Assembly (NCBI GenBank): GCA_033239525.1
Contig: BSYO01000023.1
Location: 100,600 to 164,599 of the forward strand
Reading direction: 5' to 3'
Length of the DNA stretch: 64,000 nt
Origin: Nepenthes gracilis
Taxonomy: Eukaryota > Streptophyta > Magnoliopsida > Caryophyllales > Nepenthaceae
The translations under genes and the position numbers were made by a program. The notes under the pieces are model-generated. The model had not been told where the DNA came from. It searched no databases and saw nothing but the letters and a program-made list of their open reading frames with translations. This document shows positions 1-64,000 of this stretch, piece by piece. Every line of letters begins with the position of its first letter. The first letter of the stretch is position 1.

Positions 1-57
1 TTACTACCCCCCTCAAAATCCCAATAGTGACCCGAAACCCATCTTCCCCCTTCTGAT

Positions 58-2079
58 TTTTTTTTTGGTAAGTAAGTGTGTAATTTGGATTAATGGGAGA
101 AAAAATTACAAAAAATTATGTTATAACTCCAAGTTTTTTGACTTGGAGTTAGACCATAAAACGCTAGGGCATACCCCGAGCAACTAGTACACCAGAGAAT
201 TTCTCAAAAAACCTAAGAGGAACTATCTAACAAAAGAACAAAAGAGAAAAACTGCCCGCAGGCAGCCAGAGGATCCATCAGCAGCAAGGCCGGCCACCTC
301 TCAATTTCCCACGCAAGAGCACAGCAGCCGGATACCAAAAACAAGAACAGCCCATCCAACATCAGCAGCATAGAGGGCTGCACATCAACATCTACACAGT
401 CAACATCAAGGTGTAGCAAGATCCCAACCAGTTCCTCGAAGTTTAAGATCAGCATGAGATTCTGTTCCTCGAAAAGCGCCCTGCAGGCACATTGCTGAAC
501 TGCAGACCCACCAGCAGAAACGAATTGTTCAGCAGTCAAATTTGCAGGCAAACAGGTTCCCAACCCAGCAAGACCTGCTTCCGAACACAGCTTCATTCAG
601 CAGCCTTCAATTGCTTTAGTGCACAAAAACATCTGCACCAATCCAGCAGCATAAAAGTCGAGTTCAAGGACAGCAGCAATTACAGCCCCAAAACAAGACA
701 GCATTCGAGCATTCCAGTAAACAGAGAACTTTGCATTACATCAGCAAATACTTCAGCATCAACACCGCAACACAGAATAGTGCTGAGGCAGAAACCATGG
801 GCTTCATCAGCAAACACTTACAACAAAACTCCCCACACCATAACAACAAGGCACCCAATACCAGCATAGCAAATACTTCAGCATCACAACTCCTCATCGC
901 TCCCAGCACCAGCATGAGTGTCCATGCAGGCCAGCGCTACCACACCCAACCGCATTAAAGACACTCCCATCCGCATATTGATTGTGGAGTTCAGCCCATA
1001 ACAATACTCTAGGAGGCAATGCAGCAAAACAGAGTTCCAAGAAAACTAGCAACAACGATCACATAGCTGCCTCAAACGTTGCACCAAACCATTGACATTT
1101 CATCAGCAGCCAAAAATTTGAGCATCAAAATTCAGGACAGCAAGCATGGGCCTCAGCAGATCTGCAACATCAAGCAGCAACCAGGCCATGAACCGAGAGT
1201 ATAACCGTGAGAGAACATACAAAACAGCAGCAATGATTGCTTTGGTGCACCAAAAACAGCCCCATCAACCAAGAAGTAGATCTACCAATTTTGGAGCCAA
1301 CGGCAGTTTCAGCCCCAGACCAGATAGCAGCAACACTACTGCACAGCCATCTTAAAAGTCAGCCAAACAGCATCGAAATAATGGACATCAGCAGCGAGCC
1401 AACAAAACCTGAGGCTGGATCCCAACACCATCATACACAAGCAACCAACCTTCCAATCCAATATGCCCAGAGGCAGAGAAACAACAGACTAAATGCAACA
1501 TCCATAGAAATAACTACTTCTGGCAGAGACAATATCAGATCAAGAAAATCGGTGGCAGCACAAGTCCATCTGCAAAACCCTCCAAGTAGCATAATGGATG
1601 GAACCAGATGCAACCATTGGCATCCGGTTTTAACGCAGCCCATTCAACAAACAGTATGAAATGCAGCACCTATGAATTAGCATCATATCCTGCGCCACCC
1701 ATTGATACCATTCTGCCCAAGCATCTCCAGCTCATTCCCCAAAACAGCATCAGCATAGACCAAACGAAGTAGCCACAAAACTCAGATATCAGTACACAGA
1801 CAGCAACAAGCTCCAGAGCACCAAATACCCAACTAACCATTAAGAAATCAGCACCTATCTAGTGAATTAAGCACCACATTCCCTGGATACAACCACACTT
1901 CACTAGCTCGCATCAACAAAGTCCCAACGGATCCAAAGGAGAGCCGAAATCATTGACCCCAATCCACACCCAGGCAGAACAAATGCAATATCAACAGCAA
2001 GGAAATTCACTTCAAGAATCCAGCATCAACAACCGTCAGTAGCCAACCAGCCAGGCTAAGCAGACACAATCGCACACTA
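58..2079 (-). repeat. Long non-coding 3' body and conserved 3' terminus of the - LINE
   Basis: This 2 kb stretch has no supported gene. It is dominated by CAGCA/CCAGCAA-like words on the + strand (TGCTG in the element's sense) and short open frames are incidental. The first 150 bases hold the conserved 3' domain: T-run, GGTAAGTAAG, ATGGGAGAAAAAAT, a hairpin at about 120-160, and the CGCTAGGGCATACCCCGAGC block. The body is homologous to 42305-44589 and, in reverse orientation, to 40171-42304, so it is a repeated element part. Confidence 0.75.
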
Positions 2080-2346
2080 TTTTTTTTTTTTTTGGGAGGG
2101 GAATGGGAGAAAGAATTGCGGAAAGGGACATAGCACTTTTCGAGCAACAAGATCCCTCAATACAAAGCTCAACACAAATAAGCCAAGACCGGGACCCAAA
2201 CCCCCAAAAGGGCCAACCGAACCAACCGGCAGCGAACGCAAAAACACCTCGCATGGAAGACAATAGCCGCCAAAGATCAGCCAGAAGGAAGGGGCAGCAT
2301 CATCTACAGATCAAACTCATCCCCTCATATATATATATATATATAT
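2080..2346 (-). other. Linker between ORF2 stop and 3' body, with internal oligo(A)
   Basis: In the sense of the LINE, ORF2 ends (MRWGI) and about 250 nt of linker follow to an A14 tract (T-run at 2080-2093) preceded by CTCCCATTCCCCTCCC. A (TA)n microsatellite at about 2328-2347 abuts the stop. The same junction of ORF2 tail, linker, oligo(A) and body recurs at 44590-44850. It is therefore an inherited part of the element, not a chance fusion. Confidence 0.7.
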
Positions 2347-3137
2347 TTAAATACCCCACCGCATCCGAGTCGACCTGGAGACATCCTTGTCAGGCACCTC
2401 GATGGTCTTTAGTTTAAGTCTCACAACATTAACCACTGAAGAGAAAATTTGGGAAATGTCCTGGGGGGGAGATTTTTGGAATATACGGTTATTTCGCTCC
2501 CTCCATATAAAATACACCGTGGCGGCCAGAGATAATCGTTTAGAGATAGCCAGAAGGTTCTTCCCTTTCCAGATAGAAGCAGCCCAAGATATGTTTTGAT
2601 TCCATTCAGGGTGAGGCCACAAGAATACTGAGTGTCTACGAATATTTTCCCATAAAGCTCTGGAGAATTGGCAAGAAAAGAATAGATGACCAAGATCTTC
2701 ATTTCCAGAGTTACAGAGAGAACATCGGGGAGACAAGTTTGGGATATAATGGAGGCGGTCCATGATATTCAATCTACCTTTAATGGCAAGCCAAAGGGTA
2801 AAAGCGTGGGACGGGATATGTGATGGACCCCACACCAAAATAGCCCAATTAACCTTCGGTTTGGGAGGATGGATGAGATGATACGCAGATTTAGTCGTGA
2901 ATTTGCCCATGCCATTCCCACTCCACCTCAATGTGTCTTTTTGATTACTTCTGGGGGGATTTTTCGGCATATTCATAGCAAGGTGGGATACCTCAGTGTC
3001 AAAAGGGTTAGGCCAAGACCAGCCATTATTCCTAATTATAGCGTCAACCTTAACATCCCGGTGCAAGCCCGAAACAAGCCGAGTACAATCAGTGCTCACC
3101 TCGCTGAGGGGACCAAGGGGGTGCCAGTTGTCGTGCC
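2347..3137 (-). pseudogene. LINE ORF2 C-terminal fragment (zf-RVT region)
   Basis: An open frame of about 260 codons encodes the C-terminus of a plant L1-type ORF2 protein. It contains the HDNWHPLGPLSE stretch, then WGPSHIPSHAFTLWLAIKGRLN and the zinc-binding CSLC...HLFFSC motif (zf-RVT), ending in RWGI. It joins 11826-15188 of the same element across the + LINE insertion. At its upstream edge (about 3137) the frame runs into a 22-bp stray LINE copy, so the residues encoded beyond about 3138 do not belong to it. No RNase H domain follows the zinc motif. It is a fragment without its own start and unlikely to make a functional protein. Confidence 0.8.
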
Positions 3138-3287
3138 AAGGGTTAGGCCAAGACCAGCCACCTCTGTCGATTTTGAATCCTGACGACACTGTTCATCTTC
3201 CCGGTGGTGTCTTCGTTTCCTTCCAGCTAATCCAGTTTCCCGTTTTCAAATCTAACTGAGCCCGACTTCAACCCCCTGCCGGCGCCC

Positions 3288-5330
3288 ATGGCGCCGGTCG
3301 ACCTCCCTCTGCATTGCTGTCCGAACTCCTCGAAGCTCTCCCCCCCCGACCTTCATTCGCCCTCTTATCTAAATACGATTTCTTCCGTCTGCTCTCGGCC
3401 CGCCACTCCCTGGCCTCATGGCCCCCAACCCCAATCCTGTTCTACCCATTCCACTTCCTCTCCGCACGTCGTTGCATCCCCATCTTCGTCCTCAGCGTTA
3501 TGCCGCCATAGCCAGATTCGCCGCTCCCTCTCTTCCCCTTCGGTGACGATGCTGCCCTTCTCTCTGCTTACTTCTCCTTCCCCGAATCTTCAACCCCCCC
3601 TAATTCCCACATCTCGTCCGGCCTCCTGGGCTCTCTTCCTTCCCTTTCCCCCTCGATTGCCTCTTTCAGCCATGGTGAGTCCCCCATTGATTATATGAAA
3701 GCGGGCTCTTGCTCTGTCTCTACGGGTCCGTCCGGTTCTTCCCTCTCGGCTGCCCTCCTCCACGGCGTCGGCTCCCCGGGGCCGTATGCCATGGTGATCA
3801 AATTAGCTCTCCTCTCAATCCGGGCGATTCTGGTTCGTGGCTTGCTCTCACGGATCTCCTTTAGGTTTGGTAAATCGGCGGGGAAGTGTGGAGAAGGATG
3901 TCTGCCCGTCTGGTCCTACGGCTTTTCTTCGGGACTTTGTGATCAACGGCTTGCCCACGGTTCGATTCAGACTTCCAAAGCCGGTGGGCCCTCCACTATT
4001 GATGTTTCTGGCGCCACCATTGATAGTGGCTCTTGCTCGCCAGGTGTCTCTTGGACATCAGTTGTTGAGAAAAGGGCTATTGGAGGTAAGTGTCCTCTGA
4101 AATTTTACCCTCCGATCACTTCCGACTTGGAAAATATCATATTATCCCCCCCTCCTGAGGTTATTAAACAGGGGTCGGACTTGTGGGGTACCACCCTTGT
4201 TGGTTACTTTGTTGGCGACCCCGTCCATTTTAATGTAGTTAGCTTTATCACAAAGAAAATCTGGAAAAGATTTGAACTGCAACATGTGGCCGGAAACGAA
4301 TCAGGTTTCTTTTTCTTCCGCTTCGCCTCAAGCCAAATGCTTGAAAAATGCTGGCTAATGGCCCGTGGTTGATTCTTTGGGCATGCTTTCTTTCTTAAAA
4401 AATGGTGGCCCGGTATGATGTTATCTCGTGAGGATCACAAATCCTTCCCTACCCGGATCACCATGTCGGGATCCCGGTTGAATCTTTGGACCCCATTGGG
4501 CTTAAGTTGGATCGAGAGTGCGGTAGGCAAACCTCTCTTTTTAGACCCAGTCACTGAAAAACTTGAACGTTTGGGTTTTGCGAGGGTTTGTGTTGAAATG
4601 GGGGTCAATGCCCCTCGGCCGGGATCTGTGAAGGTTCACGCTAGAGGCTGTGCCGATCACCCGTCTGATTATCTATGCGAAATCAAAATTGAGTACCAGC
4701 ATAGGCCGGCGCATAGGACCGTTTCTGAAAAGATTAGGAACAAGAATCACGCTTTCAAAAATTCTTGGATTCCAAAGCAAACGGTTTCTTCCCAGGGCAT
4801 CCTCCCATCTCCCGGCTCCCCTAGGATAGTCTCCCGTCCAAAATCTCCGGTTGGTGCGGCCCCCCTAACCATTGTTACTGAATGTAAGGCTATAACGACT
4901 TCTAACTCGTTTATAGCCTTACAGGAGGATTTTCATGAGCCTCCTCCCGGTCGCAATTGCTCGACTTTGTTCGGTGCACGGAGTTGGCGGTGGTCGACCC
5001 CATTCGGCCTCATAGACCTGTCGCTATCAACTCTCCTAGTCGTCCTCCTAAGTCATCTACCTCTCCCGAGACCGGGAGCCCCACTCGCCATCCCGAGCCT
5101 CCCGGTCCCCTTAAAATGAGGCCAAATGGATCTTCCTCTCGAACCGAGTTGTCGACTCTTCTAATCATCATCCTCCTCTCACACCAGATGCTACGATGGT
5201 CTCCACTCATCGTGATCCTCCCTATGGAACCCCTGGTTGCCTTAATAGTGCTGGCCCCTTCCCAAAAACTAAGGTGCGTGTCTCCGCTCGGAGGAATAAA
5301 AAATCTCGGGGTTTAAAAATCAGCCCCCCG
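3288..5330 (+). pseudogene. Degraded LINE ORF1 (DUF4283 protein)
   Basis: ORF1 of plant L1 elements encodes the nucleic-acid-binding partner of ORF2. The likely start is the ATG at 3288 in GCGCCCATGGCG, matching the ORF1 start at 51781. The N-terminal part is Pro/Ser-rich and frameshifted. The conserved core runs from about 4030 (SWTSVVEKRAIGG) through KQGSDLWGTTLVGYF to GNESGFFFFRFASSQMLEKC. A stop falls at 4370 and the frame resumes at 4415 (LSREDHKSFPTRI to RLGFARVCVEMG). No CCHC knuckle is visible. The C-terminus is frame-broken before ORF2. Several frameshifts and stops make it a pseudogene. Confidence 0.8.
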
Positions 5331-5341
5331 CACCCTCTATT

Positions 5342-8300
5342 CATGACTAGTATTGCTGTTGGAATGTGAGGGGCCTTAATGGGTTTGTAAAAGCCCATGA
5401 AGTCTGCTGACCTCATTAGCTCCCATAGGTGTAGCATAGCTGGCTTGGTGGAAACCAAAGTCGCGGAAAAAAACTCTTTGGCTGTTTCTACCAGAATTAG
5501 ACCCAATTGGTCTTGGATCATGAACTACTCTGCGTCCCCGAATGGTCGGATTTGGGTGGGCTGGGACCCCACCTTGGTTTCATGCAATGTTCTCGCCTTG
5601 GAGGATCAGGTCGTCCACCTTGAAGTCCTTTTCCTCGAGGAGAATACCCGTTGCTTTTTGTCTTTCATCTATGGTGCTAACTCTGAAATCTCTCGTAGGC
5701 TCCTTTGGGATAGCCTTCGGATGATGTCTAACCATCCGGGCAACCTCCCGTGGGCTGCTCTTGGGGACTTCAACGCCATCTGATCCCCTTCTGAGGCCTT
5801 GGGCGGTATCTGGCACAATAAAAGCTCGCTTGATCTACACCATTGTCTTAGAGATTGTGATCTTGACGACGTTTGCCATGAGGGTATGCACTATACCTGG
5901 AATGATGGCGCGATTCGTCCCTTCGCATATTGTAAAGCTTGATCGAGTGGTTGCGAATGGTCACCGGTTTGATAAATTCAGGCGGGCTAAGGCCCTCTTT
6001 CCCCCGCTAGCCTCTCCGATCATTCGCCCTGTATTCTTCTCACTTTCGGTTTTCCCCAGGAAAAGAGGGATGTTCCGTTTCAATAATTTCCTCACAAAAT
6101 CCCCAAATTTTCACCCTTTGGTTCTTTGAGGCTTGGTGGACGTCACCTTTGGATATCCGATGTTGGTGCTGGTGACTCGTCTTAAGTTGGTGAAAAGGCT
6201 CAAAAAGCTTAATGTCCACGAAGGTGATGTCCATGAGGAGGTTACCCTTTGAGGACAAAGCTTGAGGAGATTCAGGGTCAATCCCCTCCTAACCTTGTGT
6301 GTCACCTTGAAGAACGTAGATGCAAGGATGCCTACCTTGATGCGCTGGCCAAGGAAGCCGACCTTACTAAGCAAAAAGCTAAGTTAAGGTGGCTCAAAGA
6401 AGGGGATCGAGTGTAATAAATTCTTCTTTAAGATTAATGGAAACCATAATAAGAATCGGATCATCTCGCTCCTTGATCATGATGGGACTCCTACCAATGG
6501 AATCGAAAATGTCCAAAATCTGATTGTAGATCACTTTAGTAAGGCTCTTGGGACTGGTCGCACGTACGGGTCGGCCGACGCGGAGCGCATTCGCCCTTAC
6601 ATCCTCCACACGGTGCCTGAATCACTTATGGACCTTCTCGAAGGCCCTGTAAGTGACGAAGAGATTCGTAAGACCATTTTCTCTATAGGTGATTATAGAA
6701 CCCCGGGCCCTGATGGGTTCAGTGCCCTTTTCTTTAAGGATGCATGGGATATCGTGGGTCAATCTGTTTGTGAAGCAATCCGTGATTTCTTCACTCATGG
6801 TTTGCTCCTCAAACAAATGAACTCTACGATCATTAGTCTGATCCCTAAGATTCAGTCTCCTCGGCTGGTCTCTGATTACCGTCCCATTTCCTACTGTAAA
6901 GTCATCTACAAAGTTATCTCGAAGATCATTGCCAATCGTTTAAAGATGACGTTACCTTATCTGGTTGATAAGTGCCAGACGGCCTTTGTGGCGGGTCGCC
7001 AAATCAGTGACAACATTCTTCTGGCCCAAGAACTCCTCCACAAGTACCATCGGGTCAAGGTCCTCCTCATTTGTACTTTGAAAATTGACCTCATGAAAGC
7101 CTATGACTCTGTTCATTGGGATTTCATCATATCTGTCCGACCATCATGAACTTCCGCCCAAAATGATAAATTGGATTAGGCAATGTATTACCCCCCCTCG
7201 TACTCGCTCAATATTAATGGGGAAGCGGGGTTTCTTCAAAGGGGGTAAAGGTCTTCGCAAGGTGATCCAATGTCTCCTTACCTCTTTGTGTTGGTGATGG
7301 AAGTGTTGAATGGCATCATTGATCTTAAGGCCCGTAGGAATAATAATTTCACATTTCATTGGAAGTGTGAAGCGACTCATCTTGTCATGCTGGCCTTTGC
7401 CGATGACCTTCTCCTATTCTCTCAGCTGACGTATGCTCCATCCAGATTCTCAAGGAATGCCTTGAGGAATTCTATTGGCTTTTGGGTTTGTCGGCGAACA
7501 TAAATAAGAGTGAGACCTTTATCGCTCTAAAGACCCAGTACGATTTCGAACATTGTTGATGTTTTGGGCTTCAAAGTGGGCTCTCTCCCATTAGATACCT
7601 CGGTGTCCCTCCGATCTCTACCAGCTGTCGATTCGTGATTGCACGATCCTTACAGAAAATTACCCGACGCATTAAATCTTGGAAAAACAGGTGGCTCTCT
7701 TTTGGAGGCCGATTACAATTGATTGCATCGATTCTCTCATCTGTCCACCTCTATTGGGCTTCGATCTTCATCCTTCCTAAATCCATTCTTAAGCGGATCG
7801 ATTTGTATCTTGAGGCGATTTCTATGGAATGGATCTGCGGAAGGTAGGACTAATGCAAAAGTGGCTTGGTGACATCTGCTACCCAAAAGCGAAGGAGGAT
7901 TGGGTATCAAGCATTTGCAGGCTCAAAATAAAGCCCTCATCCGTAAACTCCTTTGGCGCATCCCGTCTAAAGACCCCGATTCGGCTTGGTCTTCTTGGGC
8001 CCACAAGACTAGAATCAAGGATCGGTGTATTTGGACTCTCAAAGTTCCCGACGCTTCCCGGAGTTGGAAGAAAATCATGAGTCTCCGTCCTTTCATGTAC
8101 GCCCACACCTCTAAGATCATCGGAGATGGCTTGGATACCTTTGTCTGGCATGACCACTGGCATCCTAGTGGCCCCCTTAATAGTGTTTGCTACGAACGCA
8201 TTCGTACTATCACTGGTCTATCGAGAGACGCCAAGGTATCCCAGATTATTAGAAATGACCAGTGGGCTTGGCCTAACCCTTATGATCAGGAGGTCTCGTG

Positions 8301-8936
8301 CTTAGCTGAAAACATGCCCCTTTACCTTCCCAATGCCGAGCGAAAAGACTCTCTTCGTTGGATTGGATGCCAAAATGGTATTTTTTCGACTAAGATCGCC
8401 TACCTCCTTTTTCACCCCCTAAGCCGAAAGTGGGTTGGACCAAATTAGTCGGGGCCCTCTTCATATCCCCGCCCATGCTTTTACCCTTTTGTTGGCAATC
8501 AAAGGCAGGCTTAATACATCCGACCGTGTTCACGGCATCTCGAATCTCTCTCTTTCCTGCTCTCTCTCTGTGACTCGGATGCTGAAAATCATGACCATCT
8601 TTTTTTCTCCTGTCCGTTCACTAAATCGATATGGACCACCATCCAAAGGAATGCCGGAATTTATTGGCCTTACCCAAACCTGTCACAAAACGTCATATGG
8701 GCTGCTCACATTTGGAAAGGAAAAAATCTATCTGCTGTGTCCAAACGACTCTCTCTAGCGGCGACTGTCTATTATATTTGGAGAGGACGAAACAACCGGG
8801 TGTGGAGAATCAAATGCCCTCAGGACATTTCCCTTTTATGCTCTCAGATATCAAATGCTGTTCGGGATAAGCTGAAGGTCTCTTTGCCCCGTGCTGGTCT
8901 CCAGCATCGCTCGTTAGCTAGGCGCTGGTTATTTTA
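5342..8936 (+). pseudogene. Degraded LINE ORF2 (endonuclease, reverse transcriptase, zf-RVT)
   Basis: ORF2 supplies the nick and cDNA synthesis for target-primed reverse transcription. The endonuclease begins at 5342 with a one-base loss in the IACWNVRGLN motif. It continues with GLVETKV (catalytic Glu), ALGDFNAI and an eroded SDH region up to 6130. Reverse transcriptase spans about 6610-7640, with GFSALFFKDAW, NRLKMTLPYL, GRQISDNILLAQELLHKY, KIDLMKAYDSVHWDF and the catalytic FADDLLLFS. The thumb-like RWLSFGGRLQLIASILSSVHLYWAS and zf-RVT regions follow. It ends RRWLF at 8936. Frameshifts around 5900, 6240, 7140, 7500, 7840 and 8440 disable it. Confidence 0.85.
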
Positions 8937-9110
8937 AAAAAAAAATTAAATTAAGCAAATTACTGATTTTTGTCCCTGGTCGTTTTGCTGTGGAGAAAAA
9001 AAAAATTGAGTGATGATATTGTCCCTGTTAGTTTTCTTGGAGAAAAAAAAAACAAAAAAAAATAAAAATAAAAATAAATAAATAAATAAATAAAAATATT
9101 ATTGATATTA
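8937..9110 (+). other. A-rich linker directly after the ORF2 stop
   Basis: An A11 run follows the stop within a few bases. Further A8-A10 runs follow, each preceded by GGAGA, then an (AAAT)n-like stretch at about 9050-9100. Equivalent A-rich linkers follow ORF2 in the other copies (40171, 49190, 61098). It is not the terminal tail, because 2.7 kb of element sequence follows. Confidence 0.7.
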
Positions 9111-11825
9111 CTGGCTACAGTGTTGTGGGCTGGTATTGCTATTTTCTTGGTGGCTTGGTTGAGGATTGGTTACCATTGTTGGTCTTGTTTCTCTCTGGAA
9201 ATTTAGTGGTGCTATGTGTGGAGTACTCAGCGGGTGTTCCTAGTTTTGGTTTTGTGTGGTTGATGAGGTTATCTCGAAATGTAGCTTTGTGGTTTGGGCT
9301 GCGAGTCGTGGTTGATCTTTGGATCTGAGTTGGTTTTTCTTTGGTTTGCGGGGGTCGCACTGTACTATTCTGGAGTGGATATGAGGCTGCAAAGGTAGAA
9401 GTTTGGCTGACACGCCGTGACTTGGGGCCTTTTTGCAATGCATTGTTGACTGCTTGTGTATGAGACATTGCTGCACTTGCTTTGGGTCAGATCTCTACGG
9501 GTTCTCGGTGTTATTGTTTCTTCTGTGTGGCTGATTAAAAGGTTTGAGATTGGAGCTACATGGTCCGGTCTGGATGTTGACTGGCCGCTTGCCTACCAGA
9601 ATCGGCTTCTTGATTCTTTTTGGGCAATTGTTGCTTTACAATAATTTGCCTTTTGCTGTCTCATCTTGAAGGACCTTGGAACTTTGTGCCTATTCTTGGC
9701 TGCCGGTGCTTTTTTGGATGACACGGATTTGGACCATATTGGTGATTTGGTTTATTATTTGGCTGATGGTGATTCTTTTGGTGATCATTTTGCTCCTTTG
9801 TGGTGTTTATGTTGCATTCTCTTGAGTGCTTCTTTGTCTAGGCTGCCTCGGCCGGTTTAGGTCTTGATATTGCTATGCAAATCTGCCGAGTGCACATTTT
9901 CTTTGGGAATGAGCTTGAAGATGGGGTCTTTGTGTCTTGCACTGGATCAATTATGGTGTTGTTCGGTCTATTCAAGCATTTTGAGGACTATGATTGCGGT
10001 TCTCATTGCTAATGGTTTTGCTGGCTCTCAGTTTGTGGTAGGTAAATGGATTGTTTCCTTGTGGCTGGGTGGCGATCGTAGGCAACTTCATCAAATCCGA
10101 TGATCGTCGGGGGCCGTTTTTAGTTTGAAGTGGCCATTCTCATTTGACACTGTGGCCGTCCTCATTTGCCGCCCGAGACCGATCTCGGCTTTGGTGGTGT
10201 TCAGGTTCTTGCCAGTTCTTTGCTAGTTCTACTGTAGATGAGACCCGTGAGTTGCTGATTTTGGTCTTTGGAGCATTATGGTGCTAAGCGATCTTTGCCG
10301 TGCCTCTATTTGTAAGTCACTGGGAGCAGATTGTTGCTATTTTTATGGGGTGTGGTTGGAGACCTGCTGGCCCAGCTTTGATGATGGACGCAATGCGGTT
10401 GGTGCAATGGTCTTTGTTGGAGTATGGCCATTGTTTTTGTTTATTAACACCGGATTGTGTTGCTACACAGTGCGACCATGGATTTAATGATTTTCTTTGC
10501 ATTTGGTTTTTGATGGAAATTCAGTTTGCGATCTTTGTGTTGATATACTTATGGCTTTGTCTTGCTTGGGGTTCTTGAAGCATGGGTAGCTGCTTTCGGT
10601 TTTGAAGCTGGGGTCAGTTTCTTGTACTATTTGGATGGCATTATGTAGGTCTTGGTCCCCATCTGCTGCTGTTGCAGGTCGGCGGTTGCCTGGTGCTTTC
10701 AATTTCAGCATCTTGCAGATCCTTTTGGATTTGTGGTGGCCCAATCTTTGAGTATCTTTTGTTGGCTTTGCCTTTGGCTGCTGAAGTGATGCTTCATTGA
10801 TATTTGGGTCTGTTGATTGTATGGACTATGTTATCTCTCGGCTGTCCGACCACTATGAAGGATTGCATTGGCGGTTTGATGCAGTGCGGATAGTTAGCCT
10901 TGGTGTGGTTTGGAAGAATCCCCATGTTCTTTGATGTTTCATTTATTCGGGCCAGTGTTGGGAGCTGTTAGTATTGCCGCCGTCTTGCTCTAATCCGATT
11001 GCTTACTGTGTTGTGCTTGAAATCATCATTTATGATGGGCTGGAAATATTCTAGTTCTGCGATTTTTGGCTGATGATCAATCGATGTCTTGGCTCGCAAA
11101 TGAAGTAACGGGATGGCATATTTGTTGTGCTTCTGCCGTCTTGACTCGGATTTCTTTGAAGTTGATGGCCTATCATCGCTCTTTGGTCTTTTGTAAATGT
11201 TGAAGCATGCAGGTTTACCAAAGTTGAAACATTGGTTTTGGGTTTGATGGTGTATTACATGCATTCAGCTTTTTGTCTGAGACCTCATGTTGCTGCCGGA
11301 GGTGCTGGATTTTCTTTGGTTTTGAAGGTTTGCTGTAATCTTTTTTTTTTTCTTTTTTGGAATGCTGGATTGAGGTTCCGTTTCTTTGTGGATTGATCTT
11401 ACTAGACTTGATTGGCTATGAGCATGGCTGATGTCTTTGCTTATCTTGCTGGGTGCGGTGCGTGCGGCTGGCCTTGCTTGCTCGAAGCAATTGAAAGCGC
11501 TATTATGCATGCTCCCTCATGGTGACTTTTGTCTGGTCTATAGTTTATGCTCTGTCTTGTTGAAGATCCTAGATGGATTGCTGTATCGTCTTCGTTGTTT
11601 TAGGAGTAGTTTTCTACGATCTTGCTAGTGTGAAAATGATGTCACTCCCATTTTCGGTTCTTGTGTCTGTTCTTTATGGTTTTCTCTTATGATGTAATCG
11701 TTGCTCGGGGCATGCCCTAGCACTTTATGTTTTAACTCTAAGTACAATACTTGGAGTTAAAACATTTAGTCTGTAATTTTTTCTCCCATGAATCCAAAAT
11801 ACTTACCTACCAAAAAAAAAAAAAA
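9111..11825 (+). repeat. Non-coding 3' body and conserved 3' terminus of the + LINE
   Basis: There is no credible coding sequence. The + strand is T/G-rich with TGCTG, TTGCTG and TTTGG words. The conserved terminus occupies 11700-11825: GCTCGGGGCATGCCCTAGC, a hairpin with a GU pair at 11727-11766, TTTTTTCTCCCATGAATCC and ACTTACCTACC (one substitution from the consensus), then A14. Confidence 0.7.
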
Positions 11826-14762
11826 GGAAGGTGTCGGATCCATCCCCAATGTCCTTGACAGAGTAGGTGCGCATGAAAGGCCTCAGTTTCATAATCTTGC
11901 GCCAGCTCCAAGGGGCAGATGCCGGGATTTTCAAGGTCCAGATGCATCGGTCTTTGATTCTGTTCTTATAAATCCAAGAGGTCCAAGCCGAATTCGGGTC
12001 TTTATTTAAGAGGCGCCATAAAAGTTTCAAATGAGAGCCTTATTTTGATCCAAAATGTTCTTGATACCCAACCCACCCTCCGACTTGGGGAAGCAGATGT
12101 CATGCCAAGCTACTTTTGCGCTAGCTCTGCCTTCGGAGGAACCATTTCAAAGGAAACGCCGCAAAATGCCGTCAATTGCTTTAAGGATGGTTTTGGGCAA
12201 AATAAAAAGAGAGGCCCAATAGAGGTGGATAGACGAGAGGATGGAGGCAATGAGTTGGAGCTGCCCACCGAAGGAGAGCCATCTATTTTTCCATGATTTG
12301 ATTCTCTTGGTGATTCTGTCAGTGAGAGATTTGCAATCAGAAACCGATAGCCTGGAGGTAATCAATGGGACCCCCAGGTATCTTATTGGAAGTTTGCTCA
12401 CTTTAAATCTCGTGATAGCAACTATGTCCTGGTGAAGAGAAGCGTCCTTGGAGCAGAAGAAGATTTCACTCTTCTTTGAGTTAGCAGATAGCCCAGAGGT
12501 AACATGAAGTTCATCCAGGCATTCCTTGAGGATCTGGACTGATTGGGAATCAGCCTGGGAGAAGAGAAGGAGGTCATCAGCAAAGGCAAGCATAACGATC
12601 TGTGATTCAACGCATTTCCAGTGAAATTTAAACTTTTTATCCCGCCTTGCCTTGACCTCAATAATGCCATTCAGGACTTCCATCACAAGTACAAATAAAT
12701 AGGGAGAAAGTGGATCCCCTTGGCGAAGACCTTTACCACCTTTGAAGAAGCCAACAACTTCCCCATTGATGTTGAGTGAATACATTGGAGTAGTAATGCA
12801 CTGACTGATCCAATTGACTATTTGAGGGGGAAACTTCATGATTGTCAGAATATTGATAATAAAATCCCAATAGACAGAGTCATAAGCTTTCATAAGATCA
12901 ACCTTCATAGTACACCTAGGATGGTCAGATTCAAGATGATACTTATGCAGGAGCTCCTGAGCTAAAAGGATATTATCACTAATCTGTCTCCCCTTCACAA
13001 AGGCCGTTTGGCATCTGTCAACCAGGAAGGGAAGAGTGGCCTTGACTCTGTTAGCAAGAATTTTAGATATCACTTTGTAAATGACATTGCAACAGGAAAT
13101 CGGGCAGTAGTCTGACACCGACCGAGGGGACTGGACCTTAGGAATAAGGCTGATCAAAGTGGTGTTCGACTGTTTAAGGAGTTTTCCATGCTTAAAGAAG
13201 TCATGGATTGCTTCAGAAACAGTAGGACCCGTAATCTCCCAAGAGTCCTTAAAGAATTTCGATGTAAAGCCGTCAGGACCAGGGGCTTTTTCATCACCAA
13301 TGAAAAAGATTGCAGAGCGGATTTCCTCCTCACTAACCACCCGAACAAGGGGTCCAGTTAATGAGTCAGGGACGGTGTTTAAGATGTAAGGGCGAAGCCG
13401 ATTTGCCTCCGCCGTCCCACGGGATCGACCACATCCCAGAGCTTTTTTGAAATGGCCTTCAATAAGATTATTAAGCTCCTCCGTACCATTAGTAGGGTTA
13501 CCCGACTCATCAAGGAGGGAGATAATCCTATTCCGGTTAATGTTTCCACTAACGGTCTTAAAAAAGAATTTTGTGCATTGGTCGCCCTCTTTGATCCATT
13601 TGATCTTGGCTTTTTGGCAAAGGAATTCTGCCTCCTTAGCCATAGCAGAATAATAAGCAGCCTTACAATGTCGTTCCGTGCCACAATTCCTAGTGGGAGG
13701 GATGTTCATAGATTGGACCTCATCCAGGCATTTTCGAGTACGTACAACCTCTTCATGAACATCACCGTTTTGAACGTTAAGATTTTTGAGCGCCCTCTTC
13801 ACCTTTTTGAGGGAGGACACCAGTTTAAACATTGGAGTACCAGCATTTTCAGTCTCCCAAGCTTCCTTGACCAGAGGAAGGAAATTTGGGGATTTTGTGA
13901 GAAAATTATTAAACCGGAACAAGCCACGATTACGGGCAGCCCAGCCAGTAGAGAGAAGAATGCATGGGGAGTGATCAGATAATCTAGCTGGTGGGAACAC
14001 TGCTTTAGATCTTCTAAAAAGATCAAACCACGGACCGTTTGCGACCACTCTATCTAATTTCCGGAAGATACGAGTAATGGGGTCGCGACCATCGTTCCAG
14101 GTGAAGAATTGGCCTTCATGACTGACATCTTCAAGGTCACAGTGTCTAAAGCATTCATTAATGTCAGTGGCACTTTTATGGTGCCAAGATCCTCCCAGGG
14201 CCTCATTCGCCGAACGAATAACATTGAAGTCTCCAAGGACAGCCTAAGGAACATCACTGGATAGGCCCAAATTGCTCCTAAGGCTTCGCCAAAGGAGTTT
14301 TCTAGGGTTCTCAAGGTTAGCACCATAAACGAAGGACAGGAGGCACTGAGTGTTATCTCCAATGAAAGATACGTCGGTATGGATGACCTGGTCATCCTTA
14401 GAAATAACTTTAACATCCACCTTCGTCGGGTCCCAACCCACCCAGATCCTCCCAACAGAGGAGGAATAGTTCATGGACCACGTCTAATTAGGATTAATCC
14501 TATCAGAAACAGAGGCCGCGTTATTCTCTGCAACTTTAGTTTCAACTAGACCAATTATGGAACAATCGTGAGTCCTGATGAGATTTTGGACATCATGGGC
14601 TTTCACAATCCCATTGAGTCCTCTCACATTCCAGCATGCAATATTAATCATTGAAAATCGGCAGAGAGGGGTTTTGCTTTTTAGGCCCCGGGACTTTCCT
14701 CGTCTTCTTAGAGGATTTACGCCTCCTGCTCTTTGGCTCAATTTCGAGGCCCAAGGAGTCAT
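11826..14762 (-). pseudogene. LINE ORF2 of the - LINE: endonuclease, reverse transcriptase and start of C-terminal region
   Basis: The start is the ATG in AATGATTAATATTGC near 14652 (MINIACWNVRGLNG), overlapping the end of ORF1. The endonuclease segment has GLVETKVAENN, VGWDP and a frame-shifted GDFN region (14054-14480). A 633-codon open frame at 12147-14048 starts with the end of the endonuclease (RLSDHSPCILL). It carries the full reverse transcriptase: ISLIPKVQSPRSVSDY, ILANRVKATLPFLVDRCQTAFVKGRQISDNILLAQELL, KVDLMKAYDSVYWDF, GLRQGDPLSPYLFVLVMEVLNGI, catalytic FADDLLLFSQADS and RYLGVPLITSRLS. The C-terminal part continues at 11826-12147 and 2347-3137. It is one of the least eroded reverse transcriptases here but has stops and frameshifts upstream. 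Confidence 0.88.
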
Positions 14763-15188
14763 ATCCGTCCGTCGCAGGGCCTGGGCTCGAAGGATCGAGT
14801 GGGCTCTCTAAGGATGGTTGGCCTGAGTCATCCACCAGGCCATTATTCAACAGCGAACGCGTGACATAAATTTCACGTGCCGGGGCCTCAACATTGGAGC
14901 TTTCAGATCCAACTTGTGGCCTATTCGAGGTGGGTGTAGGGGATGACCTTGTCATAGGCATGGTCCCAACATGATGACTCTCCTCCTCAGGGCCGAAAGA
15001 AGGATAACCATGTAGGTGATCTGGAGGAGTGGTAGGTACGAGGACATTAATAGAGTGATCCAAGGGAGCCTCAGCCCGGGAAATCGGCGGGGTGTAGACA
15101 TCGCACACCAAGGGGTCATCACAGGGGGGCTCCTGGAGCACACTGAAAGGATTATCAGATAGCGTATCCAGCTGATCAGAGATTCCTC
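14644..15188 (-). pseudogene. LINE ORF1 C-terminal fragment
   Basis: Open frame for the C-terminal tail of ORF1, entered by 5' truncation at about 15188. It has the NPFSVLQEPPCDDPLV motif (compare NSFSILQEPIHEDQSV at about 53260) and ends with the basic stretch KSRRRKSSKKTRKVPGPKKQ. Its stop overlaps the ORF2 start: the ATG of ORF2 lies five bases before the ORF1 TAA. Residues encoded beyond 15189 on the right come from the other LINE read antisense. Confidence 0.75.
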
Positions 15189-15201
15189 TCCCCCTCCTGA
15201 T

Positions 15202-16100
15202 GTGGTCGACCAGGGCCACAATTTTTGGGGTTTTACTCTGGTGGGGCATTTCCTGGACTCCCACCCACATTTCCTGGCCATCAAAGCTATAGCCAGGAAA
15301 TTATGGACCTGTTTCGGCAGTAAGCATATAGCTGGGAATGACGCTGGGTTCTTTTTCTTCCGTTTCTCATCTTTGGCGATGATGGACAAATGCCTTCACG
15401 CTGGTCCTTGGGTGTTCTCTGGGAAAGCTATCTTTCTCAGACGGTGGACGCCGGGAATGGTGTTGTCGAAGGCAAAGCATATGCGTTTTCCTATCTGGAT
15501 TAAGCTGAGCAATATTCCGATTCAGTTCTGGACTCAAGCTGGGCTTAGTTGGATTGCTAGCTCCATTGGAGTCCCTCTGCGCCTCGATCCCAGAACCGCT
15601 CGAATGGAAAATGTCTCCTATGCAAAAATTTGCGTGGAGGTTGGAGTTGATGGCCCTTTCCCAAATTGCATTGCCATCAATCCTGACCCAGGTTTCGATT
15701 CCATTCTGAAGGTGAATGTGGAATACTCGTGGAAACCGACTCGGTGCGACAGCTGCCATCTTATTGGCCATGATGTAGCTAAATGTTGGGTTAAGAATGC
15801 CGGTTTACAGCCAAATTCCTCCAAGTCAGGCCCTCCTGCTTTAGGGTTGTCTGTTCAGACTAGCCCTCCTGTTCTTTTGTCTGCTGAATTGGAACCCTGT
15901 AAGGTGAATGAATCATTGTCTCCATCGGGGCCACCTCGAATCCCTGATCCCCTGCTATGAGACTTGCTCTGAGAACAACTTGGATACTTCTATAGCTGTC
16001 CTTGACGTAAGTGTCCAAGGGGACTTAGATTTGGGTTCTGATAAACCAATGATGGAGGCTGTCGTTTCTGCTCCTCCCCTCGTAGTGGCTGGTGATTGCC
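15202..16100 (+). pseudogene. ORF1 of the half-LINE, part 1: DUF4283 plus CCHC knuckle
   Basis: Continues the frame from 1-57. DUF4283 core: QGHNFWGFTLVGHF, KHIAGNDAGFFFFRFSSLAMMDKC, WVFSGKAIFLRRWTPGM, IKLSNIPIQFWTQAGLSWIASSIGVPLRLDP, KICVEVGVDGPFP. Then a zinc knuckle CDSCHLIGHDVAKC (CX2CX4HX4C) at about residues 182-195 of the visible frame. The other ORF1 copies in the window lack a recognisable knuckle at the same place, so this is a distinct ORF1 lineage. The frame stops at 15958-15960 and seems to continue in another frame to 16100 (DLGSDKPMMEAVVSAPPLVVAGDC), where a retroposon interrupts it. The protein is a predicted RNA-binding ORF1p. Confidence 0.85.
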
Positions 16101-18180
16101 TTTTTTTTTTTTTTTGGTAAGCAAGTATTTTGGATTAATGGGAGAAAAATAGTACAAAAAATTTATTTCGTCTCCAAGTATTTTGACTTGAAGAAAAAAC
16201 AAAAAACGCTAGGGCATACCCCGAGCGGACAGTACATCTGAATATACAAACAGGCCTCTAGGAGGACAACGTTTATCGAAGAACGACAAAATATGACATT
16301 TCTATCATTAACAAAAGAGGACACAGCATGCATTAGGTGACACACAAAATTCCACCGTGGCACGGCAAGGCACGACTGATACCAGCAGCACGTAGAAGCA
16401 AGAGCCTATTGCAACACGCCAAACCCCAAGGCCAGCAATGCACGCATCAGGATGCACCACCAAAGAACACAGCACTGATTCCACATCCAAATAAATGAGC
16501 ACTGCCTTCAAACGGCAAACAAAATTGCATCCAAAGAACTTTACTTTCTTCAAAAAAAACCAGCAACAAGACCCATTAACATCCAAAAAATAATCCTTCT
16601 CCAAGCAAATGCCAACTGCAATCAGCTCCCTGCAGCATCAACACAGCAGGCAGCAGAGCAGCATCCGAATGCAGCTACAAACGGCAGGCACATTTGCATT
16701 AGCAAGGAAAGATGCAACAGCAGCTGATTCCAGGCCAACAATTTAGCACATCAGCACACCAACCGGCCAATACATTAGCAGATACCAGCACTTGGTTCAA
16801 TCCCAATACCCAGTTGCTTTCCATCTGCATTCCTGAACAGAATCTAACCTTCAAACAATATGCTGCCAGCAGAACAAGGGCAGCAGCATTGATCAACATG
16901 CCAGATACGAGGCAAGTTACTACCATCAGTAGCATCCTCCCATCAGCAGCGGAATCAAATAGCAAGATACTAGGCAACCGGTATCAAAGCCCAGTCCTAG
17001 CACCAACAGCTTAAGCAAGGGAAGACTAGCATCTAGCCCCAACAAAGGCAGATCCTATCTCAGTCAACATAGAATTAGTAAAGCATATGCAGCAGATCGA
17101 AAGCAGAGTCAAACACAGCAACCAAACAAATCGTTGCCTGCAGTAGAGGCAATTTTATACTGCAGCTCAACGACTTCCTATCACAGAGTAATGACAGCAT
17201 CAGCATCCGCAAATTCAGCAAACAAAATTGCAGAAAAAATCTCGAGTCGGGAGGTTAATCCAACAACCCTCAATCTCATTCTGGCCGCAGCAAAGAAACG
17301 ATAAAGCCAGAGGAGGCATGAACAAATCATTGCTACAAGCCATAAATCAGATGAAATTGTTGCAAGGCAACATCATCAACACTTGGCGAATTAGCGAGAC
17401 AAAGCAATCCAATGGATTGCACTTAAAAATTTCAGGGGAAGCCAAAGAATACGGCTACCTCCCGGGCGTGCAGTAACCACCCACACCTGAAGCGAAGCCT
17501 AAAGCAACAGCGGGGACAATAGCAGAGGATCATCCTTTGTCGGCCACGCATCGGAAGGAATTTCAGCGTTCGAACATGGCCACTTCCACTCCTTCCGCAT
17601 TCAAGCCCATACATCCATACCAGGTTAACTAACAGGCTCCCCCAACCCATCGACCGGAAGGACGACCGGCTGAACGACTTCGAAGCCGGGCTCAGGCATT
17701 CGTCGGCGTCCCAACACCCAGCAAGCAGCGAAAGCAATTACAACGAAGAGAACCCAACAACCCGAGCCAATCGGACGGCTAAGGGCAAATCACGGAGCCC
17801 TCAGAACAGAGGTGGCCGGCGCCGAGAGAATAGGGTGGGAGAGCCAAACCACACCGAGCCGGGACGAATCGGCGGAACACCCAAAGAGAGCCAGATCCAA
17901 AGAAATCGCACTGCCATTGCTCGAACAGAGGAGATTTTGGACCGACCGGCAGGGACGACATCGAACCCTACGAGTTCTCAGTGCCTCCGAATGAGTAGGG
18001 GAAGAGGAGGAGAGACGGGAGACGGCCGGGCTAGGCGACCAGGAGACCAGCCATGGCCGACTCCGGCGCCGCCCGGCCAGCTGAGGATCGTCGCAGAAGA
18101 CGCGGCCAAAAATGAGTTCAAATTTCGAATTCGAAATTTGGAGACGAAGAGAGAAGCGAGAGCTTCTCTCTCTAACCCCT
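16101..18180 (-). mobile_element. Full-length non-coding retroposon (copy A)
   Basis: It begins (3' end) with T15, GGTAAGCAAG and the conserved hairpin domain. It ends (5' end) near 18180 after a GA/CT-rich stretch. The 5' module holds a GC-rich block at about 18040-18080 (CCATGGCCGACTCCGGCGCC on + strand) and a perfect 22-bp AT-rich palindrome at 18119-18140. No long ORF is conserved with copies B-D. It interrupts ORF1 of the half-LINE. No convincing TSD was seen, so the right edge is approximate (a few bases). Confidence 0.7.
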
Positions 18181-18966
18181 TAGGCTATGCCTGCTGATGC
18201 ACCTGGCACCTCAAATGGAGTGGATGTTGCTGGATGTGAGGCTGGGGTTTTACCCAGAGTTAGTGTCCCTCCTGAAATTATGGAGACTGGCCTGGGCCCC
18301 AACTTGACTGCGGCCTCCCTGCTGAGTGTTTCTGAGAGGTCTGAGAATTCGGTGGATGCTGAGTCGGTTCCTGAGGTTGGTATCCCCAGAGTTGCCTCTT
18401 GTCCTGCTTTAGTGCAGTTGTGTAACCAGCAGATCGACCTGACTTACATGCCATCTGCTGAGTGCCAATCGGCAGGGATTAAATCCCTTGCTCCCCCTGC
18501 TGAGTCCATGCCGCTTTTAAGCCCAAGATCCTCGGATGACCAAGCTTGCTTGGATGGTTCTTCCCAGGTCTCGGTCGTTGCTCCATTCCCTTCTGTTAGG
18601 GAGGTTTCTCGGCCTGTGTACCTGGACTCTCCTCCCACCCAATTGGATTTGGTTGTTACTTCATCAGCTGACAATGGGTACCAAGGGTGCCCTTTGGAGG
18701 CCTCCGGATATTTGGATGATTCCCTTCATTCTCAGATTAAGGACTCGGCTCCTAACTCCCCTGAATCCGGGATTGACCATCACCACTTGGATTTGGATGA
18801 GTATTTGCTTACCCCTACCTCTATCAAGAGAATTTCTTTGAAATATTCCTCAAATCCCCCTTTGGTAGATGAATTGCCGGGTATTGAACCTGGTTGGAAG
18901 ATTCCTAAGTCAAGAAAAAAGAAAAAAACTGCCTCTCGGAAATCCAGGGGCATCTCTGGCTCTTAG
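18181..18966 (+). pseudogene. ORF1 of the half-LINE, part 2 (C-terminal tail)
   Basis: Open frame of 259 codons from 18187, in the position of the ORF1 tail. It is acidic/Ser/Pro-rich and low in conserved motifs, ending in a basic cluster SRKKKKTASRKSRGISGS. The ORF1 tails upstream of ORF2 in the LINEs at 14650 and 57420 end in a similar basic cluster (KSRRRKSSKK). Here the stop (TAG, 18964-18966) is followed directly by non-coding body, not by ORF2. Confidence 0.7.
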
Positions 18967-21900
18967 GAACCTGCTGCTGGGGCTCTTTTTGTCTGGGTCT
19001 TGCTCCTGAGACCCTGTCTCTGATTGTAGGCCATAATCAACTTTCGTGCTATTGCATGCGCTATTGGCATGCTTTTTTGGATTGAATAATAAGGGGGTTT
19101 GCCCTTCTGCTTTTCGTAAGGAATTTGCTGTGGTGAGAAGTTCTGTGGTTGTATTGTTGTTGTTGGCACACAGCCGCTTCTCTGCTGCTGGCCTCTGATT
19201 CTGCTGGTGTATGTTGGAGACCTGTTGCCCAAGTATTGATTAGTTTGCTGAGCTGGTCTCTGTTTCTGATGGGGCATGCTGCTGGTTCACTCGTGCTGAG
19301 GTGTTGGGATGCATGGAAGCTGGTTATTCTGGCTGATGAGAATCCAATGTGGATGTTGATTTCTCATGAAAGTGGTGTTAACTGCGAATGGCAGTTGCTC
19401 CTAATGATGGATGTATACTGATGTTGTTGCATCCTGTTGAGTGCTGTACTATGCTGGTGCTGTCGTCCTGATGTTGTCCAGCTGATGGAGACTTTGAATT
19501 TTGGACCTTTGCTCCTGGGAGCCACTTTCGATGCCGTTGCTTTTGATGGTGGTGGCTGTTTTGGAATGTCCTGCAAATGCCGCGTTGAACTGATGGCGAG
19601 CTGTTGTTTCTTCCCCTGGTAGTGGCGGATACAATTAGCTGGGAATGGTTTGATGACTGGCGCGTTGCTGTACCTGCTTGGATTGCTGTTGAGGCAGGTC
19701 CCTGAATTGTGGATGGCTGATAGTTGCTGATGCTGTTTGGTGCACTGTCGGCTGGTGATCTCCTGCTATTGATCGTTGCTGATCTCCTGATGTTTCTTGT
19801 AGTTGTCATAGGGTGCTGTTATGAGGGGCTACCTCCATTCTGCTATTTGCGGAACTGCTGGGAGTAGTAGTTGTCTTGGTTGGCTGCGGTTCTGGCTCTA
19901 GGTGGCTGAACCGCTGTGAAAAACGCAATTGGCTGCTACCCAGCATTGAGTCTGATTGCAGCATGTTGCGGTGGTGACTTGATTTCTTATGATGCCTGTT
20001 TCAAAGAATGTATTTGGAATGGTGCAGAATACCGGGCTCTTTGTCTTGGAAGGCAACTGATGTCGGTTTCCTTGCTTCTTCATACTCACTTCCTGTGCGG
20101 TTTGCATGGATTTGATAAGCTTTTTTTTTTTTTTGGTAAGTAAATGGATTTGATAAGTCGTGCTTTTTCTTCTTTGGAGTTGCAACTCTGAAGATACTCT
20201 TGGCTGATGTTATTAGTTGTTGCTGATTTGGATGACCTGGATATGGATGCTAGCTAACCTGGTTCCATTTGGTGACTTGGATGTACGAAGGCTGGTGGAG
20301 ATGACAAAGTCGCTATTGTTTCCATAGCTATTGTTTCTATTGTTTCCTGTTACCCTGAGGTGGGTTTAGTCATGTTGTTCTTTTTTGGAGTCAGACATAG
20401 TGTGCTGGAGTGCTCTTCCTACATGAAGTGACGGTTGTTGGGTTTGCTTGCTTCTGATGGTGGGAATTGGATTGAGCTTCTGGCCTGGATTATATGCACT
20501 CGGCTGTTCGATTCTTTGTCCTCTCCTCGTTGTTAGTCTTGATGAAGAAGCGGCTGCTGTTGCCTCTCTATTGGATGAGACCCGTGTTTGGATGTACTTC
20601 TCTTGGCCAGATTATACTGTGGTTGCTATTGTTGGTCTCGGCTGTGGGGGCCTTGGGCTTGCGAAACGATCGTGATCAAGCTCCGCTGCCTTCGAGATAC
20701 ATCTTTGGAGCGGGAGCCAGTTAGTTCCGCTTCGATGTGAGAGTATAGGGTATGAGGCTGCATTCTTGTTTTTTTGCCGGTGATGCCATCACGGAGCGTT
20801 TCTTTTGCATTTTCTATGTGGAGGGTTGGATTTGGGATTGCTTCTTTGGTTGTTCGGATTTAACTTGCTGCATGACTTCATGGCTGAGTTGCCGCCGCAT
20901 TAGTCATTAGCATCCCTGCTTTGTCATGAGGTGGTGTGCTACTAAAGAATGATGAAATTGCCAATTGCGGTCGGGTGAGTTAAGGTTGAATGGAATGCTA
21001 TTTCTTTGTTCTCGTAAGCCCGGTGGTTACCATGATGGCAAATGGGTTCGATGGAGCCAATTGTATTTTTGGGAGCATTGGAAACAACTGGCAAAGACTC
21101 GGTCCTCTTTGGAATCGATGCAGTATTGTTGCACCACTTGCTCTATACTTTTTGGTCTGGTGTTGTGATGCTGCTCCTGGTTATGCTGTCCAGGGTTTGC
21201 TGGTTTACTGGCTCAGAATTTGCCGGTTGTCAACTTTGATATTTTACAAGCTGTGGATCATTTGAGATGCTGATCTGCGTTACATCTGTAGCCGTTACTG
21301 TTGAAGATGATCTTTAATCTCGCTGCTTTTCTGTTTGGCTCTCTGAGATGGATCTGCTGTGGATTTTGGAGTAAAATGATGACGCCCAGTACCGCTCTGC
21401 CATGAAGCAACGTGCTGATCTGGTTTCCTGTGCTGAATGTGGTTGTTGCCTGGAGAGTTGCTGAGCTTGTATAGGTAGCTGATGGGTCTGGACTATGTGT
21501 TCTATTTGGCCGGTCCCCTTTTTTTTGTTGAACTCTACTAAGACTGTTCGTGGTTGATGCTGGCCTTGCTGATGTAGCATCGTTTCATCATCCGGCGGGG
21601 TTGGGCCTGTGTGTGGTCGTGGAATTGAGCTGGATGGCTCCTGGAGGTCTGGGCCGAAAGCGTCCCGATGAGCTGTCTCGTGGCTGGTTCATCGGTGTCG
21701 GTTAGCGGCCTTGCTTGAACTTTATGAGGGATCGTGGTTGTTGGATTTCTTTGAAGATGAACCTCTGCACAATTCCTGAAATTCCTCGCGGTTGGATGCG
21801 AGCTGTTGCTGGTGATGGGGAGGTGGTAGAGCTGCAGACGCCTATTGCCTCTTGGTTTCTTGACATTTTCTACTGGGATGCACAATTTCTACCTCGGCTA

Positions 21901-22285
21901 TGAAGTAGTGCTTGTGTTCTATTTGCTGGAATGTGGTTCTTTTTGCTGTGGCTTGGTATGTCTGGTGTTCAGTTTGCCTTGAGTTTGGCTGATGTGCTGA
22001 TTATCCTCCTAGGTGCGCGAGGCTGTTTTTGTCTGCCCCGATGCAAATGAAGGGCTGATATGCTTGCTCTCCCATGGTGACTTTGTGAAAATGATGTCAT
22101 TCCCATTTTCTGATTTTGTGGTTGATTTCTAAATGTTTTTTTTCTTTTGATGTACCAGTTGCTCGGGGAATGCCCTAGCACTTTTTGTTTTACCTCTAAG
22201 TTCAATACTTGGAGCTAAAACATTTAGTCTGTAAATTTTTTCTCCCATTAATCCAAAATTCTTACTTACCAAAAAAAAAAAAAAA
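18967..22285 (+). repeat. Non-coding 3' body and terminus of the half-LINE
   Basis: 3.3 kb without supported genes, rich in TGCTG/GTTGCTG words. At 22160-22285 stands the conserved 3' domain: TTGCTCGGGGAATGCCCTAGC, hairpin, TTTTTTCTCCCATTAATCC, CTTACTTACC, A15. A tail-only insertion lies at 20120-20143. Confidence 0.7.
20120..20143 (-). mobile_element. Tail-only insertion, 24 bp
   Basis: The insert is C, a T-run, then GGTAAGTAA: the poly(A) tail plus nine bases of the element's 3' end, antisense. Direct repeats ATGGATTTGATAAG at 20106-20119 and 20144-20157 flank it (14 bp, perfect). This is what target-primed reverse transcription would leave if it stopped just after the tail. Confidence 0.8.
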
Positions 22286-22564
22286 GTGATTTTCTATGTT
22301 GCTGCTGGTCATTGTAGCGCCGGCTGTTCTGGGATGCAGTGGGTCGGACCCGCTGTTTTGTGATGTAATACTTTTCATTTTCTATAGGGTCTGTAGAACG
22401 TTGGTCTCCTAGAGGTCTGTTTTGTACTTCCGGATGTACTTGTCGCTCGGGGTATGCTCCAGCGGGTTATGTTTTACTCCCAAGTCAAAATACTTGGTGA
22501 TAAAACATCGAAATTATAATTTTTTCTCCCAATAATCCAAAATACTTACTTACCAAAAAAAAAA
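22286..22564 (+). mobile_element. 5'-truncated 3'-end fragment of the main family
   Basis: 279 bp lying directly after the poly(A) of the half-LINE and ending in its own conserved domain: GCTCGGGGTATGCTCCAGCG, hairpin about 22472-22510, TTTTTTCTCCCAATAATCC, ACTTACTTACC, A10 at 22555-22564. Contains the upstream CTCCTAGAGG motif. Flanking duplication not identified. Confidence 0.6.
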
Positions 22565-23444
22565 GTCCCCCTAGTGCCTATTTTGAAGGCCTCCGCTTGT
22601 TAGTGTGTGCCACTTCCTCTAAGTCCCACATAGACTCCTTATCTCCTGATTGGATGGTGTTTATATTAGATTCTCTTAAAGTCTTGCTAAAATGGAATCC
22701 GGTCTTTCCATCTGGTCATTTTAGCGATCTGGTCGGTCTAGTGGAGGGCCTCCAGATTTTCTGATTGGCCGGTGTAGCTAGCTGCCCTGTTTTTTCTGCT
22801 AATGTGGTTTTGTTTGAAAGCTGCTGATTAGAATTATTAAATCGCTGGAAGGGCTCTCTATCATGTGATGCACTGCTCTGCCTTTGGAAGCTGAATGCAG
22901 TGGATCATGTCCATCTATCCCCTGCTTTTGGTTTTGTCAATGGTTGCTGCGGGCTTTTACTGTTGGCCCTGATGCAGCTGTAACAATGTTGTGCCACTTC
23001 TCCGGTCCCAGCTGATGCAAATCCTGATATTGGGAGTACTCTGTCTGTTTCTTGTGGATGCAACCCGGAAGCATCCATGGATGTAGAAGGTTGATGGTAC
23101 CCTCTCTGATGGGTTGTAATTCTGGAGATTTTTGTTCCATTTTCACCAAGCCGGATTGGGTGTAAAATGCGGGAGGGCCTATTGATGTCGCTGAAGCCGA
23201 TGTGATGCTTTGCCTCTTGTTATTCTTTGGTTGTTTGGAGTCTCCTTCATAACTTTTGATGCTGCTGCTGATGCTGATCGTGCCATGTATATGGGACTGG
23301 TTTGCTGGGAATGAATATGTATTCCTGCTGATCGTGTGGGGTCGATTTTGACTAGGGTCGATTTGACTGAAGTGTGTTGTAGGAAGGATGACTTCTTATG
23401 CTGTATTTTGTCTCTTGGAGGCATTGTAACTGGATTGCTGGTTT

Positions 23445-24002
23445 TTTTTTTTGGTAAGCAAGTATTTTGGATTAATGGGAGAAAAAAATTATAATATCGA
23501 TGTTTTATCACCAAGTATTTTGACTTGGGGATAAAACATAACCCGCTGGGGCATACCCCGAGCAACCAGTACAATTGGAGGTACATGATAGACCTCAAAG
23601 AGGCCAACGTTCAACAAAATCTAAAAATTTTAAAAATTACACCATAACAGAGAGGAGGCACCGCAAATCAATCACTGACAACCCGAGTCCACCAGCAAAG
23701 AAGTTTACTAGCAGCATCAAGCTTCGAACCCACAGGCCGATAACAACTCGGCACCATCGGCACGAAGAACACCCAAACAGCAGCCTTGCCATCCACAACA
23801 GGACCTCACCGTTGCAATAAAAATACCTCAACCAACAACAGCAGTTCCTGGTCAAGTAGCTCCTTGCAGCTTCAGCTGCCACTCAGATTGGTAATCAAAA
23901 TTGCCGAACCAACAACAGCATCAAAGCACAGTCCGCCATCAGATCAGACAGCAACATCCACGAGTTCATCATCAGGTCATTTAGCAGGTAAACGATTTAG
24001 AG
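23445..24002 (-). mobile_element. 5'-truncated main-family 3' fragment, 558 bp
   Basis: Starts with a T-run and GGTAAGCAAG, conserved hairpin, and the CGCTGGGGCATACCCCGAGC block, then about 400 bp of CAGCA-rich body. TSD GGATTGCTGGTTT at 23432-23444 and 24003-24015 (13 bp, perfect). Confidence 0.85.
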
Positions 24003-24198
24003 GGATTGCTGGTTTGAATTTGTGCCCCTGTTGTTGTGCAGGGCTGATTAATGGGCTTGATACCCAACGCTGGAACCTGAATTTCTTCCACCATGATGTC
24101 CCAGTTCTCCCTTGGTGCTGATGGGAGTTGATAACAACACTCTTCGATTGTATTTTTAGTTTTCATGCTTTGGCTAATAGTCTTAGTTTATGACTTGG

Positions 24199-24267
24199 AG
24201 ATAAAGCATTGATTTTGTAAATTTTTTCTCCCATTAATCCAAAATTCTTACTTACCAAAAAAAAAAA
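24199..24267 (+). mobile_element. Terminal-fragment insertion, 69 bp
   Basis: Carries only the last 3' bases: from AGATAAAGCATTG through TTTTTTCTCCCATTAATCC and CTTACTTACC to A11. TSD CTTAGTTTATGACTTGG at 24182-24198 and 24268-24284 (17 bp, perfect). The 5' truncation point falls within the 3' arm of the conserved hairpin. Confidence 0.85.
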
Positions 24268-25603
24268 CTTAGTTTATGACTTGGTCTTAAAGTTTGGGGT
24301 TCACTCCCTTGTCGTTGTTCTAATTCCCAAGTCGGCAAAACACTTGGAATTAGCACAAATTTTGTACCTTTTTTTAAATTTAATGCATTTACTTACTTAC
24401 CAAAAAAAAAACGATAGTAGAGATCCTGGATCTCGTACTTTCCGGAAGCTGGATCGTGTAATGGTCAATGGTCCTAGGCATTTGGAGTCCCCCTCTGTAG
24501 CCTCCTATCCTCCGGCTAGGCTCTCGGACCACTTCCCTTGCATTCTCTACCCCCATTCCCGGAAGCCCCTATAAGCTGGAAATTTTCGGTTCAACAACTT
24601 CCTTATTCATCATCCCAATTTTCTCCCCATTGTTCGCCAATGCTGGGAATGTGGCATTCAGGGCGTTCACATGTTTCGGTTCGTCTCTAAACTACGCCTT
24701 CTCAAGGGGAAGATGAAGGAATTAAATCGAAACTTGGGTAATGTTCATGAGGAGGTCGCCCGTGCGCGAGCGTCGCTCGAGGGCTTCCAGAGGTTGTGTC
24801 TTCCCTGGCCCTCAGCTTGGAATTAATGAGGAAGATAGGTTGAAAGCAGATTATCGCAGAGCCTTGCGTACTGAACTTGAATTTCTGCAACAAAAGGCGA
24901 AGATTCAATGGTTAAAAGATGGAGACTAGTGCTCAAATTTCTTCTTCCGTTCCATTGCTGGCAATCACAACAGGAATAGGATTCTCTCCCTAACCAAAGA
25001 TGATGGTTCTCCAATCTGCAGCTTGGAGGAAGTTCAACATCTCTTGATCAACCACTTCTCTCATCTCTTGTGTATCGGCAGATCGGGAGAGTCTTTCTCT
25101 AAGGAGAACCTCCGTCCTTTTATCCTCAAATCAGTCCCAGATTCCCTGCGGCCGTCCCTCTGCTGCCCCGTCTCTGCTGACGAAGTCCGCCTTGCTCTGT
25201 TCTCAATTGATGATAATAAAGCCCCTGGCTCGAATGGTTTCTCTACAAAATTTTTTAAAGCGGCTTGGAATGAAATTAGTGACTCCGTCATTGAAGCTGT
25301 TCAAGATTTTTTCCATCATGGAAAAATCTTGAAACAGATCAATGCGACCTTGATCTGCTTAGTGCCGAAGATCAAATCCCCTACAAGAGTCTCGGACTTC
25401 CGTCCCATTGCGTGCTGCAATGTTATCTACAAAATCATCTCTAAGATCCTGGCTGGGCGCCTCCAAACCTCGCTCCCTACCTCATTGGCAATTGCCAACT
25501 GCTTTCGTAGCTGGTCGAAACATTGGAGATAATATCCTGCTTGCTCAGGACTTACTCCATAAATACCACATCAATAAAGGGGCTCCCCGTTGCGCGCTTA
25601 AAG

Positions 25604-25642
25604 TTTTTTTTTTTTTTTGGTAAGTAAAAAAAAAAAAAAAAA
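25604..25642. mobile_element. T-run / GGTAAGTA / A-run insertion replacing 14-15 bp of ORF2
   Basis: Inserted between codons for ALKV and FDSIHWDF of the reverse transcriptase: T15 (25604-25618), GGTAAGTA, A-run to 25642. The homologous LINE has codons for a DFLKA-like stretch here, so 14-15 bases are lost. No direct repeat is visible. Flanks AAAG and CTTT can pair, so the unit is nearly a hairpin. It resembles the palindrome at 46782-46871. Confidence 0.7.
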
Positions 25643-25687
25643 CTTTGACTCTATCCATTGGGACTTTATTCTGGCCGTCCTTGAGTT

Positions 25688-28127
25688 TTTTTTGGTAACT
25701 AAGTATTTTGGATTAATGGGAGAAAAAATTACAACATCTACGTTTTAATCGTCAAGTATTTTGACTTGGAAAAAAAACATAACCCGCTTGGGCATACCCC
25801 GAGCAACGAGTACAAACGAGAGTACATAAAGAGCCTCTAGGAGGCCAACATTCTACAGAATCCATAGAAATAGAAGGAAAAAAAAAAACAACACAAATCC
25901 GTGGGAAAGCACAGCTTTCCATCCCCCGGCACTCAAGATAGCAGCTGCTGAAGTGCTCCAATCAGCAGCCATGTGGAAAATCCCAGCAAACCAGGCCCAG
26001 CACTTCACACTCAGCCACCTACGGGAACAGCTCCAGCATCAACAACCAGCCAGCAGAAAATGCAACCAGGATACATGCATCCACCTGCAGCTTAAATATC
26101 ATCACCACATATGATGTACCCACATGCATACATCATTACCAAAAAGCACGATCTGCACAAAAGCTGGAAGCAGCAGCAAACCACAAAAGCAAAAATGACA
26201 GAAGCCATACTCCTCAAAATTAAAATGAAGCAACAGCCCCAATCCAGGGATGCTCCAGTACCAAAAACCAGCAGCACCATCTTTGGGAGTTGAAAACAGC
26301 ACCAACTGCATCAAGCAGTAGAGCGCGTTCCAATGTGCATTCCAACCAGCACTGGGAATGCCAATCAGCAACGGATCATCAGCCAGGAATCCACCAAATT
26401 AGATGGAGAGGGGCATCCCAATCCAGCAGACAAATTAGTGGCTCATCCCAACAGCATCCAACAAAGCAGGGCCAGCAAAACTGCATCTAAGCAGGAGCAC
26501 ATCCACACTAGGGTCCTCCAACGGAGTCTGAGGGTCCTCCAAAGAGTAAACCTCAGCATCAATAAAAGCCAGGGATGAAACCCTGCTCTGCATAGCAGCA
26601 GCAGAAACAGCAGCACTCCAAAGCACTCCAGCAAATGGCTCCAGCACAGCACCATAGCAAAGGCCTGGGCACACCCGGCTCTCATCATAATCACATGTGG
26701 CGGACTTTGCATGAGTCCACCGCAGGCATCCAACCAGCAGCAGCCTGCCCAGCCCAAAAAACTGATACACCAGAACAGGGAATCAGTAACAAAATTCAGG
26801 AACATCAGCAAAAGTTTTCAGCATTTCAGCAGAGTACACAGGCAGCAACAGCAAAAACTGTCAAACCCAATACGCCCACAACACCAAATGCCGAGAACAA
26901 ATCTAATGCTCGTTCTCCCAGGACCCCAACAGCAGGGGCAAGAAAACAGGTACACAGAAAGCACCATTACTCAGCATCAAAGTAGCACCAACAGCAGGGC
27001 AAAGCACTTAAGACTCCCAACCAAAGATGACGCCAGCAGCCAAACAGAACATCAGCATCAAAATGCTGAGTCGAAATTCCAATTGGCAGTTACCAATCAC
27101 CAGTGACAGGGCCCATGAGACACCAATCACCAAATCCAACCGAGTCATTTGACTAGATCAGCAATTCAAGGTACCAATTCAAGGTACAGAACACTAGCTT
27201 GAGCCCATAGAGAAGCAAAACTTCTCTCAACACCAAGGCCAGCAGGAAAGCCCAATCCGAATCCAGCTAAAACCAATAAGACAGAGCAGAGAAGGATCTC
27301 AGAGCTCCATAGAGTTCAATCCATGCTCTCAAAGCACAGCCGAATCCAACAATTCAGATCAAAGCCAGGAGCATTAAATCACCCAAAGCCATTAGGCAAA
27401 ATGCCAGAATCAGTGGTCGGACCAGGGAGGTCAAGCAACCAACAATCCAACCAAAACTAACTACCAGCTCACCCGAAGGATCTCGTGCTACAAAATAGTT
27501 CTCAGCCAGCTCTTCAGAACCACATCCAGAGGATCCACTCCTGAACAGCACGGTTCCCCAACCCATCCAACAGGAGGAAATACACTGGGAACGAACCAAA
27601 GGAGCCAGCAGAAGAACATACCTTCGTCGGCGCCAGGTACTTCGGGAAGCACATAAGACAACAAAAGCGTCAACTAGCACCTCCTGAAGCTAATCAGGAG
27701 GGTGAAGGGACCGGTCAAAACCAGCCAAAGAGGAGCCCTAAACAATCGAGGGACAAAGGAGAAGAGAGGCCATAGCTTAAGAAGAGTCCCAGCCAAAATC
27801 GGAGACCGAAACAGACATAGACCCATTAGGTGCGGTCATATCTTCGGCAGAAAACCCCAATCGAGTCTCGCCGAAGGAGCATCGACAGGGCTCGACCATA
27901 GTCAAAAACTCAGAGGATGCCCGCGAAACCAGAGAGAGGACCAGAAGGAAGAGTGCAAGGTTCGGAATCGGAAAGCTGCTGGGCATAGCACCCAGGAGAC
28001 CGGCCGAGGCCGGCCCCGGGGCCGCCCGGCCAGAGGAGGAGCGTCGCAAGGACGCGGGCGACCGCTACCGGGACGATTTTAAAATTTGAAATCGAGGAGA
28101 GAGGAGAGAGTTTCTCTCTCTCAATTT
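25688..28127 (-). mobile_element. Full-length non-coding retroposon (copy B), 2440 bp
   Basis: TSD TGGCCGTCCTTGAGTT at 25672-25687 and 28128-28143 (16 bp, perfect) defines both ends. 3' end: T-run, GGTAACTAAG (one change from GGTAAGTAAG), hairpin and CGAGC block. Middle: CAGCA-rich, no conserved ORF. 5' module at about 28000-28127: GGCCGGCCCCGGGGCCGCCC core, AT-rich CGATTTTAAAATTTGAAATCG region, then GA/CT-rich end. It interrupts the type-2 reverse transcriptase after WDFILAVLE. Because its 5' end lines up with copies A, C and D, it is probably a true full-length element, not a truncated LINE. Confidence 0.88.
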
Positions 28128-28322
28128 TGGCCGTCCTTGAGTTGATGGGTTTTCCTCCCACATTGATCAGCAGGATAAAACAATGCATCACTACCACCTC
28201 GTTTTCCATCAATTCGAATGGTACTTCGGTAGGATTCTTCCGTGGCGCCAAAGGCCTTCAGCAGGGGGACCCTCTCTCCCCCTATCTCTTTGTGCTTGGG
28301 ATGGAAGTCCTGAATGGGATCC

Positions 28323-28849
28323 CTGTTTGGTTGAATCAACTGCCGGATGGTTGCGGAAGGGGTTGTGCTGCAGTGGTGAAAGCTGCCATGCTGGATTTTG
28401 CAGTTGTGTAGTGGCTCTCATAGACTATGCCTGTTGCTTGTATTGAAGCCTCTGTACTGTGGTTGCTGGAGCTGATGATACTGAATTTTCGGATGAACCT
28501 TTGAGGATCGATGGTCCCATGGTTGCTGGAATGTTGCACTGCTGTAGCAGCTTTTGGCTTTTTTGAAGCCTGCGATGGCTGGCATGGTAGCCGCTCGGTT
28601 GTGGAGTTGCTCCTGTCGTTCGGCAATGCTGATTATGAGTTAGTTCATATAGTTGACAGGTCTCATATTATGTTGATTATGTTGGTCGTTGTCCTCCTAG
28701 AGGAGTTTTTTTTGCTTCTTCTGATGTATTAGTTGCCCGGGGTATGCCCTAGCGGTTTATGTTTTTACTCCAAGTCAAAATACTTGGAGTAAAAACATAG
28801 ATTCTGTAATTTTTTCTCCCATTAATCCAAAAAACTTACAAAAAAAAAA
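28323..28849 (+). mobile_element. 5'-truncated main-family 3' fragment, 527 bp
   Basis: TGCTG-rich + strand body ending with CCCGGGGTATGCCCTAGCGG, a 17-bp perfect hairpin at 28759-28798, TTTTTTCTCCCATTAATCC, AAACTTAC and an A-run. TSD of 16 bp with one mismatch: GTCCTGAATGGGATCC at 28307-28322 and GTCTTGAATGGGATCC at 28850-28865. It splits the reverse transcriptase after MEVLNGI. Confidence 0.85.
28759..28798 (+). other. Conserved 3'-terminal hairpin (best example)
   Basis: Perfect 17-bp arms at 28759-28775 and 28782-28798 with a CAAAAT hexaloop. Every complete main-family 3' end in the window has a version. Arm changes compensate between copies: TACTCC/GGAGTA here, AACTC/GAGTT at 11727-11766, TTATC/GATAA at about 23500-23540. 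This indicates selection on RNA structure at the 3' end. Confidence 0.8.
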
Positions 28850-29100
28850 GTCTTGAATGGGATCCTGGATAGAATGGCAAAGACCAATCCGGAATTCTAG
28901 TTCCACTGGAAATGCAAAAACTCCCGTATTGTGATGCTTGGGGTTTGCTGATGATCTGCTCCTGTTCTCCAAAGCAGACTGCAATTCAGTTCGTGCTATT
29001 AAAGAAAGTCTTAACATTTTCAGTAGCCTTTCGGGTCTCACCCCTAACTTAGATAAAAGTGAGATCTATTGCTGTTCTGCCAGTGAGGATACCATCCAGG

Positions 29101-29142
29101 TTCTCCCTATAATCCAAAATACTTACTTACCAAAAAAAAAAA
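29101..29142 (+). mobile_element. Terminal-fragment insertion, 42 bp
   Basis: Contains only TTCTCCCTATAATCC, AAAATACTTACTTACC and an A-run. TSD GAGGATACCATCCAGG at 29085-29100 and 29143-29158 (16 bp, perfect). Truncated downstream of the hairpin. Confidence 0.9.
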
Positions 29143-30717
29143 GAGGATACCATCCAGGGCATTCTTGACATTCTTGGTTTCAAACGTTGGAATCTTCCTG
29201 TCAGATATCTTGGCGTCCCCCTTCTCACCACGAAGCTTTCCATCTCGGACTGCAAGCCTCTCCTCGATCCAATTCAACTGATAACCTCTTCATGGAAGAA
29301 TTGCTGGCTCTCATTTGTTGGAAGATTCCAACTTATCTCCTCCATCCTCTCAAATATCCACACCTTCTGGGCCTCCATGTTCATCCTCCCCAAAACCATT
29401 CTGAACTGCATTGACAAATTCTTCCCTCCTTTCTATGGCACGGCTCCTTTGAAGGAAGATACTCTGCAAAAGTTACCTGGAAGGATGTTTGCACCCCGAA
29501 AAGGGAAGGGGGATTAGGCCTTAAAAACCTGTGTGCATCCAATAAAGCTCTTTTGAGCCGTCATTTATGGAGAATCATCTCTAAGAACACTGACTCCATT
29601 TGGGTTTCCTGGACTCATACCCACCGGATCAGAGACCGTTGCATATGGACCATAAAAGTTCCCGATTCAGCCCATTGGAGCTGGAAAAAGCTGATGAAGC
29701 TCCGGAATGCTCTCCGCCCCATGATCCGATATGTTATTGGAAATGGAGTGGACACTTTCTTCTAGCTTGACCATTGGCATCCATTGGGGCCGCCTGTGAT
29801 CGTTTTGACTCGCGGATCAGGTGTATCATTGGACTGCCCCTTGATGCAAAGGTAAAAGACATCATCATTGACGGTAACTAGAGATGGCCTAACCCGTATG
29901 ACATGGAGGTTGCGGAAATTGTAGACAGTATACCGCCCTACGCCCCTGACCAGTCCCGCAGTGATGGGGTTCTCTGGACTACTGACCGCTCCGGGATGTT
30001 CACTTCTAAATCCGCGTATGGGATCTTTCATGGGGCCAACGAAGCGGTAGTTTGGTCTGATCTTGTCTGGGGCCCCATTCTCATTCCGGCCCATGCCTTC
30101 ATTCTTTGGTTGGCAAAAAGAAATAGGCTAAGCACTCTGGACCGGATTAGCAGATTCCTTCACTGCTCAGTGAACTGTGTTCTCTATTCTAATGGGGTTG
30201 AAAGTCATAACCACCTTTTCTTTGACTGCCCATTCTCCTTGATTGTCTGGAGTCTCATGCGCCAGAAGGCTGGTCTTAATTGGCCTTACCCTGACTGGCA
30301 CTCAAATATTCTGTGGGCTGCCAACAAAATGGAAAGGTAAGACCCTCAAGGCTCGCTCCTACAGGCTCACTCTCGCGGCCTCTGTTTATTTCATCTGGAG
30401 AGAGCAAAACAATCGAGCCTTTAAGGATTCTGCGTGTAGCGAAACCTAGCTGGCTTACCTGATCACAAATGCGGTGAGAGCAAAACTGGAATTATCCCAT
30501 CTTACTGAAGCCCATAGCGACAAATCTATTTGGAGCAGATGGAACATCGCCCTTGCGGTTTTGAGATCGGGCACAGTCATCTGATCTTGATGTGGTTTAT
30601 TTGTCCTTGACCTGAGGAATCCGGCATTCGGAGTGTTTTGCTGCTTTGTCCCTGTTTTTGGGAACTCCGGAATCCAGAGTTTCCTGTTGCCGGTTCTGTT
30701 TTTCTCTCTTCCTCGCG

Positions 30718-31160
30718 AAAAAAAAAAAATCTCCTCCCTCACTTTGGTTTCCCTGTAATCCGGAGCTCTTTTCTCTTTCGGACGGAGTGCCTGGATGCCA
30801 GAGCTGTTTTTTTTCATAAAAAAAAAAATTTTGCTTTGGTTTCTCTGGAATTCGGAGCTCTTTTCTCTTTTGGGCGGAGTGCCTAGAAGCCGGAGCTGAA
30901 TTTTGCTCTTTCTCCGGACGGCACACTTTTTCGTCGTGCCTCCGTTTTCGTCTTTTTCTTTTCCGGAGTTTTCTCCTCCAAAAAAAAAAAATCCCCATCG
31001 CTTTGGTTTCTCTGTAATCCGGAGTTCTTTTCTCTTTGGACGAAGTGCCTTGAAGCCGGAGCTGATTTTTGAAAAAAAAAAAATCCCCTCGCTTTGGTTC
31101 CTCTGTAATCCGGAGCACTTTTATCATTTGGGCGGAGTGCCTAGATGCCGGAGCTGAATA
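30718..31160 (+). repeat. Degenerate tandem repeat of about 95-160 bp units, each with an A-tract
   Basis: Four units. Each runs from an A11-A12 tract (30718, 30818, 30980, 31072) through CTTTGGTTTCTCTGTAATCC, GGAGCTCTTTTCTCTTT, GGACGGAGTGCCTGGATGCC and GGAGCTG. The second unit is longer by an extra CCGGACGGCAC... stretch. It lies early in the type-2 3' body, just after ORF2. Confidence 0.75.
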
Positions 31161-31161
31161 T

Positions 31162-32224
31162 TTTTTTTTTGGGGTAAGTAATTAAATGCATTAAAATATT
31201 AAATAAAATGTATAAAAAGGTTATGGCCTTAACTCAGTGTTTTTCCAACGTGGGGAAAGAGACATAGTAACAGGGGAGGCCCCCAGACTAATGACATCCG
31301 TCATTAAAAAATAAGATTACAATAATATTCGGTCCTTGTAAGAAATAAAAAAGCGAATGGCCAAAGTGAATGAAGAATCACCCTGCCACTAAAGAGAAAG
31401 CACTCCATCTCCAGGAGGCCACATCGCCTCAAAATGCACTCCGTCTTCAGAAACCACACCGTCCTCAAAAGGCACTCCGGCATTGAAATGCCACTCCGTC
31501 CTCAGTGCATGCAAACCACGAAAACCACTCCGGCCTTTTAGTGAGCAAAAGGCACTCCGTCTTTATAAGCCACTCCGGCCTCACGCGGCACTCCGGTAAC
31601 AAGAGGCCAATCACTCCGGATTCACTCCGGCATTAAACGGACAAAACAGAAACGATCCCTCTTCAAAAATACTGCTCCGCCTCAAAATGCACTTCGGCTT
31701 CAGGCCACTCCGTCCACTAAAGGCATTCCGGATTGAAATGCCACTCCGCCCATATCACACGCAAGCCACGGACCGACCAAGAGATCATCACTCCAGCTAG
31801 CAAGGAGCACAAGCCACATCATCCTTCCATTTAGTGAAACAAAATGACTCCGAAAAAAGCTCGGAAAGAGAACCGATTTTTTAAGAACCGGGGAAAGTTG
31901 AGCCGACTTAAAGAGCACCAGAAAAAATAACTCCGGAGTCAACAAGCCACTCCGTCCGGATTCCAAAATGCAACGTTTATTATTATTATTATTTATTTTT
32001 TTTTGGGGGGAAGAAACTCACTCCAGAGTTCAAAGACCTCAACAGAGACGGAGCTAAACCAGCAGCTCCGGATACGAAACGCACAGACTCCGGAAGCAGA
32101 GCCCACTCCGCCATCTCTTTTTTTTTTTTTTTTTTTGGAGAAAACGACTCTAGAACTGAAGTTCTCAACAGATCCGGAGCCAAAACAAACAGCCCCAGAT
32201 ACTAAACACATCCAGAACTCTAGA
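31162..32224 (-). mobile_element. 5'-truncated type-2 LINE 3' fragment, 1063 bp
   Basis: TSD ATGCCGGAGCTGAATAT at 31145-31161 and 32225-32241 (17 bp, perfect). 3' end: T-run, GGGGTAAGTAATTAAATGCA, the reverse of the type-2 terminus. Interior rich in CACTCCG, with internal T-runs near 31998 and 32118 matching the A-tracts of the type-2 body. It inserted into a sister copy of its own 3' body. Confidence 0.85.
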
Positions 32225-32370
32225 ATGCCGGAGCTGAATATTGCTCTTGCTCCGGAGTGCTTTTTAGTCGTGCCTCCGTTTTCATCTTTTTTTTCTGGAC
32301 TTTTCTCCTCCAAAAAAAAAAAAAAACTCTTTTTATTGAGGTGGCTGCTTCGTTTCAACTCATTTTAGTC

Positions 32371-32393
32371 TTTTTTTTTTTTTGGTAAGTAAA
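32371..32393 (-). mobile_element. Tail-only insertion, 23 bp
   Basis: T13, GGTAAGTA, AA. TSD AACTCATTTTAGTC at 32357-32370 and 32394-32407 (14 bp, perfect). Confidence 0.85.
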
Positions 32394-33694
32394 AACTCAT
32401 TTTAGTCGGAGTAATTGTTCCAAGCTTCTGGTGTGATCTTTTTTCAAAATATCTTCTTTGTCTCCTTGGACGGAGTAAAAACTCATTTTGCCAGAATGAG
32501 GTGGCTGATTGTTTACCTCAATTTGGGCGGAGTGTTCTGTTCCAGTGTGCTGTCTATGTCTCATCGGACGGAGTGCTTGTCTCACCTTGGAATGGAGTGA
32601 AACTGCTCTAATTGGTCAGAGTGATTTTGCTCGGGATTCCGTTGTGTGCTTTATTGTCTCCAAGGACGGAGTGCTATTTTCTCACTTGGACGGAGTGCAA
32701 GCTTTTCATTTATTCGGGAATGCTCCTCGTCTCCATGGTCGGAATGTAATAGCCGGAGTGGGGTGAATGGAATGCTCACCTAAGTTTGGACGGAGTATCG
32801 TTGTTAGAGCTTCTGGAGTAAATTTTTCGGAGTGCTTTCATTATCTCCTTGGACGGACTGTTCTAACCCACCCTGATCGCCGAGTCTTGCTATCTTTAGA
32901 CGGAGTGTTTTTGCTCGTCCTTCCCATGCCATTTCTGTCCGTCTTTTTTAGAGGCCGGAATGGCATGTTGAAGACGGAGTGCGTATTGAGGCCGGAGTGG
33001 AATGCCCTTTGAGGACGGAGTAGAATTTGCTGGAATGCCTGTACACACTTAAAAGCAGGAGCTGGTCTTTTTGTATTGAAGCCGGAGTGTCATTTTGATA
33101 TCGGAGTGCCTTAAGAGGCCAGAGTGGCTTCTTGATGCTGGAGTACTTTTTGAGACTGGAGTGGTTGGATTACAATAATTGAACATTATTGTAATTTTCA
33201 ATGGTTGTTGTCATAGGATTAGGGGTCTCCCCTGTTTTATGTTCCTTCTCCAAGTCGGTAAAACACTTTGTTATGAACATAAATTTTGTACATTTTTTGA
33301 AAAAATTTAATGCAATCAATTACTTACCAAAAAAAAAAATTTTTTTACTACGGCCTCATCATAAATATACTCCGGCCTCAGCAAAACCATGCCATCCGGC
33401 CTATTAGTGATCATAAGGGACACAGAATTCAAAACCGTGCAATTCCACTCCGGCCTTTGGCGAGCATATAGCGCACCGGCCACAATGTTGCCTTTTTTTT
33501 TTTGAAGCCACCAACCCCGTCCGGGATGCACCATCGGATCAAACCCGATCTTTCTCTACGGGCATCCGCACCATGAGAAGACATACTCAAAGCCACTCCG
33601 TCCTGAAAGTGCAAACTAAGGCACTCCAGCCACCAAGCCATCAGCAATATAGTAACCAACATCAGCATCAGTCACTCCAGCTACCAAAGAAAGC

Positions 33695-34177
33695 TTTTTT
33701 TTTTGTAAGTAAGTGTGTATTTTGGATTAACGGGAGAAATAATTTACAAGAAACTATGTTATAACTCCAAGTTTTTTGACTTGGAATTAGAACATAAAAC
33801 ACTAGGGCATACCCCGAGCGACTAGTACAACTAAGGATACATCGGAAAACCTCTAAGAGGATCACTCTAAAATAAATAGAAAATGAACAAAGTCATTTTA
33901 CATAAGCAGATTCAACAAAAGTACTGCCCAAAACCCAAATACACCCCAAGTACAGGAGCCAGAAGACAACTACAACTCTCCCACCTCCGGCTGCTATACA
34001 CCAGGATCAGAAAATTCACCGATCTTCAATATCCAACCAGCACAGGGTGCGACAGTCAGCAATGGGACAGCAGCCAGTAGATCACCAGATTAGATGCAGA
34101 GAGGCATTATAGACCAGCATACAGATACAGTGGCAACAGCCCAACAGCAGCCAAATCAGTATCCGCTTTTCACCCAA
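33695..34177 (-). mobile_element. 5'-truncated main-family 3' fragment, 483 bp
   Basis: T-run, TGTAAGTAAG, hairpin, CTAGGGCATACCCCGAGC, then CAG-rich body. TSD CAGCTACCAAAGAAAGC at 33678-33694 and 34178-34194 (17 bp, perfect). Confidence 0.88.
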
Positions 34178-34649
34178 CAGCTACCAAAGAAAGCACACCA
34201 AGCAATCCATCCAATGTCAACTAGAAATCCGAATGCAAGTTTGAACTCTGAATGTTCCATCTTTCCATAATCTGCCTGTCCTGCACTGTAGCGGCACTAT
34301 GGGATGCCTCTATCTTCCCCCAGACTGCCGTAGAAATCTGGGTAACCATTTGGGTTTCGTTAAGCGCCCTCGTTTCCTTAAACATACGATGATTCCTCTC
34401 TTTCAAGATAAAATAGATGGAAGCAGCAAGGGTGAGACGGAAAGAGTATACTTTGAGGTTTTTGCCCTTCTATCGTTTTGCTGCCCACAAGATGTTTGAT
34501 TTCCAATTAGGGTGAGGCCAGCTATACCCCACTTTATGGCGCATTTGACGCCAAACAGTCGAGGAAAAAGGGCAATCAAAGAAAAGGTGATTATGACACT
34601 CCCTTCCGTTTGGACAGAGTATACATGACGCAGGAATGTGAAGGTAATT

Positions 34650-36194
34650 CTACCGGACGTGTGCCTCCCCCACCCAGGTTCGATCCCCCGCGGAAGCACC
34701 AAGTGGTACTGTGCCTCCCAAAAAATCCCGCAAGGGGTTTCTGGGTTATGGGGCCGCGAGTGCGGTGGGGCCAGTCACTATAAAATGTTTACCTTTAACA
34801 CAGTAGCCGAAGCAGAATTGGCCTGGTGGTTAAACACACGGACGTGTGCCTCCCCCACCCAGGTTCGATCCCCCGCGGAAGCACCAAGTGGTACTGTGCC
34901 TCCCAGAAAATCCCGCAAGGGGTTCTGGGTTATGGGGCCGCGAGTGCGGTGGGGCCAGACACTATAAAAAGCTTACCCTTATTTAATTGAGCCTTGATGT
35001 TGATGGAAAACTTAGTGGACATGATGCTGTATGCTGCATCAGTCCGATTTCTTATGTTGATTCTGATGCTGTTCGGTCTGAATTGCATTTTGAGGACTGT
35101 GATTGCTGGCTATCATAACCATAGGTGGGACCTGGTCTTGTTCTGAAGCTCTCCTGTGTCGGTGCTGCAATCTGTGTGGGGTGGCTGCTCTGACTATGCG
35201 CTGAATCGGTTCCCTGCTGGGGTTTGGGGAAGTTACTCCTGGGTTGGTGGATGTGCGGCTGGTTTGATTGGGCTGTAATCTGCGTTAGCCGATCCCATTG
35301 GTGTGTTCTGCAATGCCTGCTGCCAGAAATGGATTATTGGCGGTTGTATCTGCTGCCTGCTAATGGGGTAGTGGATGCAGAAGGCTTTCTAACTGCTGCC
35401 TTCGGTTTGTCCGGGGGATGCTGCCTCTTTGTTTCATGAATATGTTGGATATGCTTCTTGCTGTGGTGCGTTCCTGAACTGGTGTTATTGCCCCTGAAGT
35501 TAGAAGCAGGGGGAATGGCAGTTTTTGGAAGGCAGAGGATGAATTGGCTGCAGTTGCAGTCTTGCTGATGATGGTGTCTCCCGTGGGTTGAGTATGCAGG
35601 AGCTGGTTTGCTTGCATGTTTCAATTGCCCACATGAAGCTGTAATTGGCGTTGCACTGGGTGTGGCTGCTGTCTGACGCTGCAACTTGCTTTTCGGTTCT
35701 GATTCACATCGTGGATGCTGATGGTTGGGGACTAGATATCCTCCTGTTGCCTTTTTGTGCTGCTGAACTGCTGCCATATGGGAAGTCCACAGTGACTTTG
35801 AAGTAGATTGCTTTGGTTTTGTGGAGCCTTGGAGCCAAGGTTTCATTTATGTTGCTGTTATGTTTACATCAGCTGAATGTGGTACCGACTGCTTTGCCAT
35901 GTCACTGTGCGATGCTGGTTATCTGTTGGCTGTGTTCAGTATTGTTTACGATGGAAATGTCGTTTTTTGTCGTTTTCGGTAAACGTTGTCCTCCTAGAGG
36001 CCATTTTGTATATTCAGATGTACTGTCCGCTCGGGGTATGCCCTAACGTTTTATGTCTTATCTTCAAGTCAAAATACTTGGAGATAAATATATTATTTTG
36101 TACTATTTTCTCCCATTAATCCAAAATACTTACTTACCAATAAAAAAAAAAAAGCTTACCCATAACACAGTTTTTACTTTCCAAAAAAAAAAAA
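34650..36194 (+). mobile_element. Head-to-tail SINE dimer, interrupted by a retroposon fragment
   Basis: TSD GAATGTGAAGGTAATT at 34634-34649 and 36195-36210 (16 bp, perfect) encloses the unit. Monomer 1 (34650-34805) lacks its 5' end including box A but keeps box B GGTTCGATCCCC. It ends in TTTAACACAGTA without poly(A). Monomer 2 (34806-34978 plus 36151-36194) is complete, starting GCCGAAGCAGAATTGGCCTG. It is split by an insertion and ends ACTTTCC-A(n). The single TSD shows that both monomers arrived together as one RNA. Confidence 0.85.
34979..36150 (+). mobile_element. 5'-truncated main-family element in the SINE dimer, about 1.17 kb
   Basis: TGCTG-rich body ending with CCTCCTAGAGG, CGCTCGGGGTATGCCC, hairpin at about 36048-36090, TTTTCTCCCATTAATCC, ACTTACTTACC and A-run. 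Flanking AAAGCTTACCC at 34968-34978 and 36151-36161 is the TSD (11 bp or slightly more; edges blurred by the A-run). Confidence 0.8.
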
Positions 36195-36526
36195 GAATGT
36201 GAAGGTAATTGCCAATCCTATCGAGAGTGCTAAACCTTTGACGGATAGCCAGCCAGAGAAGAAATGTGTGAGCCGGGATTGACATGGGGCCTCAGACAAG
36301 GCTAAACCACTGCACCACGCCTTTCGGTTCTCGGAAAAACCCATAGGCAGATTTTGAAGAGAAGACCCCACTACGGTCGGCAGTCCAAACTACCACATCA
36401 TTGCGAGCTGGATCGGGGAGATATGAGGCATGTTATTCAAAATCCTAGCAACCTGCATATCAAAAGGGTTTGGCCATTTCCAGTCGCTGTTTTTGATATT
36501 TCCTTAACCTTAGCATCTAATGGCAA

Positions 36527-36537
36527 AAAAAAAAAAA
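36527..36537. mobile_element. Pure oligo(A) insertion between short direct repeats
   Basis: A11 between two copies of TAATGGCAA (36518-36526 and 36538-36546) inside the type-2 ORF2. It looks like a retroposition event that copied tail only. Replication slippage is an alternative because the duplication is only 9 bp. Confidence 0.5.
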
Positions 36538-37112
36538 TAATGGCAATCCAGTAATACACCTAATTCTCCCGTTAAATCTGTCATGAAGCAGACCGAGAGG
36601 ATGCTAAGATCAAGCCAAAGGAAGGTGTCGCCTCCGTTACCAATATGATGCTGAATCTTAGTGCGAAGGGTAACACAGAGCTTCATTAGCTTTTTTCAGC
36701 TCCACGGGGCAGAATCTGAAACTTTGATGGTCCATATACAGCGGTCTTTGATACGATGACCGTAACACCATGCGACCCGAATGGAGTTCGGGTCCTTAGT
36801 GATAATCCTCCAGAAATGACGGGCTAGCAAGGCTTTATTAGAAGCGCTCAAGTTTTTTATTCCTAACCCGCCTTCCTCTTTAGGGGAGCACACATCAGAC
36901 CAGGCAACCTTTGTGGAGGAGAGACCAGCAGAGGATCCGTGCTACAAAAATGTACGAATGGATTTTTCAATGCATTTTAAGAAGGCTTTTTGAAGGATTA
37001 ACAGGGAGGCCCAGTAGTGGTGGATTGTGAAAAGTATGGAGAAAATCAATTGGAGCCTACCCGCAAGGGAGAGCCATCGATTCTTCCAGGAGGAAATTCA
37101 TTGATCAACTCT

Positions 37113-37225
37113 ATCGAGGAGCCATCAATTTTTCTATTTTTTATTTTCACATGGCGTGGATCTTGGCCTCAAATTAAGACTCTCATGTATGTTGGGGTAC
37201 TCCCCTTGGTCTTTGCTCTAATTTT
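37113..37225 (+). mobile_element. Partial type-2 3' terminus
   Basis: GTTGGGGTACTCCCCTTGG and TTTGCTCTAATTTTAAGTCG match the start of the type-2 terminal domain (compare 24290-24335). It breaks off before the second hairpin arm and tail. The remaining bases before it are T/A-rich with nothing recognised. Confidence 0.45.
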
Positions 37226-37483
37226 AAGTCGCCTCCCCTCCTTCTCGTCTCCCTGAATCCCTCTCCACCCCTCCCCCTGTCGACCATCCTCCCTCTATTC
37301 TCTCGGCTCCCTCTTCTCCACCCCTCCCCCTATCGACCATCGATTCTTCCTCATCCTCGTCCGCCGCTTCCCATCTCTCCTCTCCACCCTCTGAGCCCGA
37401 TTTCCCCCCCTCTCAGTGCCGCTAGCTTCCGTAGCATTCAGAGGAAGTGCCCCATCTCCATCTCTGGCTCTGCCCCCCTCTCT

Positions 37484-39503
37484 TTTTTTTTTTTGGTAAG
37501 TAAGAATTTTGGATTAATGGGAGAAAAAATAGTACAAGATAATATGTTTATCTTCAAGTATTTTGACTGGAAGAAATAAACATAATACGCTAGGGCACGC
37601 CCCGAGCGGAAAGTACATCTGAAAAAAACAAAACGACCTCTAGGAGAACATAGCCAAAACGACAAAATTGACAATTCCATCGTAACAGGATTGAACATAG
37701 CCAACACATTAGCAACAGCTCATAGTGGCATGGCACGGCAGTCAGAACCACCTTCGGCTGGTGAAAGCATAACAGCATCAACACAAAAGGAGCCTGGCTT
37801 CACGGCACCACAAAACCAATGCAATTTGCCACATAGTCATGGAGGACTTCCATGGACAGCCGTTCAGCAGAACAAAACGGCAGCAAGAGAAATTTGAGCC
37901 ACCATCCATCAGGCTCCACTGTGAAACTGAGCCAGATATGCAGCAGCCATTCACAGCTTCATCTGGGCAATTGAAGCACACAAGCAATCCAGCACCTGCC
38001 AACTCTTTCCACGGGAGTCAGCATACCACCACCAGCATTGCTGCAACTGCAACCGAATTAAATCCTCTGCTCCCACCACAGCAAGCAGAATCCAATGCTG
38101 AACACCAGCTGTTCACACAGGCAGCTGCAAAGAGCCCCTGCCGAAAAAACTCAGGAGCAGAACCAACAGCATCAAAAGTATTCATGGTCTTGCCAAAGCA
38201 GCAAGATGACGAAAGAAACAACTCATCAAACCCATTGCACCCAAAGGGCACTGCTGTTCACCGTAGCCATAGAAGTGCATCAACCAAACTTCCAACAGCA
38301 CAGGAATAATCCAAAGTCCCACAATCCCATACGGCCTCAGCAATAGCAGCAGTAAAGACCGTTGCAGCAGGCCATAACACATTAGATTCAAATTGGTGCA
38401 AAGAAAACACCATCAGCTAACTGGCTGAAATAGCCAGACACATACAATCCAAGGATTGCAACACTAAACGCCACAATACAGCAGCAAATCAGGCAGAGCA
38501 TCACCTTAGCATAGGAAGATCCTTCAGCAACCGAATGGCACAATATCCAGCTGTTCAGCCATCAGCCGGAATTTCCAAGTCCATAAGCACATGGGCTCCC
38601 CCAACCCAATCAGTAAGTGGGAAAAAACAGCCAGGGCAGTGAGCAACATCAATGACAATTCGGCTGCATCGCTATCTTCAAGCCGAGACAACATCCCACC
38701 AGAAAGTTGTTGCCAAGCAACAACTTCAAATACTAACTGAGAAGCCAGACACTAGCATTCCAATGAAATGCAACACGATCACCAAAATAAAGCAGCAATC
38801 AGGAAGGCGTTAAAGCACCTCAACATCAGCACCCACCAAATTTAGAATTTGGCCGGTAAACCCGACTGCAGCAGATCCTCAATCCCCTGCCAATAACAGA
38901 AAAAAATCCCAGGAAGCCAGAGGAAGCAGCTCCCGAAGTCACAGCTCAGAAAGATCAGAGGCCTCCAACAGATCCACGGCCGGCACATTAGGGCGTCAGC
39001 CAAGCATCACCCAACCAGGCATCAGCACCTCAGAGCCAGCACCAGGACTTCCGAGAGCCCATCCCAATCTGAAAGTAGTGAACAGGCAAGAGAGTACCCT
39101 AGGTGCAAACCAAGGATACAAGGAAACGAGCTGGAGAGAAATGCGTGGGCTCAAGGATGGGCGACGACGCACTCTCAGCGGCCATAGGGCCCCAGCCACG
39201 AACTCTTCGCCCGAAGAAGAACCATCGCCACACACAGAGGGCGAGAAAAGATGGTCAGAAACGCCAGCAATCCAAATCGCAGCCAACCTCGAATTCGTCG
39301 AGAGCATGGAATCCGGGTGACGGAAGGGGGGGCCGGGCAAGCAACTGGGAGGACGACCATGGCCGGCACCGGAGCCGCCCGGCGCCCAAGTTGGGATCGC
39401 CGAGGACGACGCCGAGCAGATTCAAATTCAAAATCGAATTTTGAAAATCGCCTGTCAGAGCGACGTTGTCAGAGGATGTTGTCTCGCTAGGAGGGGCATG
39501 TTT
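37484..39503 (-). mobile_element. Full-length non-coding retroposon (copy C), 2020 bp
   Basis: TSD of 16 bp with one mismatch: CTCTGCCCCCCTCTCT at 37468-37483 and CTCTGCGCCCCTCTCT at 39504-39519. 3' end: T-run, GGTAAGTAAG and hairpin domain. 5' module at about 39330-39450: CCATGGCCGGCACCGGAGCC, then the AATTCAAAATCGAATTTTG palindrome-like stretch. CAG-rich middle without a shared ORF. Confidence 0.87.
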
Positions 39504-39600
39504 CTCTGCGCCCCTCTCTGCTTCCCCCAACCATCCTTCCACCCAAATCGCGTCTTCCATTTCGGCAGGTGTTTTTTTTTGGTAAGTATTTTGGATTATC

Positions 39601-40171
39601 AGAGATAACCGATGGGCCTGGCCTAATCCTTTTGATCAGGAGGTTTCTAGCCTCGCCACAAACATGCCCCATTATTCGCCCAACGATGAGCATAAAGACT
39701 CTTTGAGATGGGTTGGTAGCTCTAACGGTGTCTTTTCGTCCAAGTCTGCCTACCTCCTTTTCACCCGCCGAAGCCGAAATTGAGCTGGACTAGACTTGTC
39801 TGGGGTTCTTTCCATATTCCTGCCCACGCCTTCTCCCTTTGGCTGGCTATAAAAGGCCGGCTTAATACCTCCGACCGTGTTCACGGTATTCCCAACCTCT
39901 CCCTCACTTGTTCTCTCTGTGATTCAGACGTTGAAAACCATACATGTGGAAAGGTAAGAACCTCATCGCCCTCTCTAAGCGTCTCTCTCTCGCGGCCACT
40001 GTTTATTATATTTGGAGAGAACGAAACAATCGTATTTTCGAGAGTTCATCCCATCAGGATGCTTCCCAGATTTGCTCCCAAATTTCAAATGTTGTTCGAG
40101 ACAAACTGAAGACCTCCCTGCCTGGTGTTGGTCGCCCTAACCGCTCGCTTGTCATACGATGGAACTTATAA
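39601..40171 (+). pseudogene. LINE ORF2 C-terminal fragment with zinc-motif deletion
   Basis: Encodes ISDNRWAWPNPFDQEVSSLA-like sequence, WGSFHIPAHAFSLWLAIKGRLNTSDRVHG, CSLCDSDVENH, then after a jump WKGKNLIALSKRLSLAATVYYIWRERNNRIF, ending IRWNL at about 40170. Compared with 8585-8705, about 100 bases are missing after GAAAACCAT, deleting the HLFFSC half of the zinc-binding motif and shifting the frame. Confidence 0.8.
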
Positions 40172-42304
40172 AAAAAAAGAAAAAAAAAAAGCAGAAGGCA
40201 GGGGGTGATCCTTTTTGCTGTTTTTGAGGCTGCTGTCCCTTTTTGTGAGCTATTGGGGACTCTTTACTGTGGTGGCCTTCTGATGGTGCCCTGCCGGGGT
40301 TGGCTCCCCGCTACCCCATCTGTTGTTGTTGATCCTTCTGGTTGCTGCCTCCCGGCTGCTTTTGGCTCTCGTTCCCGCCTTGGGAGCTTTGGTTGTATTT
40401 CCCTCAAAAAAAAAAAAAAAAAGGTTCCCCATGATAGAAGAAAAAAATGGCTTCCCGAGAAAAGAAAAAAAAAACAAAAATTTCTAGAATTTGGTTCTTG
40501 GTTTTTGCTGCTGGTCTATGGTTGCTACTGATTTTGCAGGCTTCTCTTGCTTCTTTGGTGCTTACTTCATTGGATTGGTGCTGATCCCTTTTTAGTGGAG
40601 TTTTGGTGTATTGGAATGATTAATTCTGCATGGGTGTGGATTGGGGTCACTGTTTTTGGCACTTCATTGGATCCGTTGAGACTTTGTTGATGTGGGTTAT
40701 AGAATTGTGGTAGTATCCAGGATTGTGGTCCTTTTTTCAACGGATAGGTGCTGATTTCTTTTTGTGGCTACGTCGTTTGGTCTAAGCTGATGCTGCTTTG
40801 GGGAATGAGCTGGTTAAGCTTGGGCAGAATGGTTTCTGGGGGTAACACGGGATATGTGCTGATTATTGGGTGACATGTGCTGCCACCGGTATTTCCTGAT
40901 CTGATGTTGTCTCTGCCAGAGGGTGTATTCTCTTGGGATGCTGCATCTCTGCTTCTGGGCATTTTGGATTGGATGATTGCTGGCATGGTTTGGAATTGGG
41001 TCTGGTGTGAATAATTTAAAGCTACTGATGTTGAGGCTCGGGTGTCTTTGGATTTGTTTTGTTGGCCCGATGCTGATGGGTGTGCAGTAGTGTTGCTGCT
41101 ATCAGGTATGGGGCTGAAACTCCTGTCGGCTTCGATTTCGGAAGATTTGCTTCTTGGCTGTTGGGGCTGTTTGTAGTGCTCCAAAGCAATCAATTAGTAT
41201 GCTCTCTCACGGTTATACTCTCGGTTCATAGCCTGGTTGCTGCATGATGCTGCAGATCTGCTGAGGCCCGTGCCTGTTGTCCTTTGGTTTGAAGCTCAAT
41301 TTTTCGGCTGCTGATGAAATGTCAATGGTCTGTGCAACGTTTGAGGCAGCTCTTTGATTGTTGTTGCTGGTTTTTCTTGGAACTCTATTTTGTTGCATTG
41401 CCTCCTTGAGTATTGTCATGGGCTGAACTCCACAATCAATTTGCGGATGGGTGTGTCTTTCCTGCTGTTGGTGGTGGTACTGCTGGCCTGCATGGACACT
41501 CATGCTGGTGCTGGGTGCGATGAGGAGTTGTGATGCTGTTGGTTTTGCTATGCTGGTTTTGGATGCCTTGGTGCTATGGTGTGAGGAGTTTTGTTGTAAG
41601 TGTATACTGATGAAACCCTTGGTCTGTGATGCGGTGTAGATGCTGATGAAGTGCATAGTCCTTTGTTTACTGGTTTGCTCAAATGCTGTCCTGTTTTGGG
41701 GCTGTAAATTGTACTGTCCCTGAACTCGACTTTTATGCCCCCGGATTTGTGCGGATATTTTCTTTTGCACTACAGCAACTGAAGGCTGCTGTTCGGAAGC
41801 TGGTCTTGCTGTGTTCGAAACCTGTGTGCCTGCTGTACAATCTGTTTCTGCCGGTGGGTCTGCAGTTCGGCCATGTGCCTGCAGGGTGCTTGTTGAGTTG
41901 TTGCATCTCACGCTGACCTTAAGCTTCGAGAAACCGGTTGGGATCTCGCTACACATGCGGTTGACCTTGTAGATGTTGATGTGCAGCCCTCTTTGCGGCT
42001 GGTGTTGGATGGGCTGTTCTTGTATTTGGTATCCGGCTGCTGTGCTCTTACGTGGGCATATGAAAGGCGGGCCGGTCTTGCAGAGATGGTTTTTCTGGTT
42101 GCCTGCGGGCAATTTTTCTGTTTTGTTCTTCTGTTAGATAGTTCCTCTTTGGTTTTTTAAGAATTTTCTGATGTATTAGGTGCTCGGGGTATGCCCTAGC
42201 GTATTATGTTCGAACTCCAAGTCAAAAAACTTGGAGTTTTAACATAATTTTTTGTAAATTTTCTCCCATTAATCCAAATTACACACTTACTGACCAAAAA
42301 AAAA
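40172..42304 (+). repeat. A-rich linker and non-coding 3' body of the + LINE
   Basis: Begins with AAAAAAAAGAAAAAAAAAAG straight after the ORF2 stop, with further A-tracts at 40406 and 40440. A TGCTG-rich body follows, homologous in reverse to 58-2079 and to 42305-44589. The terminal domain is at 42175-42304. No gene seen. Confidence 0.75.
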
Positions 42305-43131
42305 GTATTTTGGATTATAGGGAGAAAAATATTACAAAATCTATGTTTTTACTCCAAATATTTTGACTTGGAGTAAAAACATAAACCGCTAGGGCATACC
42401 CCGAGCAACTAATACAACCGGAAAACATAAAAAAAGGACAAAAGAGCAGTCCTCTAGGAGGACAAACGATCAACATAAACTACAAAATATGGGTCCTATC
42501 TAAATATGGTTCAGCAAACTCAACATAAACTCTTCATGCATCAACAGTAGCACCAATAGGGGTCGGCATCGAGGCACCAAATCCATCGTGCAACACAGGG
42601 AAGTGGCAGTTCGAATGCCGAACCTCAGCAGCGCGAATAATAATCAGGCTAACGGCAACACTCCTTGTTTCGGTAACAGCAACATCAATCTCAGGCAACA
42701 GAACAGAAAAACACGTCCAAAGAAAGTTTCATACAAAAACGCCCCAGCTCACGCCTGAAGAATGTCAAAACCAGCATCAGAATCGTGGCACCCACACAGC
42801 AATGCTCAGACAGTCAACTGGAATTACATAAGGAAATGTAAAAGCACTGCCAGGTCCAGCCACAACTTGATTGTGGAGTTCAGCCCGTAACACCACTCCG
42901 GGAGGCAGAACAGAGTTCCCAGAAAACCAGCAACAATGAGCAGTTAGCTGCCACAACGGTGCATCAAACCAGTGGCATTTCATCAGCACCAAATTAATTG
43001 AACTTCAAAGCTAAGGACAGTAGGAACCGGGCCTCAACAGATTTGCAACATCACGCAGCAACCAGGCCACAAACCGAGGGTATAACTGTGAGAGAGCATA
43101 CTAAGCAGCACCATTGTTTACTTCGGTGCAC

Positions 43132-43344
43132 GCCGAAGTGGAATTGGCCTGGTGGTTAAAAACACGGAAGTGTGCCTCCCCCACCCAGGTTCGATCCCCC
43201 GCGGAAGCACCAAAAGTAGTACTGTGCCTCCCAAAAAATCCCGCAAGGGGTTTCTGGGTTATGGGGCCGCGAGTGCGGTGGGGCCAGTCACTATAAAAAA
43301 CTTACCCTTAACACAGTTTTTACTTACTTACCAAAAAAAAAAAA
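43132..43344 (+). mobile_element. tRNA-derived SINE, complete, 213 bp
   Basis: TSD GTTTACTTCGGTGCAC at 43116-43131 and 43345-43360 (16 bp, perfect). The tRNA-like 5' part has box A TGGCCTGGTGGTTAA (about 43144) and box B GGTTCGATCCCC (about 43188), giving an internal RNA polymerase III promoter. The tRNA-unrelated body contains GGGTTATGGGGCCGCGAGTG. The 3' end is TTTTTACTTACTTACC plus A12, the same terminal string as the LINEs, which implies LINE machinery in trans. It lies inside the 3' body of the - LINE. Confidence 0.92.
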
Positions 43345-43656
43345 GTTTACTTCGGTGCACCAAAAATAGCCATATCTACCAAGAAGCATAGCTACCGATT
43401 TCGGGGCCAGCAGCAGTTTCAGGCCCAAAACAGATAGCAACAGCACTGCGGCACACCATCATATAAATCAACCAAACAGCAACATAGAATAATGGACAGC
43501 AGCAGCAAGCCAACAAAACCTGTGGTTGAATCTCATCACCATCATACACAAGCAACATATCTCCACACATCCGAGCAACAGCAGTAGTAGCAATACTGCA
43601 GCAAATCTCAGCAAAACCAAAGACACCCGAGCATCAATAGCAGCATCTTTAATGTA

Positions 43657-43673
43657 TTTTTTTTGGTAAGTAC
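43657..43673 (-). mobile_element. Tail-only insertion, 17 bp
   Basis: T8, GGTAAGTAC. TSD AGCAGCATCTTTAATGTA at 43639-43656 and 43674-43691 (18 bp, perfect): the duplication is longer than the insert. One of the smallest possible products of target-primed reverse transcription. Confidence 0.9.
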
Positions 43674-44222
43674 AGCAGCATCTTTAATGTAATATGAGAT
43701 ACATCGTTAATTCACACCAAACCCAACTCCTTAACCTTACCAGCATCCTTCCAACCTTCCAATCAACTACCTCTGGCAGATACAATATCAGATCAGGAAA
43801 AAAACCGGGGGCATGCACATGCCCATCTGCAAAACCAGCCAAGCAGCGTATCGGATGGATCCAGAAGCATCCATTGGCAACCTGGTTTTAACGCAGCACA
43901 ATCAACAAACGGAATGAAATGCAGCACCCCTGAATCAGCATCCTACCCCACGCCATGCCACTGATATCATTGGTTTTCCATCATCAGCTCACACCCCAAA
44001 CAGCATCAGCAGAAACCAAACGAAGCTACCACAATACTCAGTTATCAGTACGCAGACAGCAGTAAACTCCATCATACCAAAACTCCACCTAACCATAAAG
44101 GAATCAGCACTTATCCAATGAAATAAGCACCACATTCCCTGGATACTACCACAATACAACAACCCGCATCAACAAAGTCCCAACGATCCAAAAAAATGCC
44201 TATATCAATGACCCCAATCCAC

Positions 44223-44428
44223 TTTTTTTTTTGGTAAGTAAAAACTGTGTTAAGGGTAAGCTTTTTATAGTGACTGGCCCCACCGCACTCGCGGCCCCAT
44301 AACCCAGAAACCCCTTGCGGGATTTTTTGGGAGGCACAGTAGCACTTTGGTGCTTCTGCGGGGGATCAAACCTGGGTGGGGGAGGCACACTTCCGTGTGT
44401 TTAACCACCAGGCCAATACCACTTCGGC
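44223..44428 (-). mobile_element. tRNA-derived SINE, complete, 206 bp
   Basis: TSD AATGACCCCAATCCAC at 44207-44222 and 44429-44444 (16 bp, perfect; one further C may belong). Same SINE as 43132-43344 on the opposite strand: box B appears as GGGATCAAACC (one change) and box A as TTAACCACCAGGCCAATA. 3' end: T-run and GGTAAGTAAAAACTGTG. Confidence 0.92.
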
Positions 44429-44850
44429 AATGACCCCAATCCACACCCGGGCAGAAACATTGCAATATCAACTGCAAGGAATGCCACAACTAGAATCCAG
44501 CACCAACTTCCTTCAGCAGCCAACCAATAGCCATCCAGCCCCAACAAATGGGCCGGATCACCCAAGCTAAGAACACACACTCACACACATTTTTTTTTTT
44601 TTTTGGGAGGGGGAGGGGAGACAGAATTGGTGAAGGGGACATTACAAGATCCGAGCAACTACACCCCCCAATTCGATAACACAAAACAAATAAGCCAAGA
44701 CCGGGAACCAAACCCCCAAAAGGGCCAACCGAACCAAACGACAAAAATCGCATACACAACTCGAAAGGAAGGCAATAACCGCCAAAGATCAACCAGAAGG
44801 CAAGGGGAAGCATCATCTACAATTCATACCCAACCCCACAACTTTTCTTT

Positions 44851-45524
44851 TTATATACCCCACCGCATTCGAGTCGACCTGGAAACACCCTTGTCTGGCA
44901 CCTCGATGGTCATTAATTTAAGTCTCACAACATTGACCACCAAAGAGAAAATTTGGGAATTGTCCTGGGGGGGATGATTTTTGGAATATACGGTTATTAC
45001 ACTCCGTCCATATAAAATAAACCGTGGCGGCCAGAGATAATCGTTTAGAGACAGCCAGAAGGTTCTTCCCTTTCCAGATAGAAGCAGCCCAAGATATGTT
45101 TTGATTCCATTCAGGGTGGGGCCAATGAATACCGGAGTGTCTTCGAATATTGTCCCATAAGGCTTTGGAGAATTGACAAGAAAAGAACAGATGACCAAGA
45201 TCTTCATTTCCAGAGTTACAGAGTGAGCAGCGGGGAGACAAGTTTGGGATATAATGGAGGCGGTCTATGGTGTTCAATCTACCTTTAATGGCAAACCAAA
45301 GGGTAAAAGCGTGGGACGGGATATGTGATGGACCTCACACCAGAATAGCCCAATTAACCTTAGATTTGGGAGGATGGATGAGATGATATGCAGATTTAGT
45401 CGTGAATTTGCCCATGACATTCCCAATCCACCTCAATGAGTCTTTTTGATTACTACGGGGAGGATTTTTCGGCATATTCATGGCAAGGTGGGATACCTCA
45501 GTGTCAAAAGGGTTAGGCCAAGAC
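44851..45524 (-). pseudogene. LINE ORF2 C-terminal fragment (zf-RVT)
   Basis: 5'-truncated. Contains NPFDTEVSHLAMNMPKNPPRSN, HPPKSKVNWAILV, a frameshift near 45340, then LHYIPNLSPRCSLCNSGNEDLGHLFFSCQFSKALW (given in part), SKRLSLAATVYFIW and a final RWGI. Nearly the same as 2347-3137, including the linker after the stop, so the two are close sister copies. Confidence 0.82.
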
Positions 45525-46140
45525 CCATTTCGGCAGGTGTCCTGAACGCTCGGCCTGTGTTGCCTTCCTTGTCTGGCTCGTGCGTCCCTGATGAGACCTT
45601 CCTTGCTTCGATGGGGATGGTGGAGCTCTCTGCTCATCCTATCTTGGTTGATTCACTCCCTGTTGGTGGGTCTTCCAGTGGAGGCCCGAAGGTGGTGTCC
45701 GATTGCTATGGGTTTTGGGATGGCTCTTTTCATCACTCCTATCCTGCTGAACCTCCTCTCAATTTGGATGGATCTCCCTCAGGGTTGCTGTGCAAACCAG
45801 ATGCTCTGACTTCTAATGCTGGATCGGATTGCCCTATGGAGTCCTCATCGGTCGAGTATAACAGATGCCCCTCTGTTGGATTGCCTGCCGTGCCTCCCCA
45901 GAGTCTTGGTGACATTGGGACCAACACTGCCGAAGGATCACGCCTTCCTGAAGTCCTAGGCTCCTGCTCGGCGGGCGTCTCATGGGCTTCGATAGCCGAA
46001 AAGAGGATTCTTGGAGGTAAGTCTCCTCTTAAATTTTACCCTCCAAATTCCTCCGATACGGAGAATATCATATTGTCCCCCCTCCTGAGGTTATACAACA
46101 GGGTGAGGACCTATGGGGCTTCACCCTTGTGGAAAATTTC
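45525..46140 (+). pseudogene. LINE ORF1 fragment (N-terminal and start of DUF4283)
   Basis: Frame continues from 39504-39572. Ser/Pro-rich N-terminal half, then SAGVSWASIAEKRILGGKSPLKFYPP and a frame-slipped QGEDLWGFTLVENF, where element sequence cuts in at 46141. Compare SPPNATWASVVEKKAFGGNP at about 52450. No complete DUF4283 domain remains. Confidence 0.75.
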
Positions 46141-47351
46141 TTTTTTTTTTTGGTAAGTAAGAATTTTGGATTAATGGGAGAAAAAATTACGATAACTATG
46201 TTTTATCTTCAAGTATTTTGACTTAGAAATAAAATATAAAACGCTGGGGCATACCCCAAACAAACGGTACATCAGATAATAATAAAAAGCCTTTGGGAGG
46301 ACAACGTTCAAGACATGATATGACATATCAATCATAAAAACATATGAAAAGTATGAACCCTGCAGCCGGCAATCAGAGATTGTGCATCAAGCCAACTTCC
46401 TAACCGCAACTGGTCAGAGGAACCTTGGGCAAAGCCGCAACACAGGCAGTCGACCAAACCCCATGTAACCAATTGGCAAAACCTTCGCTCCAGGAGCACT
46501 TACAAGCCGAGATCATCAGCTTTGCAGAACTGCCAGGGACCAAGCTGACCACCAGCAATTCAAACCAGCAGTAAGCACCACCCAATTCCAACTGCTACCA
46601 AACCCTACACCTGCGGGTCGGCAACATTTAAAACCAGCAATTCCAGAAGATTGCAGCAAGGGAAGACAAATCGTTACTGCCGCGCTCCAACAAAGATTGC
46701 AAGCCAAAAACTGCTGTGCTTGCCAAATTCAACACAGCAAGCAGAATTCGCATCCTTCCACATAGATATAGAAAGGGAGCACCTCAGGATCAGAAACATA
46801 TACTGGCAGCTTTTTTTTTGGTAAGTTAAAAAAAAAAAAAAAGCTGCCAGTATATGTTTCTGATCCTGAGGCAGCACATCCAGCATATCCAATGCAGTGG
46901 CAGAGGCAAACAACAGCAGCAGGATCAGCTTTCTACCAGCACACCCATGCATAATTTAAGCCAACCAGTAGGGAGGAGATGGAACAACCTACTCCAAAGC
47001 TCACAGTCCATCCGAGGGATAACAAAGGTCATATCCAGAGGCGCTGCAGCATTTTCAACAGCCAGGGGTGGGCATTACCACACCCCGCGATGCAAAGGTA
47101 ACATATAGTGAGATATCCTGAAGAAATCAGGGGCAGTGACTTAATGCCAGCCTTAGCAACAGCATTTTTGCTACTGTTAGCAGCATTTTGTGAGAATCTC
47201 TACTATTATCAGCAAGAGCAGCATTCCAGGCCAACAGCGGCAGGGACCCATCGATTCGGCTATTCAAGAGCAAAAGGCAGTAAGGTTGCAGCATACAACA
47301 CACCTTCAGCAAAACCAATGTAGCTTCAGCAGACAGCAGCAGCTGCCTACA
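46141..47351 (-). mobile_element. Main-family - strand 3' fragment with an internal palindrome
   Basis: T11, GGTAAGTAAG, hairpin, CGCTGGGGCATACCCC, then CAG-rich body up to the next T-run at 47352. No TSD found. Contains the inverted repeat 46782-46871. No gene seen. Confidence 0.6.
46782..46871. repeat. Perfect palindrome centred on a tail fragment
   Basis: 29-bp arms at 46782-46810 and 46843-46871 are exact reverse complements. Between them lie T9, GGTAAGTT and A15. With the T/A runs the pairing extends by nine more base pairs. Elsewhere tail-only insertions have direct flanking repeats; here the flank is inverted. Confidence 0.85.
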
Positions 47352-47469
47352 TTTTTTTTTTTTTGGTAAGTAAGAATTTTGGATTAATGGGAGAAAAAAA
47401 ATAACAAACTAAATATTTTAACTCCAAGTATTGTACTTAGAGGTAAAACATAAAGTGTTAGGGCATGCC

Positions 47470-49190
47470 CCGAGCAACAGGTATAACAAAAGAAAAAAAA
47501 ACATTAGGAACAATCACAAAAAACAGAAAATGGAAATTCCATCATTTTCACACAAGCAAGATCATTGAAGTCTACACCTAAAACCCTCACTATAGGAGGG
47601 TAGTCCACAGACCGGTCAGCAAGTCGCCATGATAGAGCAAGCATAACAGCACCTTCAAATGCATCGGAGCAATCAACAGCAGCCGGACGCACCCAGAGGG
47701 ATAATCAGCACCGGAGCCAAGCTCACGGCCAACTGAATTCCAATAATACCAGGCCACAGCAAAAGGAAACTCATTCCAGCATTCCAGCAAATAGTAATCA
47801 TTGACAACAGCAAAACCGTGATAGAAAAAGCGCATCCCAGTAGGAAATGTCAAGAAATCAGAAGAAACATGCACAAAACAGAATGAATTCTGGCGCACAT
47901 AGACCAAAATTCAGGAGCCCAGCTTGAGACACTGCACAGGAAGACAACCAGCACCTGCACGATCCATAATGGCTACATCCCAAGCCGCAGCATCAGCGGG
48001 GCTACTCCAACCTCATCACCCATAACCCCAACCCCTGGCAAGGCCTCCAGCAGCAACCGAGTGCATCATGGCTCGTGATCAGCACAATCGTTTCATCATG
48101 GCAGCCAAAGCAACTCACATTTCAGAAGCCCATAATGCTTCAGCAAGCAGCATACCACACACCAGAGAGGCATCAGCATCGTTTGATAGCATCAGCACCC
48201 AGAAGGCCAGCAGCCTTTTCTACAGCATCTGTAACAGCAGCCTGAAAGACAGCACCTTCTCGATCAGCAATTCCACCATCAACATTGTCGGCAGTACTCC
48301 ATCATCTCAGCATCAGCCCCAAAGCAGTAATGATGGCAGAACCAGCAACAGGGAATATCCACATAACCATAGGTTCACAGCAGATGGATAAGTATGTAGC
48401 TATGTACAGACGGGCAACTGGAGCAGCAGAAGGAAATGTGAAATCAATGCCAGGCCAGCCACTGGTTAAATGAGGACCAAGAAAGCCAGCAACCATGAGA
48501 TAAGACAGATTTCATTGGCAACTCCAGCGCCTCAGCAATGCCTCATGTGCAACAACAGTAACGAAGCAGAGAGCCTGACTGAGCAACTCACGTCTGTGTT
48601 TCAGCAGCTCGGCAAAACCAGAACAGAACCAGCCAATCAGGTCCATATCATTACACTCATCTGAGAACCAATAGATCCATGGCCAGGAGCAGAATAGCCA
48701 CAGATCACCAGGGCCCCATCCCACATAACCTCCAGCCATAAATCACTGCAACAGTCCAGTTCAAAACACATCACAAAATCAAGCCGGGAGAAACCTCATC
48801 AAACTGCGTCTCAACACATATCAGCAGCACCAGAAACCGGAGAAAGACAAGGGAATTCAGACATCTTCACAGATCCAACAAGCAGCCAGTAAGAGTCAAC
48901 AGTGCCAAAGTGCACCAGCACTTCAAAAGACCATCCTGATGCAGCAGAATGATCCACACAAACCACCGGAAGCAGCAATAGTGAACAAGGGACAGGACAC
49001 CAACAACCTCAACTAGTTTTTTTTTTTTAAAAAAAAAAACGGCAACGGGAGGAAAATAGAAGGTGTTTCTTTTTTTTTTTGGAGAGGAAAAAACAGAAAA
49101 AGAAAAGTAAAGAAAAAAAGAGAGGAAGGAGAAGAGGAGAAGAAAAAGAAAAAAATAAAAGATTTGTGGTGAGTGCCTTTTTTTTTTTTT
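47470..49190 (-). repeat. Non-coding 3' body and A-rich linker of the - LINE
   Basis: CAG-rich stretch without a supported gene to about 49010. Then T12/A11 and purine-rich GGAGAGGAAAAAACAG linker sequence (49020-49190). In the element's sense the ORF2 stop is followed within a few bases by an oligo(A) tract. Confidence 0.65.
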
Positions 49191-51700
49191 TTAAATTTTC
49201 CAACGTCTAGCCACCGAAAGGTTAAGGTGACCAGTACGGGGCAATGAGGCCCTCAACTTTTCCCAAACAGCGTTTGATATTTGGGAGCATATATGGGATA
49301 TGTCCTGAGGGGGGAATTTCTCAAAAATACGGTTGTTACGTTCTCTCCAAATGTAATAGACAGTAGCCGCCAGAGAGAGACGTTTAGACATAGCAGTAGG
49401 ATTTTTTCCTTTCCACTTGTGGGCAGCCCAAATGACGTTTTGTGACCAGTTTGGGTAAGGCCAATGAATACCAGCATTCCGTTGGATGGTGCTCCACACG
49501 GCTTTAGGAAAGGGACAGGAGAAGAAAAGATGGTCATGATTTTCATCATCCGAATCACATAGAGATCAGGTGAGAGATAGATTTAGGACGCCGTGGACAC
49601 GGTCGGATGTATTTAGCCTGCCTTTGATTGCCAACCAAAAGGTAAATGCGTGGGCGGGAATATGGAAGGGGCCCCATACTAATTTGGTCCAACACAGTTT
49701 GAGCTTGGGGGGATGAAAAAAAAGGTAGGCAGTCTTGGTCGAAAAGATACCATTTTGGCATCCAGCCCATCTCAGGGAGTCTTTTCGATCGGAGTTGGGT
49801 AGATACTGGGGCATGTTTTCAACAAGGTTAGAAACCTCCTGATCATAAGGGTTAGGCCAAACCCAATGGTTATCTTTAATTATCAGAGAAACCTTGGCAT
49901 CTCCAGATAACCCAGTGACAGAACGAATGTGGTCGGTGCAAACACTACTGAGAGGGCCCCGAGAGTGCCAGTGGTCTTGCCAGACAAAGGTATCCATGCC
50001 ATCTCCGATGATCTTAGTGGTGTGCGCGCACATGAAAGGACGAAGATTCATGATCTTCTTTCAGCTCCAAGGAGCAGAGTCTGGGACTTTGAGGGTCTAG
50101 ATACAGCGATCCTTGATGCTAGTCTTGTCGATCCTAGTCTTGTGGATCCAAGAGGACCAAGCCGAATCAGGATCCTTAGACAGAATGCGCCAAAGGAGCT
50201 TACAGATGAGGGCTTAATTTTGAGCCTGTAAGTTCTTGAGACCCAACCCTCCTTCGTTCTTTGGGTAACTGATATCGGCCCAAGCCACTTTTGCATTTGC
50301 CTTACTCTCCGAAGATCCATTCCATAAGAATCGCCTCAATATGCAATCAATCTGGTTAAGAATGGATTTGGGTAAGATGAAGATCGAAGCCCAGTAGAGG
50401 TGAACAGATGAGAGAATCGAGGCTACCAATTGTAGGTGGCCTCCGAAGGAGAGCCACCGATTTTTCCAAGATTTAATGCGTCGGGTAATTTTCTCAGTAA
50501 GGGTCGTACAGTCACGTATCGACAGCCTGGTAGTGATCAGAGGGACTCCAAGGTATCTGATAGGGAGAGATCCCACTTTGAAGCTCAAAACATCAACGAT
50601 ATTCTGAATCAGGGCTGGGTCTTTAGCGCATAGGAAGGTCTCGCTCTTATTTCGGTTCGCCGACAAGCCAGACAACCAATGAAATTCCTCAAGGCAATCC
50701 TTGAGAATCTGGATGGAGCTCACGTCAGCATGAGAGAAGAGGAGGAGGTCATCGGCAAAGGCCAGCATGACAGTTTTGGTCGCTTCACAATTCCAATGAA
50801 ATGTGAAGTTATTGTTCCTGCGAGCCTTGAGTTCAATGATACCATTCAGGACCTCCATCACTAGCACAAAGAGGTAAGGAGAAATTGGATCACCTTGGCG
50901 AAGGCCTTTACCTCCTTTGAAAAAGCCAACCGCTTCCCCATTAATATTGACCGAGTACGAGGGAGTGGTAATACACTGTCTGATCAATTTATCATTTTGG
51001 GCGGGAAATTCATGATGGTCAGGACAGATATGATGAAATCCCAGTGAACAGAGTCATAGGCTTTCATGAGGTCAATTTTCAAGGTACATCAAGGAGGCCC
51101 ATGACCCAGGTGGTACTTATGGAGAAGTTCTTGGGCCAGGAGAATGTTGTCACTGATTTGGCGACCCGTCACAAAGGCCGTCTGACACTTATCAACCAGA
51201 TAGGGTAACATCATCTTTAGCCGATTTGCAATGATATTCGAGATAACTTTATAGATGACATTACAGCATGAAATGGGATGATAGTCAGAGACCAGCCGAG
51301 GACCTTGGGGAGATTATTTGTTTGAGGAGCAAACCATGATTGAAAAAGTCACGGATGGCTTCACAAACAGATTGGCCCACGATGTCCCATGCTTCCTTAA
51401 AAAAGAGGGCACTGAATCCATCAGGCCCCGGGGCCCTATAGTCACCTATAGAGAAAATCGTCTTGCGGATCTCATCATCACTTACCGGGCCCGCCAGAAA
51501 GTCCATAAACGATTTAGGCACAGTGTGGAGGATGTACGGGCGAAGGCAATCCGCATTAGCCGAACTGTATGTGCGCCCAGTCCCAACAGCCTTACTAAAG
51601 TGATCCACAATCAGATTTTGGACATTTTCGATACCATTGGTAGGGTTACCATCAAGATCAAGGAGTGAGATGATCCGATTCTTATTATTGTTTCCATTAA
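49191..51700 (-). pseudogene. LINE ORF2 from reverse transcriptase to zf-RVT
   Basis: Enters at NGNNNKNRIISLLD (51700). Reverse transcriptase: GDYRAPGPDGFSALFFKEAW (51285-51608), a frame-broken stretch with GRQISDNILLAQELL on the way, then an open frame at 50214-50987 with SYSVNINGEAVGFFKGG, GLRQGDPISPYLFVLVMEVLNG, catalytic FADDLLLFSHAD, RYLGVPLITTRLS and RWLSFGGHLQLVASILSSV. C-terminal part 49191-50100 has WQDHWHSRGPLSSV and HDHLFFSC-like zinc residues across a frameshift, ending ARRWKI. Several frameshifts, so inactive. Confidence 0.85.
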
Positions 51701-53345
51701 CACCCGCTGGTCACAGTTCATCTTCTCGCTGCGAATTTGAATCCTGTCTGCCCCGTCCCCTTCCTTCCTCGCCGGCGCCCATGGCGCAGGACGCAAACCC
51801 TCCCTCTCGTCTCCCAGAACATTTCCCTTTTCCTCCTCCCACTGCTGCTCCTATCCCTTCTCATTCGGCCGCATCCTCTCCTTCCCTCCCTCGCCCAGCC
51901 ACCCCCTGGCCCTCGAAAGCTCCGCCCTCTCCCCCCTCGTCCATCCTCTCCTCCTCTCCTTCATCCAAACTCTTGTTCCCCCCCTTTACGCCGTCCAAAG
52001 GGGTCACGTTCCGAGTCGCAACCGCGCCCCTGTTTTTGGGCCGCCCCCTGCTTCCCCTTCTCCTCCTTCCATCCCTCCAGATGGTTCCAATTCGGTGAAA
52101 ATGTCGGGGTGCTCGGGCCTTTATCAGGGGGATGCTCTCCTCTCTGAGGCAAGGCCTTCCCTGGAGGTTTCTTTGATGGCATCTGAGCTCTGTGACGGTG
52201 CGGGCTGCTCACCGTTCCTCAAATTCCAGGATGGGGCGTCTCTCAACTTGGCTGGAACTCCTTCTGGGAGGTCGAATCATTCCCCTGTCCCTGGCTCTGG
52301 ATCGGCTAATTCCCTGATGCCTCCTCCGGCTGTGGTGGTGCACTGCCTTTCTGAGGGTATGATGTCCGAACAACATCAACTCCCTGGAAATTCTGGACCC
52401 ATCTCTGTTGATGGAGCACGCCTTTTGCGTGGTCCGGGCTCCAGCCCGCCGAATGCCACATGGGCATCTGTGGTTGAAAAGAAGGCATTTGGAGGTAATC
52501 CTCATCTAAAATATTTTCCGCCTAGTCCTCCGGAAGTAGTTCAACAGGGTGAGGACCTATGGGGAACCACTCTTGTGGGATATTTCGATGGCAATCCAGT
52601 TCATTTTAATGCTGTAAATAATATAACTAGGAAAATTTTGAGGCGTTTCGAGCTACAACATGTAGCGGGGAATGAATCGGGTTTCTTTTTCTTTCGATTT
52701 TCCTCTAGTGCAATGCTTGAGAAATGTATTAAGAGTGGCCCGTGGTCTATTGCCGGACATACTCTTTATCTTAAGCTATGGAAGCCGGGTATGGTTCTAT
52801 CCCGTGAAGAGCACAAATCCTTCCTAGTTTGGATCACCATATCTGGGATTCCGGTTGAATACTGGACCCCTCTGGGTCTATGTTGGATTGCTAGTGCGGT
52901 TGGGATACCTCTGAGGCTAGACCCGATCACAGAAAAATTAGAACGTCTGGGCTTTGCCAGAGTTTGCGTCGAAATGGGAGTTGATGCCCCCCGGCCGGAA
53001 TATGTGAAGATCCGTACCAATGGCCTTACTGACGACAATCTTAGAGAAATTAAAATTGAGTACCAACAGAAGCCGGTTCGGATCACCGCCCCTAAAAAAA
53101 GTGAGAGTAAGGGCCCTCTTATCAAAGATTCTTGGGTCCCAAAGAAGGTGAGCATCCCTCGGTCAACCAATGCAAACGCCTCTCCTGGGCGAACTCCCCG
53201 CAAAAAGGCCGTCTCTCCCGTGGGTATCTCCGCACAGAAGGAGCTATCTACTGTCAATTCTTTCAGTATTCTTCAGGAGCCTATCCATGAAGACCAGTCG
53301 GTGCCTGAAGCTCACTCCCCACCGAATCACCCGAGTGTAGATCCC

Positions 53346-56300
53346 TTTTTTTTTTTTTTTGGTAAGTAAGTGATTTGGATTTATGGGAGAAAAAATTTAC
53401 AAGTAAGGATTTATCACCAAGTGTTTTTCCGACTTGGGGATAAACCAAAAAAGCTAGGGCATGCCCCGAGCACTTTGATACAACCGATGAAACCAACTAA
53501 AAGACAAAATTGCTGGTATTCATACAACTCAAGCGAATCACTCAAAAGTAACTCCTAGACAAAAATAAACTGCCAATCCCAGGCAAAGTCCAAAGCACCA
53601 GCAACAGGGTATATAGCCAGCAGCCAACCTCCACGGCTATTTAGCACATTCAGATCCGGGAGTAACAGCAGCCGTATCCCTTCGAACAAGGCCAGCAGAC
53701 GCATCATATCAAATGGAAATGATGAAGCCAGCAACCAGCAGATCTGAATCAGCCGATCTGCATCTCCAAAAATAGCAGCACAATTACATCAGCAGCAGGA
53801 CCAACTGAAGATCAAAATAAACCATGATCAGCAGGTGAAAAAGAGAACTATCCACTGCTGCACCGCAGAGTAGAACAGTAATCAAAGACTCCAAGAACTG
53901 CGTCCAACCAGGGACCCAGCACCAGATTAGAGGAACTGCACCATTCTGTACAGTCCTGCATACGATGGAGATATTCCAACCAATTACATTCCATGAAAAG
54001 CAGAGGACATTCCATGCTAATTTACATCAGCAGCTGCCATTTCATTCCTGCAATTGGAAAACCGCCCCAATCCACCATCGACAGCTACGGGTGATTCAGG
54101 CAAAAAAAACCATGGGCAGCATGGATCAAGAGGATGCAAACCGGTCAACTCAAAATTAAGTATCACAGCCCACATCCCATCATCAATGCTAGCCCAAACC
54201 AATAAAGCAGCCTCCAGACCACAACCGAAATCGGCTAACCAAGCATCTGCTTCAATAAATCACAGCCAAAATTCAGGAAACAGCATAGCAGCTGGTATTA
54301 AGAAGTACCACAGCTCCTCCCAGCTATAAATTTCTTTTTGGCAGAACTACTGCACCAGCACTACAAAACATAGCATGCCTCAGGAGCAAAACAAAGACCA
54401 ACAGGCCTGTCCAAATCGCACCAGTATGCAACAACACAATCAGGACAGCCCGCCACAATCCATCATTGCAGAACCAAAGCCTGAGTTCAGCAGAGTATGT
54501 ACATAGGCAACAGCCGGATCACCCAGACCATTTGGCAATCCAGCAACAGCAACCAATAGCAGGAAAGGGCGCAATTTAGCCCAATATGCTGTACTTAGAA
54601 GCAGCCACAGCAGTTGACATCCAATCTAATCTCCCCAAGGGGCGATATATGGTAGGATCTTCACCGCAGCAGAAAGTCACTAGCAACCGTAACAAGTCCA
54701 CTGCCAGCTCCTCATACCACAGCCAGAAGGCCCCAAGCCAGCACTAGACGGGTAACCCCCAACGCGTCCAAAGGGGGGGAAGCACATAGGCTAAGGATCC
54801 TCAAAGCCATCAACGCCGGACAGATTTTTTTTTTTTTTTGGTACGTAAGAATTTTGGATTGATGGGAGAAAAAATAGTACAAAATAATATGTTTATCTCC
54901 AAGTATTTTGACTTGAAGATAAAACATAATACGCTAGGGCATGCCCAGAGCGGACCGTACATCTGAATATACAAAAATGCCTCTAGGAGGACTACGATTA
55001 CCGAAAACAACAATATTTGACATTTTCATCGTAAAACAAGACTGAATTCAGTCAACACAAAATACTCAAAAGCAACCATGGCTCCAAGGCACCACCAAAA
55101 CGATGCAATTGCATCCTAGTCACCGTGGGCTTCCCAAATGGCAGCAGATCTTCAGCACAAAATCTAGCCATCATCCATCAGCATCCACGTTGGAAATCAG
55201 AACCGAAAAAACAGGCTGCAACGACAGGCAGCAGCAACTCCCAAACCAATTACAGCTACATATGGGCAAATGGAAGCATGAAAGCAGACGCAACCGCATA
55301 CTCCATCTTCATCAGGGCTGCAACTACCTCCAATTCAACCTCTGCCAACCAACAGCTGCCCTTGACCCTGCTTCTTAAAACAGGGGCAGTAGCAGCCATC
55401 AAGGGCAGCAAAAATGGCAGAGCCACCAACTTCAGCCTAGCTGCACACCAGTCTTACCAGAAGCATTGTCACCACCGGGCAACAGCAGCTTCATCACCAC
55501 GCACAGCCCAGCACATGAAATTCTCAACAGCACCACATGCACCCACTACCCCAATTGTATACACAATTTCAACAGGCAGCGTTACAGCATCAGTGAGAGA
55601 AGAAAAGCTGAAAATCAGGCGCAGATCCCGCCAGCACCAAGTTCCCCATTCCAGGTAATCTACATAGCAATGGAAACTACATCCACATGGGCTATGCCAT
55701 CAGCCAACGAACAACCCAGTCACCAATATGATCCAGTAACCAGGTCATCCAAAACAATACCGGCAGCCAAGATATGGCACTGCACCATTTCACCAGCTGT
55801 TAGTAAATTGACATAGCAGTTCAACCACCAAGAGCCAAGAGACATCCTAGCAGGATCAGCAATGACTAATAGGACAACTAGCATCAGCAATTTTTAGCCA
55901 ACCAAAGATCCAAGGACCATATCAATTGCAATCCTAGCATACACAGGCCGCAGCACTAAAGGCGAGCTAAACCTTGGTACCCCAGAAAGCAGCAACCGCC
56001 AATAAGCCAATCCTGGCAGCAGGCATTGCAGAACACACAGATGGGATCGGCCAACGCAAACTACAGCCCAAGCAACAAAGTTGCAAAGCAGCAGCAGCAA
56101 TAACTGGCTGTAGAAACCAGACAAAAGCAGTCCGATGGACTGCATCATACGCCGGACAGATTACAGTGCCAGAACCAGAAAGGCAGCAACAGAAAAATTC
56201 AATGAACTTCAAATAAGTGCATTCTGCCAAATGGATGCAGCAACAATGCTCGCAAACATAAGAGGCGAAAAAGGCACAACTAGCAGACTTCAGACAGCAG

Positions 56301-57049
56301 CCCTGTGAGAATTCAGCAAACCGAATCTCAAAGCGACATCCCAATCCGAAGCCCGCAAAACAGAAGGATCTCACCACAACAGGAGGGACAGTAGCAACCA
56401 GCCAGGTCCTCGGCCAGCTCTTCAGTACCCCTGCCTAATAGAACCAATCCAGAGCTGCACGGGGACCCCCAACCCATACAACAGGAGCGAACTCACAGGT
56501 AGCGGAACATCAGAGCCGGCAGCAGAGACATTCGACTGTGCCATGTCCATCGAGCAGCACGAGAGCCAACAAATGCTACAGACAACAACAAAATCGAACA
56601 GGCAAGAAGCACTGAAAATCTAGCCATACCTTAGTGCACAGCCAAGGGGAGAACCGAGAAAAGGATAGAGATAGTCCAGAGCGAGCTATCGAACCTCAGA
56701 GGAGACGTTCGTAATGGGCAGAGGAGGGGGCTTCGAACCAAGTTCATAGCCACTGACGACGCCCCAGAGTGAGCCGACGAAACCAGATCTAGGATCCGGG
56801 AAGGAAGAAAGCAGGAGGCGGAAGACGGGATACAACCGGGCGGAGCTACCAGGAGACCGGCCGTGGCCGGCTCCGGTGCCGCCCAGCCAGAGGAGAAGCG
56901 CCGCTGAAAACGCGTTCGAGGAGCGCCGGCAGAATCGACTTTCAAATTTTGAAAATCGAATTCTAGAGAGAAGGAGGAGAACTTCTCTCTACCACATGCA
57001 GAACGCTCCCGAGAGAGAGCGGCTCCCTCTCTCTGGATCTACACACGCT
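53346..57049 (-). mobile_element. Full-length non-coding retroposon (copy D), carrying a nested insertion
   Basis: TSD CCCGAGTGTAGATCCC at 53330-53345 and 57050-57065 (16 bp, perfect). 3' end: T15, GGTAAGTAAG, hairpin. 5' module at about 56850-56970: GGCCGTGGCCGGCTCCGGTG, GCCGGCAGAATCG and the TTCAAATTTTGAA palindrome. The outermost 5' bases (57035-57044, GGATCTACAC) are an inverted copy of target sequence. Without the nested element the length is about 2.37 kb. Confidence 0.9.
54827..56148 (-). mobile_element. 5'-truncated main-family element nested in copy D, 1322 bp
   Basis: TSD ACGCCGGACAGATT at 54813-54826 and 56149-56162 (14 bp, perfect). T-run, GGTACGTAAG, hairpin, CGCTAGGGCATGCCCAGAGC and CCTCTAGGAGG, then CAG-rich body. 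Non-coding. Confidence 0.9.
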
Positions 57050-57477
57050 CCCGAGTGTAGATCCCCTGGATCCTCCTCTCGATGATCCTACCCCAATCCT
57101 TCCTCCTGGAAATCAACATGCCCTTCTCTCAAAAGGCTCTGATGAGGATCGGCTCCCTGGTGGCCTTGAACTCCAGACTAAGTCCCTCCTTGCCCCCGAG
57201 TTGGTCAGCCTGTGTATTGGATCAGATTGTTCCAATGATGAGTCCCGGGCCGGTGATCTCCCTGGTTCTCGACCGATGGCGATCTTAGGAATTGAGGATT
57301 GTCCCGGCCAGCCCCGAATTGCTAGCCCAAATTATTCTTTCGATCTTACACATGCTTCTGACATGTCTGACTCTAGCCGCTATAAGTTGGTGACTAGGAG
57401 TAGAAGACGAAAGTCTTCTAAGAAGATTAGAAATGCAAGGGGGCCTAAAGAGCGGCCCCCCACTTCGCCGGTCTCAC

Positions 57478-60400
57478 ATGAATAACATCGCATGCTGGAA
57501 TGTGAGGGGCCTCAATGGAGTTGTGAAGGCCCATGAAGTCCGCAACCTCATCAGGTCCCACGCTTATTCCATCATTGGCCTAGTGGAAACTAAAGTAGGT
57601 GGAAAAAATGTGGCCTCCGTATCGGCTAGGATTAATCCTAATTGGCTCTGGGCCATTAACTATTACATTTCCTCTGTCGGTAGGATTTGGATTGGGTGGG
57701 ACCCTAAGAAGGTGGATGTCAAGATTATCTCTATGGAAGACCAGGTTATCCATACCGAGGTGAACTTCCTGGATGATAACTCTCACTGCCTCTGTCCTTT
57801 GTCTATGGGGCTAATTTAGACAGTCATCGAAAGCTCCTTTGGCAAAGCCTTAGAAGGCACTCGGGCCTCTCGAGGGACATTCCTTGGGCTGTCCTGGGTG
57901 ACTTTAATGCTATCCGATCAGCAAATGAGGCGCTTGGCGGCGCCTGGCACCATAAAAGTTCCACCGATTTTAACGGGTGCCTTGGGGACTGTGACCTTGA
58001 TGATGTATGCCATGAGGGTCAGTTTTTCACCTGGAATGATGGTCGCGACCACACCACTCGTATCTTCAGAAAGCTTGACAGAGTGGTCGCAAATGGACAT
58101 TTGCTTGATCTTTTTACAAGATCTAAAGCTGTCTTTCCACCTGCCGGACTATCTGATCACTCCCCTTGCATTCTTCTACCAGTGGGCTGGGCTGCCCATA
58201 ATCATGGGATCTTTAGATTTAATAACTTTCTCACTAAATCCCCAAACTTCCTTCCACTGGTTAAAGAAGCTTGGGAGACGGAGAGTTCTGGTACGCCGAT
58301 GTTTAGGTTGGTTTCCTCTCTAAAAAAGGTGAGGAGTGCGCTTAAGAACCTTAATGCTCAAAGTGGAAATGTTCATGAAGAGGTTCTGCGTGCTCGTAAA
58401 TGCCTTGAGGAGGTCCAATCTAAGTCCCCCCCCTCAATCTGGGACCTATGACACTGAACGCCATTGTAAGGCCGAGTACTACTCAGCTATTGCGAGGAGG
58501 CGGAACTTCCTACACCCAAAAGCCAAGATCAAATGGTTCAATGAGGGGGACCAATGCACTAAATTCTTCTTTATATCTGTTAGTGGGAACCTTAATCGGA
58601 ATCGGATTTCCTCCCTTCTCGATGAGTCTGGCAACCCTACTAAAGGGACGGAGGATCTCTTCAATCTAATTGAGGGCCACTTCAAAAATGCCCTGGGATC
58701 TGGTCGTTCCGACGGGACGGCAGAGGCTAATCGGATCCGACCATTCATCCTCCACTCGGTACCTGACTCATTAACTGGCCCCCTTGTTAGGCCAGTCGGT
58801 GAGGAGGAAATTCGCTCTGCGATTTTCTCCATAGGTGATGACAGAGCGCCGGGTCTTGATGGCTTCACCTCAAAATTCTTTAAGGATTCGTGGGAGATCA
58901 CTGGTCGTACTATTTGTGAAGCTATCCATGATTTTTTTAAGCATGGGAAGCTCCTTAAATAGTTGAATACCACATTGATCAGCCTTATCCCTAAGGTCCA
59001 TTCCCCGCGCTCTGTCACTGACTTTCGCCCGATATCGTGCTGCAACGTCATCTATAAGGTGATATCTAAAATCCTTGCTAACAGAATCAAGAGCACCCTG
59101 CCCTACCTGGTTGACCGCTGCCAAACGGCTTTTGTGACGGGGCGTCAGATTAGTGATAATATCCTTTTAGCTCAGGAGCTCTTGCACAAGTATCATCTTG
59201 GGCTGGACCCGCCTAGATGTACTATGAAGGTTGACCTAAAGAAAGCCTACGACTCTGTCTATTGGGATTTTATTATTAATATTCTGACCCTTATGAAGTT
59301 TCCGCCTCAAATGGTCAATTGGATTGACCAATGCATTACGACTCCGACATATTCCCTCAATATCAATGGGGAAGTGGTCGGTTTCTTCAAAGGAGGCTAA
59401 GGCCTCCGCCAAGGGGACCCACTTTCCCCTTATTTATTTGTCCTTGTGATGGTGGTTCTCAATGGTATTATTGAGGTCAAGGCTAGACGGGATAACAATT
59501 TCAGATTCCATTGGAAGTGTGCCGGAACTCAAACTGTTATACTCGCCTTTGCTGACGACCTCCTCCTCTTCTCCCATGCTGATGCCAAGTCCATCTTGAT
59601 TCTTAAGGAATGCCTTGATGAATTCCAAGATGTCTCTGGCCTCTCCGCTAACCCAAATAAGAGTGAGATTTTCATCTGTTCTAAGGATTCCTCTCTTCAC
59701 CAGAATATTGCTGCTAGCACGGGCTTTAAAGTGGGCAAACTCCACATCAGATATTTGGGGGTTCCATTGATTACCACTAGGCTTTCGGTCTCTGATTGCA
59801 AGTCTCTCACCGATAGAATCACTAAAAGGATCAAATCCTGGAGGAATAGATGGCTCTCTTTTGGAGGGCGATTGCAACTAGTTGCCTCTATCCTCTCCTC
59901 TGTCCACCTTTATTGGGCTTCCATTTTTATCTTGCCAAAGTCCATCCTCAAAGATATTGAATGCATCCTCCGCCGTTTCCTTTGGAACGGTTCTTCTGAA
60001 AGCAGAGTCAATGCTAAAGTGGCTTGGCATGATATTTGCTACCCCAAGAATGAAGGCGGATTGGGCATCAATAATTTGATTGATCAAAATAAGGCTTCTA
60101 ATTGCAAACTCCTATGGCGTCTTCTCACTAGAGACCCGAACTCTGCTTGGTCTTTATGGGTCTACAAGAACAGAATAAAAGACCGATGCATTTGGACCAT
60201 TAAAGTCCCGGCCTCGGCCCCTTGGAGCTGGCGTAAAATAATGAAACTTTGCCCTTTTATGCGCGCTTACTCAGTTAAGGACATTGGGGACGGTTCTGAT
60301 ACTTTTCTCTGGAACGATAACAGGCATCCCCTTGGCCCCTTAGTGAGGTGAGCACCGACCGCACTCGCCTTGTCACGGGTTTGCATTGGAGGACTAAGGT

Positions 60401-61100
60401 CGATGCTATGATCAGAGACAACAGATGGGATTGGCCCAACCCCTTCGACACTGAGGTTTCCCACCTTGCTATGAATATGCCGACTAACCCTCTCTGTAGC
60501 TACCAAAAAGACTCATTGAGATGGACTGGGTCTTTCAGTGGCAAATTCTCGACTAAATCTGTATACTCTCTCATCCACCCTCCCAATCCAAAGGTCACAT
60601 GGGCTCACCTGGTGTGGGGTCCTTCCCATATCCCTTTCCACGCATTTACACTCTGGCTCGCCATTAGGAGGAGACTGAATACCATTGATCGTCTCCATTA
60701 TATCCCCAACATTTCTCCCTTATGCATTCTATGCAATACAGGAAATGAAAACATTGAACATCTGTTCTTTTCCTGCCCTCTTTCCAAAGCTTTGTGGACT
60801 AATGTTCAAAGACTTTCTGGTATTCATTGGCCCCATCATGAGTGGTATCAAAACATATCATGGGCTGCATCCATATGGAAAGGGAGTAATCTGTTGGCTG
60901 TCTCTAAGCGGTTGTCCTTGGCCGCCACGGATTACTTTATTTGGAAGGAGCGCAATAATAGATTTTTCCAAAAATCTCCCCCACAAGACATCTCTCGTAT
61001 TTTCTCTTCGGTGGTTGATGTTGTGAGGATCAAATTAATGACCATCTCGAATTCTAAGAGGGATGGTTATTGGCCAACTCGAATTCGGTGGGGCTTAAAA
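57478..61100 (+). pseudogene. LINE ORF2 (endonuclease, reverse transcriptase, zf-RVT), lightly damaged
   Basis: ATG 57478 sits five bases upstream of the ORF1 stop, giving an 8-base overlap (ATGAATAA). Endonuclease: NNIACWNVRGLNGVV, IIGLVETKV (catalytic Glu), VGWDPKKVDVK, GDFNAI region, SDHSPCILL. Reverse transcriptase: DGFTSKFFKDSW, a TAG at 58960-58962, SKILANRIKSTLPYLVDRC, KVDLKKAYDSVYWDF, GEVVGFFKGG then TAA at 59398, LSPYLFVLVMVVLNG and catalytic FADDLLLFSHADAKS. C-terminal: RWLSFGGRLQLVASIL, CILCNTGNENIEHLFFSC, RIRWGL then an A-tract in place of a clear stop. The endonuclease has frameshifts at about 57815, 58050 and 58430; another lies near 60350. The protein would act in target-primed reverse transcription. 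Confidence 0.88.
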
Positions 61101-63125
61101 AAAAAAAAAAAAAAAAAAAGGTGGTTCCTGTCGCGCTGCCTGGCTGTTTTTGCTTGGGTTTGAGATTTTGATTTCGTCGTTCTTCCCGTTCGATATTTTT
61201 GGTTTTGTTCCATGGGCTGGCTTGCTCCCTGGTGACGAGGCTCCCGGTATTGTTTGGTTATCCTTTTTTCGATACCCGATTTTTTCCGATACTTGGGCTG
61301 CTTGTGTAGCTCAGTTTTTTGTTGTTGTCTCATCTCCCAAAAAAAAAAAAAAACGAACAAAGGTAAAATTGGAAAAGAAAAAAAAAATAAAAAAATAAAA
61401 TAAAATAAAATTGAAAAATGATTGAAAATGAAAAATGTGAAGAAAAAAGATGACTGCAGCTTTTGCTTCCTCTGGAGTATGGCGTTCTCGCCTGTTTTTC
61501 TTCTTTTGGCACCGGTTTCTTGGAATGCTGAAATCCCTGCCTTTGAATCGGTCGAAGATGCTGTTTGTGGATTTTGGTATTGGGTGCTTGATCTTGGAGT
61601 GGGGATGAACTGCTGTGTTGATGCTTTTGAAATGAGACCTGGGTTTGAAACGTTGGAAGATCTGGACTGCCTGGTCGTTTTTGGGGTTTTGGTTCGTTGA
61701 TCTGAGTTGTTATGTTGGGATGTGATTGTGCAGCATTTGCATCGTGGAAAAAATCTATGGGTTTTGGTGCTGATCCTTGATGCTTGGCAGGATACCGAAC
61801 AATGTTAAGCGAGGCACTGTTTTATTGTGAACACTGCCTCTGGGTTCATTGACGTGGAAAGCCTTGCTGGGCTAACTGATGGGCAATGTTGCATCTGTTG
61901 CCTTTTCCGCTTGAGACTTTGTCTGGGATTATGAATGATGCCGGTGGCTAGTAGAAGACTGACTTGATGGTCCTGTCCGGTAAATTGGTGTGGTGCGGGG
62001 AGTGATGCTGGAACACGCTGTCGTGGTCGCTCTGCTCCCTCAAGTTGAAACTAAGATTGTAATGCCAGTGGCGGGTAGCATGATAGATGTACTGTGGTAA
62101 TTTGTCGAAGAGGTCCGAAGCTGAAGACTCTCTGGTATGTGGTGTGCTGAGCGCCGAAGCACTATGGGATTCTGTAAAGTGTGAAAGTTCGGTTGTATAG
62201 TTCTCAATCCACGAAGCTTCCGGGTGCTGATGGAAGCATTTGTTGGTGTTAGGTGGCCCAGGTGTTGAAGCTGGAGTAGTCTTGAGGATGTTGAGGTAGG
62301 GATGTAGACTTTCCGGAACTTGCTGGTTTTGGCGGTCTTTCTCATTACTGTTTCAGAGGATGGCTGTGCAGAGACTGAAGCTGGGCTTGAATGATGTATT
62401 GAAATATAGTCCCTGTTGTCTCCTTAAGATGATTTCTTCGTATTTTTGCTGCGCCGGACTTCAAATTGTATGTGCTGGAGGATGATGCTGATTTTGAAGC
62501 AGTAGGGAGTAGCGGTTAAAGCTGAGTCTGAATTGAAGGTCTCGATGTGCTGAAATGCAAGCTCGGGCCTTGCTGCAAACAGCTGTGGTTAAGTCTGATG
62601 TATTGATGCACCTGGTGTAATATTGGCAGTGAGGATTGGAACAAGATGCTCTTGGACGTTACCTGAAGGATGCAGGCTTCGATGGGGAATCTACCTAAAG
62701 GAATGCAACACAAATGCTGACGGAGGTTATGGAAATGTCTCCTCGATGCTTGTAATTGCTGAGTCTCTATGCTGTAGAAGGGTCTTGGTCTTGTCATGAA
62801 GAAGGATGCTGCTGCTGATTTTCTTCTCTGTGTGCCGGTGTGTCTATTAAGACCATTGTGAAGCTGGGTAGCTTGCAGTGCTGTTGATGAAAACCTGTGT
62901 GGACGTGGCTGATCTATTTTTGCCCTGTTGGAATTTGTAGATGACGATTTGCATATTTACATGACATTATTGTAATCTGCGCATTCCCTAGACGATGGCT
63001 GCTGTTGCGGACTGCTGTTGCTGGTTCCAACAGTGAGGCTCAGTTCTCTCTCTGTCCAGCTTGGAGGGGTGATTCCGCAAGCTTCTTTTCTTGTGCTGAC
63101 GATGCCATTGCTGTTGCTATATTTA
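61098..63125 (+). repeat. A-rich linker and non-coding 3' body of the + LINE
   Basis: A-tract at 61098-61119, a second at 61340, then AAAATAAAATAAAAT-like sequence to about 61430. From there to 63125 T/G-rich sequence with TGCTG words and no supported gene. No conserved 3' terminus is reached. Confidence 0.6.
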
Positions 63126-64000
63126 GCTTAAATTTTCAGCAATTCCCAACTGCAGCAGATTCATCATCTGCAGCCTCCGGACAGCAGGTCCAAGCGCTAA
63201 TGCACGCCCCAATCTAGTAAGACTAAGAACTGCCATCATTTTCCAAAGCCTCCAGCCAGCAAACTCCAGTAGCAACCGGACAGCATGTCTGAGAACAGCC
63301 ACACAACCCCAGTCCAAAGAAATTAAAGCTAGTGTAACCCTGTTCTGACCCAAACCAGCAAGACCGAGCACTTCCCCAATGCCCTCCAGCATTAAGTTTA
63401 TAAGCCTATCTCAGCATGCTTCAGCAAACACCCCCGCAGGACAGCAAGCACAGACAGAGAATCAGCATCTTGGGTATAGAAACATGCAAATTCATCAATC
63501 AAAACTGGGCTAGGAAACACCCAGTAGGAGGACGAGTTGAAATACAAAATAAATCAAAAGCGTCAGGATGCATTCTTCACCAGCAGCAGCAGCTGGCTCC
63601 GAGGACTCATGGAGGGAACACAAGCATACTGAGCCTCAGCATCAATTTAACAGCACCCAAATAAATGGAGCTTCAAAGCCAGGACCACAGCAGCCGGGCC
63701 ACAGCACATCAGCACCATCTAGCAACAGCCGGGCAGACATCCAAGGACAGCTACACAGCCCCATACAAACCTCATTCAGGAATTCCAAACGCCAACACCT
63801 TCAGCACCTGCATAAGGTTCCAGTAGCAACCAACAACAAAGTGGACAAAACAGAGCATAGCCATGACCCCCATTCATCCACCTCCACTTGCAGGACATTG
63901 GTAACCATGGAACCTCCAGCAGCGAGCAGTAAGTCAAACCATGAGCAAGGTCCAGTGAGAATCAAAATCATCAGCAGCTAGGCACCAGCAAATCTCATAC
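63126..64000 (-). repeat. CAGCA-rich body sequence, likely antisense retroposon body, origin unresolved
   Basis: Composition changes within a few bases at about 63125 from the TGCTG-rich to the CAGCA-rich strand (AATTCCCAACTGCAGCAGATTC). It resembles the bodies of - strand copies, yet there is no T-run or GGTAAGTAAG at the boundary. No gene seen to the end of the window. Confidence 0.45.

Follow-up and report, generated by a model that had tools for sequence, protein, structure and literature searches.

It has long been asked why most LINE copies are 5'-truncated, and a 64-kb stretch of the Nepenthes gracilis genome (contig BSYO01000023.1, positions 100,600 to 164,599; hereafter the window) raises this question for inserts that hold little besides a poly(A) tail. 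The last 7-10 letters of an element and an A run were often inserted, which suggests that the copying enzyme often stops almost at once. In the reading that we favor, with a probability of about 0.85, cDNA synthesis is arrested after a terminal block, and the cDNA end is then either joined to the target or snapped back on its own T tract, copying the target.

Results

Tail-only insertions in the window

The five inserts reported in an earlier note are present where it had placed them, with perfect direct repeats on each side, and they measure 17, 23, 24, 42, and 69 bp. The repeats flanking S1 to S5 are 14, 17, 16, 14, and 18 bp long, in that order. S1 (20106..20157, minus strand) consists of TTACTTACC-A14-G at 20120-20143, within the repeats ATGGATTTGATAAG. 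S2 (24182..24284, plus strand) carries 58 nt of the LINE 3' end and A11 at 24199-24267, and by eye, from the alignment, the end of its duplication (ACTTGG) equals the element's own following bases. S3 (29085..29158, plus strand) lies in a LINE ORF2 and carries 31 nt and A11 at 29101-29142. S4 (32357..32407, minus strand) is TTTACTTACC-A13 at 32371-32393; its best fit is the SINE 3' end, over 14 nt, 4 of which overlap the target. S5 (43639..43691, minus strand) is G-TACTTACC-A8 at 43657-43673. The number of element bases per insert, previously given as 8 to about 58, kept its upper figure and was corrected to 9, 58, 31, 10, and 9 for S1 to S5; S1 has one extra base adjoining the A tract and S5 one extra G at the 5' junction.

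The poly(A) is preceded by the element's own 3' end, and direct duplications of about 10-20 bp surround the inserts (5/5 in the window), both of which are expected of target-primed reverse transcription (TPRT). The joined flanks of S3 align gap-free to three other ORF2 copies, which represent a paralogous empty site, and with one gap to a fourth, degenerate copy. No paralogue spanning the site was found within the window for S1, S2, and S4, and the S5 paralogue at 1237-1712 is diverged at the insertion site. S3 adds 58 bp to ORF2, and such stubs can shift reading frames.

Source elements and the shared terminal block

The domains found are those of a plant L1-type LINE, on separate copies: an ORF2 fragment with the reverse transcriptase domain RVT_1 (12147..14048, minus strand), an ORF1-like reading frame with DUF4283 (52095..53369, plus strand), and a C-terminal part of ORF2 with zf-RVT (60348..61163, plus strand); 4/5 submitted frames were matched. 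Relatives of the reverse transcriptase were 39-51% identical among the 120 matches listed, and the named ones were plants. A long 5'-truncated LINE insertion with a nested copy inside (53330..57065, minus strand, 16-bp repeats) served for comparison.

The window also holds a 213-bp SINE-like element that has a B box, lies within 16-bp repeats, and ends in TTTTTACTTACTTACC-A12 (43116..43360, plus strand), and another of 205 bp within 17-bp repeats, ending in CACAGTTTTTACTTACC-A10 (44206..44444, minus strand). The B box reads GGTTCGATCCC, an A-box scan allowing 3 mismatches matched several places, and an Rfam search of 43050-44500 gave no match to these elements up to E=1. The same terminal block, TACTTACC, occurs in LINE variants and in the SINE-like element, and therefore the template of a stub is sometimes ambiguous. 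Accordingly, the assignment of the block to the 3' end of one LINE stood as regards a LINE 3' end but not as regards a single LINE. The block is presumably complementary to a 5' splice site (a U1-type link); a U1-type source was dropped, since the stubs in the list of 38 events described below do not start with ATACTTACC.

Direct repeats in controls and wider samples

When the window was scanned, blind to motif, for pairs of exact direct repeats (at least 12 bp, spacers of 6-150 bp), 5/5 tail-only inserts were recovered. The remaining pairs of at least 14 bp were tandem-type repeats at 30.7-32.7 kb, SINE or tail copies matching one another, or pairs with spacers above 100 bp; several 12-bp pairs were also found. 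Twenty Markov-1 controls of the window gave 0-3 pairs of at least 12 bp each and none of at least 14 bp. In 264 kb of the same contig, the motif-blind scan yielded 16 sites with a tail as spacer and no spacer that was poly(A) lacking the tail block, and ten Markov controls of equal length gave 0-2 pairs of any kind each.

Among the first 100 listed tails of contig 1 (C1), 21 combined a tail-only insert with a duplication of 11 bp or more; the swapped-flank control gave 38/19,620 (0.2%). In a further sample of G-TACTTACC tails from C2-C10, an exact repeat (at least 11 bp) lay no more than about 100 bp upstream in 11/20 (1/380 in the swapped control), and 9/20 had no exact 11-bp repeat. Many tails lack a clear duplication; 25/48 bodiless C1 tails did not exceed the 99% level of the null. 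Over the first 17.17 Mb of contig 1, where tails are sparse, 34/48 sampled tails had no recognised body; because bodiless tails outnumber bodied ones there, stubs may be the element's main footprint in this region. Direct repeats were far commoner than in the Markov and swapped-flank controls, and the proposal that such stubs are a frequent LINE product was supported by their recurrence elsewhere in the genome (the 264 kb, C1, and C2-C10 samples).

Where the copy stops

Stop positions were pooled from 38 events (17 from C23 and 21 from C1) with inserts of up to 109 bp, excluding longer inserts, duplications below 11 bp, and hairpins. Element bases numbered 6-12 in 27/38 events (7-10 in 23), 13-29 in 2, and at least 30 in 9, the lower edge of the cluster being set by the 264 kb alone. 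The search pattern of the C1 and C2-C10 samples requires TACTTACC, so these samples are blind to shorter stops. Insert lengths are not strictly two-peaked, since intermediates of 138-234 bp occur in the C1 sample; a length dip at 60-470 bp seen in the window (p=0.012) was dropped for the same reason. Two of these intermediates, L082 and L084, have a single duplication in common and seem to be copies of the same event.

Duplication length did not differ between short and long insertions (p=0.66, hand-entered lengths). At the nick, T was the commonest base at -1 (13/27 short, 9/18 long) and G at +1 (15/27 short, 14/18 long), with the caveat that an A at +1 would be masked by the A tract; this T|G tendency, common to both size classes, points to one endonuclease preference. 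The 5' end of the stub overlaps target bases in 16/38 events; this count was not used as evidence of microhomology, as eight reference ends were tried with no chance expectation. RNAalifold predicted no conserved structure before the tail that might account for arrest, and no consensus pairs in the aligned region of 17 chosen LINE 3' ends; within that region, this does not fit stringent-type recognition of a conserved 3' stem-loop.

A hairpin class with inverted target copies

A second insertion class, beyond those in the earlier note, has the form T(n)-GGTAAGTA-A(n) with an inverted copy of the target. Its example in the window (46782..46871, plus strand) is T9-GGTAAGTT-A15 at 46811-46842 between perfect 29-bp inverted arms. 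Genome-wide, 9/25 exact matches to T6GGTAAGTAA8 have inverted arms of at least 11 bp (11-99 bp) and the other 16 have arms of at most 7 bp; the maximum score in 2,000 random pairs was 8. Some of these 16 double tails have direct repeats (e.g., L112, 14 bp; L070, 11 bp). A further double tail, composed of a T run, GGTAAGTA, and an A run (25604..25642, minus strand), lies inside a LINE ORF2; neither duplication nor arms were found, and about 14 bp of ORF2 are missing by a by-eye estimate from the alignment with three ORF2 copies.

No direct duplication of at least 10 bp was found in 9/11 hairpins, and direct duplications around the opposed T and A tracts, as expected of twin or dual priming, do not characterize the class. 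Hairpins L105 and L115 have direct repeats in addition (14 and 16 bp), which share part of their length with the far end of the inverted arm; snap-back before normal joining would predict such an overlap. In L031 the target is a LINE 3' end, and by eye LINE-like sequence resumes beyond the inverted arm.

Discussion

The exact duplications, the paralogous empty site of S3, and the duplication length and nick tendency common to short and long insertions support completed TPRT with near-immediate arrest. This part of the earlier reading is retained, with the amendments that the block does not belong to a single LINE, that stops cluster at 6-12 bases, and that the hairpin class had been missed. 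In the mechanism that we propose, an L1-type LINE would cut the target, and cDNA would be primed on the poly(A) of its own RNA, that of a variant, or that of the SINE. In a large minority of events, synthesis would be arrested as soon as the shared block (U)UACUUACC at the 3' terminus has been copied, some 7-10 nt beyond the poly(A), and fewer events would stop at 14-91 nt. The cDNA end T(n)GGTAAGTA(A) would be joined across the staggered cut, whether or not a few bases match there, giving an insert of 13-31 bp within direct repeats. Less often, the cDNA 3' end may pair with its own T tract and be extended, so that the T's are copied into A's and then the target strand is copied, leaving T(n)GGTAAGTA-A(n) and an inverted target copy. 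The structures, the duplications, their frequency in the samples, one paralogous empty site, and the inverted arms are observed; that synthesis is arrested, why it is, and in which order the steps follow are inferred.

Stubs could simply be the extreme end of 5' truncation that is smooth and random and has no particular stopping point, as truncations of 28-91 nt, LINE bodies of 0.5-4 kb, and some intermediate inserts occur in the same samples. This is unlikely: if dropout is constant at the rate that fits 12 longer events of the window (mean about 1.5 kb; hand-entered lengths, less nested inserts), the probability that at least three of 17 stop within 10 nt is about 2e-4 (post hoc), and in the wider sample 27/38 short events stop at 6-12 nt versus only 2 at 13-29. 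Full copying of a polyadenylated RNA whose 5' end, made by cleavage or by initiation, lies just upstream of TTACTTACC would account for the sharp 5' edge and for a block found both in LINE variants and in the SINE-like element, but stubs differ by a few bases at their 5' ends, as arrest and joining predict, and no source of such RNA is known here; we judge it distinctly unlikely. That the tails of the hairpin class landed by chance in existing palindromes is quite improbable. The L108 arm is A/T-rich and short inverted motifs are seen by eye in LINE 3' ends, but the arms start 0-3 nt from the T and A tracts (the range scanned) and reach 99 bp, whereas random adjacent arms score at most 8 in 2,000 trials, and the LINE-like sequence on both sides of L031 suggests, by eye, a single original arm.

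Plant genomes often undergo deletion, and stubs might be longer LINE insertions whose bodies were later lost. Dozens of independent deletions would, however, all have had to stop precisely where the 5' repeat ends on its inner side and to leave the repeats perfect, which makes this origin very improbable. Poly(A/T) tracts are prone to slip, yet the chance that microsatellite slippage with fortuitous flanking repeats explains the stubs is negligible, given Markov controls almost free of such repeats, a nearly constant non-A block, and 9,439 occurrences of exact TTTTTGGTAAGTA versus 106 of the reversed pattern.

Arrest followed by joining or snap-back may be compared with known systems. Poly(A), direct duplications, and 5' truncation are shared with human 5'-truncated TPRT L1 insertions, for which the portions considered here report microhomology and additional bases at the 5' junction (PMC2912911, PMC4859970); unlike in those accounts, stops here concentrate some 7-10 nt beyond the poly(A), and stubs form a large share of the sampled events. 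The nick preference is T|G here versus TT/AAAA in human L1 (PMC2912911), with a +1 A hidden here by the A tract. Meyer et al. (2010; PMC2837659) described 39 primate loci with truncated L1s within target-site duplications and a 5' poly(T), which the portions considered read as twin or dual priming. The T tract on one side and the A tract on the other are alike, but 9/25 exact double tails here have inverted target copies, which neither scheme, as presented there, predicts without a further step. In maize, ZmSINE2/3 and LINE1-1_ZM are SINE/LINE pairs with common 3' ends (Ohshima, 2013; PMC3747384), as are the SINE-like element and the L1-type LINE here; unlike the pairs as described there, those here have only about 8-12 nt and the poly(A) in common, with no conserved stem predicted. 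Insertions of the mouse L1 3' UTR likewise indicate that short fragments of the 3' end may be both young and abundant, but the copies analysed genome-wide in the part considered are 100-400 bp long (PMC11084082). A literature search, not aimed at inverted target duplications, gave no paper on tail-only plant LINE insertions among the matches listed.

We tentatively go one step further, with somewhat less than an even chance of being right. The reverse transcriptase might have a fixed early checkpoint just past the shared block, escape from which would give LINE and SINE copies, and failure at which would give stubs, tandem tails (by a jump to another tail), and snap-back hairpins that inscribe an inverted host target.

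Many arrested stubs, a sharp stop, and a hairpin by-product provide a natural record of the point at which the enzyme fails and of the fate of the stalled end. Repeat annotation probably overlooks such stubs, which could add splice donors. If the proposal is true, a self-templated TPRT pathway would have been recorded in vivo in the hairpins, and sequences closely resembling strong 5' splice sites would be scattered by the T strand, T(n)G|GTAAGTA.

Tail-only insertions between direct repeats

The earlier note described five insertions made up of poly(A) and 8 to about 58 bases of the element's 3' end (the tail), each between perfect direct repeats, and direct reading of the sequence found all five: S1 (20120-20143; insert 24 bp, repeats 14 bp), S2 (24199-24267; 69 and 17 bp), S3 (29101-29142; 42 and 16 bp), S4 (32371-32393; 23 and 14 bp) and S5 (43657-43673; 17 and 18 bp). 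A motif-blind direct-repeat scan of the window recovered each of them, while 20 Markov-1 controls yielded no pair of at least 14 bp. S3 lies inside ORF2, and after removal of the insert and one repeat, the 65-residue junction translation was gap-free against three other ORF2 copies (49-52% identity) and had one gap against a fourth, degenerate copy (34%).

Frequency beyond the window

Such events recurred in wider samples. In a contiguous set of 264 kb (the window and 100 kb on either side), one pattern gave 86 tails; an exact duplication of 11 bp or more flanks 45 of them, and in 16 of these 45 the insert was 109 bp or shorter. The 264 kb were also scanned without a motif for repeats of 13 bp or longer with spacers of 6-130. 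This yielded 16 spacers that carry a tail, of which two have variant blocks, and none of the poly(A) spacers lacked the tail block. The remaining 84 repeat pairs lay in many cases within tandem-repeat areas; irregular CACTCCG-type arrays at 30700-32700, likewise present in two sampled stretches of the same contig (L017 and L026), are a source of many direct-repeat pairs. In contig 1, 21 of the first 100 exact tails listed were tail-only events, compared with 38 of 19,620 in the swapped-flank control. Simple patterns recognised no body in 48 of these 100 tails, a group that by eye takes in at least one SINE, three hairpins and a few probable LINE variants; a repeat above the null 99% level was absent in 25 of the 48. 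The lack of clear duplication at many tails counts against the reading of the class as arrested target-primed reverse transcription (TPRT). Genome-wide (752.5 Mb, 133 contigs), 226 G-TACTTACC tails were found (reversed-pattern control, 12), and among 20 loci hand-picked over contigs C2-C10 from the first 100 matches listed, 11 showed an exact repeat, no shorter than 11 bp, at a distance of up to about 100 bp; swapped pairs gave 1 in 380.

Tandem tail blocks between one repeat pair occurred at C23R:8180-8272, in the window's flank (L019, three units), and at the sampled loci L128 and L135 (two units each; the L135 repeat is 10 bp by eye). They would fit an enzyme that, on reaching the end of a tail, jumps to a second poly(A), and equally an older tandem template.

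LINE and possible SINE-like templates

LINE copies are numerous in the window (C23:100600-164599). DUF4283, RVT_1 and zf-RVT were found on separate LINE reading frames (four of five submitted frames matched), and among the 120 of 4,713 matches listed, relatives of the reverse transcriptase showed 39-51% identity, those with readable organism names being plant proteins. The stretch TTTTTTCTCCCATTAATCCAAAATACTTACTTACC-A(n) was conserved at the 3' ends of 17 chosen LINE copies. A SINE-like element carries a B box and ends in TTTTTACTTACC-A(n); within the window, this terminus is the only part of it that matches the LINE tails. S2 and S3 are of LINE origin, the SINE is the best fit for S4 (14 nt versus 9), and S1 and S5 are ambiguous.

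In the SINE-like elements at 43116-43360 and 44206-44444, a T5 run, which we take to be a possible Pol III terminator, stands immediately ahead of the shared tail block; if it does terminate Pol III, the LINE-like tail might then have been added via template switching. At 34634-36210, the first unit of a SINE-like dimer stops at CACAG without a tail block, and a LINE-tailed insert of 1,172 bp with 11-bp repeats is nested in the dimer's 3' end.

Stop position and a probably shared machinery

Among 38 pooled events, 27 contained 6-12 element bases (7-10 in 23), two 13-29 and nine 30-91; for these three classes the window's contig alone (n=17) gave 10, 0 and 7. The contig 1 search pattern demands TACTTACC, so that stops within TACTTACC are invisible in that sample. 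Early length statistics confined to the window are post hoc. Both the 27 short and the 18 long events most often have T at -1 of the nick and G at +1, a +1 A being masked by the A tract and hence undetectable. No RNA structure that would account for the putative arrest was predicted in the 17 chosen LINE 3' ends, a point against the TPRT reading. In the window and the sampled loci, the T strand of the tail reads T(n)G|GTAAGTA, which compared with the U1 sequence comes close to an ideal 5' splice site.

Hairpins and double tails

Double tails flanked by inverted copies of the target (hairpins) form a class absent from the earlier note. In the window, T9-GGTAAGTT-A15 at 46811-46842 lies between perfect 29-bp inverted arms (whole structure 46782-46871); other hairpin loci are L031, L092, L096, L105, L108, L113, L114/L124, L115, L121 and L123/L125. 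L031 and the window hairpin came from looser patterns than T6GGTAAGTAA8, which had 25 exact matches genome-wide and none when reversed. All 25 places were inspected: nine had inverted arms of 11-99 bp starting 0-3 nt from the tracts, and the other 16 had arms of at most 7 bp, the highest score over 2,000 random pairs being 8. L105 and L115 each have a direct repeat, 14 or 16 bp long, that overlaps the far end of the inverted arm and continues beyond it, so that the left flank is followed by T(n)GGTAAGTA, A(n), the inverted copy, the repeat and the right flank; a direct repeat of at least 10 bp was not found in 9 of 11 hairpins. The target at L031 is a LINE 3' end, and by eye LINE-like sequence picks up again past the inverted arm. 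We infer that the hairpins form when the stalled cDNA, with A or AA as its last bases, folds back onto its own T tract and is extended. A double tail at 25604-25642 lacked both arms and a duplication; ORF2 appears, by eye, to have lost about 14 bp there. At 49017-49039, T12-A11 stands without a tail block.

Extreme 5' truncation through TPRT is already known. Insertions with 5' poly(T) between direct repeats are known as well and are ascribed to twin or dual priming (PMC2837659). What sets the present events apart is that the stop is sharp, that stubs make up a high share of them and that inverted copies of the target occur.
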